Of a DNA stretch of 64,000 nucleotides, positions 1 to 64,000 are shown in pieces. Made by a program: the position numbers and the translations under genes. The first letter of the stretch is position 1, and the number at the start of each line of letters is the position of its first letter. Source of the stretch: Girardinichthys multiradiatus (Eukaryota; Chordata; Actinopteri; Cyprinodontiformes; Goodeidae); NCBI RefSeq assembly GCF_021462225.1, contig NC_061798.1, forward strand, positions 22,962,820 through 23,026,819, read 5' to 3'. Under the pieces are notes generated by a model. The model was given only the letters and a program-made list of their open reading frames with translations, had not been told where the DNA came from and did no database searches.

Positions 1-544
1 TTAGTTGTAATAAAGTTTCTAGAAGGAGGCTGAAGTTGGCATCTGATTTGGAACTATATTAAAGGGCCATTCCACTACATTTACCAACTCTAGACAACCT
101 GAACTGGATTGTTTAACACTTAACTACAGATGACTTTAAACTTTTATTTGTGAAAACACTTTTTTGATATCAGACAACCTTGCATGAGGTGCTGGCAGCT
201 TAAACACGACATCACCTAGACATCTCAGACCTGGACTGGTATATCTGGTATACACTGATTATAAAACACATAGCTTGTGATTTGTGAAACTTTTATTCTG
301 TTTGTGAAAGCACAAAAAAATACAAATTTTAGGGCTTTTGGGGTATCAGACCAATTTTTATGGGGTCATTTTCAAAAACTAATTCAACAATACAACTCCA
401 ATCTCCTTGCAAATGTTCTGAGGTCTTCAAAGATCTGTATTTAATAAATTACACACAAGTTGACTTTTGTTAGTAATTAAGAGTGGCTAACTAACTGACG
501 TCTGAAGCCTTCTGGCTGTGGTGAATTTTATTTAGGCATGTCAG
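1..544. other. No gene recognised
   Basis: AT-rich sequence without a convincing reading frame or a repeat that I can name. Confidence 0.5.
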
Positions 545-735
545 AGTAAAGGGGAATGTATACGTATGCAGACCACACTTTGCAGATTTTTACCTGCAAA
601 AAAATGTGAAAACCATGCAGCACTTCACAATGATGCACTACTTTGTTTTGGTCTGTCATATAAAACCTCAAGAAAACCATTTGTGGTTTATGGTTGTGAT
701 GTGACAAACTGTTAAAACACTCAAGAGGAACAGAT
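545..735. mobile_element. Tc1-derived MITE-like repeat, copy 1 (decayed)
   Basis: The stretch runs from a GGGGAATGTATAC start through a block reading TTTTGGTCTGTCATATAAAA to GTTGTGATGTGACAAA. The same order of blocks occurs at about 44815-45003 and 51185-51407. The family is a common short teleost repeat whose usual end resembles AATACTTTTGCAAGGCACTGTA. This copy has lost a clear terminus. Confidence 0.5.
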
Positions 736-1641
736 ACATTTGCGAGGAACTGTTTTGCTGAATGTGTTCCTATTCATCTTAATCCACAATTATCACATTA
801 CAGAAGTTTGTATAGCAACATACAACAAACTTTACATCCAGCTGTGTGAATGTAGGGGTTTCTCTTTTTTATCTGACTTGAGTAAAGGTGAAAGAGGTGT
901 ATAGCAGTGCAATGTAGCATAAAATCAAAAACAATACTTTGTGCTTTTACTTTTTGATTCCAGTAATAATATCCCTAACCCTGGACTAAATTCCTTGCGG
1001 TAAAAATTTCTCAACGTTTTTTCTTCAACAAATTTAAATGTAATGTCCCCACAAGGTTAATCTGTATAACTAAATGTACAGTGTTTTGTTAAGACTTTAG
1101 GTGGTGCCTTGAATGTTTACCAGATAGGATTAATAGATTGGGGGTTAGTGCTAGTTCTAGTGCTATTTAATGCAGAACATTTTAAACCTGCTTTCATAGT
1201 TCCAGACATAGACTAGTCCTGCCTAAACCGAGATGATTTCCAAGAGGAAGATTAGAACTAATATTATATTCAGGTTTAACTTAAACCTCTACAAATTTAA
1301 GGTCATCCTTGGATAGTTTGTGCTCATTAGATTGGACAGGGATTAAAATGTGTCAGTGAAAATCAGCAGACCAAACTGTTTTGATGCAAGCATTTTTCAG
1401 TCTTTAATTGTAGGTGCATAAAACCAGTACTATGTGAGGGTTATTTAATTTCAGTTATCACACAAACAGAGATGCAATTTGTTATCCATGTGCTCATGCT
1501 AAACCCAACCTAGACCAACTACAAGGCTGCATAGACAAAACGTACAATCAGACATCAAGTATATAAAAGCTTAGATGCCTGAGTCAAATAGCTAAATTCC
1601 CTCATCAGAAGCCATTCAGCTCTGCAGAGGCCTGATAACAA
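736..1641. other. No gene recognised
   Basis: AT-rich intergenic sequence. No coding region, RNA gene or well-bounded repeat is visible. Confidence 0.5.
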
Positions 1642-1735
1642 GCCTTTCATTTGTGGTTCGGGTGTGCTGGAACAGGGATGCATCCAAAAGTTTCAAGACA
1701 GAAGCTCTGGAGGACTGGAGTTGAACACCTCTGCT
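1642..1735. mobile_element. hAT-type MITE fragment
   Basis: The text around GGTGTGCTGGAACAGGGATG and GAGGACTGGAGTTGAACACC matches the right half of a common teleost hAT MITE family. The complete element at 6092-6296 is a relative. No left half or target duplication is visible here. Confidence 0.4.
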
Positions 1736-2009
1736 ATAAGATGTCCTCCTTTATTGAATAAAGAAGTGTTTATTTTAGATTCCATCAGATTAATCTTTTT
1801 TTCTGTTTTAGGTCAGTTAGGATACCTAGCATTATTTTTATTTGATAAATGTCAGAATGAGTTTTTTCAGGCAATTTATTTTTTTTTTTTTTACTTTCTT
1901 CAACTTCTTAAGTTGAAGAAAAACTGTATGACTTTGGATGTTTTGGGTATCGGTCCACCAGTGTCGTCACACTTCACCTCCAAAAATTAAGGTCTTTGTC
2001 CCTTAATTT

Positions 2010-2610
2010 TTGGAGTACATTTGCAAACTGCAGTTTGACTTTTGAAGTAATGGCTTCCTTCTCCCTGAATGGTCTTTCAGCCTTTGTTGGTGCAGGACTT
2101 CCTGTGAATAAAGAAACTCTTACCAGCTTCAGCCAGCATCGTCACAAAGTCTTTTGCTTTTATTATGTGGTTCAAACACACATTTCGTACCAAACTATGT
2201 TCACCTCTGGGACACAGAGCTCGTCTCCTTCCTGGACACTATGATGCCTGGGCATTCCCATGGTTTTATACTTGCATATGATTATTTAGACAAATGAATG
2301 TGGCACCTTCAGGCATCTGGAAATTTTACCCAATAATGAACCAGACTTGTGCTGGATCACAGTTCTCTTCCTGATATCTTAACCAGTTTCTTTTGATTTT
2401 CCATTGCCACATAAGTAAACATTGGGTTTGAGGCGTTCCCTTAAAATAAATCCATAGTTGTGGCTCAATTTAACTCAAATGTTGTGAATGAACCTATCAG
2501 AAACATGCAAAGCTGCAATTTAATCTGGGCTTTCCTGTATTGTTAAAGGCATAGTAATCGTAATGTATGCAAACTTCTGAATTTGACAAAAGATATAGAT
2601 TCTCAGAAAT
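2010..2610 (-). mobile_element. Tc1-like transposon fossil (left part, split by LINE)
   Basis: Read on the minus strand, this resembles the 3' part of Tc1 elements of the Sleeping Beauty/Tdr type. Recognisable blocks are TCGTCTCCTTCCTGGACA, CAGATGAATG-like and ACTCAAATG...CCTATCAGAA, ending in ATGTATGCAAACTTCTGAAT. A related fossil lies at 57460-57870. The transposase frame is destroyed. The element seems to continue at 5952-6050, beyond the LINE, which makes it the insertion target of the LINE. Family assignment is from memory. Confidence 0.5.
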
Positions 2611-5600
2611 GTTCGTTCGTTCGTCGTCTTCCGCTTATCCAGGACCGGGTCGCGGGGGCAGCAGACTCAGCAGAGACGCCCAGACGTCCCTCTCTCCAGA
2701 CACCTCCTCCAGTTCCTCCAGGGGGAGCCCAAGGCGTTCCCAGGCCAGCCGAGAGACATAGTCCCTCCAGCGTGTCCTGGGCCGTCCCCTGGGCCTCCTC
2801 CCAGTGGGACGTGCCTGGAACACCTCCCGAGGAAGGCGTCCAGGAGGCATCCGGTATAGATGCCCGAGCCACCTCAACTGGCTCCTCTCGATGTGGAGGA
2901 GCAGCGGCTCTACTCCGAGCCCCTCCCGGATGGCCGAGCTCCTCACCCTATCTCTAAGGGAGTGCCCGGCCACCCTACGGAGGAAGCTCATTTCAGCCGC
3001 TTGTATCCGTGATCTCGTTCTTTCGGTCATGACCCAAAGTTCATGGCCATAGGTGAGGGTAGGAACGTAGACCGACCAGTAAATTGAGAGCTTTGCTTTT
3101 CGGCTCAGCTCTCTCTTCACCACAATGGACCGGCACAGCGCCCCCATTACTGTGGCAGCTGCACCGATCCGTCTGTCGATCTCCCGCTCCATTCTTCCCT
3201 CACTCGTGAACAAGACCCCGAGATACTTAAACTCCTCCACTTGAGGCAGGAACTCCCCTCCAACCTGAAGAGGACAAGCCACCCTTTTCCGGTCGAGTAC
3301 CATGGCCTCGGACTTGGAGGAGCTGATCCTCATCCCAGCCGCTTCACACTCGGCTGCGAACCGCCACAGCGCATGCTGTAGGTCTTGGCTAGAGGGGGCC
3401 AGCAGGACCACGTCATCCGCAAAAAGAAGAGACGAAATCCACTGGTCCCCAAACCAGACCCCCTCCGGCCCTTGGCTGCGTCTAGAAATCCTGTCCATAA
3501 AAGTTATGAACAGGACCGGCGACAAAGGGCAGCCCTGCCGGAGTCCAACATGCACTGGGAACAGGTCCGACTTAGTGCCGGCAATGCGGACCAAACTCCT
3601 GCTCCGCTCGTACAGGGACCGGATGGCCCCTAATAAAGGGCCCCCGATTCCATACTCCTGGAGCACCCCCCACAGGGCATTACGAGGGACACAGTCGAAT
3701 GCCTTCTCCAGGTCCACAAAACACATGTGAACCGGTTGGGCAAACTCCCATGAACCCTCGAGCACCCTGTAGAGGGTATAGAGCTGGTCCAGTGTTCCAC
3801 GGCTGGGACGAAAACCACACTGTTCCTCCTGAAGCCGAGGTTCGACTATCGGTCGGACTCTCCTCTCCAATACCCTGGCGTAGGCCTTACCAGGGAGGCT
3901 GAGGAGTGTGATCCCCCTGTAATTGGAACACACCCTCCGGTCCCCCTTCTTATAAAGGGGGACCACCACCCCAGTCTGCCAGTCCAGAGGCACTGTCCCC
4001 GACCGCCACGCAATGTTGAAGAGGCGTGTCAACCATGACAGCCCTCCTTGAACCGTCACCTTAACGTGGTGGAGGGGTTTGAGTGCTCAAATGATCCTAG
4101 AGGCTATGTTGTCTGGGGCCTAAATGCCCCTGGTAGGGTCTCCCATGGCAAACAGGTTCTAGGTGATGGGTCAGACAAAGAGTGGTTCAAGAATCCCTCA
4201 TGAAGAACACAATATCGAGGCACGTGACGTCGCCCGGTACGGCGGAGCCGGGGTCCCACCCTGGAGCCAGGCCTGGGGTCGGGACTCGTCGGAGAGCGCC
4301 TGGTGGCCGGGTTGCTCCTCGCGGGACCCGGCCGGGCCAAGCCCGAACGAGAGACGCGAGGCCATCCTCCAGTGGGCCCACCACCTGCAGGGGGAACCGT
4401 GAGGGACCGGTGCAAAGAGGATTGGGTGGCGGACGAAGGTGGAGACCTCAACGGCCCGATCCCCGGATGCTTAGGCTGGCTCTAGGGACGTGGAATGTCA
4501 CCTCGCTGGGGGGGAAGGAGTCTGAGCTTGTGCGGGAGGTCGAGAGATATCGACTAGAAATAGTCGGGCTCGCCTCCACGCACAGCGTGGGCTCTGGAAC
4601 CCATCTCCTTGAGAGGGGTTGGACTCTCTTCTACTCTGGAGTGGACCACGGGGAGAGGCGGCGGGCTGGTGTGGGTTTGCTTGTTGCCCCCCAGCTCAGC
4701 CGTCTCGTGTTGGGGTTTACCCCAGTGGATGAGAGGGTTGTATCCCTGCGCCTTCGGGTTGGGGAGAGGTCTCTGACTATCATTTCAGCCTACGGGCCGA
4801 GTGGTAGTGCAGAGTACCCTGCCTTCTTGGCGTCCCTGTCGGGGGTGCTGGATAGTGCCCCTCCCGGGGACTCCATTATTCTGCTGGGGGACTTCAACGC
4901 CCACGTGGGGAACGACAGTGACACCTGGAGAGGCGTGATCGGGAGGAATGGCCTCCCCGATCTGAATCCGAGTGGTGTTTTGTTATTGGACTTCTGCGCT
5001 AGTCACGGATTGTCCATAACGAACACCATGTTCAAACATAAGGGTGTCCATCAGTGCACTTGGCACCAGGACACCCTAGGCAGGAGGTCGATGATCGACT
5101 TTGTTGTCGTATCATCAGACCTTCGGCCGCATGTTTTGGACACTCGGGTGAAGAGAGGGGCTGAGCTGTCCACTGATCATCACCTGGTGGTGAGTTGGAT
5201 CCGCTGGAGGAGGAGAAAGCCGGACAGACTCGGCAGGCCCAAGCGCATAGTGAGGGTCTGCTGGGAACGCCTGGCGGAGCCCTCGGCCAGGGATGTATTC
5301 AACTCCCACCTCCGGGAGAGCTTCGACCAGATCCCGGGGGATGTTGGAGACATAGACTCAGAGTGGACCATGTTCTCTGCATCTATTGTCGATGCTGCTG
5401 CCCATAGCTGCGGCCGTAAGGTCTGCGGTGCCTGTCGTGGCGGCAATCCCAGAACCCGGTGGTGGACACCGGCAGTAAGGGATGCTGTTAAGCTGAAGAA
5501 GGAGTCCTATCGGCTGTGGTTGGCTTGTGGGACTCCTGAGGCGGCTGACGGGTACCGTGAGGCCAAGCGTGCTGCGGCCCGGGCTGTGGCAGAGGCAAAA

Positions 5601-5951
5601 ACTCGGGCCTGGGAAGAGTTCGGTGAGGCCATGGAGAAGGACTACCGGTTGGCCTCGAAGCGATTCTGGCAAACCGTCCGACGCCTCAGGAGGGGGAAGC
5701 AGTGCTCTGCCAACACTGTTTATAGTGGGGGCGGGAGACTGCTGACCTCGACTGAGGACATTATCGGGCGGTGGAAGGAGTACTTCGAGGATCTCCTCAA
5801 TCCTGCCATCACGCATTCCGTGGTGGAAACAGAGGCTGGGGACTCGGGGTTGGACTCTTTCATCACCCAGGCTGAAGTCACCGAGGTGGTTAAAAAGCTC
5901 CGCGGTGGCAAGGCTTCGGGGGTGGATGAGATCCGCCCTGAGTACCTCAAG
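2611..5951 (-). mobile_element. Non-LTR retrotransposon with inverted 5' half (twin-priming structure)
   Basis: Two parts of one APE-type LINE lie head to head. The 3' half is on the minus strand (about 4047 down to 2611) and ends in short GAAC-type repeats at 2611-2622. The 5' half is on the plus strand (about 4048 to 5951) and begins with the element leader. In protein terms the plus piece stops at [11 protein letters not shown] and the minus piece resumes at GLSWLTRLFNIAW, so only a few codons are lost at the internal breakpoint. This geometry is that of a 5' inversion formed during target-primed reverse transcription. The family looks RTE/RTE-X-like; the clade is not certain. A long target duplication is not obvious; only a short AATGTT is shared by the flanks. 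Confidence 0.8.
2635..4059 (-). pseudogene. LINE ORF2 3' half: reverse transcriptase and C-terminal region
   Basis: An open frame of 474 codons carries reverse transcriptase blocks in order: NYRGI (46-50), DLEKAFD (116-122), LRQGCPLSP (173-181) and the catalytic FADD (213-216). A conserved C-terminal part follows, with YLGVLF, LRWLGHLYRMP and a basic RRPRGRPRTRW stretch. No frame break is seen within this half, so the insertion is probably fairly recent. The apparent start methionine is an artefact of the inversion junction: the first residues come from sequence across the breakpoint. The enzyme would copy the LINE RNA at the genomic target. It cannot be made whole from this copy because its endonuclease half lies on the other strand. 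Confidence 0.85.
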
Positions 5952-5954
5952 TAA
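4182..5954 (+). pseudogene. LINE ORF2 5' half: AP-like endonuclease and start of reverse transcriptase
   Basis: An open frame of 590 codons carries an exonuclease-endonuclease-phosphatase type endonuclease: GTWN (102-105), GDFNAHVG (236-243), MIDFVVVS (304-311) and STDHHLVV (330-337). A linker region follows, and then the N-terminal edge of the reverse transcriptase ([16 protein letters not shown] at the end). It stops where the inversion breakpoint cuts the element, not at a natural terminus. The first 90 residues are Arg/Pro-rich and may be leader sequence read through rather than protein. The true start is uncertain. Confidence 0.85.
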
Positions 5955-6050
5955 TGTTTCTTTCATTATTCTGGCAATTAGAAATAATTTTGGTAATCCA
6001 AATCAACATTAAATATGAAAGGTTTAGCCTGACCCCTATGTAACACATAT
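5952..6050 (-). mobile_element. Tc1-like fossil, continuation beyond LINE
   Basis: TTTCTTTCATTATTCTGGCA followed by AATAATTTTGGTAATCC and GGTTTAGCCTGA matches the continuation of the Tc1 end that is interrupted at 2610. The last of these blocks recurs in the related fossil near 57820-57840. Confidence 0.45.
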
Positions 6051-6091
6051 CTAGAATGTAGTCCTTACCAGGCAAAGAGGACACTTTAGAT

Positions 6092-6296
6092 CAGGGGTGT
6101 CTAAAGGGCTGGCCATTAAGGGCCCTTGTCCTACATTTTTTAGATGTCTCCCTGCTTCACCACACCTGATTTCCATTGATGGCTGATTAACAGGCTTTTG
6201 CTGAACTGCAATCACCTGAATCAGGTGTGTTAAAGCAGAGAAACATCTAAAACATGCAGGACACCAGCCTTCAAGGACCGACTTTGGACACTCCTG
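6092..6296. mobile_element. hAT MITE with 8-bp target duplication
   Basis: A 205-bp element with inverted ends: CAGGGGTGTC at the left and GGACACTCCTG at the right. It is flanked by CTTTAGAT (6084-6091) and CTTCAGAT (6297-6304), an 8-bp duplication with one mismatch, as expected for hAT transposition. It has no coding capacity. Confidence 0.75.
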
Positions 6297-6310
6297 CTTC
6301 AGATCACATA

Positions 6311-7920
6311 CAGGTCCTTCTCAAAATATTAGCATATTGTGATAAAGTTCATTATTTTCCACAATGTCATGATGAAAATTTAACATTCATATATTTTAGA
6401 TTCATTGCACACTAACTGAAATATTTCAGGTCTTTTATTGTCTTAATACGGATGATTTTGGCATACAGCTCATGAAAACCCAAAATTCCTATCTCACAAA
6501 ATTAGCATATAATTAAAAGGGTCTCTAAACGAGCTATGAACCTAATCATCTGAATCAACAAGTTAACTCTAAACACCTGCAAAAGATTCCTGAGGCCTTT
6601 AAAACTCCCAGCCTGGTTCATCACTCAAAACCCCAATCATGGGTAAGACTGCCGACCTGACTGCTGTCCAGAAGGCCACTATTGACACCCTCAAGCAAGA
6701 GGGTAAGACACAGAAAGAAATTTCTGAATGAATAGGCTGTTCCCAGAGTGCTGTATCAAGGCACCTCAGTGGGAAGTCTGTGGGAAGGAAAAGGTGTGGC
6801 AGAAAACGCTGCACAACGAGAAGAGGTGACCGGAGCCTGAGGAAGATTGTGGAGAAGGGCTGATTCCAGACCTTGGGGGACCTGCGGAAGCAGTGGACTG
6901 AGTCTGGAGTAGAAACATCCAGAGCCACCGTGCACAGGCGTGTGCAGGAAACGGGCTACAGGTGCCGCATTCCCCGGGTCAAGCCACTTTTGAACCAGAA
7001 ACAGCAGCAGAAGCGCCTGACCTGGGCTACAGAGAAGCAGCACTGGACTGTTGCTCAGTGGTCCAAAGTACTTTTTTCGGATGAAAGCAAATTCTGCATG
7101 TCATTCGGAAATCAAGGTGCCAGAGTCTGGAGGAAGACTGGGGAGAAGGAAATGCCAAAATGCCAGAAGTCCAGTGTCAAGTACCCACAGTCAGTGATGG
7201 TCTGGGGTGCCGTGTCAGCTGCTGGTGTTGGTCCACTGTGTTTTATCAAGGGCAGGGTCAATGCAGCTAGCTATCAGGAGATTTTGGAGCACTTCATGCT
7301 TCCATCTGCTGAAAAGCTTTATGGAGATGAAGATTTCATTTTTCAGCACGACCTGGCACCTGCTCACAGTGCCAAAACCACTGGTAAATGGTTTACTGAC
7401 CATGGTATCACTGTGCTCAATTGGCCTGCCAACTCTCCTGACCTGAACCCCATAGAGAATCTGTGGGGTATTGTGAAGAGAATGTTGAGAGACTCAAGAC
7501 CCAACACTCTGGATGAGCTAAAGGCCGCTATCGAAGCATCCTGGGCCCCCATAAGACCTCAGCAGTGCCACAGGCTGATTGCCTCCATGCCACGCCGCAT
7601 TGAAGCAGTCATTTCTGCAAAAGGATTCCCGACCAAGTATTGAGTGCATAACTGTACATGATTATTTGAAGGTTGATGTTTTTTGTATTAAAAACACTTT
7701 TCTTTTATTGGTCGGATGAAATATGCTAATTTTGTGAGATAGGAATTTTGGGTTTTCATGAGCTGTATGCCAAAATCATCCGTATTAAGACAATAAAAGA
7801 CCTGAAATATTTCAGTTAGTGTGCAATGAATCTAAAAGATATGAATGTTAAATTTTCATCATGACATTATGGAAAATAATGAACTTTATCACAATATGCT
7901 AATATTTTGAGAAGGACCTG
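6311..7920 (+). mobile_element. Tc1-like transposon, copy a (complete ends)
   Basis: A 1610-bp element flanked by TA at 6309-6310 and 7921-7922. Its terminal inverted repeats are long, about 200 bp, starting CAGGTCCTTCTCAAAATATT and ending with the complement. Both repeats contain the block CCTATCTCACAAAATTAGCA. This family has at least four more copies in the window (b to e). The arms are still close to each other in sequence, but the transposase is broken. Confidence 0.9.
6639..7643 (+). pseudogene. Tc1 transposase, two nonsense codons
   Basis: The frame from ATG 6639 to TGA 7641-7643 has 334 codons, the normal Tc1 length. The N-terminal helix-turn-helix region ([18 protein letters not shown]) is followed by a DDE catalytic domain with FSDESKF, a QHDLAPAH block (the usual QDNDPKH position) and [11 protein letters not shown]. 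Stops occur at codon 31 (TGA 6729-6731) and codon 75 (TGA 6861-6863). The sister copies have CGA at both places, so both stops look like CpG decay. A functional product is not expected. Confidence 0.9.
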
Positions 7921-8006
7921 TATTACAGTAAGTTGTAATTTTTCATTTCACCTGTTTTGTGTCGAAGTATCACATCGGGTTCTTGATAGGTTTTCGAACG
8001 TTTCAG

Positions 8007-8160
8007 GTTAAGCGCGCGACCCATGTACGGACGCCTTGGTCCTCAATTCGGCTGTCATGGGTTCAAGTCCTGGCCTGTTGATGTTTGTATCCCCCTCTCT
8101 TCACCCCATTTCCTGTCAGCTCACTTTAGAAAGAAATTAAAAAAAAATAATAATAAATAA
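8007..8160 (+). mobile_element. tRNA-derived SINE
   Basis: The 5' part has an A-box-like GGTTAAGCGCGCGACCCATG and a B-box-like GGGTTCAAGTCC at about 8070. A pyrimidine-rich body (CCCCCTCTCTTCACCCCATTTCCTGTCAGCT region) follows, and then an A-rich tail with AATAATAATAAATAAA. This is a known teleost SINE layout. Confidence 0.7.
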
Positions 8161-8949
8161 AGTTTCAATATATCCTACTAGATATTTGTAATTACATCAT
8201 AAATGCTCATTCTTTAAATTACTGATGTCTGAAATGGCTTATTTTATGACCTCTAAATATGAAGCGCCAATCAGGCATCTAAAAATCGATTTTTACTTTA
8301 GTATTATTATTTTTTTTAGAACTGTTACTGCCAATTACAATTTGTAAAGATTCTGATTTTTTTTCCAAGTATTCTAGCAAAAAAAGAATAAATGCAGTGC
8401 AGGATCCTTGACAGTGAGAGTAGTTCTAAATGTATCTAAAAATAACAAAACTATCCCTTTTATTGCTTCAGTGTTTATGTCTCTTACATAGTAAGTTGGC
8501 TTAGCATGAGGTCCTTCAGTATCACACCTAGCTGACCTGAACATGTAGACGGACTGGGGCCTGACTTTTCCTAATGTGAGAGGACATGTTAGAAATGAGT
8601 GAGGGACAATTTAAATGGGATCAGTGGGGGAAGGGAGGAGAGATCATTGACCAGCAGCGATGAAAATGAGAATCTTAAACTTGTTGGACTCGTTTTCTTA
8701 TTAAAATTCAGTGTTTTAAATGAACCCAGTTCTACCTTTGGGACGGGCTTTTTTTTTTTTTTTTTTTTGTACATATCTTTTTGTTCTATTTTGATTTTAT
8801 TTTGTAGTGCATTTCGGCAAATATGTAGGGAGAATTACCTGGCAACCCGTTGTCGTTGGTCGACTGCTAAAGACGTAAAAACATAGAAAAACAGCAGATA
8901 GACCGTGGATTATTAACTGGGATTTTGCTTTTCTTCACTCAGACCTGGG
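8161..8949. other. No gene recognised; upstream of BED/PR gene
   Basis: AT-rich sequence with a T run at 8751-8768. The last part, near 8820-8930, may hold the promoter or 5' untranslated region of the gene starting at 8950 or 9136. No TATA box is obvious. Confidence 0.4.
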
Positions 8950-9135
8950 GTGGAATGTGTGGACCAAATTATAAACAATACACCGATGCGTATGCATCCT
9001 GCAGAAACCCGATTCTCGGAATCAGCGTCACTTTTGCACCTTAAAAACATCGGCGTAGTTTTCCACAGGGCGCTTCTATCCCGTCGAGCTCTGCAGCCAC
9101 CCAGCAGCTCTGCAGAGAAGGGAGCCCGCAAAAAC

Positions 9136-9373
9136 ATGGATCTCATCATCAAGCCGAGAGCAAAGTCATTCGTCTGGCTTTACTTTGGCTATAAAGCTGG
9201 CGAAAATGGCCGACCTTTGAATCCCGACGAAGTCGTCTGCCGTTTATGCCGAAAGATTGTGTGCGCGAAGGGAAACACCACGAATTTAAGGAGTCATCTG
9301 AGGCGTCGACATCCCGCTGAGTTTAACGAGAGCATTGGCTCCACGACCCCTGGATCTTCCTCGGAGCCTCAAG
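9136..9373 (+). CDS. BED/PR/hAT gene, exon 1: BED zinc finger 1
   Basis: The exon encodes 79 codons plus one base. The BED finger has the spacing VCRLC ... HLRRRH after an aromatic WLYF block. The ATG at 9136 has A at -3 and G at +4; the upstream in-frame ATG at 8950 is an alternative. The donor AAG|GTAATA lies at 9373/9374 and leaves phase 1, which matches the acceptor at 17919. Confidence 0.85.
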
Positions 9374-12300
9374 GTAATATTACGCTAAACCTACTTGATA
9401 AGTCCGGCATGCAACATTAGCTGCAATTCTGCCCTGGATTTCGGTGTGTTGGAAGTCGCAAATAAGTTAAACGGATGAATGCCGTCTTTAAAGCGGATAC
9501 ATGAATTCAGAATGCTCATTGTAACACTGAAACAAATCCCACGCAAACGTAGATGAAGCCAGCTGGACGACGCTATGCGTCTTTAATTCCTACAAGATTA
9601 AACGGCATGTCTGTTACCTGCTGAGAAGGTGGCCACCGTGTGTAGATATTGGGGTTTGCGTTTTCTCCTTAATGCATCATCTAGTATGCCGCATTATTTT
9701 TTTGTTAGCCAATAAATATACATTGTCACCTTTTTTTAAATATTCTGTTACGCCTGCGCACCTGTGTTACGTCTGTGTAGAATGTGTCTCGTGCCCAGTT
9801 GCTATGGTGTCACCTAAACAGCTGTTCACGTGCAGCACAATCAAAAAAACTTTGGGCAAACTTTTATTGTTATGGTTTTAGACGGAGAACGCCGTATTCC
9901 TCACTATTAACATCTTATTAACCACCGCTCATATTTCATAAATTTGTCTCAAGTTTTTTAAGTGTTTATATTTAAATGCTACGTTCAAATACCTCGGACT
10001 GGAGCTCCGATCTGGAAATGACATCATAGCCGAGTGGCAGCAGGGCCGAACCCGTTCGTTCGATTTATCCCGGAAGTATGAGTTCTGAATCGCGTCACAC
10101 ATGAGTTCAGAGGTTCTAGTTGCAGGTTGGCAAATTCAATTCAGTTTATTTATATAGCGCCAATTCATAACACATGTTGCCTCAAGGCACTTCACAAAAG
10201 TCAGGTACATACATTCCAATTAATCCTGTCTAAGGAAACCCAGCAGATTGCATCCAGTCAGACTTGCAGCATTCCCTCCTCCTGGATGAGCATGTAGAGA
10301 CAGTGGACAGTCACTGGCGTTGACTTTGCAGCAATCCCTCATACTGAGCATGCATGTAGCGACAGTGGAGAGGAAAAACTCCCTTTTAACAGGAAGAAAC
10401 CTCCAGCAGAACCAGGCTCAGTGTGAGAGGCCATCTGCCACGACCGACTGGGGGTTTGAGAGAACAGAGCAGAGACACAAAAAGAACACAGAAGCACTGA
10501 TCCAGAAGTACTTTCTATGGGAAGGAAAAGTAAATGTTAATGGATGTAGCTCCTTTAGTCGTTTCATCTAGAAAGAAAGAACAGATAAACTCTGAGCCAG
10601 TTTTCAAGGTTACAGTCTGAAAGAGAGCACATAATTAGTCACAGTAAAAGCTCAAAGTCAATTGCCATGTCTAGGAGAGAGAAAGGGTTAAACATTGAAA
10701 GACAGGGCCAAGTGGATCATCTGTAGAGGGTGAGCATTAAGTTGTTGCCGGCAGAAGCTTGGATGATGCCCCTCTCCAGAAAGGTGTCACAGGTAGACAC
10801 AGAGTCAGGCCAGGTGTAGCTTCTAGGAAGAGAAAAGAGAGAACAAAGTTAAAAGCTGAAATAACAGGAAATAATGCAAAATTGGAGAGTAGTGTGAGAA
10901 TGTAGTGAAGAGGGTGAAAGTGGTCATTATGTCCTCCAGCAGCCTAAGCCTATAGCAGCATAACTACAGAGATAGCTCAGGATAACCTAAGCTACTCTAA
11001 CTATAGCTTTATCAAAATGGAAAGTTTTAAGCTTAGCCTTAAAAGTAGACAGGGTGTCTGCCTCATGGAGTAAAACTGGGAGCTGGTTCCACAGGAGAGG
11101 AGCCTGATAACTAAAGGATCTGCCTCCCATTCTACTTCTAGAGACTCTAGGAACCACCAGTAAACCTGCAGTCTGAGAACAAAGTGCTCTGTTAGGAACA
11201 TATGGAACAATCAGATCTCTGATGTATGATGGAGCTAAATCATTAAGGGCTTTATATGTGAGGAGGAGAATTTTAAATTCTATTCTGGATTTAACAGGGA
11301 ACCAATGAAGGGAAGCTAAAATAGGAGAAATATGATCTCTCTTTTTAATTTTCATCAGATCTCTTGCTGCAGCATTTTGAATCAGCTGAAGGCTTTTAAC
11401 TGCATTTTGTGGACATCCTGATAGTAACGAATTACAATAGTCCAGCCTTGAAGTAACAATGCACGGACTAGTTTTTCAGCGTCGCTCCTGGATAGGATAT
11501 TTCTAATTTTGGCAATGTTCTGGAGGTGAAAGAAGGAAATCCTAGAAACCTGTTTTAATATGGATTTTAAATGACATGTCCTGGTCAAAAATAACACCAA
11601 GGTTTTTTACTTTATTACCGGAGGTGAATTTAGTGCCATCCAGGTTAAGTGATTCCCTAAGCAGTTTTTTTTAAAAGACTCTGGTCCAAAGACGACAACT
11701 TCTGTCTTGTCTGAATTTAGAAGCCATCCAAGTTTTTATATCTTCAAGACATGCTTGTAGTCTATCTAACTGATTGGGCTCATCAGGATTTATGGATAAG
11801 TAAAGCTGAGTATCATCAGCGTAACAGTGAAAATGTATCCTATGCTGCCTGATAATTTTACCTATTGGAAGTATATATATAGATAGATCTGTCATTAGTA
11901 AAGAGAGAATAGAATTGGTCCAAATACTGGACCCTGTGGTACTCCATAATTAACCATGGAGTTTAAAGATTTTTCATTTACATGAACAAACTGGAATCTG
12001 TCAGACAGATAAGATTTAAACCAGCCTAGCGCTGTTCCCCTGATCCCTACAGCATATTCCAGTCTTTCTAAGAGAATATTATGGTCGACTGTATCAAATG
12101 CAGCACTGAGATCTAACAGAACCAGTACAGACACAAGTCCATTATCTGAAGCCATAAGAATATCATTAGTGACTTTCAGCACAGCTGTTTCAGTGCTAAG
12201 ATGAGCTCTGAAGCCTGACTGAAACTCTTCAAACAGGTCCTTGCTGTGTAAATGCTCACACATTTGATTAACAACTATTTTCTCAAGAATTTTAGATAAG

Positions 12301-15300
12301 AATGGAAGATTGGATATAGGTCTGTAATTTTTCAAGTCATCTCGATCAAGCGAAAGTTTCTTAAGTAAAGGTTTAATTACAGCTAACTTAAAAGCCTGCG
12401 GTACATATCCATTTACTAAAGATAGATTAATCATATCTAAAATGGGGCTGTTAATCAGAGGGAACACTTCCTTAAATAATTTGGTTGGGATTGGGTCTAA
12501 CATACAAGTTGAAGGTTTAGATGAAGCTAATATTTCTGATAACTCAGGAAGCTCCACAGGATCAAAGCAGTCCAAACACAAATCAGGTTCTACAGTTACT
12601 TCTAATGTTGTCTCAAATAAGACCCACAATATATGGTGAATATATCATCATCGCAATATCAGTGTGTGCTATCTCCATATGCCAAGGTTTTGAGTGCAAT
12701 TGTTGTTTAATATATGTAATGAACTTGCTTTTTTCATGCCAATGTAATATTTAGCCAGTTGGACAGAGTGTTACGGTACCAGATAGTCACACAGGACACA
12801 CACAGTCCTGTCATCTACAGAAATACCCAGACAACTCTGCAGTCATAAGGTGGATAAGAGCTGGACAAGAAGCTGAGTACAGGGAGCTGGTGGACCACTG
12901 TGTGGCATGGTGTGGAAACAATAATCTCCTCTTGAATAAAACAAAGGAGATGATTGTAAATTTTAAGAGAAACAGGAACAGGTCAAACTCTATTTCCATC
13001 ATGGGAGAAGAGGTGGGGGAGGAGTATAAATACCTTTTGTGTTGTGTTCACCTGGACAACAGACTGGTGTGGAGATGACACTGTGAAGCCGTCTACAAGA
13101 AGGGACAGAGCACACTGTACTTCTTGGGGAAGCTTAGGTCCTTCAGTGTTTCCAGCAAGATGCTGCATATCTTCTATAAGTCTGTTGTGGAGAGTGTGAT
13201 CTCTTCTGCCATCATCTGCTGGGGTAGCCGCATCAGAGCCAGGGACTTAAAGCTCAATAAGCTGATAAAGAAGGCTGGCTCTGTTCTGGAGACTCCTCTT
13301 GAACCTCTGGAGATCATTGTGCAAAGAAGCATTCTTGATTAAAATGAAGAACATCATGGAGAACCCTGAGCATCTTCTTCATGTGACTGTTGTACAGCAA
13401 CAGTGTCTTCAGTCAGAGGCTTCTTCAGATCTGCTGTAAGACGGACCACTACAGGAGATCCTTCCTGCCCACAGCCATCAGCATCTACAACGGTTCTAAC
13501 CAGTGGGTTGCCTGTTCGAACCCCTGCTTTGTCTGTCTCAGTTATGTCCATGGGCAAGATACTTCACCCTCCTTGCCTGCTGATGGTGGTCAGAGGGCCC
13601 AGTGGTGCCGATTGTATGGCAATCTCACCTCTGTCAGGCTATCCCAGGGCAGCTGTGGCTATAATGTAGACTCCCACTGTCCGTGTGACAATGTGTGCAT
13701 GAATGGGTGAATGATGGATTGTAGTGTAAAGCGCTTTGGAGTCCTTGGACTTGATAAAGCGCTGTATAAGTGCAGGCCATTTTACCAATAGTTTAGATCA
13801 CCCACATTCACACCATTATTCTGTATATGTGCAGCAGTCATATTGGATAATAAACTCTGGGAAGTTTGGTGCATTCGCACTTTCCTATTCAAAAGTCAGA
13901 CTTCAACGGACATTCTTGTTGTATTTCGGCCAGGATCTAAGAAAATCTGACTTCCAAATAATAACAGAATGCATCACATGTGTTTATATTTGTCCTCTGG
14001 AGTCAGAATCTCAGAGTTCCAAGTTAAAAAATCAGATTGAATGCCCCCGTAAGTTGGAATTTCTAATAGAAAAATTAAAGGTCCTCTAATAAATGGTTTA
14101 TTTAAGCCACATTCACTATTTTTCACATGTGTCGCAGCCATATTGGCCCTCCGACGTTCCCTGCCAGTACTTCTGCGTTTGATTAGACTCGGAGGTAGAG
14201 TCCAGATTCAGTAGTGTTTTGTCCATTTTGTCTTGAAACTGGGATCTGGGAATTATGTCACACCCCAAGTTAAAAAAAGTCAGTAGGATTAGTTGATTGT
14301 TGTGGTGCTAATGGTGCGTTGCATTTGCCAATTTGTTCCAAATCAAAAAAATCAAATAATAAAACCCTTTTTAAGTGACTTTTTTTTTCCTCTGAACTCT
14401 GAGTACAAATTTGATGAACCATTACTAGCGCACATCATTTAAAACAATCAACATACTGTATGTTCAATTTGGGAACCGTTTCTACATGCTTACATCTTAA
14501 CTCTTGTTAGCTTTTGCATTTAAAGCAAAACAATTTTCAACAGTCAAAACTTTAAAAAGGAGAATTTCTTTGAACATTTATATTCCTTTGTGGCCAAAGT
14601 AATGGTTCAAAATGAATTTTTAGTATGTTAAACGGTAATCAACTCAGTTCATGCTGGTATAACATGCTGTAACTCTATGCGTTACATTAACGCTCAGCTT
14701 GGACTCCTGCTTTACTTGCACTGCCATACTTGCACAATGATCATCTGCACTGTTGTATTGCTCTTGCATCTTATACTGCTCTATACTTACTCTCACTCAC
14801 TTAAAACTGTGCACATATATTTATATTATATTGTAGATATGTTTATACTGTTTAATTTGTATTGTATTGCACCGACTACGCCAAAACAAATTCCTTGTAT
14901 GTCCAAAAACGTACTTGGCAATAAAGCTTTTCTGATTCTGATTCTGATAACCCAACTTTGAAAGAAATCTCAGTTTCAGTAGAAGTCAAACCCAACATGC
15001 AGCATATTATTTTCTCTTGATAGACCGAAGGTAGAAAACGGCCTTGTATCAGCTGATCTCAACATTCAGGTCGATGTATCTGCATTACAGTTGATGGGGT
15101 ATTGAAGAGCAGATGAATTTGAAGCAAGGTCAGCAATGAGATGGCAAAAAATCTGGAGGTGTCAGGTATGGACAGTGTCCAACTTGGCAGTAGAAGGACT
15201 GTAGTAAGCATGATTTATAAAATGAACAAAATGCTGGATCTGGCAACGGTCACCAGTATGGATTTTTTAAAAACATCTGAACGGAGCCATTGTGGGATTT

Positions 15301-18300
15301 GCATTTCATGGAGTATTGACCTGGATGGTGACTAGATTTGGACTTCTGTCACATTTTCTTTGAATTTTGTTCTAAAGCTCCCTTCCAAACTGACCACTTT
15401 TTTCTTGCAGCCTACAAGGAAACCAACACATGAACTGTAATGTATACAGATCCGAACAAACGTAAACATACTGGGCTAAGTGCTGGCCTACAAGTGCAAA
15501 GATGCTGAAGCACCCATAAGCTTTGCTGTAACAGGACCTCTGCCACTCACCTGGAACAAGGCTGGAAGTGGGAAGAAAGCACCTATCAGGATAAATAATG
15601 TTATGTAAAATTATTGAATTATCTTTCAGTTTACCTCATTTTGTTTGGCAGCACTTTCACCTAGGTGGTTTGAAATGTGTTTTTATAAATGAAAAGCAGA
15701 GAAATAACTAGGGGTGGACCGACTGCAGTTTTCTGGCAGATCACAGATTTTTAAAAGTCCTGACCTGCCGGTTCCAATTTTGGCCAATACTGCAATTTTA
15801 TTTATAAGTGACATTGTCAGGAGTTATAGGTCACAATTATACCTTCAATGTTCCAATCTTTTTTTATTGAAAAACACTGAAGAATACCCTTGAAACAATA
15901 CAAACCTGTTTTAACTGCTCGTACTCTCAAATATAAATGAAAAGTTTAGAGTTGTGCCGTTCCTTTAGTCTTTCATTTTTCACAATTTAAAAAAAACAAA
16001 CAAGACTTGCACAACAGGTTAGACAAGTAGATAAAATTGGTCGATAAGATCGGTTTCACATGTAAGTATTGGCTGATCACCCAAAATTAAGGAAACCGGG
16101 GGCGATCGGTTAGAAATAACCAGAAAATAATTCTAGAAGATCGACCATTTCACATACAGGTCCTTCTCAAAATATTAGCATATTGTGATAAAGTTAATTA
16201 TTTTCCATAATGTCATGATGAAAATTTAACATTCATATATTTTAGATTCGTTGCACACTAACTGAAATATTTCAGGTCTTTTATTGTCTTAATACGGATG
16301 ATTGTGGCATACAGCTCATGAAAACCCAAAATTCCTATCTCACAAAATTAGCATATTTCATCCGACCAATAAAAGAAAAGTGTTTTTAATACAAAAAACG
16401 TCAACCTTCAAATAATCATGTACAGTTATGCACTCAATACTTGGTCGGAAATCCTTTTGCAGAAATGACTGCTTTAATGCGGCGTGGCATGGAGGCAATC
16501 AGCCTGTGGCACTGCTGAGGTCTTATGGAGGCCCAGGATGCTTCGATAGCGACCTTTAGCTCATCCAGAGTGTTGGGTCTTGAGTCTCTCAACGTTCTCT
16601 TCACAATATCCCACAGATTCTCTATGGGGTTCAGGTCAGGAGAGTTGGCAGGCCAATTGAGCACAGTGATACCATGGTCAGTAAACCATTTACCAGTGGT
16701 TTTGGCACTGTGAGCAGGTGCCAGGTCGTGCTAAAAAATGAAATCTTCATCTCCATAAAGCTTTTCAGCAGATGGAAGCATGAAGTGCTCCAAAATCTCC
16801 TGATAGCTAGCTGCATTGACCCTGCCCTTGATAAAACACAGTGGACCAACACCAGCAGCTGACACGGCACCCCAGACCATCACTGACTGTGGGTACTTGA
16901 CACTGGACTTCTGGCATTTTGGCATTTCCTTCTCCCCAGTCTTCCTCCAGACTCTGGCACCTTGATTTCCGAATGACATGCAGAATTTGCTTTCATCCGA
17001 AAAAAGTACTTTGGACCACTGAGCAACAGTCCAGTGCTGCTTCTCTGTAGCCCAGGTCAGGCGCTTCTGCCGCTGTTTCTGGTTCAAAAGTGGCTTGACC
17101 TGGGGAATGCGGCACCTGTAGCCCATTTCCTGCACACGCCTGTGCACGGTGGCTCTGGATGTTTCTACTCCAGACTCAGTCCACTGCTTCCGCAGGTCCC
17201 CTAAGGTCTGGAATCGGCCCTTCTCCACAATCTTCCTCAGGGTCCGGTCACCTCTTCTCGTTGTGTAGTGTTTTCTGCCACACTTTTTCCTTCCCACAGA
17301 CTTCCCACTGAGGTGCCTTGATACAGCACTCTGGGAACAGCCTATTCGTTCAGAAATTTCTTTCTGTGTCTTACCCTCTTGCTTGAAGGTGTCAATAGTG
17401 GCCTTCTAGACAGCAGTCAGGTCAGCAGTCTTACCCATGATTGGGGTTTTGAGTGATGAACCAGGCTGGGAGTTTTAAAGGCCTCAGGAATCTTTTGCAG
17501 GTGTTTAGAGTTAACTCGTTGATTCAGATGATTAGGGTTTAGAGACCCTTTTAATGATATGCTAATTTTGTGAGATAGGAATTTTGGGTTTTCATGAGCT
17601 GTATGCCAAAATCATCCGTATTAAGACAATAAAAGACCTGAAATATTTCAGTTAGTGTGCAATGAATCTAAAATATATGAATGTTAAATTTTCATCATTA
17701 CATTATGGAAAATAATGAACTTTATCACAATATGCTAATATTTTGAGAAGGACCTGTATACATAAGATGCTGTATTTGTTTTGTACTGTTGCTGCAAAAA
17801 ATATCTGCAAAATGTTGTGTATCTATGTAATATTCTAGATTTTTCTTCTTACATTCCTTGTCTCTTTCATCTCCCATCTGCATTTATAATGAATGATTTT
17901 GCTGTTGTATTTTCTCCAGGTCTGGAACTCAGTCACGAAGAGCTCAATGAGGATGTACCGCTCCTCCAGACCCCCTCAAACTCCAATTACGTCCCAGATG
18001 CGGTGGTGCCGCCGGGCGAGCCGTGGCTCCACGGCGGCCCCTCCAGGGCTGTGCTGTCCCTGCCTGCCTGTCTCTCCCTCCGTACAAATGGTGCGTCCTC
18101 TGTCGAAGAACAGGGGGAGATGAAGGTGTATGCTAAGTGTCAACTTCAGCAAGGGGTCCTGTTTGGGCCCTTTTTGGGAGAGGTGTGCAAGGGACAAATG
18201 CTGAGCAACCTCAGATATGCCTGGGCTGTAAGTTGACAGACACCCACAAGAATCTATTGAAAAGGAGCATTTTTTTTTTTAAGTTTAGAAAACAAGTTTT

Positions 18301-21300
18301 CTAGTTGTTGACAAGTAATTGTGGTTATTTGTAATTATAAAAATAATATTTCTAACAGAAGAAAATTTTTTAGGTGTTGCATAAATGTCATAAATATTCC
18401 AGCACGATTATTTAATTTTCTCAGTTTTGACCTACATATTATTATTAATTTTAACCCTCAATTAAACATTTATAATTTGTCACATCAAACCTTATTTAAA
18501 AGTTAGACAAAATATGTGCTTGAGAAAATATTTTGACACATTTTGTTAAAAAATGCCTCTAGATCCGAGATGATTCTGCCTTCACCTATGTTGATGCATC
18601 TGATGAGAACAAATCTAACTGGATGAGGTGAGGTATTAATATAGCGTCACTGTTTTATCCTGAAGGATCTTCCTCTGGCAGAAAACATGATTTACTGTAG
18701 ACGTTTGCTCTGTATTTTCAGATATGTATCATATACAAGCAACGAGGACGAACACAACTTGGTGGTTTTCCAGTTTTACCGTCACATATACTACAAGGTT
18801 TGCCAGTCCATCTCAGAGGGGGCAGAGCTCAAAGTCTGGATTGGGAAGGATTATGCCTCGCTATTGGGTCTGGGGATGAGTGAGTTCTACTCCATTGGGT
18901 TTATGTGCTGTAGTGGATGATCTGATTTATGTGGGCAACTCATAAAATTTGAATGTTATCAAAAAGTTAATTTATTTCAGTATTTTAAAGATTCATATAT
19001 TTTGATGCCAGTATTTTCTACATGTGTTACACACGCATCAATGTATTTTAAGTGTTTATTTCTGTTAACTGTGCTGTTCAGTCTTGTGAGGGGTCCCGAG
19101 GGTTCAGTTTTAGGCCCCTTCCTCTTCACACTCGCCCTGCTTCCTCTCGACTCTGTTTAGAAAACATGGGATCTCCTTTTATTGTTACACGGATGATACC
19201 CAGATACAGGTCCTTCTCAAAATATTAGCATATTGTGATAAAGTTCATTATTTTCCATAATGTAATGATGAAAATTTAACATTCATATATTTTAGATTAA
19301 TTGCACACTAACTGAAATATTTCAGGTCTTTTATTGTCTTAATATGGATGATTTTGGCATACAGCTCATGAAAACCCAAAATTCCTATCTCACAAAATTA
19401 GCATATCATTAAAAGGGTCTCTAAACGAGCTATGAACCTAATCATCTGAATCAACCAGTTAACTCTAAACACCTGCAAAAGATTCCTGAGGCCTTTAAAA
19501 CTCTCAGCCTGGTTCATCATGTTGTGGAATTTTCTTATCAAAGTGGGTAGAAGTTGACTCATAACAAGAGAAAATCCGGACTTTGTCTTATAAGTTTTAT
19601 TCAAAGGCATTCAGCGTTTGAAGACCCTGACACTGAGGTTAGTCAGTGAAACAGAGCCCCGATCAACATTTACACACAGTATTTATACCAGAACATGACA
19701 GTGTTATCTCAACTGCAAAGAGTTTTAGAAATATGGCCCCTAGACCCTCCCCGGGTCAGAGTTAACAAAGTTATTTATGAGGGCACCCATCTACCTTCCC
19801 TTGAAATATACACTTCAGGAAGTGTTAACCATAAAACTCTCCAGCATTTGAATTTAGAGTCCATCTGCTCTAAATAACAGAACACTAATAAAACACAGAG
19901 GTCAGAGGTGAGAGGTAGATGGAAGGTCACCTGTGGGTGATAAAAGACAGAATCAAATGAGAGAGGTGAAGGGAATATCAGAGCACTTTGAAATAATTTT
20001 CCATTACACTCCTTTCTTCTGATTACAAGATAATCACATAACTAAAAGAAAATTCTACAAAACCATCACCCAAGGAAAAATGACCTCCACCAACCGGTTA
20101 TCTGGAAAGAAAGTAGCTAGAGCATAAGTAGCATCAATAGGAACTGGTACCAAAAATGGTTGATCATTAATAGCACGTGAAATCAAACAACAAACATAAC
20201 AACAATCATTTCTTATCTTCCTCACGGTTTGATGCATCAGTTGCCACCAGACATTATCAGCATGATCATAGTAGTCAGAAAAGTGATGGATCTCTCTTCG
20301 AATCAGCTGATGAGTATTATTAACACAATTCCTCAAATTAGCCCTACATTGTCTTTGCTGCACCTTTTCCCAAATGAACACAAGAGTTATAAAAATACTT
20401 GAAATACCAATCATTAGCATCAGAACAGACAATCTTCCATTTAACTGCATCGTGACCTTGAAGTGGAATGTCCTTTCTTCTGGTACAGAAAGAAAACAGT
20501 TTTTTTTCTCAAAGAAAACAAATTATAAACAACTTTAAAAAAAACAAAAATCCTGCTGCCTCTCCTGAGTGGCTTCTGCGCTTCAAGCTGCCCTGTTACC
20601 AGTCTGGTACAGGTGGGCGGTCGTTGGAAGCTCCTCTAGAAATATATTTAGAAACAGGAACTCTAACCTGCTGGAAGTCAGGCTTCCATAGTCCAACTTA
20701 TGATTTCTAACTTTCAGGCAATGCGATGGCCTTAAGTAGATTCTGAAATAACATTGCACTGCCCAAGGGATTATTGTGCCCTTGTAAGAACAGTGTTCTT
20801 CAACCACCTGTTCAATCACTCGCCAGTGATCAGCTTACAGTTCTTTATCTTATGGTGGTCCGCTGTCCTCACACCTTTCAGGCCGTGGATGATCCAGTTG
20901 GAAGATGACTTGTGTCCTGGAAGCCAGATGAAGCTGGAGGAGCTGGAGCTTTCCTGCAGCTTTCCTGCAGCTTTCCTGGGTGTCTAGTAGGATCTGATAT
21001 GGGCCATTCCAGCGCCTGGACTTCCTGTGTTTTCTCCTAGATTCTCTGACCAGAATCCAGTTGCCAGGAATAAAGGACTGGAGGGTGGAAGTGGCTGTTT
21101 CTGGTAATGCAGCCTTCACCATCTGTGAAACTTGAGAAAACACAGTGGACAGGTTTTGACAGTAAAACAATATCCTATCTTCACACAAAGATGTGGAAGA
21201 AAATTATCTTGGCAATATCCCCATGTCCAAATTAGGAGACCTGCTACACAGCACTTCAAAAGGACTGAGATTTGCCTGTGTCCTTTGTCTCAATCTCATA

Positions 21301-24300
21301 TAAGTGAGAACAATAGGTAGAGCCTTCACAACACTTGGCTAATTTTCAATTCAAAGTCCCATTCTCAAACCTAAGTGCTTAACTACATGAACTTCATCTA
21401 AACATCCAACAAAATCCAAAGAATTGATCTTCTGACTTCACCTGATATACTAGCAATGACCATCAGCTAAATATTCTGAATATCAAAAATGTGACATGAT
21501 GTTTGAGGAAGGTCTGATTACAGGTCAACATTTCATAGTTTCAGAATACCCACAAAGAATTTCAAAAATGGTCTAATCTGTGGAGATATAAAATTTCACA
21601 AAAAATCAACACCATAATTTCAGAGAGGTTTTCAGAATGTGGTCTTAGGGAGCTATGCACCATTTATATAACAAAGTACAACGTCTCTCTCGCATTGTCA
21701 CTAAGTCCTCACTGGAGGTCTGAGCTACCCTTTTTCCCATGAGTGCTAAAACTTTTGGAACCTCATGTTACTTTATTCTGACATTCCCCTCTTCTGGCGC
21801 AGGGTCCAACCCATGCGACAATCCAGCAAAAAGTTTGTACAAAAATGTTCTAGTAACCAAGATCACATAACCTAGAACCAAAGAAATGAATTCTGACATA
21901 ACTATGTGTCACTATGAATTTAAGAAAAGCAACATAAAGAAAATCCAGATGTTTTTAACTGCAATTCAGTTCCATTAACAACAAAACACAAACTTTAGTT
22001 ATTCAGTTCATCAATGTCTCACTTAGAAATTAGTCACACATCATCCTAATTTGTCTTGTACAAAGATGAGTATTAGATTAATGGACATCCAATGTAATTT
22101 GGATGAATAAACCCTACAAATTGAATCAAATAAATAATTCCCACCAAGTATAAAGGCATGACTCTGATTCTTTATCAAAAACATATTCCTTACTTTTGCA
22201 TATCTTGAACTGTCAGCTAGCTTAATGGCACCAGGGAAACTTTCAATCTAATAAATCACCAATGATCCTGCATGCAAAACTAATTCTTCAAACTAGTTTA
22301 AACTATTTCATTAACCTTTTAGTAATAAAACACATAAATCTAAAAGTCATGCTACACCCTTAATTATTATACAAAAAAAACATGTTTTTAAGGCAACAAT
22401 CACTACAAGCATTTTGATTCTATTGTCTCTTAAACAGTGTTAAAACTCAGGAAGGGAGGTGCTGAGCGTTACCATGACAACAAAGGCATGAACCAACCTA
22501 GTAGGTGGGCGGAGTCAGGCAGAACTAACCTCTGATTGACAGCCTATGGGCGGACCCACAGTTTCTTCATCCCATCCCACATTAGTGTAACTTAAACTGC
22601 TTAGCTATTAACATGCACCTACCTCAGAAACAAGCTGCTTCTTAACTCTCCTGAAAACTCAAAGTTTTAATCAATCTGAGATTTAGAAACATTATTCTAA
22701 ACATGAATTATTGTCATGCAACATATAAACAAACATTAATTCCAACAAAACAAAGACAAAACATCAAAGACAGACAAATGGCCAAATTTGAAGCTTCAAG
22801 AATTCAAAGAAATTTTTAACAATCTCTTTTCAGAATATGTTTTCTCAGCCATATCTTTTAATGCTATAATTGATCAATTTGGTTATGACAATCGTCAGGA
22901 TCCTTTTTAAAAATGAGTGCACATAGTCCAAAGAGATCTCAAAGTATTTAGAAGCACAGCAACAGTTTTCTCTTATATGAATCCAAATTTACTGATGCTG
23001 AAACCTTTTGCTAATTCTTTGTACTGTATCTCTATAATAATAACTACAATCCTGAGAGTTATTGTTATAGTTCTCTTTTTGTTTGGCTCAATTTGATCGC
23101 AGCTGCATTGCAGAATTTCAAGTTAAATGCAAAGAAGTATTTTTTATTTAATTCAATTCAAATTCAAAGATACTTTATTGATCCCCGAGGGGAAATTAGA
23201 AAAGTCAGCGTTGACATTTTTATAGTATACCCAAACTAAACAAAACTGCAGTGTTTGACTTAATCAGAAATTAAGATAAGAAGCTTGTCTCCAAACTGGA
23301 CTTTTTCCCACATAGTGTTTAAAGAAGAACAAACATCATTTTCTTTAATTTGGCTATTTAAATTTTGAGAGTTGGGGAAAACTTATTACTAGAACCCCTC
23401 TTTAATAATCCAAATGCTGATAAATGTTTCAATATTTTATCTCTTAGTAATCTGAAATTACCTTGTGTACTTTTGTACTCCTATGTATTCCTTTAATCTT
23501 TAAACCCTAAGAAATCAAACAAGGAGACTTGAGTTTGAGCCGACCATCCTCTTACTGTTAAGAGAGCCTTTATTTCTTTTCTTTTCCTAAAATAAAGGAT
23601 TTTACTTGTCTTATTCCGTTATACAAGTCCTAACCTTGGTTCCAAAACTAAACTCTTCAACCCCAATCTGTGTTCACCAGAGTAGAAATTTTGAGTATTA
23701 TTGCATTTCAAAGTCACCAAAATGACTGGAACTCATCATTGACTTAGATCTATTTTAATAAGTAATCAGCCTACCTTTAATTAAGTCTTATAATTTCATG
23801 GACCCAAAATCTATGGCTTACAGGCTTCAGGAGTCCAGGAACCACAAGTTGAGTACTACTGCATTGAACAATGGTGTTAACTTTCTGCAGAGATTGAAGG
23901 ATTGGCTAAATATATTATTTCTGCTTGGACAATAATCAGATTTAAAATTATTAGTTCACAGCTCCTAATTTACCTCAGATCATATTTGCTTCTAACCCAG
24001 TTCATAAGAAGCTTCAGACAAACATTATGCTAAAAAAACCAAGAACAAAAACCCAGATCTGTTTTAAAATAAAGAAAAAGCATGCTTAAAAAAAACGTGT
24101 TACTGTGGTGGAAAATAACTCCACAGTTCTGAAGGCCTTTTCATGCAGAGTCTTTTAGGAAACATGAGATTAGTTTAATTTTTGTGTGGTACCACTGTCC
24201 AATCAGATTCTTTCTAAATAACCCCATTTTTTCATACTCATTTTAAAGGTTTGTTTTACCAAGAAAAATGTGTTTAACAAAACCAATTACTCTCAAAAGT

Positions 24301-27300
24301 TTTAAAAGTTTTTAGCTGGTGATATCTTAGAAAACAACAAGTGTTTTAATATTTATATGCAACACAGAACTGATTAGGTGTCCTTTCCTTCTCCAAAGGG
24401 AGAAAAAAGAACCTGCAGAACCAAACCTTTCATAGTTTTTGTCAGGATCTGATATAAGGTACAGTGTAAATCAACACGCTGCATGAATCAGAAGATTCAA
24501 GAAAAAAACCTAATATAACCTCTTCCCAGCAGCTGCTATGAAAAACAATAAATTTGTACTTTCCATAAGCGTCAGTTAACACTTGCGGACAAAAACTGCA
24601 CCAAACTTTAAGTACTGTGTCAGAAACTGTATGAAGACCATCTGCAGTAGAACTAAGCCTGTTTTAATGAGGTCTCTACCCATTAGATTTATGGGATACA
24701 AAATCTGACAACAGAAAATGCCTGAAGGAGAAACCCATCAGGTTTTACGCATGCGCTGGGTTTTTAAAAATACTCCTTCATGAGATCTGTCCTGAGAATA
24801 ACATAGAAACACATGGTTACTGCTGAGTTTTGGAGATGTTGTAACGTCCTCTGCTTTTAATAACTTTTAATAACTAGAATAATTGACCCTGAATATTCCA
24901 CGACGAAAGAGAACTTGTTTCTCTAAAAGAATTAACTGGAAAGTATCAAATGAGTTAAGTCATCACCCTTTTAAAGATACTTTTCTAACCCTAAAATAAT
25001 ATTTTAACCCGCTATATCTGTCAACGTCAAGCAAGCGTGTCACATGAGCAGCGGTTAATAAGCGTTCTTCATTGCAGAAAATAGGAAAGGATTTATGCAA
25101 ATGTGTGTGTGTTTGTACGTTACCCCCATCAGTTTCTAAATCGCTCCAGAGTCAGACTGCCATGGCACACAGTCCTCTATCAGTCCAAAAAACAACCAGA
25201 CCCTTCCCAGGTCTGTTGGTGAGACATTGAATCATTCTTTGTCCACTTTAACTTCTCCAGGAGGGAGAAAGAAGAAACTTTGCTCCGGTTTCTCTTCTGC
25301 CCGCATAAGATGCTTTCAATATAAATCCAGTGTATCACTCTTCTGGCTCTTGCAAACAGCATGGATCGTTGTCCATCTCAGTGGGTCCAGACTTCTTCTG
25401 AGTTTCGTTTTTTTGTAGAAAGTCACACTGCGATTTTCAACATGCAGGAAGGCAGATCTCTCTCTTTCAGGCCGTGCTGGAGAAGCGTCTCTGGTGTAGT
25501 AGCCATAGAGAAGGGCAGGTTTCTAAAATCCAGACTCAAAAACGCAGATGTTGAACTCAAATCCCATATATGTGTGTATTTGTGTGTGAGAGAGGCAAAA
25601 GAAAAGTTTAGTATAGGTTCAGATTTTGTACAAATACATATTATCAGTCAGTCAGTCAGTTGTCCCCCTGCCTGTCACTTCCTTCCACAACATGAACTAT
25701 ACTCCTTTCTAAAACAACTTTCTTTTCGCATCTCTAATGTCCCTTTTCAATTTTACCTTCTTTTCCGACTGATCGCAATATTTAAGACAAACAAAACTTC
25801 CTTCAGGAAAGTTTTAACTCTTTAACCCCTTAATTGATGCACTCTGTGCTTTTTAATCTTTTCTTATGTTTTTTTTATTTATTTTTCCATCAACTGTTTT
25901 ACTTGAAACTTTTTAAACTATTTTACTTATTTACACTCAAACTTCCACGCTGTGAAAAACCAAACTTATCTTCCAAATTAAAGCACATTTAACACAATCA
26001 TCCCCACTTTTTCCTTTCATTATTTTATAAATCAGAGTATGAAGAAGGAGACACCCCTGATGCCTCAAGGTTCCGGAACCATTTTTTTTTACCTGTTCAG
26101 CGGCACGTCTGCCCACTGGCTTTTCTCCTTTATGAGGTGTAGAAAATTGCTAAAAACCACCCGCAAAACCCTGTGTTTTGCTTTATCTTATTGTTACCAA
26201 TAAGAACCTCCCTGCAATTCCTTTTGCAGGGTAACCGGGCCCTCAGCTGATGTCCTCCCTCTCGCAACTCTGGAACCTAATTAATTAGTTAGGAGATGAT
26301 GGTTAATGTGTAATAAAAATAATAATATACATTATATCATACAGAGCAACTTCTCACCCAGATATATTTGAAGACAAATTGTTCGGATCTAATCAGCCAG
26401 AAGCCGCAGGCGGACATGAGGACTCCCCTCCGTAAAATGGAAGTGGACTGAGGACAACGTCTCCAGGCTGGCCAGGCGTCCGTGTCCCATCCTGCGGTCT
26501 CCTCTGGCACGTTAGATCCTGTTCGTGACGCTAAAATTGTTGTGGAATTTTCTTATCAAAGTGGGTAGAAGTTGACTCATAACAAGAGAAAATCCGGACT
26601 TTGTCTTATAAGTTTTATTCAAAGGCATTCAGCGTTTGAAGACCCTGACACTGAGGTTAGTCAGTGAAACAGAGCCCCGATCAACATTTACACACAGTAT
26701 TTATACCAGAACATGACAGTGTTATCTCAACTGCAAAGAGTTTTAGAAATATGGCCCCTAGACCCTCCCCGGGTCAGAGTTAACAAAGTTATTTATGAGG
26801 GCACCCATCTACCTTCCCTTGAAATATACACTTCAGGAAGTGTTAACCATAAAACTCTCCAGCATTTGAATTTAGAGTCCATCTGCTCTAAATAACAGAA
26901 CACTAATAAAACACAGAGGTCAGAGGTGAGAGGTAGATGGAAGGTCACCTGTGGGTGATAAAAGACAGAATCAAATGAGAGAGGTGAAGGGAATATCAGA
27001 GCACTTTGAAATAATTTTCCATTACAATCACTCAAAACCCCAATCATGGGTAAGACTGCCGACCTGACTGCTGTCCAGAAGGCCACTATTGACACCCTCA
27101 AGCAAGAGGGTAAGACACAGAAAGACATTTCTGAACGAATAGGCTGTTCCCAGAGTGCTGTATCAAGGCACCTCAGTGGGAAGTCTGTGGGAAGGAAAAC
27201 GTGTGGCAGAAAACACTACACAACGAGAAGAGGTGACCGGACCCTGAGGAAGATTGTGGAGAAGGGCCGATTCCAGACATTGGGGGACCTGTGGAAGCAG

Positions 27301-30300
27301 TGGACTGAGTCTGGAGTAGAAACATCCAGAGCCACCGTGCACAGGCGTGTGCAGGAAATGGGCTACAGGTGCCGCATTCCCCAGGTCAAGCCACTTTTGA
27401 ACCAGAAACAGCGGCAGAAGCGCCTGACCTGGGCTACAGAGAAGCAGCACTGGACTGTTGCTCAGTGGTCCAAAGTACTTTTTTCGGATGAAAGCAAATT
27501 CTGCATGTCATTCAGAAATCAAGGTGCCAGAGTCTGGAGGAAGACTGGGGAGAAGAAAATGCCAGAAGTCCAGTGTCAAGTACCCACAGTCAGGGATGGT
27601 CTGGGGTGCCGTGTCAGCTGCTGGTGTTGGTCCACTGTGTTTTATCAAGGGCAGGGTCAATGCAGCTAGCTATCAGGAGATTTTGGAGCACTTCATGCTT
27701 CCATCTGCTGAAAAGCTTTATGGAGATGAAGATTTCATTTTTTAGCACGACCTGGCACCTGCTCACAGTGCCAAAACCACTGGTAAATGGTTTACTGACC
27801 ATGGTATCACTGTGCTCAATTGGCCTGCCAACTCTCCTGACCTGAACCACATAGAGAATCTGTGGGATATTGTGAAGAGAACGTTGAGAGACTCAAGACA
27901 CAACACTCTGGATGAGCTAAAGGCCTCTATCGAAGCATCCTGGGCTTCCATAAGACCTCAGCAGTGCCACAGGCTGATTGCCTCCATGCCACGCCGCATT
28001 AAAGCAGTCATTTCTGCAAAAGGATTCCCGACCAAGTATTGAGTGCATAACTGTACATGATTATTTGAAGGTTGACGTTTTTTGTATTAAAAACACTTGA
28101 TGAAATATGCTAATTTTGTGAGATAGGAATTTTGGGTTTTCATGAGCTGTATGCCAAAATAATCTGTATTAAGACAATAAAAGACCTGAAATATTTCAGT
28201 TAGTGTGCAATGAATCTAAAATATATGAATGTTACATTTTCATCATGACATTATGGAAAATAATGAACTTTATCACAATATGCTAATATTTTGAGAAGGA
28301 CCTGTACAGTACAGACCAAACGTTTGGACACACCTTCTCATTCAAAGAGTTGTCTTTATTTTCATGACTATGAATATTGTAGCTTCACACTGAAGGCATC
28401 AAAACTATGAATTAACACATGTGGAATTATATACTGAACAATAAAGTTTGAAACAACTGAAAATATGTCTTATATTCTAGGTTCTTCAAAGTAGCCACCT
28501 TTGGCTTTGATTACTGCTCTGCACACTCTTGGCATTCTGTTGATGAGCTTCAAGAGGTAGTCACCTGAAATGGTTTTCACTTCACTGGTGTGCCCTGTCA
28601 GGTTTAATAAGTGGGATTTCAAGCCTTATAAATGGGGTTGGGACCATCAGTTGTGTTGTGCAGGAGGTGGATACAGTACACAGCTGATAGTCCTCCTGAA
28701 TAGACTGTCAGAATTTGTATAATGGCAAGAAAAAAGCAGCTAAGTAAAGAAAAACGAGTGGCCATCATTACTTTAAGAAATAAAGGTCAGTCAGTCCGAA
28801 CAATTGGGAAAACTTTGAAAGTGTCCCCAAGTGCAGTCGCAAAAACCATCAAGCCTCAGAAATCGCAGGTTAACAGCAGCTCAAATTAGAGAACAGGTCA
28901 ATGCCACACAGAGTTCTAGCAGCAGACACATCTCTAGAACAACTGTTGAGAGGAGACTATGTGAATCAGGCCTTCATGGTAAAATAGCTGCTAGGAAACC
29001 ACTGCTGAGGACAGGCAACAAGCAGAAGAGACTTGTTTGGGCTAAAGAACACAAGGAACGGACATTAGACCAGTGGATATCTGTGCTTTGGTCTGATGAG
29101 TCCAAGTTTGAGATCTTTGGTTCCAACCACCGTGTCTTTGTGCGGCGCAGAAGAGGTGAACGGATGGACTCTACATGCTTGGTTCCCACCGTGAAGCATG
29201 GAGGAGGAGGTGTGATGGTGTGGGGGTGCTTTGCTGGTAACACTGTTTTGGGGATTTATTCAAAATTGAAGACATACTGAACCAGCATGGCTACCACAGC
29301 ATCTTGCAGCGGCATGCTATTCCATCCGGTTTGCGTTTAGTTGGACCATCATTTATTTTTCAACAGAACAATGACCCCAAACACACCTCCAGGCTGTGTA
29401 AGGGCTATTTGCCAAGAAGGAGAGTGATGGACTGCTGCACCAGATGACCTGGCCTCCACAGTCACTGGACCTGAACCCAATCGAGATGGGTTGGGGTGAG
29501 CTGGACCGCAGAGTGAAGGCAAAAGGGCCAACAAGTGCTAAACATCTCTCCTTCAAGACTGTTGGAAAACCATTTCAGGTGACTACCTCTTGAAGCTCAT
29601 CAGCAGAATGCCAAGAGTGTGTGGAGCAGTAATCAAAGCAAAAGGTGGCTACTTTGAAGAACCTAGAATATAAGACATATTTTCAGTTGTTTCACACTTT
29701 TTTGTTCAGTATATAATTCCACATGTTAATTCATAGTTTTGATGCCTTCAGTGTGAAGCTACAATATTCATAGTCATGAAAATAAAGAAAACTCTTTGAA
29801 TGAGAAGGTGAATACATTAGAGACCGAAAGTTTGGACACAGAGTGTTATGAACTTGCATCTTACTTGCTAATGTAATATTTAGCCAGTTGGACAGAGTCT
29901 CACAGCAGCAGATGCTGACACTAGACACATGACATTGTCTAAAAAATGCTAAAGGTCACAGAGTAGGGAACACAGATGAGAAAGAAAAGGATAGAAAAGA
30001 ATAGGCATGTATCGCAACTGATATCGCCATAGCAACATTTAACAATATTACTACCATTGCAAGACTTTCAAGTATCATGCAGCCTGAACATTGAGAAATA
30101 TCTTACATGGGGTTAGACAAAAAGGACTGGACTGGTGTTTAATGGTCTAATGGGTTATTTTCAGATGAAAGTAACATTTTGCATCATTATTTAAAAACGC
30201 AGGATTCCAGATTCTGGAAGAACGGAGATGCACAGATTCCAAGTTGCTTGCAATGTGAAATTGCCACAGTCGGTGATGATTTGGCCAACTGAGCTTCATG

Positions 30301-33300
30301 AAGATGCCGATTTAAATTGGCAGCAGGAAGTGGTTCCTGCCCACACTGCCAAACGCATCAATACCAGGTTTAATGATGATTCTATTACTGTGCTTGATTG
30401 ACGAGCACACTGACCAGACCGACACCTTGCAGAGAGTCTACGGGGTATCATCACGTGAGACCCCAAAGCTAATAATGCAGTGGAGCCGAAGGTCGCTATT
30501 AAAGCAACCCCAGCTTTCTTAACACCCCAGCAGAGCCACGGGCTGATCCAAAAGGACCCACCCCCGAAAAGTATTGTGTATATAGGAGGGATAGGTACCG
30601 TGCGAATTTCGTCGGTACTACAGAGTACCCCTTCACGTAGACTCAAACGGTACCATTGTGACACTGAGGGAGTGGTGGCCGACTTTCCACGCTGGTCATG
30701 AACACATCATTGCACGCACAAGAGCGTTATGACGTCATTAGCCGCCGCGGCTACAGTCAACACAGCAAGCATGTTTTATGGAAAGCGTTCGGAAGTATGG
30801 CTCCACTTTTCGAAATGCGATGCAGATTACGCTCGCTGCAATATTTGTAAGGCGAAGTGCAAGGCCAGCGGCGGCAATACGTCTAACCTGAGGAAGCACC
30901 TGGTTAAACACAAGATATTTCTCGCCAGTCTCAGATCTACGGCTACAACTCCTGCAATCGGTACCGTGAGCACGCCTGCGTCAATTAGCGACCCGTCGTC
31001 CGCAGTCGGCAACATGGGAGAAGAAATGTTAAACAACTGAGATGTTGCGATAAAAACAGCTGGATGTTGCTTTGATATGTTCGTTAAAGTTTATAAAAGT
31101 ACCGAAAACTGGTACCGTTGAGCAGGGGTGCCGCCAGGGATTTTGGTCCCCCCATAGCCGGCCGGTGGAAAAGTTTGATACTGTTTTACATATAATATGG
31201 ATGTTGATGATATTTTTGGTTATCATTTTGGACCTGGCTCTGTAGTGCACACAAATTATGTAGTATTTCCTATATTGTAAAACCGTTTGTAACAGTATCA
31301 TAATCATTATTTCAGGTGGCCTCTCATTTTGTGATTTCGCCAAAAATAACAAAAGGAAATGTGATCTTTCTACCAATACTCCACTACTCACTGCGTCCCT
31401 TTAATTACCGAGTGTCTTATTTTGTCAGTATTATAATTGCATGAGAGAGAGAGAAGGTCTAATAACTGTAGACTCACAGGTGATGGCATTAGTGGTGAAA
31501 TCACAAAAAATACATACAGGTCCTTCTCAAAATATTAGCATATTGTGATAAAGTTCATTATTTTTCCATAATGTCATGATGAAAATTTAACATTCATATA
31601 TTTTAGATTCATTGCACACTAACTGAAATATTTCAGGTCTTTTATTGTCTTAATACGGATGATTTTGGCATACAGCTCATGAAAACCCAAAATTCCTATC
31701 TCACAAAATTAGCATATTTCATCCGACCAATAAAAGAAAAGTGTTTTTAATACAAAAAACGTCAACCTTCAAATAATCATGTACAGTTATGCACTCAATA
31801 CTTGGTCGGGAATCCTTTTGCAGAAATGACTGCTTCAATGCGGCGTGGCATGGAGGCAATCAGCTTGTGGCGCTGCTGAGGTCTTATGGAGGCCCAGGAT
31901 GCTTCGATAGCGGCCTTTAGCTCATCCAGAGTGTTGGGTCTTGAGTCTCTCAACGTTCTCTTCACAATATCCCACAGATTCTCTATGGGGTTCAGGTCAG
32001 GAGAGTTGGCAGGCCAATTGAGCACAGTGATACCATGGTCAGTAAACCATTTACCAGTGGTTTTGGCACTGTGAGCAGGTGCCAGGTTGTGCTGAAAAAT
32101 GAAATCTTCATCTCCATAAAGCTTTTCAGCAGATGGAAGCATGAAGTGCTCCAAAATCTCCTGATAGCTAGCTGCATTGACCCTGCCCTTGATAAAACAC
32201 AGTGGACCAACACCAGCAGCTGACACGGCACCCCAGACCATCACTGACTGTGGGTACTTGACACTGGACTTCTGGCATTTTGGCATTTCCTTCTCCCCAG
32301 TCTTCCTCCAGACTCTGGCACCTTGATTTCCGAATGACATGCAGAATTTGCTTTCATCTGAAAAAAGTCCACAATCTTCCTCAGGGTCCGGTCACCTCTT
32401 CTCGTTGTGCAGCGTTTTCTGCCACACTTTTTCCTTCCCACAGACTTCCCACTGAGGTGCCTTGATACAGCACTCTGGGAACAGCCTATTCGTTCAAAAA
32501 TTTCTTTCTGTGTCTTCCCCTCTTGCTTGAGGGTGTCAATAGTGGCCTTCTGGACAGCAGTCAGGTCGGCAGTCTTACCCATGATTGGGGTTTTGAGTGA
32601 TGAACCAGGCTGGGAGTTTTAAAGGCCTCAGGAATCTTTTGCAGGTGTTTAGAGTTAACTTGTTGATTCAGATGATTAGGTTCATAGCTTGTTTAGAGAC
32701 CCTTTTAATGATATGCTAATTTTGTGAGATAGGAATTTTGGGTTTTCATGAGCTGTATGCCAAAATCATCCGTATTAAGACAATAAAAGACCTGAAATAT
32801 TTCAGTTAGTGTGCAATGAATCTAAAATATATGAATGTTAAATTTTCATCATGACATTATGGAAAATAATGAACTTTATCACAATATGCTAATTTTTTGA
32901 GAAGGACCTGTATATGAGGCAATGTGGTTGTTGCTGTTTAATCTTCTGATTTCCAGAAAATGTAAACATTTCTGATTGGATTGAGAGCAGTCCCTCAGTC
33001 TGCACATACTAGAAATGTTCTCTGTTCCTCCTGCAAACCAGGGGGATGAGAGTCCCAAACTACTGACCACACATTATATTTCAGTGATATCTGATGCTTT
33101 TTTAAATCATTACAATTGTTCTGAAATAAATACAGATTAGGCTTTTTTTATTTTTTATTTCAGAACAATTTTTTTTATTCTTTAATGTTTTGTCTCTTTC
33201 ATAATCGATTAATTCAACCCAGCTGCTCACCACTTGATTCATATGGTGGGGGGCTGACAGATGGCTGCTGCTTTGGACGTGTCTGTTCGGAACATGTGTC

Positions 33301-36300
33301 ATTTTTTTTTAGCAGAGCAGTTTGCTAAACATTTGCCTGCATTGATTAACTTAAACAACTCTGAAATGTATAAATAGTAAGGGAGTAAGGTGAGCTAGTT
33401 TGTAAACTATGGGTAAAGTTGGGAATAGACTTTCTGACCGAGCAGGCGGTGGATGTTTTCATGTAAATGGGGGGGCCTTCCATTGAGTAGCGATCCCCAG
33501 TCACCAGGCATCGTTACCGTATCGGTTTAAATGTGAAAGGAACCTGTCCCTAGTATATAGTGTACAGCACATGGAGATACTTTTCAGTAGGCTGAAATTG
33601 CATTTATAATTTAACATTTTAAACATAACTGTGGATTTTCATAAGCTGTAAGGCAAAATTAACAGAAATAAACACTTCAATTAAAATATATACCTGTGTG
33701 TAATGTGGACACATTACGCACAGTTTTAATGTTTTGGAATAGAAATGCAGAACAAAATTGACCATTTTTGACCATGTTCTAATTGAGATGCCCCTGTACT
33801 GTTCTGTAGGTTTTAAAACACCCCGGTTTAAACTTTGTTTTATTGGCATGTACAGGTGATAATGCAAAATGTGAAATCGGAGACAAGGAAACAGCCCTGC
33901 GCCTCCTGCAGGACATCCAGCTGGTCACCCTCCCAGAGCCAAGCAGCACATCGCTTTGGTCTGACAGCAGCCAATCACAGAGCCCCATGCCTGTCATCGG
34001 TGAGGTGACGACCGTGTCCAACCCAGAACCAGCTAACGATCCAGGCTCAGTACCCAGCTCTGCCTTCCCCCCCGCCATTCAGAGCTCATTTATTTACACC
34101 AGCTCCAGTGTGACTGACAAATATGATTTCTTGCCTGGGAGTGAGAAGCTGCTAAGCAATCCAAACGCTCACCAGCACAGCGCCTGGCAGTTTTTTGGCT
34201 TGGAGCCAGACCCCACCGGTCGGCCTCTGGATCGAAACATGGCGGTGTGTAAGTTGTGCATGGAGCGCGTGAGCTGTGGAGGAGGAGCAACAGATCTCCA
34301 GAACCATTTGACTACCAAACATCACCTCAAACCTCGAGACATCACCAAGGATCGCATCCTGGCGGCAGGTAAGACGAGGACATGGTCAGGATAAGATTGA
34401 TGCCTAAAGAGGTTGAGGCCTGTTTACAACACCATTTCTGTCAGTTATGACAAACCTTTAATCAAAAACTGAAATTCTTTTATATTGTATATTTAAAACA
34501 TAGTCCGGAAAATGAGACAAAAGCAAATCATCTGTCATTTCATTATAAACTGGTCAAAAAATGAAAGGCTTTGAAAATACATCAGATCTCATTGAACAAA
34601 GAATGATGCTGGATATCCTCCATGCTCTCCTTGGCAGAGCTGTCAGTTTAGGTGGATGACCCTCGTTAATCTTCAGTGCTTCTTGAGATGTTCAAGCTTC
34701 TCCAACACTTTCTCCCTGACCTGTTTGCTGTGTTCTTTGGTGTCAGTGAGGCCATTTGTTCACTATCAAAACCTCTGAGGCCTCAACAGAAACGTTGTAT
34801 TTACATAAAGATTTTATCTAGGGATGCTCTATGCCACACTTCATACTTCAGATGTTTTCTTTGTTAAAATTTCAACAACAAAAAAACTTGTATTATTTTC
34901 CTTCCGCCTAACAATTAGCCATGACTTTGTTTTGTGTCACAATTAAATCCCTTTGAAAAATCTAAGTTTGAAATAAGATGACAAAGTATTCCAAAGACAC
35001 TCTATTGATAGGTTATCTGAGAGACGTTTTTGTGATTCAGGCATTTCAACAGAGGTTTAGTCACATTGTGTTTTGTTTTCTTGGACAGGTCAACGTATTG
35101 TCCCTGTGATGACACCCAGCGGCGTTCACAGCAGCCCCCCTGCAGCAACATCTGCTCAAGTGACAAATGCCATCACCAGTTTCCTCATCAGGGATCTCCA
35201 GTCCCCAGCTCTGGTAGAAGGAGAAGGGTTCAAACAACTCCTGCATACACTCCTGCCCTCCTACAAGGAGCCGCTGACATCCCAGCAGCTGCAGAACCTC
35301 CTGAGAGACCACTACATTAAAGCCAAGATAAACCTTGTTCAGATGTTGAGGAACAAAACCGCGGGTGTGGACATTGAGGAGATAACAGACTACACCGCTC
35401 CCATTGAGTTCGAGCCCAGGAGACGAGGGCGACCTCGAAACCACCAGAAGGCAGTTTCTCACTTTGTCACCTTGAGTGTAGATGTTTGGCTCCACAGCTG
35501 GCAGGGCAGCAGCCAGCATTACCTGACCCTCTGGGCACATTACATAGGTGACGATGATTTCAGTCCTCACAACCTGGCACTGGCAACCCAAAGGCTGGAG
35601 GAGAGTGGAGCTAAAGGCTTAAACCTCCAGGCAGTGGAGATGCAGGTAAAGGCGATGGCGCAGGAGTGGGGGATCAACCAGCCAAACCTGGTGTTGTTGG
35701 GACTAGAGGGCCAACACAGGATAAGGCTGAGGCCCATAAAGACAGAGAAGGGCGTGGAGGCTACAGGGAGTGCCCCACACCCTAATTCAACAACTTTTTT
35801 AGAGAAGGATGACTCCGCCTCGCCTGAGGAAACACAGGCCTCCTCGGAGCATTTTAGCGAGGGTCTTCCATCCGTCCCGTGTTTTTTCAGCGCCGTTCAG
35901 GGCTGCATTGAGGAGGTGATGTTACACTCAGTGATCTTTAAAACTCTCAGCCAGTTCCAGAGTGCTCTCTCCACCCTGCTGCTGCCTCCTGCTCAGAAGA
36001 GAGGCTTGTACCACCACCATGCTCGGAAGCTGCTGCATGGCATGACCAAAGCAGAGCAGGAAAGAATAAAGTCGTGGGCTCACAGCCAGCCCACCTGGAA
36101 TTCACTTTATCCTTTACTGAACTCACTTATCAAACACAAAAGCCTAATCTGTGATATAGTAAAAGACATTAATGAAGAAAGCATGGCCAGAGACGAGACG
36201 GCTGCAGAGTCATTAGGCAGCTACCACGCAAACTCAACCTCAAGCATGTCATCGGTGTGCCTCCCGACTTTGCACTCTGAGTGGAAGGTGGTGGAGGAGC

Positions 36301-38240
36301 TCTGCTTGGTCCTCAAACCTCTGGATGTGGCCTGTAGAACTTTGGCCAAAGAAGCCTTCCCGCGTCTGTCCCTCGTCAAACCCATTCTCACAGGCTTGCT
36401 CTCACGCCACCTCGTACCCCGGCCGGGCGATTCCTCGTCCATCCTAAAGGAGGTAAAGAGGATGATGAGGCGGAACCTGGCGAGCTGCTACGTCAGCCCA
36501 GCGGTGGACAGGGTTCTGTGCGTGGCATGTTCCCTCGACCCCCAGTTTCATGGGCTGGGCTTCATGGAGGAGAAGGTGAGCTTTGATTTAAAAAAAACAA
36601 AAAAAACTTTTCCTAATACATTTTTTCCTTCCACTCAACTTTCCATTGAAATATTTGGATGGATCATTCTATGAAAAGCCAGCTTCTTTAGCAGTGATCT
36701 TTTGTGCCTTAAACTCCTTGTGAATGGTCAGCAGGTGGTAGTCTTCTCCAATGTAGTTTGGGTCATAACATCTGTTTAGAAATTAGTTGGTTTTTTTTGT
36801 TGTTGTCTGATATGATATTCAAATTTTCAGAGGGTTTTTATTTGCAGGAAGCCATATTCATTAAAATGATTAGGAAAATAATCCTGAAATCTATAGCTCT
36901 GTGTGTGATGAGTTCATACAGTAAGCAAGTTTCCCTTTTTGAACAGAATTACTGCAATAAATAAACTTTTCAGTGACATTTTCATTTATTGAGGTTCTAC
37001 TGTGCTTGTTACTTTATAGTTCCTGGCAATAAGTTTTTTTTTTTTTTACTATTGAAATCAAAACCTCCATTTAAAAAAAAAAAAATTTAATTTGAATATG
37101 ATTGCAAAGACATTGATAAATATCATGGCATCATAATGGGGAAACAAATCGTTGCTGGTGTACTGCAGAGGTTTGTTTATTCATACTGCCTATTAAAAAG
37201 ATTAAAAAGCCTCTTTTTATGTTCTGCAAAAAAGAACATTTGAAACACTACAGAAAGTACCTAAATAGATAGATAAGCTAGTATTTGCAAAAAAAAAGTC
37301 ATATTTAAAAAAGATAAGATTTTACAACATGGTTATGAAATAAAAAGAGAATCCAACTTTATTTGTGTTCTGTGAAAAAATTGCTAAACTGAATTAGGCA
37401 GATTTTTAAAAACAAACATACTTTACCGTGGTCAAAGGTTTTCCTGCCAGCCAAAAAATAACTTAAAACAGCTCTAGTCTGGATCAGCAGGCATTGATCT
37501 CTTACATCAGATCTGAGATGTGTTCCAGTAATGCTGGAGCTCTGCCTGATTTTAGCCTGGATGTGTTTCAGTAGTTTTGCAAAAGGATAATGAGCTGTTT
37601 TATCCTTGTGTTGTAGCAGCAGATGGCCACATTCAACTGGCTGAAGAAGGAGGCTGTGAGGATAGCGAAGGAGGACAGGAAAAGGAGTAAAGGCAATCAA
37701 GAGAAGAGAAGCTCCCCTCCTGTGTCCCCAGAGTCAGACAGCGAAATCCTCCGGAGGAGCAAACGCTTAAAGGAGTGCCCCCCGATCAACTTCAGAGAAA
37801 TTATCATGGAAGATGAATGCAGCGACGCCGGAGAAAACGATGACGGCGAACCGTCGGACCCTGCTTCTCAGGCTGGGCTCTCTGGCATGGAGTTTCTGTT
37901 GGGGGACCTGTTCTGCTCCACTACAAGGAGCAGGCAGAGCTCCGTCGAGGAGTCTGTCGACATGGAGATGTCAGTCTTCAGAGCCGACAGAGGGGCTTCG
38001 CTGGGAGTGGAGCCACTACAGTGGTGGAGGACCAAGGCAGCTCAGTTTCCTCTGCTAGCCTCGGTGGCGCGGGTTTACATGGCTGCTCCAGCTATGGCGG
38101 GAAACGCCGCCCGGGACTTTGTGCAGGAAGGACCCGTCACCACAAACAGGAAGAGGTCCACCATTCCCCCTGAAAGTTTGGATGCTATTCTGTTTCTACA
38201 CCACAACCACATTTCCACCTCTGAGGGCGGGCAGGAGTGA
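9136..38240 (+). CDS. BED - PR/SET - BED - hAT domain gene (seven coding exons), transposase-derived
   Basis: Joined exons are 9136-9373, 17920-18227, 18563-18627, 18722-18879, 33856-34368, 35089-36575 and 37623-38240. They total 3387 nt, or 1128 aa plus stop, with every junction in frame. Order: BED finger 1 (Cys35, Cys38, His54, His59), PR/SET domain (about 115-256), BED finger 2 (Cys388, Cys391, His407, His412), an [10 protein letters not shown]-hook-like motif near 538-545, an RNase H-like hAT region starting with SVDVW, and a C-terminal hAT dimerisation block with [24 protein letters not shown] and hAT domains bind DNA and dimerise, and PR/SET domains methylate histones or recruit partners. 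A nuclear chromatin or transcription role is inferred. An in-frame upstream ATG at 8950 would add 62 residues. The usual hAT SERxFS block is replaced by NAARDF, so transposition activity is unlikely. I do not recognise a standard gene name. Confidence 0.85.
9374..10133. other. Start of intron 1, no further gene seen
   Basis: Intronic sequence without a convincing exon. Short open frames here show no domain. Confidence 0.5.
10134..12629 (-). mobile_element. LINE L2-type retrotransposon, 5'-truncated and decayed
   Basis: On the minus strand, ORF2 fragments read from 12629 to about 10990 in three pieces. The reverse transcriptase has [44 protein letters not shown] and, after a frameshift near 11895, the catalytic [13 protein letters not shown]-terminal piece reads [21 protein letters not shown] and LLWNQLP (11355 to 10987). 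A long untranslated region then ends in the typical L2 tail, GGCGCTATATAAATAAACTG followed by AATTGAAT, at 10134-10175. The element is in intron 1 and antisense to the gene. Frameshifts make it inactive. Confidence 0.85.
12640..12870. repeat. Interspersed repeat shared with 29850-29930
   Basis: A 29-base stretch at 12741-12769 is identical to 29870-29898, and the flanks are alike (GAACTTGC upstream of both). The first part, with ATATATCATCATCGCAATAT, belongs to a family of teleost repeats built on CGATAT motifs. The element type is not known to me. Confidence 0.5.
12880..13490 (+). mobile_element. LINE reverse transcriptase C-terminal fossil
   Basis: Plus-strand fragments read [22 protein letters not shown], then [20 protein letters not shown] and [19 protein letters not shown]. 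These are the region after the catalytic block in Rex1/jockey-like fish LINEs. One in-frame stop (TGA near 13076) and later frame changes break it. The clade is uncertain. Confidence 0.65.
13494..13788 (+). mobile_element. SINE with B-box and GCGCTGTATAAG tail
   Basis: It starts with a B-box-like TGTTCGAACCCC at 13513-13526. A conserved body follows with GTCAGAGGGCCCAGTGGTGCC and GGGCAGCTGTGGCTATAATG. It ends with AAAGCGCTTTGGAGTCCTTG and GATAAAGCGCTGTATAAGTG. This is a common teleost SINE family; a decayed relative is at 50915-51090. Confidence 0.7.
13789..14669. other. Intron 1, no gene recognised
   Basis: The open frame at 13736-14089 starts inside the SINE and has no known domain. The sequence otherwise looks like unremarkable intron. 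Confidence 0.5.
14670..14950 (+). mobile_element. LINE 3' end with GATTCT tail
   Basis: The sequence TTGGCAATAAAGCTTTTCTG followed by ATTCTGATTCTGAT is a well-known teleost LINE 3' terminus. The upstream part, with repeated CTTGCACTG-like words, is its untranslated region. No coding part remains. Confidence 0.6.
14951..16154. other. Intron 1, no gene recognised
   Basis: AT-rich sequence. The part near 15715-16140 (GGGGTGGACCGA ... GGTCGATAAGATCGG) looks like an old interspersed repeat, but I cannot name it. Confidence 0.4.
16157..17756 (-). mobile_element. Tc1-like transposon, copy b (complete ends)
   Basis: A 1600-bp element of the same family as copy a, in the opposite orientation. TA flanks it at 16155-16156 and 17757-17758, with long inverted repeats at both ends. 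It lies in intron 1, only about 160 bp before the exon 2 acceptor. Confidence 0.9.
16434..17438 (-). pseudogene. Tc1 transposase, two nonsense codons
   Basis: The frame runs from ATG 17438-17436 to TGA 16436-16434, 334 codons, without frameshift. Stops are TAG at codon 11 (17408-17406) and TAG at codon 236 (16733-16731, at the Gln of the QHDLAPAH block). The catalytic motif neighbourhoods FSDESKF and [15 protein letters not shown] are intact. Only two base changes separate it from an open frame. Confidence 0.9.
17920..18227 (+). CDS. BED/PR/hAT gene, exon 2: start of PR/SET domain
   Basis: The acceptor TTTCTCCAG at 17911-17919 and donor GCT|GTAAGT at 18227/18228 define the exon. Phase 1 in and phase 0 out keep the frame. 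It encodes an acidic linker ([14 protein letters not shown]) and the first strands of the PR/SET fold ([12 protein letters not shown]). Confidence 0.85.
18228..18562. other. Intron 2
   Basis: AT-rich intron of 335 bp. It has GTAAGT at the start and a CTCTAG acceptor at the end. Confidence 0.75.
18563..18627 (+). CDS. BED/PR/hAT gene, exon 3: PR/SET core
   Basis: This 65-nt exon encodes [14 protein letters not shown], the conserved PR/SET core found as DxxxxxxxNWMRYV in PRDM proteins. The acceptor is CTCTAG and the donor ATGAG|GTGAGG. The split arginine codon is completed in exon 4. Confidence 0.85.
18722..18879 (+). CDS. BED/PR/hAT gene, exon 4: end of PR/SET domain
   Basis: The exon completes NWMRYV and then encodes [18 protein letters not shown] and [17 protein letters not shown]. 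In active PRDM9-type enzymes the corresponding motif is VWYG; here it is VWIG, so a tyrosine near the active site is replaced by isoleucine. The donor is ATGA|GTGAGT at 18879/18880, phase 1. Confidence 0.85.
18935..19010. mobile_element. Decayed Tc1-type terminal repeat
   Basis: TTATTTCAGTATTTTAAAGA with ATTCATATATTTT resembles the inner terminal repeat of a second Tc1 group also seen near 33615-33797 and 36795-37005. It is too decayed to bound well. Confidence 0.3.
19085..19204 (+). mobile_element. L2-type reverse transcriptase scrap
   Basis: The sequence translates, with breaks, to a [24 protein letters not shown] block and a CYTDDTQ-like catalytic motif. It is cut at 19204 by Tc1 copy c. 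Confidence 0.6.
19520..20008 (-). repeat. 3' LTR of the provirus
   Basis: 489 bp, with TG...CA ends on both strands (TGTTGTGG ... ATTACA on the plus strand). On the sense (minus) strand it carries TATAAATA at 19687-19680 and AATAAA at 19601-19596. The 60-codon plus-strand open frame inside is probably chance. Confidence 0.9.
20009..20021 (-). promoter_or_regulatory. Polypurine tract
   Basis: On the minus strand AGAAGAAAGGAG lies directly against the 3' LTR. This is where plus-strand DNA synthesis is primed in retroviruses. Confidence 0.8.
20055..20450 (-). pseudogene. Retroviral envelope, N-terminal fragment
   Basis: A 131-codon frame starts with a hydrophobic segment at about residues 8-26 (signal or membrane anchor). 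An ectodomain-like stretch follows, with [14 protein letters not shown] and a Cys-rich DCCYVCC, which recalls the CWVC-type region of fish retroviral surface proteins. The frame ends 47 bp before the 3' LTR, so the rest of the surface subunit and the whole fusion subunit are missing. Assignment to env rests on position and weak motif similarity. It cannot act as an entry protein in this form. Confidence 0.55.
20850..21420 (-). pseudogene. Retroviral integrase, C-terminal fragment
   Basis: The frame from 21188 to 20850 includes [11 protein letters not shown] and [11 protein letters not shown], the SH3-like DNA-binding tail of gamma-type integrases. The same frame reads back to about 21330 with [14 protein letters not shown] and [13 protein letters not shown], broken by a TAA at 21206-21204. 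Further back, up to about 21420, an NGTL-like block with another stop is visible. The catalytic DDE core is not recognisable. Near 20949-20981 an 11-bp unit CTTTCCTGCAG is repeated almost three times in tandem. Confidence 0.75.
21430..26500 (-). other. Provirus interior without recognisable coding
   Basis: About 5 kb of AT-rich sequence sits where gag and most of pol should be. Both strands are dense in stops and I find no Gag, protease or reverse transcriptase motif. Short frames at 25180-25825 show no domain. The 5' leader side (26040-26500) contains a GC-richer part near the LTR. Either the coding region decayed in a mobilised lineage or it was replaced by other sequence. Confidence 0.6.
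23140..23215 (-). repeat. LINE 3' tail inside the provirus
   Basis: ACTTTATTGATCCCCGAGGG preceded by AATTCAAATTCAAAG is a widespread teleost LINE 3' end, here in minus orientation. It suggests that the provirus interior has taken up other repeats. Confidence 0.6.
26515..26537 (-). promoter_or_regulatory. Candidate primer binding site
   Basis: Just inside the 5' LTR the minus strand reads ATTT then TAGCGTCACGAACAGG, the position of the tRNA primer site. The usual TGG start appears as TAG, and I could not match the site to a tRNA. Confidence 0.4.
26538..27026 (-). repeat. 5' LTR of the provirus
   Basis: 489 bp, read as identical to the LTR at 19520-20008 at a constant offset of 7018. TATAAATA lies at 26705-26698 on the sense strand. 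It is followed on the right by the target duplicate ATCA and the rest of Tc1 copy c. Confidence 0.9.
27046..28042 (+). pseudogene. Tc1 transposase with frameshift and nonsense codon (copy c)
   Basis: The frame opens at ATG 27046 with the usual [18 protein letters not shown]. An 8-bp deletion near 27560 (compare CCAAAATG in copy a) shifts the frame. TAG at 27743-27745 replaces the Gln codon of the QHDLAPAH block, as in copy b. The SPDLN block reads NHIE instead of NPIE. The retrovirus lies 16 bp upstream of the start codon, within the untranslated leader. Confidence 0.9.
28307..29810 (+). mobile_element. Tc1-like transposon of a second family, right end damaged
   Basis: The left end starts CAGTACAGACCAAACGTTTG directly after the TA (28305-28306) that ends copy c. 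The right inverted repeat (CTCTTTGAATGAGAAGGTG, to 29810) then departs from the expected terminus. Inner repeat blocks such as CACTGAAGGCATCAAAACTA recur inverted at 29738-29757. Confidence 0.8.
28722..29673 (+). pseudogene. Tc1 transposase, second family, broken
   Basis: ATG 28722 opens [20 protein letters not shown] with the first helix-turn-helix. The coding then jumps frame near 28855, where about 90 bp seem lost, continues in another frame ([45 protein letters not shown]) to a stop at 29280, and goes on in fragments with [10 protein letters not shown] and [12 protein letters not shown] blocks to TAA 29671. No functional protein is expected. Confidence 0.85.
29850..30080. repeat. Interspersed repeat shared with 12640-12870
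   Basis: It contains the 29-base block identical to 12741-12769 and a later TATCGCAACTGATATCGCC motif of the same CGATAT-rich repeat family. Confidence 0.5.
30120..30555 (+). pseudogene. Tc1 transposase fossil
   Basis: Scattered fragments read [13 protein letters not shown], [14 protein letters not shown] and ITVLD near the motif position of copy a, and then an ending like the TPQQSHGLI region. Many stops and shifts are present. This is an older relative of the Tc1 families nearby. Confidence 0.5.
30587..31118 (+). mobile_element. hAT remnant encoding a BED finger
   Basis: The frame 30729-31040 encodes 103 residues with a BED finger: an EVWLHFSK aromatic block, CNICKAKC, and a HLVKH pair. 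ZBED1-like hAT transposases begin in this way. GGTAC-rich ends (GGGATAGGTACCG at the left, CTGGTACCG at 31118) look like terminal repeats. The catalytic part is absent. It lies in intron 4 of the BED/PR gene, same strand. Confidence 0.6.
31119..31514. other. Intron 4, partial hAT end and unassigned sequence
   Basis: CAGGGGTGCCGCCAGGGATT at 31123-31142 resembles one end of another hAT family, but no matching right end was found. The rest is unassigned. Confidence 0.4.
31517..32910 (-). mobile_element. Tc1-like transposon, copy d, internally deleted
   Basis: 1394 bp with both long inverted repeats and TA at 31515-31516 and 32911-32912. Relative to copy b, 217 bp are missing (equivalent to 17008-17224), joining AAAAAAGT directly to CCACAATC. 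Copy e has the same junction. Confidence 0.9.
31795..32582 (-). pseudogene. Tc1 transposase with internal deletion (copy d)
   Basis: ATG 32582 opens the N-terminal DNA-binding part. The 217-bp deletion removes the second helix-turn-helix and linker and shifts the frame, so translation runs out at 32241. The catalytic part stays open in its own frame from 32340 to 31795, with [15 protein letters not shown] intact. Confidence 0.85.
32913..33613. other. Intron 4, no gene recognised
   Basis: AT-rich. It contains the perfect inverted repeat at 33114-33170, noted separately. Confidence 0.5.
33114..33170. repeat. Perfect 17-bp inverted repeat
   Basis: AATTGTTCTGAAATAAA at 33114-33130 is matched by its exact complement at 33154-33170, with a 23-base T-rich spacer. 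It could be the core of a small MITE or a hairpin. Confidence 0.75.
33615..33797. mobile_element. Tc1-type MITE or terminal repeat
   Basis: GATTTTCATAAGCTGTAAGG, GAAATAAACACTTCAATT and the end TAATTGAGATGCCCCTGTA form the typical end of a Tc1-group element. The left end is not clear. It stops about 60 bp before the exon 5 acceptor. Confidence 0.5.
33856..34368 (+). CDS. BED/PR/hAT gene, exon 5: linker and BED zinc finger 2
   Basis: The acceptor GTACAG lies at 33850-33855 and the donor GGCAG|GTAAGA at 34368/34369. A Ser/Pro-rich linker of about 110 residues is followed by BED finger 2: [20 protein letters not shown]. It aligns with finger 1 through FG...GRPL...VC.LC...V...G..T.L..HL...H, so the two fingers are probably duplicates. 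Phase 1 on both sides. Confidence 0.85.
34369..35088. other. Intron 5
   Basis: 720 bp of AT-rich intron ending in TTCTTGGACAG. No element recognised. Confidence 0.7.
35089..36575 (+). CDS. BED/PR/hAT gene, exon 6: hAT transposase-like region
   Basis: A single large exon of 1487 nt encodes residues about 428-923. An [10 protein letters not shown]-hook-like motif precedes SVDVWLHSW, the position of the first catalytic Asp of hAT enzymes. The second Asp motif (usually TDNA/TDNG) reads LLGLEGQ and lacks it. An insertion domain and the conserved [19 protein letters not shown] and [13 protein letters not shown] blocks follow. The frame is fully open and GC-rich at third positions, which supports selection. 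The donor is GAGAAG|GTGAGC. Confidence 0.9.
36576..37622. other. Intron 6 with a Tc1-type end
   Basis: About 1 kb, AT-rich, with T and A runs at 37036-37084. It contains the Tc1-type repeat at 36795-37005. It ends in the tandem acceptor TAGCAGCAG. Confidence 0.7.
36795..37005. mobile_element. Tc1-type MITE or terminal repeat
   Basis: CTCTGTGTGTGATGAGTTCA, TTTTTGAACAGAATTACTGC and TTCATTTATTGAGGTTCTAC match, with changes, the 3' end of the Tc1 group also seen at 33615-33797. Confidence 0.45.
37623..38240 (+). CDS. BED/PR/hAT gene, exon 7: hAT dimerisation domain and stop
   Basis: Starting after the last of three tandem acceptors, the exon encodes [12 protein letters not shown], a basic RRSKRLKE stretch that could be a nuclear signal, an acidic region, and the C-terminal hAT block [21 protein letters not shown] with [14 protein letters not shown]. 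The SERxFS motif that supplies the last catalytic Glu in hAT enzymes is replaced by NAARDF. TGA is at 38238-38240. Confidence 0.9.
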   Translation: MATFNWLKKEAVRIAKEDRKRSKGNQEKRSSPPVSPESDSEILRRSKRLKECPPINFREIIMEDECSDAGENDDGEPSDPASQAGLSGMEFLLGDLFCSTTRSRQSSVEESVDMEMSVFRADRGASLGVEPLQWWRTKAAQFPLLASVARVYMAAPAMAGNAARDFVQEGPVTTNRKRSTIPPESLDAILFLHHNHISTSEGGQE

Positions 38241-39189
38241 TGGGAAGAACATTGTTCAGAGAGGTTCTGCTGAAAGGAACTGGACCATCCTCTTCTATCG
38301 TATCCCTTTTATACAAATTAAAAGTGATTTTAATCCAGAAACTTCATCTCCAAGACGATTTTAAGGTTTGAATAAAGCAACAGTATAATCATGGAAAACT
38401 AATTGGCAAATTTAACCTTCATCTGACTTTGCAGCAAATTATTTACCAATATAATCGTGGTGTAATTTTTATTTTTTATTTTTTTTTACATTTTTGGCTG
38501 CGAACTACAAAACAAATACAGAAATGTCCATCAATCTGTGATTTTTTTTGTTTTGTTTACTACTGATTTACTTTTAACTTTATTACCCTGTAGTCCTTTG
38601 TGCCTTATCTAGTTTCTTTAGCCACACCGTAGTACCAGATATTTTCTAACCAAATTTAACCCTTCTTCCTGTTTTTATAGCCACAGCTGATTATACGTTT
38701 TTAGACTGGTCTGTTGAAGGTGGTTTGATCTTTTGTTTGCCTCTGCTTTCTTCCTGATTTGTTGATCAGTAATTGATTAAATGAGAAGCAAGAGTTAAAG
38801 ACTGTATCAGTAAATTGGCTGAAGCAACTTAAATGATAATCATGTTGGAATGGCCAAATAAGAAAAAACAAAAACTGACTGTAAAACATGCTATCATGTT
38901 CAAATAAAGGTTTCTATAAACTGTGCTGTAATTGTTTTGTACCACCCTGTACTAATAGGCAAACCATCTGTAACATAGACTTTATAGAAGGAGTTTTATA
39001 CAGTCTGTGGTCTGTGTTGTGCGTCCCTGAATGTATTCTTTCACCTTTTTATAAATCAAATACAGAATAGATTTTTGTCTTGTAGCAAACCTGTCCTATA
39101 ACTTTTATTTTCTTCCAATAAAACTGACTTCACCATTTTAAAAGTTTCTGTTTTAACATGTTAATATCAAAGAAAACGTTCTAATGTGC
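38241..39189 (+). other. 3' untranslated region of the BED/PR/hAT gene
   Basis: AATAAA occurs at 38371-38376, 130 bp after the stop, and again near 38903 and at 39117-39122. The first would give a short message, the last an 880-bp trailer. Nothing else is recognised. Confidence 0.55.
38371..38376 (+). terminator. Candidate polyadenylation signal
   Basis: AATAAA, the first after the stop codon of the BED/PR/hAT gene. Confidence 0.55.
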
Positions 39190-40391
39190 AGTTCTGGTCA
39201 GAAGTTTATAAGAGCTAATATGTTCCTTTCAGGCTTTTAATGATGCATTTAAACTGTTTTTGCCATTGGTATGATGATATGCAACATCAATGAATTTCAA
39301 AAAACAGGGATTGGGTGAACAAGTCTGAATTTATTGATGGTTCTCTGTCACCTGCACAAGTTGGAGATTACACATCAAGGCTCAAATATATACATACATG
39401 CCCTCTGATGTTTGGTTAAATGTCTTCAAGCGAGTTGCGCCTCAACATCTTTGTAGTCATCAGCATAATCTGGCTCGACATTTGTTCGTTTTCTCAGAAA
39501 TGGTAGAGCTCAGTTAAATTGCTTGGTTTCTGGTACAAACCCAATTATAAATATTCAGTAGGGTTGAGTTGAAGGCCCTTCCAGCAGCTTATTGTTGACC
39601 TTTTTTCCATTACCAAAGTGGGCTGCATTTCAATTTATTGTCCTCCTTCACTCACCCAACCCAAACTGTTGCCTGAGATTAAAAGAAATTGCTTAGCAAC
39701 CAATGCAGGAACCTTTAAAACTCAAGCCGATTATAAATTAGAAGATGCTTGAACTCCAGTGATATTGTCCAAATTGAGGTTAGTTTAACATCAGCCGGAC
39801 TGGGAGATTGCCAACCAAGAATAAAGCACCTGCTCCAATCTAGGCACCTTCAAGCTATGCTAAGGTTTACCACTGCCCACATGGACAACTCAAAAATCTT
39901 TTCGAGAATGTTTTTATGATCCAAAGACAAATTGAGCCATTTGGGTACATCAACGAGAAGTATTTTTTTAAGTCACGGTGAGGCGTTTAAACCTAATACC
40001 AACTGTCAGCCATGGTGGTGGCAGCCTCATGCTAAGGGGTTGTTTCACTGCCACAAAATGGACCAAGAGATGCAGGAGGAGTACCTCCAAATTCTTCAAC
40101 GTCCCCTTAAATCAACAGCTTGTTTAAAATTTGGTGTTCCAGCAAGGCAATGATCCCAAACACACATTACAAATGCTTTAACAATGGGGGGTAAAGCTGG
40201 CTGACATTAAGCTCTTGGAAAGGCGACGACCTTAATCCCATTAAATATTTATAGCCTTTGTTTAAAAGGCAAGTACGCACCAACCAAATGATTTAAATGA
40301 GGTTTAACATTTCTGGTGGTTAAAAGTCCACCCAGAATTATGCCAAAAACTTTTTAATGGCTCCAAAACATGTCTTTAACATGTCAAAAAC
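39190..40391 (+). mobile_element. Tc1-like fossil of a third family
   Basis: Decayed transposase text includes CATGGTGGTGGCAGCCTCAT (HGGGSL) near 40010 and CAAGGCAATGATCCCAAACA (QGNDPKH) near 40143, the typical Tc1 motif pair. The leading part resembles the long untranslated region of such elements. It is cut at 40391 by copy e. Confidence 0.55.
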
Positions 40392-41390
40392 AGCCTTTAG
40401 CTCATCCAGAGTGTTGGGTCTTGAGTCTCTCAACGTTCTCTTCACAATATCCCACAGATTCTCTATGGGGTTCAGGTCAGGAGAGTTGGCAGGCCAATTG
40501 AGCACAGTGATACCATGGTCAGTAAACCATTTACCAGTGGTTTTGGCACTGTGAGCAGGTGCCAGGTTGTGCTGAAAAATGAAATCTTCATCTCCATAAA
40601 GCTTTTCAGCAGATGGAAGCATGAAGTGCTCCAAAATCTCCTGATAGCTAGCTGCATTGACCCTGCCCTTGATAAAACACAGTGGACCAACACCAGCAGC
40701 TGACACGGCACCCCAGACCATCACTGACTGTGGGTACTTGACACTGGACTTCTGGCATTTTGGCATTTCCTTCTCCCCAGTCTTCCTCCAGACTCTGGCA
40801 CCCTGATTTCTGAATGACATGCAGAATTTGCTTTCATCCGAAAAAAGTCCACAATCTTCCTCAGGGTCCGGTCACCTCTTCTCGTTGTGCAGCGTTTTCT
40901 GCCACACTTTTTCCTTCCCACAGACTTCCCACTGAGGTGCCTTGATACAGCACTCTGGGAACAGCCTATTCGTTCAGAAATTTCTTTCTGTGTCTTACCC
41001 TCTTGCTTGAGGGTGTCAATAGTGGCCTTCTGGACAGCAGTCAGGTCGGCAGTCTTACCCATGATTGGGGTTTTGAGTGATGAACCAGGCTGGGAGTTTT
41101 AAAGGCCTCAGGAATCTTTTGCAGGTGTTTAGAGTTAACTCGTTGATTCAGATGATTAGGTTCATAGCTCGTTTAGAGACCCTTTTAATGATATGCTAAT
41201 TTTGTGAGATAGGAATTTTGGGTTTTCATGAGCTGTATGCCAAAATCATCCGTATTAAGACAATAAAAGACCTGAAATATTTCAGTTAGTGTGCAATGAA
41301 TCTAAAATATATGAATGTTAAATTTTCATCATGACATTATGGAAGATAATGAACTTTATCACAATATGCTAATATTTTGAGAAGTACCTG
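40392..41390 (-). mobile_element. Tc1-like transposon, copy e, internally deleted and truncated
   Basis: The right inverted repeat is complete (TA at 41391-41392), but the left end is missing: homology starts abruptly at 40392. The same 217-bp internal deletion as in copy d is present. The transposase DNA-binding part (41062 to 40721) and part of the catalytic domain (40820 to 40392) remain in different frames. Confidence 0.85.
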
Positions 41391-41392
41391 TA

Positions 41393-41632
41393 TATTCCTC
41401 AGGTCTTCAGAGACCTCCTCACTGTGTTCCCAGACTATTCAAGGTGAGGCAGTATGTAGTTACTGTGCCCCTCAGCTGTGGAACAAACTGTCTGAAAGCC
41501 TGAGATTGTTTTTATTTGCTTAAACTTTGTCATTTTAAGGGTTCTTTCATTTTATGTGATTGTGTCTCATTTTTTTTATGCATTTATGTGATGCTTCATT
41601 CAAGGTTGAGATTTATTTTGTGTGTTTCTTGG
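41393..41632 (+). mobile_element. L2-type LINE ORF2 C-terminal scrap
   Basis: GGTGAGGCAGTATGTAGTTA and CAGCTGTGGAACAAACTG translate to a GEAVCSYCAPQLWNKLSESL-like sequence. This is the conserved end of L2/Rex-type LINE polymerases. Confidence 0.6.
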
Positions 41633-42568
41633 TATGAGGGCCCGACGTCCACAAATAGGGGTTGTGCTCACAGCTTGGCATTTGCCAGAGAACACCAGGA
41701 TTGGAAAATTTGCTACTGGCGCCCTGTGCTCTTCACAGATGAAAGCAGGTTCACACTGAGCACATGTGACAGACGTGACAGAGTCTGGAGACACCGTGGA
41801 GAGCGATCTGCTGCCTGCAACATCCTTCAGCATGACCGGTTTGGCAGTGGGTCAGTAATGGTGTGGGGTGGCATTGCTTTGGAGGGTCGCACGGTCCTCC
41901 ATGTGCTCGCCAGAGGTAGCCTGACTACCATTAGGTACCGAGATGAGATCCTCAGATCCCTTGTGAGACCATATGCTGGTACAGTTGGCCCTGGGTTCCT
42001 CCTATTGCAGAACAATGCTAGACCTCATGTGGCTGGAGTGTGTCAGCAGTTCCTGCAAGATGAAGATATTGAAGCTATGGACCGGCCCGCCCGTTCCCCA
42101 GACCTGAATCTGATTGAGCACATCTGGGACATCATATCTTACTCCATCCACCAAGGTCACGTTGCACCACAGACTGTCCAGGAGTTGGCGGATGCTTTAG
42201 TCCAGGTCTGGGAGGAGATCCCTCAGGAGATCATCCGCCGTCTCATCAGGAGCATGCCCAGGTGTTGTAGGGAGGTCATACAGACACGTGGAGGCCACAC
42301 ACAATACTGAGCCTCATTTTGACTTGTTTTAAGGACATTATATTAAAGTTGGATCAGCCTGTAGTGCGTTTTTCCACTTTAATTTTGCATGTGACTCCAA
42401 ATCCAGGCCTCCGTTGGTTGATAAATTTGATTTCCATTGATGATTTTTGTGTGATTTTGTTGTCAGCACATTCAACTTTGTACAGAACAAAGTATTCAAT
42501 GAGAATATTTCATTCATTCAGATCTAGGTTGTGTTATTTGAGTGTTCCCTTTATTTTTTTGAGCAGTG
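41633..42568 (+). mobile_element. Tc1-like transposon, fourth family, copy f, left end missing
   Basis: The right end reads ...TTTTTTTGAGCAGTG, then TA at 42569-42570. The transposase frame is open from the truncation to TGA at 42308-42310: [53 protein letters not shown] small deletion near 41670 (19 bp relative to copy g) and the lost N-terminus make it inactive. Confidence 0.85.
42550..42555 (-). terminator. Candidate slc43a3 polyadenylation signal inside a Tc1 end
   Basis: AATAAA on the minus strand lies within the right inverted repeat of Tc1 copy f, about 197 bp beyond the slc43a3 stop. I see no AATAAA or ATTAAA between the stop and this site. Confidence 0.5.
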
Positions 42569-42751
42569 TATAATTAATAAAAAAAACACATTTGTTTCTG
42601 TAAAACATTACAAAACATCAGTCTGCTTATAAGAAAATTGATATAAAATATTGTCATTTCTATTTTCTAGTTAAAACAATGAGATTGAAACAAACAATCT
42701 GGAATTTTAAAACCTGAAATGTAAAACTTGTCACATAAAATGATTCATTCT

Positions 42752-42901
42752 CTACAGTTCAGCTTGAGCCAAACTGGGGTCAATATGAGCTTCAGTCTGA
42801 GGGATGTTCTCCCTGCTGTGGGCTTGTCTCCTGCAGTGGATGAAGATGTAGACTGGATGGATGAAGACCAGAACAGTGAGGAGAGTGAGCGTAATATCCA
42901 C
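42752..42901 (-). CDS. slc43a3: slc43a3 exon 12 (last)
   Basis: 150 nt, phase 0, acceptor TTTTAG. It encodes the last membrane segment ([19 protein letters not shown]) and a polar tail ending ...LAQAEL before TAG 42754-42752. The open frame on the opposite strand here is only its shadow. Confidence 0.85.
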   Translation of the reverse strand: MDITLTLLTVLVFIHPVYIFIHCRRQAHSRENIPQTEAHIDPSLAQAEL

Positions 42902-45900
42902 CTAAAACAGATTCACATATTCTTCTATGTGAAGCCTCATACAGTAAAATACATTAAACAGCAAAATGTGCTCTTCTTTTATTTATATATGATGTGCTCA
43001 CATAAAATGGATCTCCGCGCAGAGCTCCTTTGACCAGGGCAAAGCAAGGATACTGCAGCAGAGAAATGACCGCAGAGAGCGCCATCACCAGGCCGTACAG
43101 CTTCCCAAAGTGACAGGCTGGAAAACTGAAACGGAAGGAGTCGAACATAAAGAACATTGGAGACGGTATTGTGAATATTTTATTCTTTACCCCTTAGACG
43201 TCTCCATAAAGTCTTGACTCTACCAACTCTCATAATTACAACATTTAACACTAAAACGATTTAATACTTAACATTCATCTCACTTCTTTGCTTTTCATGC
43301 ATGATTTAGATTTTCACATTGCTGTTATTTTTTCAACTTGTTCAAATTCAGTATTTTTTAGTTTTGGTTTTATTTTGGTCTTCAAGACTGCTACTTTAGC
43401 AGACTTTAACCAAATGTATTCCCATTAATATATGCTTTTTGTAAGTATTCCTTTTAATGTCGTTGTCTTTGTGTGTTGCATATTAAATTATTGAGTAGAA
43501 AGCCATCATTCAGAAAAACTAACTGTGAAAATGCATAAAGATTGTCGCACCAAATACATTTTAAAGTATCAAAAGAAAAGTTCTTTTTCCAAAAAGGGGA
43601 ACTGGATTAAATATAAGAGAAACACCATCTAATCCTTTGGCACATTGTCTACATGTCTAAAGACAGTAATATACACAGACTTATTTTTGTTATTTGTATG
43701 GAAGAATCATCTTTTCATCTGCAGAAAATGTCATTTACAGATACAAATCTGAATAGTGTGGTGTGCATTTGTATTGAGTCATCTTTACATAGATACCACA
43801 GAATTAAATCCACCGCAAACTGTTGTCTTCAAAAGTTCACTCAATTACTGAATAGCGCCCACAAAAGAATTATTTTACAAGTCATGGTAAATAGAAATTA
43901 TATTCATGAAAAGATAATTTTCCACTTTATCTGTGTTTGTGCCAGCCACTTACGCAATGCTAATGAAGGCTGCGTTTCCCCCATAGAGAAAGGACCTATT
44001 GAGGACCTGTAGGATGAAGGTGAGGTACTGTAGTGGGAGGAGAGGGATGGAGGCGCAAACAGAGAAGAGGAGGCACTGCAGCGAAGTCAGGAACAGAGAC
44101 AGGTAGGAGGAGCGTAGGTCAGCGTCCTGTTCAGTTTCTCCTGCAGCAGGAGGAAAGAAAGAGTGAGAAAAGTTGTTGTTGATGCACATAAATAAATGTA
44201 GTGGTACATCCGCCAGGGATTTACCAGCAGCTCGAGGCCTTCCCTTGTGTCTGTCCAAGATGAGTCCGTTCCAGGGTGCGCAGACCACTCCGCACAGCTG
44301 AGTCATTGCAAAAGCATTGGTGTACTGGCTCACTTAGAGGCAAATGGTGAAAAGCAGAACGCATCAAAAACTAAATAAATAAGTTGAAAAAATTAAAAGA
44401 TGAAGAATGGCAGAGAACCAGGCCTAAGCAAGTTACCCAGGATGGGGTCATTTCTGGCCAGCCGGCTGAGCCTGGAGTTGAGTGTGCCGATGAAGAGGTA
44501 GTGTCTCAGCTGCATTATGGACAACCACAACAGATGCCAGAGGAAGAACCAGGACAAGACACAGCTCCGGAAGGCCACAACTGAACAAATCAGAGGTCAA
44601 ATACAATATTTCAAAGCAGTAAATCAATTAATGTCAGTCATCTTATCGTAAACACCCTGCCAGACAAGTTATACTCACACGGATCTCAGATTCTGCAAAA
44701 TCTTTTAACTAAAGGAGACGTCAAACTTTCAATTAAGGGATCATTGTGAGTTCACCACACTTCAGTCTTGGTAGCGTTGCAATTGTTACATAGTCCTGAT
44801 TTTCTTTAAGGGCAGTGAAGTAAAGAGGAATGCAAGCCATATATTCAAAACTTTATTTGTAAAAATATTTCCATCCACTTAGCAATATTTATTTGCTTTA
44901 TGTTGGTCTGTTACATAAAATCTCCAAAGAAAATGAAGTTTGTGGTTTCAGCATGGGAAAAAACACCACATCGAGGTGTGTGAATGGTTTTGCAAGACAT
45001 TGTACAGCAACCAGTTAGGCCACCTTACTGCTGAACTGCTGAATGTAATATTTTTTCAAGTTCTGTCCGGGTTCGTGTGGAATATTTGTTGAATGGATCA
45101 GACTCTCCCCACCTGTCATCAGTCATAAATCTTGTACCTCTTTCTGTGTTTTCGGCCTGTGTTTTATCCGGCCTCGTCGTTTCATCTTTCCCACTGAAAT
45201 CCGGAGTGAGTGTAGTTTCAGCCTCCCTCGTCCTCTCGACCTGCTCCACATTATAACTATCGGCCGGTCCACAGTTCACCCTGAACATCAGAACACACTG
45301 TATGTCATCAAGTTTCAACCCAGAAGAGAAGCTGAAGAACAACAAGTAATAACACTCTCACCCATATGTGTAGCACCGGGGCAGAGGGTAGGGGATGTGG
45401 GTTCTTGGCATGAGCAGGAAAGTTCTCGCCACGTGAATGATGCTGCAGAAGGACAAGGCGAAGAAGGAGGCCCGGAGGGAGACACCTTGCTCATACAGAA
45501 CCTGTACAGCAAGGGGAGGAAACTCATGATGATGCAAACTTCAACACATAGCATGAAAGTATGAAGCTGCTTAACTGTTTAAAGTGGTCTCTTTAAGGCA
45601 CTTCCACAATATATCTGCGAGACAAAAGTCAGAACCTTGGTCCTGTCATTACAGACTGTTCCTTTGCACATCTGTAGAAGCACTTCTGTGCCACTAGTGG
45701 TCACTGTCTCGTTGTGTCACCAACACTAAGTGAAGACTGAGGTCACTGTGTGCATGGGAAGAAACTTCTACCATCAGAAACTGAATTTGAATTGCTCTGA
45801 CTGAATTTGTATTTGTGTAATTTGAAATTAAATGCATTGGTTTGAAAATGAATTTCGCTAAACTGAAACTGAATTAATTTGCTTTTAAAATGTATTTCGT

Positions 45901-48900
45901 TGTATTAAAGATTCAGTTTGACTACTTTCACTTTCAGGTCTGTAATTCAATTTCATTTGGTTCAAACATTTGGCTTGAGACATGCAGACGCAGACAAAAA
46001 TCATCACTTTCACTGAAAATAAAAAAATATTTGCTGTTAAAGGGCCTTCGGGCCGCTTTAGTATAACAAACTGTCAGATTTGTTCTTGTAATTTTATTTT
46101 CTCTTAAGACATTTCTTAACCCAGATAGGGGTGGCAAAGTAAAACAATTTAACAGAAAAGAGATTTTCTTTTTTTGGTGTCCAGAAAATATGCAATCTAC
46201 ACTGTGTCTGAATAAAATCAAAGCCATGCCCAGCAGTATTTTTTAAAACGGTTTTCGTCATGATTTCAACTTTCACTAAGTTTGGTTTTGCAGGTTTTTT
46301 GTGGATTCATACATAAAACATCTGTTTGATTTCAACAAAATACAAGATATAACCAAACCTGGGGCAGTGGCAGCTTACCTTGATGATGAGGAAGACAGCT
46401 GAAGAAGAGTCGAAGGCTCCGTTGTAGAGGGTGATGATGGTGGAGCGATGAGCAGCAAACAGGTTGCCCACCTTCCCAAAACAAGCAAACACATTCCGAA
46501 GTAAATACAGCATGTAGTGTGATTAAATTACCTCCTGTATTTGATATACAATGTACAAAGAGTCAGAAAAATCACCTGCATGTTAGTCATAAGGAGCAGA
46601 ATTCCTCCCACAGCGACGCAGGACAAGGCAGGGAAGAGCATCAGGGAATACGCTGCAGAACAGTGGAAGAGAAGCTTGACTTTCATTTAGAAAAGGAATA
46701 ACAGTTTGAAAAAATGTACTAAATACATGTACTACAAAATATTCTTTCTATAATTCCTTACAACCTTACAAATAAACTAAATGTGAATGTTTGCAAACCT
46801 GCATTGGAGAAGGCTACGAGAAGAGTTCCAGCAGTGTATAAACATCTAAAAGAAGAAACACATGAGTATTTCTGGTCATTTATTTAACATAAATAAAAGC
46901 TACAGGCATATAGAGAGCTGAGAGTTTTTCACATTGCTTTTCTAAACCTTTCCTTTACTCAGGATTTTTTACCCGCATATTTACAATTATCTTTGGGTGA
47001 ATAATGTGCTCAGAGTTTGAAATATTGGTCTACAGGTAATAAGCTTAAGGTTTGAAATAGTTTTTATTCAGCCAAGAGGTTTGTTTTGCATGCATCTCTC
47101 GGAATATACCAAAACAATGTGAAAAGCATCAATTCTGTAGAAATTATACACTGCTCAAAAAATAAAGGGAATACTTAAACAACACAATATAACTCCAAGT
47201 AAATCAAACTTCTGTGAAATCAAACTGTCCACTTAGGAAGCAACACTGATTGACAATTAATTTCACATGTTGTTGTTCAAATGAAAAAGACAACAGGGGG
47301 AAATCTTTGGCGATTAGCAAGACTCACTCAGTAAAGGAGTGGTTCTGCAGGTGGGGACCACAGACCACTTCTCAGTACCTCTGCTTTCTGGCTGATGTTT
47401 TGGTCACTTTTGAATGTTGGTGGTACTTTCACACTCGTGGTAGCATGAGACGGACTCTACAACCCACACAAGTGGCTCAGGTAGTGCAGCTCATCCAGGA
47501 TGGCACATCAATGTGAGCTGTGGCAAGAAGGTTTGCTGTGTCTGTCAGCGTAGTGTCCAGAGCCTGGAGGTGCTACCAGGAGACAGGCCAGTACACCAGG
47601 AGACGTGGAGGAGGCTGTAGGAGGGCAACAACCCAGCAGCAGGACCGCTACCTCCGCCTTTGTGCAAGGAGGAACAGGAGGAGCACTGCCAGAGCCCTGC
47701 AAAATGACCTCCAGCAGACCACAAATGTGCATGTGTCTGCACAAATGGTTAGAAACTGACTCCATGAGGATGGTATGAGGGCCTGACGTCCACAAATGGG
47801 GGTTGTGCTCACAGCCCAACACCGTGCAGGACGCTTGGCATTTGCCAGAGAACACCAGGATTGGCAAATTCACTACTGGCGCCTTGTGCTCTTCACAGAT
47901 GAAAGCAGGTTCACACTGAGCACATGTGACAGACGTGACAGAGTCTGGAGACACCGTGGAGAGCGATCTGCTGCCTGCAACATCCTTCAGCATGACCGGT
48001 TTGGCAGTGGGTCAGTAATGGTGTGGGGTGGCATTTCTTTGGAGGGTCGCATGGGCCTCCATGTGCTCGCCAGAGGTAGCCTGACTGCCATTAGGTACCA
48101 AGATGAGATCCTCAGACACCTTGTGAGACCATATGCTGGTGCGGTTGGCCCTGGGTTCCTCCTAATGCAGGACAATGCTAGACCTCATGTGGCTGGAGTG
48201 TGTCAGCAGCTCCTACAAGATGAAGACATTGAAGCTATGGACTGGTCCGCCCGTTCCCCAGACCTGAATCTGATTGAGCACATCTGGGACATCATGTTTT
48301 ACTCCATCCACCAACGTCACGTTGCACCACAGACTGTCCAGGAGTTGGCGGATGCTTTAGTCCAGGTCTGGGAGGAGATCCCTCAGGAGACCATCCACCG
48401 TCTCATCAGGAGCATGCCCAGGTGTTGTAGGGAGGTCATACAGACACGTGGAGGCCACACACAATACTGAGCCTCATTTTGACTTGTTTTAAGGACATTA
48501 CATCAAAGTTGGATCAGCCTGTAGTGTGTTTTTCCACTTTAATTTTGCATGTGACTCCAAATCCAGGCCTCCGTTGGTTAATAAATTTGATTTCCATTGA
48601 TGATTTTTGTGAGATTTTGTTGTCAGCACATTCAACTTTGTACAGAACAAAATATTCAATGAGAATAATTCATTCATTCAGATCTAGGATGTGTTATTTG
48701 AGTGTTCACTTTATTTTTTTGAGCAGTGTATATTTTTATTTATAGTCTAATAAAAAATAAATGGCAACTTAAAGGTATATTTTCCTTCATCAATAATTAA
48801 TGGAAAAATATTTTTTAGGATCACATCTTCTTATAATTACTGATCAGCTTTTTGCATGTTTCCATTGGTATTTTGATGATTTATCTTTGGTAATGAGCTC

Positions 48901-51900
48901 CAAATGTAACATAAAGACAGGAGGTAATACAGGCTGTTCAGAGCTTCTAGATGTGTTATATGTTTGCTTTCTTTCCTTCTCCAGCTCTGCCAGGTGGCAA
49001 CTGCTCTACATTTTACATCTTTAGGTACTTCAGTATCCTCAGCTTCAATAGGCTCTTTCCCTAAAATCATTCTCATTTAACCACTCTAACTGCTGGTCTT
49101 CATTCCATGTATTTATTCATGGAATAAAAGACAATACTATGTGGAACTCACAGAAATTAACCAGTCTGCACAAAATTATAGATTAGAAGATTATAAAAGA
49201 AGGTAAGTTATGGTCTAATAAAAAGTTTGCAACTACAGAAACCGATTAAGTATTTTTAAAAACAATGCAGTCATAATAATGGTCAACATTTTATTTAAAA
49301 TATTGCCAGTGCTGCATGATCTCCAGTTGTTGTTTTTTTTTTTTTTGAATTGATTAAAATTTCCTCTCAATGTGATCCCAATATTTAAAATTTTAAGTTC
49401 TTTTAGTCCTTTGTTGCTAATTAATGTAACTAATATTTTTGTATGTCTTAACTGGTTCATCCATAAGCGTCTCATATAATAAAATAATTAATGTTCACAA
49501 AGTTTCCACGATTTCTGACTTACTGCCGTACGGTTTTCAAAAAATACTTTAGGAACTTACACTGGCTGCCCAGTAGGTGGCAGTATATACAGTGGCACAC
49601 TAGAGTCTACTGTTGTCAAGTAAACACCCACAGCCATAAAAGAAAACTGCTTTTTGTCGTTGGACAAATCAGATGAGAATGATTACTGTATGTAAGACAA
49701 GAAAGAGTAGGTTCCCTTGATGTCCCTGTTCAACAATTTTGTACTTTAATTATATCACTCAGTGTAAGAAATTTGAATTAAACTTTAAAGCAGCAAATCA
49801 GACACGAAAACATTAATGTTTAGCAGAAATGTACATTTACATTTTCAGTTAAGGGTAATGAGAAAAAAGATGAAAGAAAAGAAGCAACTGTTTTTCAAAA
49901 CAAAAGGCAACAGGCTTAACCCTTTGTAAGAGGCTTACCAATACCAGAATTTCCATTCTTGGTCACCATGTCACCATCTGTCCTGTGATTGGACTACACC
50001 TAAATTCAGGCTTATTAATACAGGACATACTGACAAAATGTGGCCAAACGTTGCCAATAAAGAAAATACACTGTATATGCACTGAAGACTGCAAACCAAA
50101 CTTTTAAGTAACCATTCAGGGCAATGTCACCCTAAGTCTGCATGCAGATTCATGCCTGAACTTACATTGCCAGCAGCCTGGTCACCATCGTGCCAAATCG
50201 ATCAAAAAGGTAGCCATTGATCAGACTCAGGAAGTTGTTCAGGAATGAGGCTATCGTAAAAACCAGAGAAAACTGCTCATCCTGACTACTGCAGTCTGAA
50301 AGAAACAGGAACACGGAGACATTGACAAACCTTCACAAGCGACATATGTTTTTATTACTCATACAGCGAGTCTCAAAAGTGTACACACCCAAACTTAGAC
50401 TATGATCAATTATTTAAAAACTTTTTCCAGTTATGTTTTGATTAATACTCAATACAATCTAACTGAAAGGTGAAAAAATATGTTGCGAAATGTAAAAAAA
50501 CAACAACAATTTGCCACAACCTCGTTGTAGAAGTGTCTTTATACTTAGTCAAATACATTGCTTTCTGCATCTTTTGATCCTGTTTCAACATTTCATTTTC
50601 TTTGGTACTGAACTAGCATCAATTATAATAACCCTGATTCACTGTAAATTAAGTTCAAGTGTGCTGACAGCAACACTGATGGAGCGGCAGGACTTTATGT
50701 TCTGCATTGGAGAACAAGCTGCTGCATTCCCTACATGTCAAATCTGAGGGGCAGCGTTGACAGTAAAAAACCTTTTCCATTCAGAAACAAAAAACAACCA
50801 TCCAGACCTATCCAGACCCTGCTCAAATCTCCTGAGACCAAGGAGCAATCTTATTGTTTGAATGAACTAAACCTGAGCTGTTGGCTACAATTTTTATAAA
50901 ATGACAGAATAATAGGGCCACTGTGGCTCAATTGGAAGAGTAGTTACCTACAAATCTGCATCTCGTTGTGTAAATGTGTGCATGTTTGTGAGTGCAAATG
51001 GGTAAATGTGACAAGTATGAAGTGCTTTGAGTGAACAGTATGACTAGAAAAGTGCCACATAAGTTAGGTATATTTACCGTTTGATTCCCAAAGATATGTT
51101 TGGCGCAAAAAGAACAATGAGCGTGACCAAAAGATCACCATGGCCACGGCAGGTGCAACTTCTGAAGGCAATTGGTTGCACTCAGAGTAAATGGGGCTGA
51201 ATACTTTTGCACAATGCCCTTTTCAGTTTTTTATTTATTAAAAAAGAAAAGGAAGTGCATAGTTTTGGTTCCACATCACAGTTATATAGCACTTTGTGTT
51301 GGTCTTTCACCTAAAATTCCACTAAAACATATTTATGTTTATGGTTGTAATGTATGTGGAAAAGTTCAAGGGGTATGAATACTTTTACAAGGCACTGAAA
51401 ATCAAAAAAATAATGACTTCACCAGAAGAATGTTTTCTAATGGTCTAGCCAGATTTCAGAACTAAATAAGTGGGGTAACCCAAAGAGGGCTGTGGACAAG
51501 AGATGTCAACATGTGCTGGGTAGAGTGAGCAAATATCGCCTATAAATGTGAGATGCTGATAGACTCCTACCATAGAACAATGCTAACATGTAGTCAAATG
51601 GTGCTCCAACAATGGTGTGCACACTAATGTGTCAGGGTTACTGCAGCTTTTAATTTTTTTAAATATTTTTAAGAAAACAGATTTGTTCCTTTTCATGTTG
51701 GTGGTATGGATAAATGTCACTAATAAATGTGGAAAAGGTTTGAAAGGAATTAGCTTGGTCTCATTTCTTAAGTCACAAACATATTTGAGCGTTTTATATA
51801 AGATGATCCCCTATTGTTTTAGTGGCAAAACTAAAATTGTGAGTTGGATGAGCAATATTATCATTATTATTTCTTTCTTTTTTGTAGCGTTTGTATGTGG

Positions 51901-52719
51901 CATCTTTTTTCAACTTCTGGCTTCTGAGTTATTCATTACAGACTCCAAAAACCCTGTTTACTATGGTTGCACTTTAGACTTTACCCAACAAAATATTTTC
52001 TGGTCTGAAAAGAAAAAGGTTTTTCTTTTTGTTGTTTTCTTCCAGGAACACGTTCTGATTTTATAATAGTGATGGACAAATATTGCAAAGGCTGAACTTT
52101 ATTTAAGGTTATTTTCATCCCATTGGTAAAGAAGTTTAGAATTTTACTCCGTTTTACTGGAAATAAAAAATGATATGTAGAAATAAATAAATTTGGATTA
52201 ATATATCATGAATAATTTGGGTGCACAGACAGCTTGAGGAAAAGAGGAAAGGAAAGATGTATGTAAAGATCAGGGATCAGCAGTACATGTACAAACTGGA
52301 TGCTGTCTCCTATTGTAGCTCTAATGACTGACTTTTTCCAGCTTTTAGGACAAACGGTCATGGGAGAACAATATTTCACGTAATGTGATAAACAATATTT
52401 TTGTACCATGTAGTATCATAGTCCTTTTAAAGACATTTTAAACATTTGTCCTGTCTTTTTAACAGTTTATTACTAGTTGGTTTTTCACAGGTACACCACA
52501 CCAACAGTGAACATCTGGAGTTTTCTCACCTGCCTCTTTCAGAGAACTGTTGCTGCCTGTGTCGCTGCTACACAGCTCACTGAAGTACCCGTCTTCCTTC
52601 AACACAAACACCAGAGAGGCGTAACCAAACACCACACCAGCAAAGCACAGACACTCCAGCATCCCTGAGATCAGAGTCAGCCAGTAGCGCAGCTTGGTGC
52701 CAACCTCACACCCCTGCAT
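42752..52719 (-). CDS. slc43a3: Equilibrative nucleobase transporter-like SLC43A3 (twelve coding exons)
   Basis: Exons in order (high to low coordinate): 52719-52530, 50295-50166, 46845-46799, 46652-46576, 46471-46379, 45501-45362, 45280-45138, 44580-44437, 44332-44225, 44140-43954, 43125-43002, 42901-42752. They sum to 1533 nt, or 510 aa plus stop, and all junctions are in phase. Human SLC43A3 is about 490 aa. Diagnostic blocks: [20 protein letters not shown] (first membrane segment), [89 protein letters not shown]. The family is a twelve-span major-facilitator type plasma-membrane carrier; the mammalian member moves purine nucleobases by facilitated diffusion. The loop encoded by exon 7 is long, acidic and poorly conserved. 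The frame is intact. Confidence 0.92.
43002..43125 (-). CDS. slc43a3: slc43a3 exon 11
   Basis: 124 nt. The acceptor CGTTTCAG at 43126 restores an AFPACHFGK reading. It encodes [20 protein letters not shown] and ends in DPFY before GTGAGC. Confidence 0.9.
43126..43953. other. slc43a3 intron 10
   Basis: AT-rich intron. The plus-strand open frame 43653-44012 has no domain and partly shadows exon 10. Confidence 0.7.
43954..44140 (-). CDS. slc43a3: slc43a3 exon 10
   Basis: 187 nt with acceptor CTGCAG and donor GC|GTAAGT. It encodes [20 protein letters not shown] and [20 protein letters not shown]. Confidence 0.9.
44225..44332 (-). CDS. slc43a3: slc43a3 exon 9
   Basis: 108 nt, phase 1 on both sides. 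It encodes [20 protein letters not shown] and the cytoplasmic DRHKGRPRA loop. Confidence 0.9.
44437..44580 (-). CDS. slc43a3: slc43a3 exon 8
   Basis: 144 nt with acceptor TGTTCAG and donor CTGG|GTAACT. It encodes [20 protein letters not shown] and FIGTLNSRL. Confidence 0.9.
44581..45137. other. slc43a3 intron 7 with MITE
   Basis: Contains the Tc1-derived MITE at 44815-45003. The rest is unremarkable. Confidence 0.65.
44815..45003. mobile_element. Tc1-derived MITE-like repeat, copy 2
   Basis: It shares the order of blocks with 545-735 and 51185-51407: GAATGCAAGCCATATATTC, TTTATGTTGGTCTGTTACAT, AAATGAAGTTTGTGGTTTCA, and an end GGTTTTGCAAGACATTGTA. Confidence 0.6.
45138..45280 (-). CDS. slc43a3: slc43a3 exon 7 (variable loop)
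   Basis: 143 nt with acceptor GTTCAG and donor AGAG|GTACAA. The encoded loop is rich in Glu, Thr and Arg and has no clear similarity to mammals, as is usual for the central cytoplasmic loop. Confidence 0.8.
45362..45501 (-). CDS. slc43a3: slc43a3 exon 6
   Basis: 140 nt. It encodes [20 protein letters not shown] and [13 protein letters not shown]. Donor ATGG|GTGAGA, phase 2. Confidence 0.9.
45502..46378. other. slc43a3 intron 5
   Basis: About 880 bp, AT-rich, with simple TTGAATTGAA-like words near 45780-45950. No element named. Confidence 0.65.
46379..46471 (-). CDS. slc43a3: slc43a3 exon 5
   Basis: 93 nt, phase 0 on both sides. It encodes [20 protein letters not shown], nearly the same as in mammals; this is the strongest single identification in the gene. 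Confidence 0.95.
46576..46652 (-). CDS. slc43a3: slc43a3 exon 4
   Basis: 77 nt. It encodes [20 protein letters not shown] and TNMQ. Acceptor TTCTGCAG, donor CAG|GTGATT. Confidence 0.9.
46799..46845 (-). CDS. slc43a3: slc43a3 exon 3
   Basis: A short 47-nt exon encoding [15 protein letters not shown]. It is too short to be seen as an open frame; it was found by phase and by family alignment. Confidence 0.85.
46846..47146. other. slc43a3 intron 2, first part
   Basis: AT-rich, up to the Tc1 insertion at 47149. Nothing recognised. Confidence 0.65.
47149..48728 (+). mobile_element. Tc1-like transposon, fourth family, copy g (complete ends)
   Basis: 1580 bp with CACTGCTCAAAAAATAAAGG at the left and the complement ending GAGCAGTG at the right. 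TA is at 47147-47148 and 48729-48730. It lies in slc43a3 intron 2 in the opposite orientation. It is the reference copy for f and h. Confidence 0.9.
47445..48470 (+). pseudogene. Tc1 transposase with three TGA stops (copy g)
   Basis: The frame from ATG 47445 to TGA 48468-48470 has 341 codons and no frameshift. Stops are TGA at codons 24 (47514), 105 (47757) and 114 (47784). At codons 105 and 114, copy h has CGA, so these stops look like CpG decay of arginine codons; at codon 24 copy h has TGA too. The catalytic part is clear: [39 protein letters not shown] and [13 protein letters not shown]. Confidence 0.9.
48731..50165. other. slc43a3 intron 2, remainder
   Basis: About 1.4 kb of AT-rich intron with a T run at 49329-49345. 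No coding or named repeat is seen. Confidence 0.6.
50166..50295 (-). CDS. slc43a3: slc43a3 exon 2
   Basis: 130 nt with acceptor TTTCAG and donor CAAT|GTAAGT. It encodes [20 protein letters not shown] and [17 protein letters not shown], and includes the conserved DRFG/DRFK turn after the second membrane segment. No open frame of the usual minimum length shows it. Confidence 0.9.
50915..51090 (+). mobile_element. Decayed SINE
   Basis: GGGCCACTGTGGCTCAATTG gives a tRNA-like head. GAAGTGCTTTGAGTGAACAG and AAAAGTGCCACATAAGTTAG give the tail of the same general SINE type as at 13494-13788. Confidence 0.45.
51185..51407. mobile_element. Tc1-derived MITE-like repeat, copy 3 (best preserved)
   Basis: It begins GGGGCTGAATACTTTTGCAC and ends GGGTATGAATACTTTTACAA followed by GGCACTG. 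The inner block TTTGTGTTGGTCTTTCACCT is shared with copies 1 and 2. Confidence 0.65.
52530..52719 (-). CDS. slc43a3: slc43a3 exon 1 (first coding)
   Basis: 190 coding nt from ATG 52719. It encodes [20 protein letters not shown], the first membrane segment, then a polar extracellular stretch. Donor GGCAG|GTGAGA at 52530/52529, phase 1. The leader directly upstream contains a long out-of-frame reading; see findings. Confidence 0.9.
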
Positions 52720-53756
52720 GCTTCAGTCCTCCTCAACAATACTTCAGATATGACCTCCAATGTTAAGGTCTTCCACCAGAGAAAGTTCTTCTTCTGTTTG
52801 GGGTTTTCTAGGGCTCCCTCTAGTTCGTCCAGCAAACAGCAATCATCTTTCTTTCCAAGAAACAGAAGAAAAAGCAAAAGGGATGATCGCTTTTTTACTC
52901 TGTCAGTTGCTCTGCCATCTTCTGGTGAGCAGCATTAAATGAACCCCATACAGCCAACTGTCCAGAATGTGTTGACAATATCGGAAAAAACCCAAAGCTA
53001 CAAAAACAATGAGAAGCCGAAGAAACACCTGCTAGTGGACACGTTAACAGATGTTTCATTTTCAGTGAACAAACTGGAAATCAGGGTGGGTATTTGGATC
53101 CCTAGCTGGTCGAACAATATTTTAACAGCGCAAAAGTAAACTCTTGTTGCTGGAATGTATCTTAGTCACACAACATTAATAACTAAGCTTTATTAGAATA
53201 ACATTTCAGCAAAACAACTAATATTTTCAGGTTTTAAATAAATGCATGCTCTTGATTTTTCACTTGCAAACCAGCACATCTAACCAAAGCAATGCATCAT
53301 AACATTTCTTAGCAAAAGCTTCATTACAAAGTGTATTGCCTTACTTCCAGCTATTCTATAGTTTTGAGTACATTAGTAAAACATCATTATGACTGAAATT
53401 AAATGTACATGTAGCCTTTTAAAATGTTGAAAACAGTTCTAAATATAATATGAGTTTCACCTCAGTAAAGGCTCTTCAGTCCAGTTCTTGCGAGTTTATC
53501 TCGTCAACTCTATGACAGCCGGGTGGGTTTTCCCTCTTAAAATGCTTCTTATCTTTCTCATGGCAAACCGACGCCACATCATACTGACAGCAGACTTTAC
53601 AGACAGTGGCAGTTATCTGCAGGCAGTACTGCCTCTAATCCAGATTAGTTGGGTTAATCTATGAGTACTGGCACATGACACAATGCTCGCACAATAGATA
53701 ACTTTAAGTAGGCTCTAAAACATAAATGGTAAAGGCACAATATACATTGACTTCTC
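52720..53756. other. Upstream of slc43a3 start: leader and intron
   Basis: The minus strand from about 52877 to 52677 is open in another frame that overlaps the slc43a3 start. A pyrimidine-rich stretch followed by AAAG near 52850 could be a splice acceptor. The remainder shows no gene. Confidence 0.45.
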
Positions 53757-53790
53757 GAAATATATTTATATATATATATATATAAATATA
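53757..53790. repeat. TA-rich microsatellite
   Basis: An alternating AT run, nearly palindromic, directly at the truncated left edge of Tc1 copy h. Confidence 0.85.
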
Positions 53791-54751
53791 TCCATCCAGG
53801 ATGGCACATCAATGTGAGCTGTGGCAAGAAGGTTTGCTGTGTCTGTCAGCGTAGTGTCCAGAGCCTGGAGGCGCTACCAGGAGACAGGCCAGTACACCAG
53901 GAGACGTGGAGGAGGCCGTAGGAGGGCAACAACCCAGCAGCAGGACCGCTACTTCCGCTTTTTTGCAAGGAGGAACAGGAGGAGCACTGCCAGAGCCCTG
54001 CAAAATGACCTCCAGCAGCCCACAAATGTGCATGTCTCTGCACAAACGGTTAGAAACCGACTCCATGAGGATGGTATGAGGGCCCGACGTCCACAAATGG
54101 GGATTGTGCTCACAGTCCAACACCGTGCAGGATGCTTTGTATTTGCCAGAGAACACCAGGATTGGCAAATTCGCTACTGGCGCCCTGTGCTCTTCACAGA
54201 TGAAAGCAGGTTCACACTGAGCACATGTGACAGACATGACAGTGTCTGGAGACACCGTGGAGAGCGATCTGCTGCCTGCAACATCCTTCAGCATGACCGG
54301 TTTGGCAGTGGGTCAGTAATGGTGTGGGGTGGTATCTCTTTCCGTGTGCTCGCCAGAGGTAGCATGACTGCCATTAGGTACCGAGATGAGATCCTCAGAC
54401 CCCTTGTGAGACCATATGCTGGTGCGGTTGGCCCTGGGTTCCTCCTAATGTAGGGCAATGCTAGACCTCATGTGGCTGGAGTGTGTCAGCAGTTCCTGTA
54501 AGATGAAGATATTGAAGCTATGGACCGGCCCGTCCGTTCCCCAGACCTGAATCCAATTGAGCACATCTGGGATATCATGTTTCGCTCCATCCACCAACGT
54601 CACGTTGCACCACAGACTGTCTAGAGTTGGCGGATGCTTTAGTCCAGGTCTGGGAGGAGATCCCTCAGGAAGCCATCCGGCGTCTCATCAGGAGCATGTC
54701 CAGGCGTTGTAGGGAGGTCATACAGGCACGTGGAGGCCACACACAATACTG
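53791..54751 (+). pseudogene. Tc1 transposase, heavily broken (copy h)
   Basis: The open part at 53821-54453 reads [31 protein letters not shown] and GSVMVWGGI. It carries TGA near 53814, TAG at 54451 and TAA near 54499. A deletion lies near 54340 after GGTATCTCTTTC, and another frameshift near 54621. Confidence 0.85.
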
Positions 54752-54777
54752 AGCCTCATTTTGACTTGTTTTAAGGA

Positions 54778-55126
54778 TGTAAGATAGTGACATAAATATT
54801 CCAACAGATGTTGCTGTTGTTCTGTGGGTGTTCTTTAGAAATGCAGCAGTTCTGGGATGTTAGTCCTAGTAGGGACACCGTAGCTCTGAGGTTTTGCCGC
54901 GAAAGCTACCATATCCTACACAGTTTGCTTTTACTGCCTGTAAGGTGTAAGAAGAGCGACTGGATGGAATAAATGCTCCAAGGTCTCGCCACTACGCAGA
55001 ATCCTGTGTCTGGTGCCTCTGTTTCCACATGGAACACACCTCACCTACATCCAAAACACAACGCAGAGTTCACGGAGTGTCCTCCACAAGCCACGGACGC
55101 ACAGAGTGATAGACTGGGTTACATCG
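54778..55126 (+). mobile_element. Candidate solo LTR inserted in Tc1 copy h
   Basis: About 346 bp start with TGTAAGATAGTG and end with GGTTACA (TG...CA form). An AATAAA-like signal (GGAATAAATGC) sits near 54968. It interrupts the GTTTTAAGGA/CATTACATC sequence of the Tc1. The flanks AGGA and TCGA are only a weak candidate for a 4-bp duplication. Confidence 0.5.
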
Positions 55127-55369
55127 ACATTACATCAAAGTTGGATCAGCCTGTAGTGTTATTCCACTTTAATTTTGTGTGTGACTCCAAATCCAGGCCT
55201 CCGTTGGTCAATAAATTTGATTTCCATTGATACTTTTTGTAGGATTTTGTTGTCAGCACATTCAACTTTGTACAGAACAAAGTATTCAATGAGAATATTT
55301 CATTCATTCAGATCTAGGATGTGTTATTTCAGTGTTCCCTTTATTTTTTTGAGCAGTAGAGAGAGAGTA

Positions 55370-55660
55370 GAAGTATTTGAACACCCTGCGACTTTGCAAG
55401 TTCTCCAACTTAGAAATCATGGAGGGGTCTGAAACTTTCATCTTAAGTGCACGTCCACTGTGAGAGACATAATCTAAAAAAACTATGATTTTTAAAAATA
55501 ATTTATTTGTGTGTTACTGCTGTAAATAAGTATTTGAACACCTGCCAATCAGCAAACATTCTGGCCCTCAAAGTCCACCTCCACTCCACTTATTCTAAAT
55601 TAGAAGCACCTGTTTGAGGTCGTTACCTGCATGAAAACACCGGTTGGCCCATCTTCTCCA
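55370..55660. mobile_element. Tc1-type element end (fifth family)
   Basis: AGTATTTGAACACCCTGCGA, GACTTTGCAAGTTCTCC, AATCATGGAGGGGTCTGAAA and a second AAGTATTTGAACACCTGCC are the well-known terminal blocks of another fish Tc1 family. No transposase remains. Confidence 0.65.
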
Positions 55661-56090
55661 GAATTGTCCTAAACAAGCAACAGGAAAGAGGGAAAACCAA
55701 AAGAAGAATATTAATCACTGGATGGATATTTATGAAAGTTAGAAAGATAGGAGTTTTTGAAACTGGACAGAAACTGTCTGCAACGAATGTTGTTATTATA
55801 CCTCCAAGCTCCAGTAAAAAGGTGGTCATTCTCACCCGAGTTTGATAAACTGACCCGTCTGCTCCTTTGTCCCTAAACAACAAAAAAAACCATCTTGCAG
55901 TCCAGCGAGGCAAGCCGGCAGTTACTATCGGATCGGAAAACTCCAAACACGTCGAAGCACGTTTGAAATTAAGCGATGTCTTGATAAATCAAGCAGATTT
56001 TTCACGTCTACACAGTTATATTCCCACACTAAAAATATTGTAAATGTTCATTTGTGTCACAGAAAGTGTAATTTTTCACAGTTTACTCAC

Positions 56091-56115
56091 AGCTTTTGCC
56101 ACTGTGGTCCGCCAT
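56091..56115 (-). CDS. Candidate upstream exon with ATG
   Basis: The minus strand reads GCAGCCATGGCGGACCACAG and on to AAAGCT, then GTGAGT. The ATG (56115-56113) is in a strong initiation context and is followed after 25 nt by a consensus donor at 56090. It may be the first exon of slc43a3 with a leader peptide (MADHSGKS...), or the start of another minus-strand gene. Confidence 0.4.
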
Positions 56116-56300
56116 GGCTGCCCCTGCTTGACCAAACTGCTTCGACCCGCAATGAATCATGGGAAAAGATGGACCGCGAAGGATACTCACAACAACGCAT
56201 CCTTCAAATCGGGCAAAAGGATGACACATTTGTCAGCTGCATTTGACAGACCTTCCGCGCCGCGCTGTGACGTAATTGGCCCACAAGTACGGACTTAGAA
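56116..56300 (-). promoter_or_regulatory. Candidate promoter of slc43a3
   Basis: CpG-richer than its surroundings (CGCGCCGCGCTGTGACGTAA), with a CRE-like TGACGTAA next to an inverted CCAAT box (ATTGG) at 56267-56280. It lies just before the candidate first exon and 3.4 kb upstream of the slc43a3 coding start. Confidence 0.5.
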
Positions 56301-57459
56301 GGATCCAGCCCCTGAATTGGGACACACCCTCGGCCTGCACATGGATCCTCCTTCTTCCTGTATATTGACCAATAGGATAGGAGCTGTAGAGAAGAAGGCA
56401 GCCCTCCTCATTTGCATAATGAAGCAGAAATGCATACGGTAAAGGAAAAAGAGAGACGAGCAAATGTAAAAAGAACAAAGGCATGTGTAAGGAAAAAGAA
56501 AATATATATATTTCTGCTTTTATTTTTAATTTTGTCAGGACTGGTCCTCCATAAACTGGACCATGGCTACAGTATAAGCTACAACACTAGATCTCTGGCT
56601 ACAATTATTTAAATGAAAGTTTGGGAGCACTCTGAGATGTTTAAAACCAAAAGTAAAATGTTGAAAGTTGTCAGAATGGCTTTATGTTTTACTGTTCTCC
56701 TTCAAATCCCAACACAAGCAACAGTTTAAATTTGAGTATATGATTATGCTCAAATTCAAAATGTTGCTTGTGATGCTTCCATGCTGACCAGACTGTGGGG
56801 AAGAAGAGATTGTGTATCTTAGGTGGACATTCGTGGCTAAATTAAATGTGACTAAAAGTGTGAGTTGAAGATTGACACAACTATAAAAAGTCTAATTAGT
56901 CCATTTTATGCTTGCCTTATAATTTCTACTTCGAAAATGTAAATAAAAATATAAGCAAACATAACTTTTTTTGTCCTATTTATGCCCAGGTTGGTTTAGA
57001 AATGCAAACAATGCCTTGATATAAATCCTAACAGGAAATACAGCTTGAGTAAAAATGAAAAAATATAAACATTTCAGAATTATTGGTTTGTGACAAAGAT
57101 TAAAATAAATACCAAGTTGAATCATTTGCCTACAAGATCAAGGACATAATAAAAATAAGAATTTTGTGTACAAAGCACAAAAGCTTGGTCGAAAACATGT
57201 TTTGATACATTTCATCAAGTAATTAATTAATAAATAAAAAGGGATGTTGTACCATTCTGTATTTTACTGCAAAAGTTGCTTGCATCACCACATTAAAAAT
57301 GCTCTGCAAAGCTCTGTTAATAAATATTTATATATAAACATGTGTAAAACCTCTGCATGTTGTAACTTCATTATTTTGAGCCTCTTCTATGTGATCTATT
57401 TATTTATTATTTTCTATTTTATGCAATCTATTTTGTAAAGTGTGTCAGTGCATCCTGCA
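56301..57459. other. No gene recognised
   Basis: AT-rich intergenic sequence. Two copies of TGCTTGTG/CAAATTCAAA-like words near 56700-56770 form a loose inverted repeat. Confidence 0.5.
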
Positions 57460-57870
57460 ACAAAACACACAACGAACACGATGCTGCCTCCCCCGTTTAT
57501 GGGTGGATAACGAGAGTCTCTGACCAGCTTCAGTCGACATCTTCACAAAAACCTTTGCTGAGGTTAATCAACACATTTGCAACAAACGATGTTGACCTTC
57601 AGGATACACAACCTGTCTCCTTCCTGAACAGTATGATGGCCAGACATTCCCATGCTGTTTATACCTGCAAATAATTGTTTGAACAGATGAATATGGCGCC
57701 TGCAGGCATCAGGAAGGATGGACCACAGAGGATGAACAACAATTGTGGATATCCACAGTTCTCTTCCTGATATCTTGATGTCACAAAAGTTGATAAACAT
57801 GGTAATGATAAGTGACCTAAAACAGAGGTTTAGCCTGATCTAATGTCTGATTTATCTGATTTAAACGGTA
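57460..57870 (-). mobile_element. Tc1-like fossil related to 2010-2610
   Basis: CCTGTCTCCTTCCTGAACAG, CATTCCCATGCTGTTTATAC, GAACAGATGAATATGGCGCC and TCTCTTCCTGATATCTTG repeat the order of blocks at 2010-2610. After an internal deletion, GACCTAAAACAGAGGTTTAG gives the terminal part. Confidence 0.6.
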
Positions 57871-58672
57871 TTTTCAACATTAGTAGCCAGCTATTAAGGA
57901 ATATTAATATCTCAATTTAAAAAGTGACACTGAATGTTGAACCTACTTTCATATTGCTCCATTGATGCCAAAATCATTTGAACATGTTCAAACATCAAAC
58001 CTATAAAGTCACTAAATCATCAGAAAAAAACTAGCCTACTTGATGCTAGCATGTGCGCATGTCATCACTCCTGTAATAGCTCTTGTCTGTTTATATTTTT
58101 GCTTTGATTTTTTTCATGTGCTGTTTTAGGAAGTACCTCTGTCATGTAAAGCACTTTGAGTTTCTCTGAGCTTTGAAATGTTAAACTTTTCAGAGTTGAG
58201 AAGCATTAGACTATTTTGTTGGGATGCTAGCAGCGGCTTTCTCAGCTATTTAGCTATTTAAGGATTTAAACATTAAATTTAACATAATATCTGTTGTTCT
58301 TTGTTCATAAGTTTGGTTAGTAAAAACATTTAGAAATATCTGTAGCAAAAGGTAAACTTTTTTATATGAGAGCAGTTGGAAAGGTTAAATAATTTGACAT
58401 TCCTATGATGTGGTTTAGTTTTGCTTTGTAGAATACAAATTACGATAATTTAATCCAAAGTCCTTGTATGAAGCATTTACCTGGGGTTATCCCTTCACAC
58501 TTATTTAGGTACACTCCTTGAAGAAGCTGATTCATCGTCAGATTTCAGGGCATCCTAGACATTATTTATTTTGCCACTTTGTGTTGTGTAATTAGTTATC
58601 GTACAGCAGACATTTTGTATGTTTAAGGGAAAACAAATAAAATGCCAAACACAATTCCATTTTACTGTATTT
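57871..58672. other. No gene recognised
   Basis: AT-rich. AAGCACTTTGAGTTTCTCTG near 58148 recalls a SINE tail but is isolated. Confidence 0.5.
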
Positions 58673-58689
58673 AAAAGGTATTTAGATTT

Positions 58690-60473
58690 CCGGTTGTGGG
58701 TGCCGTGCTGGGTGGGGTCTGCCCTGTTGCGCCGGTGGGCGGGGGTGGCGCTGCGCAGGGCCCTTGCCTTGCCGTTGCGGCGCACTGTGTGGTGGGGAAG
58801 CGGGGTGCGGCGGGGTTTCTTAGAGCGGGGCTGTGTGTGGAGCTTGCGCTGTGTGGGTGTGGCTTCATTGGCTTCTCGGCCACGGAGTTCACCTGTGGGG
58901 GTGTGCCCCTGTGGGTGTGGGGATTCGTGCCGTTTGGGTTCACGGGGATGTGTTCGATATCGGTGTCCTTGTTGGGGGTGGCCCTGTGGGGAGGTTCTTG
59001 TTCTTGTTGGGGTTCACTGGGGGTGGGAGATTCATGGGGTTGAGATCAGGGTTCGTTGGGGGGTCGGGACTGCTCCGTCCTGGGGCGGCTTCGGTTGGTG
59101 GGTTGCTTTGGGCCATGTGGACCCCTCTTTTGTACATAGCCCCCTCTCCAGAGGTGGATGGGGGTTGTTGGGGACTGGGTTCGGGGCAGGACCTGGGCGG
59201 GGGTCACCCGGGTCTGGGCAGTACCGGCGCTGTCTGCCTGCCTCTGCCCCAGGAGGGAAGGGGACTACCTCCTGGGTCCGGGGGCTGGTTGCCCTGAGGG
59301 GGTACAGGCGCCTGGACCTGGGAGTATACAGTATGCATGGGGAGTGTGAGAGAGTGTATGACGTCCATTGTTGTTATCCTTATGTTGGGTGTGAGTGATT
59401 TTATGTGTATGCATGAGGGTGGGAGTGGATGATTGTGACTGTGTGTGCCTGTTTTTTGTTTTTTTTTGCAACAGGTTGGGTCTTGAACTGCTCCCTCTCC
59501 TGTATCAGCTTCCTCCCTGCCACACCGCCTGCTGGTGGTTGGAGTCTGTGCCCACTGGTGTACTTGTGGTTCTCGGTGTCCGCGGCCGGGTGCTTTGGTG
59601 TGGGCTGGCTCACTCCCGGTGGCTGCTTGCCGGGGCCTGGCCCCCTGGGCTCTGTCGGGGGGGAGGTGTGTCCCGGGGTCTTGGGCCTTTGGGTCCATGG
59701 CTGGATCTGCTCGGGCGTGGACGGCAGCCGGCAGGGCCTGTGGACTCGTCGTTGCGGCTCCCTGGGGCTTCTGCACTGTCGCTGCTGGGTGGTTCCCCTG
59801 GGACTCTTCACTGCTCTTCTCTGGGGGGGTTGCGGTAGTCCCGGCGGTGGTTCTCCTGGGGTTCTTGTGCTTTGGGGGGCCTTTAGATGTCTGTGACTCA
59901 GTTCTCCTCAGTGTCCGTCCGGGGACCATGGGGCAGGCCTGTGGGTCCTCACACTCGCTATTGCATATTTTTGTGGAGAAACCTTGTATACAAAAGCGCG
60001 TCCACACTCACACTCACAGGTGTTAAGCTTCAGGTGCTGACAGATACACAGATGTTCTATTTTGGGCGGCACCTCTCACTAAGTACATTTTACATTCAGA
60101 ATTATCGTGTACTATTTTGTTAAAAAAAAATAAAACAGCTGTAGGTGTATAAGCAAGCAGGGTGTAATCTTGTATTCTCTTTATCCTTCTTTCTCTCCTC
60201 CACTCTTTCCTCCTTTTCTCCCCTTTTTCCCCATCTCTCTTTTTTTTTGAGCTTAATTTTTCCTTTTCATTTCAGTCTCCGTGTCTGTAACAATTGAAAT
60301 ATTCCCAAAGAAGTTTATAATAAAGTTTCTTCTATAAATATCAAGCAGAGCTTTAAAGCAATAGCTGTGATGCGCTGCTTGTGAAAGTAAATCTGTTGGG
60401 CAATTTCTTGGCACTCAGACAACAATTCTGAGCGATATTCTGCCGGACAGGACACGGTAAAAAGAAAAAAAAA
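58690..60473 (+). mobile_element. Poly(A) retroposon with 17-bp target duplication, G/T-rich
   Basis: The flanking duplication AAAAGGTATTTAGATTT lies at 58673-58689 and 60474-60490. The insert of 1784 bp ends in an A-rich run. The first 1.25 kb is extremely G- and T-rich on the plus strand, then AT-rich with a pyrimidine tract (60175-60250). I see no reverse transcriptase or endonuclease motif in any frame. It fits the long 3' untranslated region of a 5'-truncated LINE, perhaps L1/Tx1-like, or a non-autonomous retroposon. Long open frames inside are composition effects. Confidence 0.8.
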
Positions 60474-60490
60474 AAAAGGTATTTAGATTT

Positions 60491-61614
60491 TTTGGACAAT
60501 GTATTATCAGTATACTCATAAAGATTTTACTATACGCTATCCAATTGTTCCAAAATAGTGACTAGCAGTAACACCACACTAGTCGTCAAACATACAATGT
60601 TTTTGTCAAATATATGTTAAATACATGCAACAAGAAATGTATTTTGTACTAATGATTGTATATTTTAAATAGTGAACTTCAATGCCATTTGGTCCTTTTG
60701 TTTAAGAATTCAGAACGATACCAAACAAAACGCTGGTGTGCAAACTGCAAATTCTAATGGTTATTCAGATGGTAAAACAGATTTATCAGTAGCAAGAAAG
60801 TAACTATGACCTTACCCTTAAAAAATTAGTTTAAATATAATGTAATAACAGATATCGTTGCTGCTTCTGGCAAGGCGCTAAATTGTAAACAGATATTTTT
60901 GGCTCTGATTAGGATTAAACCACGTTTTAATAAAACAACCTTCCCCCCCTTTTTGTCTCTATGTATTACGTTTCTCTTTCCTGTCCACTCAACCCAAAGC
61001 CATTCAAGTCTGATGGCACCTCATACTGCTGGTGTCATTTTAAGGCAGTTGTCTGATCCGTATGCAAAATACACTTAGTAAATTCAATGAAAGGTTAAGA
61101 AGTTTGATAACAAATGTATAATGCGAGTTCTGGTCCGGGGTGTTTCTTTAACTTCATCGGGCTGATGTCTGCAAGGGAGAGGAGAACTCATAAAATTGTG
61201 GAACGTAGATCTTCCAGTGAGCGTTGAAGGGTGGACAAGTAAGGGCTTGGAGAAACCAGGGTGCTGCTAGCTGACAGTCTTTAAATTCAGTTTGTCCAGG
61301 AAGGTAACAGCATGAGGAGGTCCGAGTTATCACTCCAGAGAGTCTCACGAAGAGAAATCTCCAGAAGAAAGCTTGAGATTTCACCTTCGGAAACAGAGAA
61401 AAAAATTGTAAGATACATGCAACAGCATAAGGTACAAGGAAAATCTCAGACAGCCTGACTTTACCCCAATGGTTAACACTCAGGTGTCAAATGACAGCAG
61501 CAGGCAGCTTGAGTAATGCTTCAGCTGAGTAGGCGGTTGAGATGCAGGTGCTCCATAAGCATACAGTTCAGCCCTGCCCTTCCTGAAGAAAACCTGCAGC
61601 TCAGTGGAAAAACA
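60491..61614. other. No gene recognised
   Basis: AT-rich intergenic sequence. The minus frame 61154-61384 has no domain. Confidence 0.5.
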
Positions 61615-61682
61615 CCGCATGCCTTGAGACGACAGGTGTTGTGAATTGGCACTATATAAATAAAACTGAATTGAATTGAATG
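61615..61682 (+). repeat. L2 LINE 3' tail
   Basis: GCCTTGAGACGACAGGTGTT, GAATTGGCACTATATAAAT and a short AATTG-rich tail match the 3' end of the L2 element at 10134-12629. Confidence 0.75.
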
Positions 61683-61929
61683 GACAAAACACAACCCAGG
61701 ACCCTGAAAGATGGAGGTTTCTCATTGGTAAAATTAGACTGTGCTTAGGATTAGGCAGCATTTAATTTGTATTTTATGATAACTGGGTCTGACTTCATTG
61801 AAATGTAACCAGATGTAATCAAACAGATTATATTGTATAGTAAGCCAAACTGGACTGGATTACATTGGCATGAGTCGAATGAATCTGAATGGAATTGGAG
61901 TGTAATAAATTGCTCCAGTTTTTCCTGTA

Positions 61930-61995
61930 AAGCTTCTTGAGAAACATCCGTTGGAACTAGGTGCTATTAATTAAACGAAATTGAATTAAACATTG
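61930..61995 (+). repeat. Decayed L2 3' tail
   Basis: CTTGAGAAACATCCGTTGGA and GTGCTATTAATTAAACGAAA resemble the tail at 61615-61682 with many changes. Confidence 0.45.
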
Positions 61996-62629
61996 TGGTG
62001 CCTCCTATGTGTAATGATATTTAGTTAAATACTATAATTGCTTCAGATAAATCAATTTTTTTTTCATTCGTGTAAAATCAATAGATGTATTTTTCACAAC
62101 TGGGGGTCAGACAGCTCTGGAGGAGACGTTCCTCATTTCGACCACACGGTGGCAACATCGGAACTCTACAAAAGTGGGTTTAACTTTGAGGCACACTGAA
62201 GTGTGATAATCAGAAGTAAAATTAATTGTTTCTTTTCAAAAGGTGCAATAGAAATATAAGGATAGGAACAATGCACAGCACATAAACTATATCAGAACTA
62301 TGTTTTACGACAAAAAAAAAAGCATCACCAGAAGGTAATTTAAAAAAAAGTGATGAGTAAAAATAAAAAACAAACCTTTAGCTCAGTGTTCCAAGGCACT
62401 GTTTTCAGATTGATGTTAATTTTGTATTTCATTTGCAAATTAAGGTCCCTGGAGGAAACCTGGAGAGGCATTAAGTTGCTTGAGGTCCAGTGAGAGGTTT
62501 CCACTGTAAGTGATGACTTGGAGAATCTATGGTGTAACTTGATGTGAAAGGTGAAAATGACCAGAGCAAATAATGGAGACGTGCTGAAGTTGCAACATGG
62601 GAATCAATCCGCCGAGCCACAGGTTGGTC
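61996..62629. other. No gene recognised
   Basis: AT-rich, nothing named. Confidence 0.5.
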
Positions 62630-62735
62630 GCCTCCATGCCACGCTGCACTGATGCAGTAAATCATGGAAAATTTACAGTGCGTCTAATAAATAAACTTTT
62701 TAAAAATATTCCAATTTATTGAGTTGCACCTGTAC
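62630..62735 (+). mobile_element. Tc1 transposase end and terminal repeat scrap
   Basis: GCCTCCATGCCACGCTGCAC matches the 3' end of the transposase gene (compare 7585-7604 in copy a). TTCCAATTTATTGAGTTGCA followed by CCTGTA matches a Tc1-group terminus. Confidence 0.6.
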
Positions 62736-62779
62736 CTAAACGCGATAAGCATAAAGTAGGATTTCTTCATTTGTATTGA

Positions 62780-63480
62780 GTGTAAAGTCATAGGGGAGGA
62801 GTCCTACAGACGGGAAGGTGAGGGCTCCACACCAACCTACCCCGTCTGAGCGAGAACAAAGTTTCTTTTGTTGACTGGATCATGTGTGGCGTTTAGGAAC
62901 CACATAGTTACCTTAGAATAAGGCGACCCTGGGTCTGGATCTCATCTTTTTTCCTGCTTTCTCACATCGCGCTGGCCCCCGCCTCTTCCTCCCCCCAGCG
63001 GAGAAGAAGAAGAGCACAGACAAGTGAACAAGCGAAGGCGAGGAGAACAGAGGAAACTGCGCTGCATAGGTGAGTGTCTTCTGCGGTCTTCGTCGTGGTT
63101 CCTCTCAGTACCTCTTTCGGGTCGGGGCTTTGTCTCTGCTCGGGGTTTAACTCGGACTCCGCCGACGCGTTTTTTCTTGTCTCACCTAAACTCTTCACCC
63201 AGCCCGGATTGTGTCAAGCGAGAGAACTCGGCTAGGCCCGAAGCCATCAAACACTTCTGGACTTTGACAAACAAAACCCGCTGAAAGTGTCTGCTGAGTC
63301 GGTAATGGTCCTTTTTGCGCTCCGTGCGGCTGATTGGGGGTTGTTGTAGGTGGGAACAGAAGCGGCTTCTGATTTGCTGAACTTGGCTGTTGGGAGCGCA
63401 GGCTAGCGGCGTAGCACAAAGCTAATGGAGCTAGCATCCATGTCTTCCTTTCGTTGATGAATAACTTGCGGGGGAAAAGT
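62780..63480 (+). promoter_or_regulatory. CpG-rich promoter and noncoding first-exon candidate
   Basis: GC- and CpG-rich block with purine-rich GAGAAGAAGAAGAGCACAGA before a consensus donor, CATAG|GTGAGT at 63069/63070. No long frame spans it. It looks like the untranslated first exon of a plus-strand gene that continues beyond the window. Confidence 0.5.
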
Positions 63481-64000
63481 TGTGGTGAACTGTGTTGCAC
63501 TGAAAGTGGCAGTTATAACAAAAACTAAACCCAAACACGTTAGGTTGGTTGGTTTTTAATGTATTTGAGAGACCTTTGAGGGTCTGGGAGGAGTTTTAAC
63601 ATGACACATCGGCTATTCGCTGCTGCATTTTAAAAAGGCATCTACCCCTATTATTTCCATGAGATTCCGTGTGTACTTAGGACAGGTGAGAGTACACGGA
63701 AGTCCCCTGGGCCGTCTTACCACGTAAGCTCGTAAAGTAAAGTCAAAGTCCAGTCTGGGCTTATCAGTTTCCCCCATTGTGTGCTCTGAAACGCCCACTC
63801 TCCGTGGACGGTTAACCTGCGCGGAGCTTTCAGGTGACTATCCTCCTGTTGTTTCTGTGATGGCTTTGATTTTTGTTCATACTTCTGTCTCTGTTTAAAG
63901 TCTGGTTTACAGTTTCTTTTTTTTTTTTTTTGATGTGGTGCGGTAGGTGGAGGAGGGAGACGGGTGGGTACGGTGGTGCTGTTGGTGTATGGTTGGTTAG
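63481..64000. other. Probable first intron, nothing further seen
   Basis: Mixed composition with a T run at 63918-63932 and a GGTGG-rich end. No exon recognised. Confidence 0.4.

Follow-up and report, generated by a model that had tools for sequence, protein, structure and literature searches.

Does the fish Girardinichthys multiradiatus carry two BED fingers, a PR/SET domain and a hAT transposase-like region in one protein, and if so, how old is the combination and what might it do? The question was raised by a sequence-only reading of the window, by which we mean the whole 64,000-nucleotide stretch analysed here, which proposed that seven exons join in frame to 1128 codons. In-silico splicing of seven plus-strand exons (9136-38240), with AG/GT at all junctions, gives one open frame over a gene span of about 29 kb, and the proposed junction phases (1, 0, 2, 1, 1, 0) were reproduced exactly. 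The acceptor of exon 7 is a NAGNAG repeat: its first acceptor gives 1130 residues, the second, used in the NCBI model, gives 1129 and the third fits 1128, so the repeat explains all three lengths. The NCBI prediction for this species (P0001, labelled 'uncharacterized protein LOC124868314 isoform X2') matches the whole model at 100% identity except at that acceptor; its start, an in-frame ATG at 8986, lies 50 residues before that of the model.

The spliced frame and Pfam agree on the order BED, PR/SET, BED, hAT within one protein, so that the domains called from the letters are borne out by HMM: zf-BED in two stretches (4.7e-18), the PR domain as PRDM2_PR (PF21549, 4.4e-35) and Dimer_Tnp_hAT (2.8e-10). 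Exon 1 (9136..9373) encodes BED finger 1 (BED1), with zinc ligands C35, C38, H54 and H59. A linker and the N-terminal part of the PR/SET domain follow in exon 2 (17920..18227), its middle in exon 3 (18563..18627) and its C-terminal part in exon 4 (18722..18879), with Ile at the position of PRDM9 Tyr357. Together, exons 2-4 make up a 531-nt cassette of phase 1-1, which could be skipped or re-joined with the frame unbroken. Exon 5 (33856..34368) carries the post-PR segment, a linker and BED finger 2 (BED2, about 34149-34346; ligands C388, C391, H407 and H412), and exon 6 (35089..36575) the hAT-derived region, which has an RNase H-like fold and a helical insertion and is missing the second catalytic Asp. 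Exon 7 (37617..38240) adds a basic linker and the hAT C-terminal dimerisation domain (Pfam about 38001-38207), and ends in the stop codon at 38238-38240. All seven exons lie on the plus strand. The predicted structure is of modest confidence (mean pLDDT 55.9, pTM 0.41); its hAT part is near-complete and hAT-like, with an RNase H-like fold plus a dimerisation domain, and its PR domain has PRDM11, PRDM1 and PRDM9 among the best fold matches. The N-terminal half of the PR domain alone gave no PDB match.

A homologue search with the window protein returned 149 matches, of which 120 are listed and underlie the counts below. Named sources among the matches listed include Poecilia, Fundulus, Oryzias, flatfishes, gobies, cod, smelt, pike and salmon, and the labels are mostly uncharacterized or 'ZBED1-like'. 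A chance origin of the frame, argued to be unlikely from the phases, is excluded by rows of other species covering at least 98% of the query, which show 42%-88% identity among the 120 of 149 matches listed. Profiles cut from a 30-row alignment found PR, BED, hAT and dimerisation domain in that order in 110 of these 120 proteins. Eight 'lgn' clusters (P0004, P0047, P0053, P0060, P0092, P0094, P0098 and P0101) encode 986-1196 residues on contigs of 3.4-4.9 kb. Set against a gene span of 29 kb, these contigs look like spliced transcripts, 'lgn' being taken by us to mean assembled sequencing runs; other 'lgn' rows, such as P0132, resemble unspliced exons, so the source includes genomic contigs too.

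Conservation was assessed on 67 near-full-length euteleost rows hand-chosen from the 120 listed, nearly all of which have BED1, so that they give no measure of its frequency. The zinc ligands of BED1 are kept in 66-67 of the 67 rows and those of BED2 in every row, as are, within the PR domain, the NWMR core and the residues at the Y341 and Y361 positions. Mean modal frequency is 0.82-0.85 in BED1, PR and dimerisation domain, compared with 0.53-0.66 in the linkers; the values are 0.76 for BED2 and 0.72-0.81 for most of the hAT core.

Beyond the euteleosts, an alignment of PR pieces used as query found first short PR-only proteins of paddlefish, frog, turtle, snake and eel. A paddlefish PR query with a length window of about 400-1300 residues gave 84 proteins, 73 of them new, and many of the 84 have about 860 residues and combine PR, BED and hAT in a single chain. 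Proteins of this size come from sharks, rays, coelacanth, lungfish, sturgeon, frogs, axolotl, caecilian, squamates, turtles and tuatara, with longer ones in tarpon and eels. Pfam identified PR, BED and hAT dimerisation domains in 9/9 of these proteins scanned. The models of coelacanth, lungfish and sturgeon lack a complete N-terminus, and 30 rows, ranging from frog to Girardinichthys, can be aligned all the way through to the C-terminus. By the profiles described above, the order PR, BED, hAT, dimerisation domain is present in 49 of the 73 new proteins, and 20 of the remaining 24 show PR alone, PRDM9 proteins included. Given its presence in sharks, amphibians and reptiles, the gene is older than the teleosts, and the spread from sharks to turtles rules out a fish-specific fusion.

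These relatives bear on two rival readings. The first is that a PR gene and a neighbouring ZBED gene have been merged by predictors, with occasional read-through. The short PR-only proteins of the five groups named above and PR-less BED-hAT models in Oryzias would fit such a merger, but the same order of domains recurs in both protein sets and comes from several annotation sources, the full frame is present on contigs of transcript size, and Anguilla has both short and full-length models (P0137, P0187), so that the short ones look like fragments; we regard a merger as very improbable. The second, which we consider equally hard to credit, is that PR and hAT were joined independently in teleosts and in other vertebrates. 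Whole-length identity to the Xenopus row is 30-33% in 10 euteleost rows versus 42-43% in eels and tarpon, the euteleost N-terminus differs and the deep order of the hAT tree is off, all of which separate origins would explain. Against this, the 30 rows align over the full length of the post-PR segment, BED and hAT, and in eels and tarpon the old zinc knuckle occurs together with a C-terminus of teleost type.

Cyprinids, catfishes, herrings, mammals, birds and crocodiles are absent from the named rows of three protein searches (word-limited, with 120 of 149 matches listed in the first), a pattern that does no more than suggest loss in these groups. It applies to sequences with names, which 'lgn' and 'ena' rows do not carry, and to candidates that share exact words with the query. 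As a built-in control, the paddlefish PR query listed no mammalian PRDM9 and only 5 percomorph fusion proteins, though the first search lists many, indicating that distant relatives are easily overlooked by a word-limited search. An orthologue in mammals or birds that resembled the query as closely as the turtle or frog ones do should have surfaced.

Among fishes the N-terminus is variable. A BED finger precedes the PR domain in 82/120 listed proteins of the window-protein search versus 0/51 new PR+hAT proteins; the other 38 listed have other first exons or are PR-less or truncated models. In other vertebrates, eels and tarpon included, the BED1 position appears to hold a PRDM-type zinc knuckle, which is absent in the window protein, where BED1 stands in its place. 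The knuckle was recognised by eye in most non-euteleost rows and gave weak Pfam matches (0.0005-0.009, below the cut-off) in 3/9 scanned, profile labels having been discarded as contaminated by BED columns. With the preceding BED confined to proteins of the window-protein search, BED1 looks like a later euteleost first exon. A comparison of BED scores, made without BED1 of the salmon and pike rows, weakly hints at an internal duplication of the gene's own BED: BED1 of P0001 scores 130-136 against the old single BED that non-teleosts and eels have, versus 123 against ZBED1. The GNTTNLR core is kept in BED1 and in the old single BED and is lost in euteleost BED2, so that in euteleosts DNA recognition has probably passed in large part to BED1.

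Other transposon-derived domains occur in the same region. DUF3504 (PF12012), a Crypton-type domain, is matched in 16/120 listed proteins and lies between BED1 and PR in Seriola dumerili; models bearing it could be predictor merges. Intron 1 of the window gene contains a DUF3504 relic with two stops (15348..15524, plus strand; tblastn 4.8e-6 and 1.5e-6), matched by two of three DUF3504-bearing queries, P0078 giving none, and situated in the BED1-PR interval where some other fishes' models carry the domain. In P0065 (Monopterus), Tc5/Brinker-type DNA-binding domains take the place of BED1, and in P0105, P0112 and P0115 (pipefishes), P0057 and P0071 other BED-like fingers do so by eye; these replaced N-termini are either exon captures or prediction errors. 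Two kinds of BED1 first exon, KGGNTTNL and KGNTTNL, occur among related fishes (P0002 versus P0001). Oryzias models (P0061, P0119, P0120) show both, the PR-less ones joining the second kind to hAT, and within the window only the KGN type was found.

The relatives of the PR domain bear on its derivation and on whether it could still act. Among solved PR domains, that of PRDM9 scores closest in sequence, with PRDM11 next. In an unrooted tree of 49 PR domains, 27 rows of the fusion family, among them three short models (paddlefish, frog, turtle), are separated from the PRDM9, PRDM11, PRDM2 and invertebrate rows by a branch with 95/95 support. Orthology with PRDM11 was considered and rejected, since PRDM11, a single row on a long branch, lies outside the fusion group. 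The Tyr357 position is Ile or Val in 27/27 family rows of this tree and Tyr in 22/22 others (PRDM2 by eye). It is Ile in 61, Val in 4 and Met in 2 of the 67 chosen euteleost rows, and Ile in 145, Val in 9, Met in 2 and Tyr in none of the 156 readable among 166 PR+hAT proteins, a set of clusters and isoforms rather than independent species. At the level of sequence the family thus forms one PR group in which Tyr357 is uniformly replaced. Among the 160 fusion proteins with a recognised PR motif, the Y341 position is Tyr in 159 (the remaining one could not be scored), and the Y276 position is Tyr in 138/152 read (F 7, H 5, C 2). Of the PRDM9 triad Tyr276/Tyr341/Tyr357, then, the second is kept, the first mostly so, and the third is replaced by I/V/M.

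All three tyrosines are important for PRDM9 catalysis, although losing one need not abolish activity, according to PMC5519329; in the same paper, PRDM7 is without Y357 and H3K36 activity yet apparently keeps H3K4 activity via compensatory changes, and PRDM9 orthologues with such substitutions are considered unlikely to share the catalytic mechanism. An active methyltransferase like PRDM9 was rejected on the loss of Tyr357 in all readable fusion proteins. A variant of this idea, that the PR domain is still an active lysine methyltransferase of altered specificity, writing for example H3K4 methylation at fixed BED-bound targets in a PRDM9-like manner, draws on the retained Y341, Y276, NWMR and Y361 positions and on the precedent of PRDM7; we judge it unlikely, as the I/V/M replacement extends to every readable protein and the same mechanism is not expected after it. 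A PR domain can also serve as a co-repressor dock, as PMC4749557 describes for Prdm14 and Mtgr1.

The hAT region looks domesticated. In a profile of four non-teleost members, the first catalytic Asp aligns with that of Hermes and the second does not; in the 67 chosen euteleost rows the first is D in 61 and E in 6. Judged by these first two positions, the DDE triad of active hAT transposases is broken by the loss of the second Asp, while the traits of domesticated hAT/ZBED-type genes, namely intact BED zinc ligands, a dimerisation domain and an RNase H-like fold, are kept. In the hAT tree, euteleosts, elopomorphs, sharks plus rays, and sauropsids each occupy one side of a branch with at least 96/92 support, and amphibians do so with 69/79. 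The deep order departs from the species tree, sharks being placed beside coelacanth and lungfish, and a warning issued by the program concerns long branches that meet. A mobile hAT element that captured a PR domain and still transposes might be suspected from the near-complete hAT-like fold and dimerisation domain, but a gene of seven exons over 29 kb whose trees group by vertebrate class and which is missing its second catalytic Asp leaves that idea with a negligible chance.

The proposed neighbour slc43a3 is supported on the minus strand: an ORF at 43950-44333 matches equilibrative nucleobase transporter 1 (1.3e-25), the SLC43A3 product, and a probable N-terminal exon was seen by eye only at 52459-52722 (minus strand). 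Introns and flanks are crowded with Tc1/mariner-type transposase copies, matched by Pfam at 6864-7640 and 47787-48467 (both plus strand), with similar ORFs by eye near 16434-17405 (-), 27010-28042 (+), 31795-32618 (-) and 40338-41098 (-). Intron 4, between the PR and BED2 exons, contains an ORF with a BED finger (30702-31037, plus strand, 2.3e-9), likely a separate hAT relic outside the gene model. Reverse transcriptase/endonuclease ORFs at 2638-4086 (-), 4167-5951 (+) and 11898-12644 (-) are pieces of retrotransposons, probably non-LTR, and long overlapping open frames occupy both strands at 58592-60007.

We therefore favour, with a probability of roughly 0.72, an old host-transposase fusion: a PRDM9-like segment, comprising the zinc knuckle and PR/SET, would have been joined early in jawed-vertebrate history to a domesticated hAT transposase, which brought the BED finger, the RNase H-like core and the C-terminal dimerisation domain. 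At least two hAT domestications in early jawed vertebrates gave rise to the vertebrate ZBED genes according to a study citing Hayward et al. (PMC10027918), and the jawed-vertebrate age of the fusion fits that date. The resulting protein would no longer cut DNA; its BED fingers would select specific DNA, its hAT domains would hold chains together as a dimer or higher oligomer, and its PR domain would be mainly a docking surface for chromatin co-regulators, most likely repressive, rather than a methylating enzyme. In euteleosts a new BED first exon would then have replaced the zinc knuckle, and as the older BED2 lost its GNTTNLR core, DNA recognition would have passed largely to BED1. The sequence-only reading had envisaged a transposase-derived protein that binds DNA, dimerises and perhaps modifies or reads chromatin, and is partly supported: the fusion, the zinc ligands and the dimerisation domain speak for it, and the absence of a PRDM9-type Tyr357 speaks against the modifying part. 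A fuller account, for which we see even odds, is that of an undescribed PRDM-type gene of about jawed-vertebrate age, in which a PR domain disabled at Tyr357 and a domesticated hAT form a dimeric chromatin regulator, kept in sharks, amphibians, reptiles and fishes and lost in mammals and birds, with teleosts continually swapping transposon-derived N-terminal exons (BED, Crypton DUF3504, Tc5-type).

The gene is apparently undescribed: no description of it was found in the titles, abstract starts and displayed passages of the open-licence PMC papers that searches with capped result lists returned. It is likely a PRDM relative, missed by mammal-centred lists and hidden under the 'ZBED1-like' label. 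It offers a system to learn what PR domains do after a change in the PRDM9-type active site, and to ask whether hAT-like sites are still recognised by a regulator of transposase origin that has persisted since early jawed vertebrates. Carriers include Xenopus laevis (P0146) and medaka (P0061), making knock-outs and binding maps feasible.

Most members of the PRDM family have a C2H2 zinc-finger array after the PR domain. The fusion family resembles PRDM9 and PRDM11 in sequence score, fold and, in non-teleost members with complete N-termini, a probable PRDM-type zinc knuckle, but the window protein has no Pfam match to C2H2, KRAB or SSXRD, carries BED and hAT domains instead, and has lost Tyr357. 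With ZBED1, ZBED4, ZBED6 and other ZBED genes it shares BED fingers, a hAT core, a dimerisation domain and a domesticated hAT origin. To our knowledge, ZBED1 has no PR domain. Orthology with ZBED1 is a matter of name only, the window protein having a PR domain and two BED fingers, and NCBI probably took the name 'E3 SUMO-protein ligase ZBED1-like' from the best hit. Cosby et al. 2021 reportedly describe tetrapod host-transposase fusion genes, KRABINER and others. Several ZBED genes have more than one BED finger and ZBED1 a single one, according to PMC3606216, from whose main text the words SET and PRDM are absent. In KRABINER and other tetrapod fusions, DNA-binding transposase domains are joined to host regulatory domains (passages of PMC12062965), and the present gene likewise has a host domain and a transposase in one conserved open frame.

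SETMAR, in which a SET domain is fused to a mariner transposase, is the standard example of a SET-transposase fusion. Both the name and the fusion appear in passages of PMC2200798. SETMAR and the gene described here each unite a host SET-type domain and a domesticated DNA transposase in one protein; there the transposase is a mariner, whereas here it is a hAT, the host part is a PRDM-type PR domain and the gene is spread across jawed vertebrates. If our reading is true, this is a case separate from SETMAR, drawn from another transposase superfamily and far wider in its spread.
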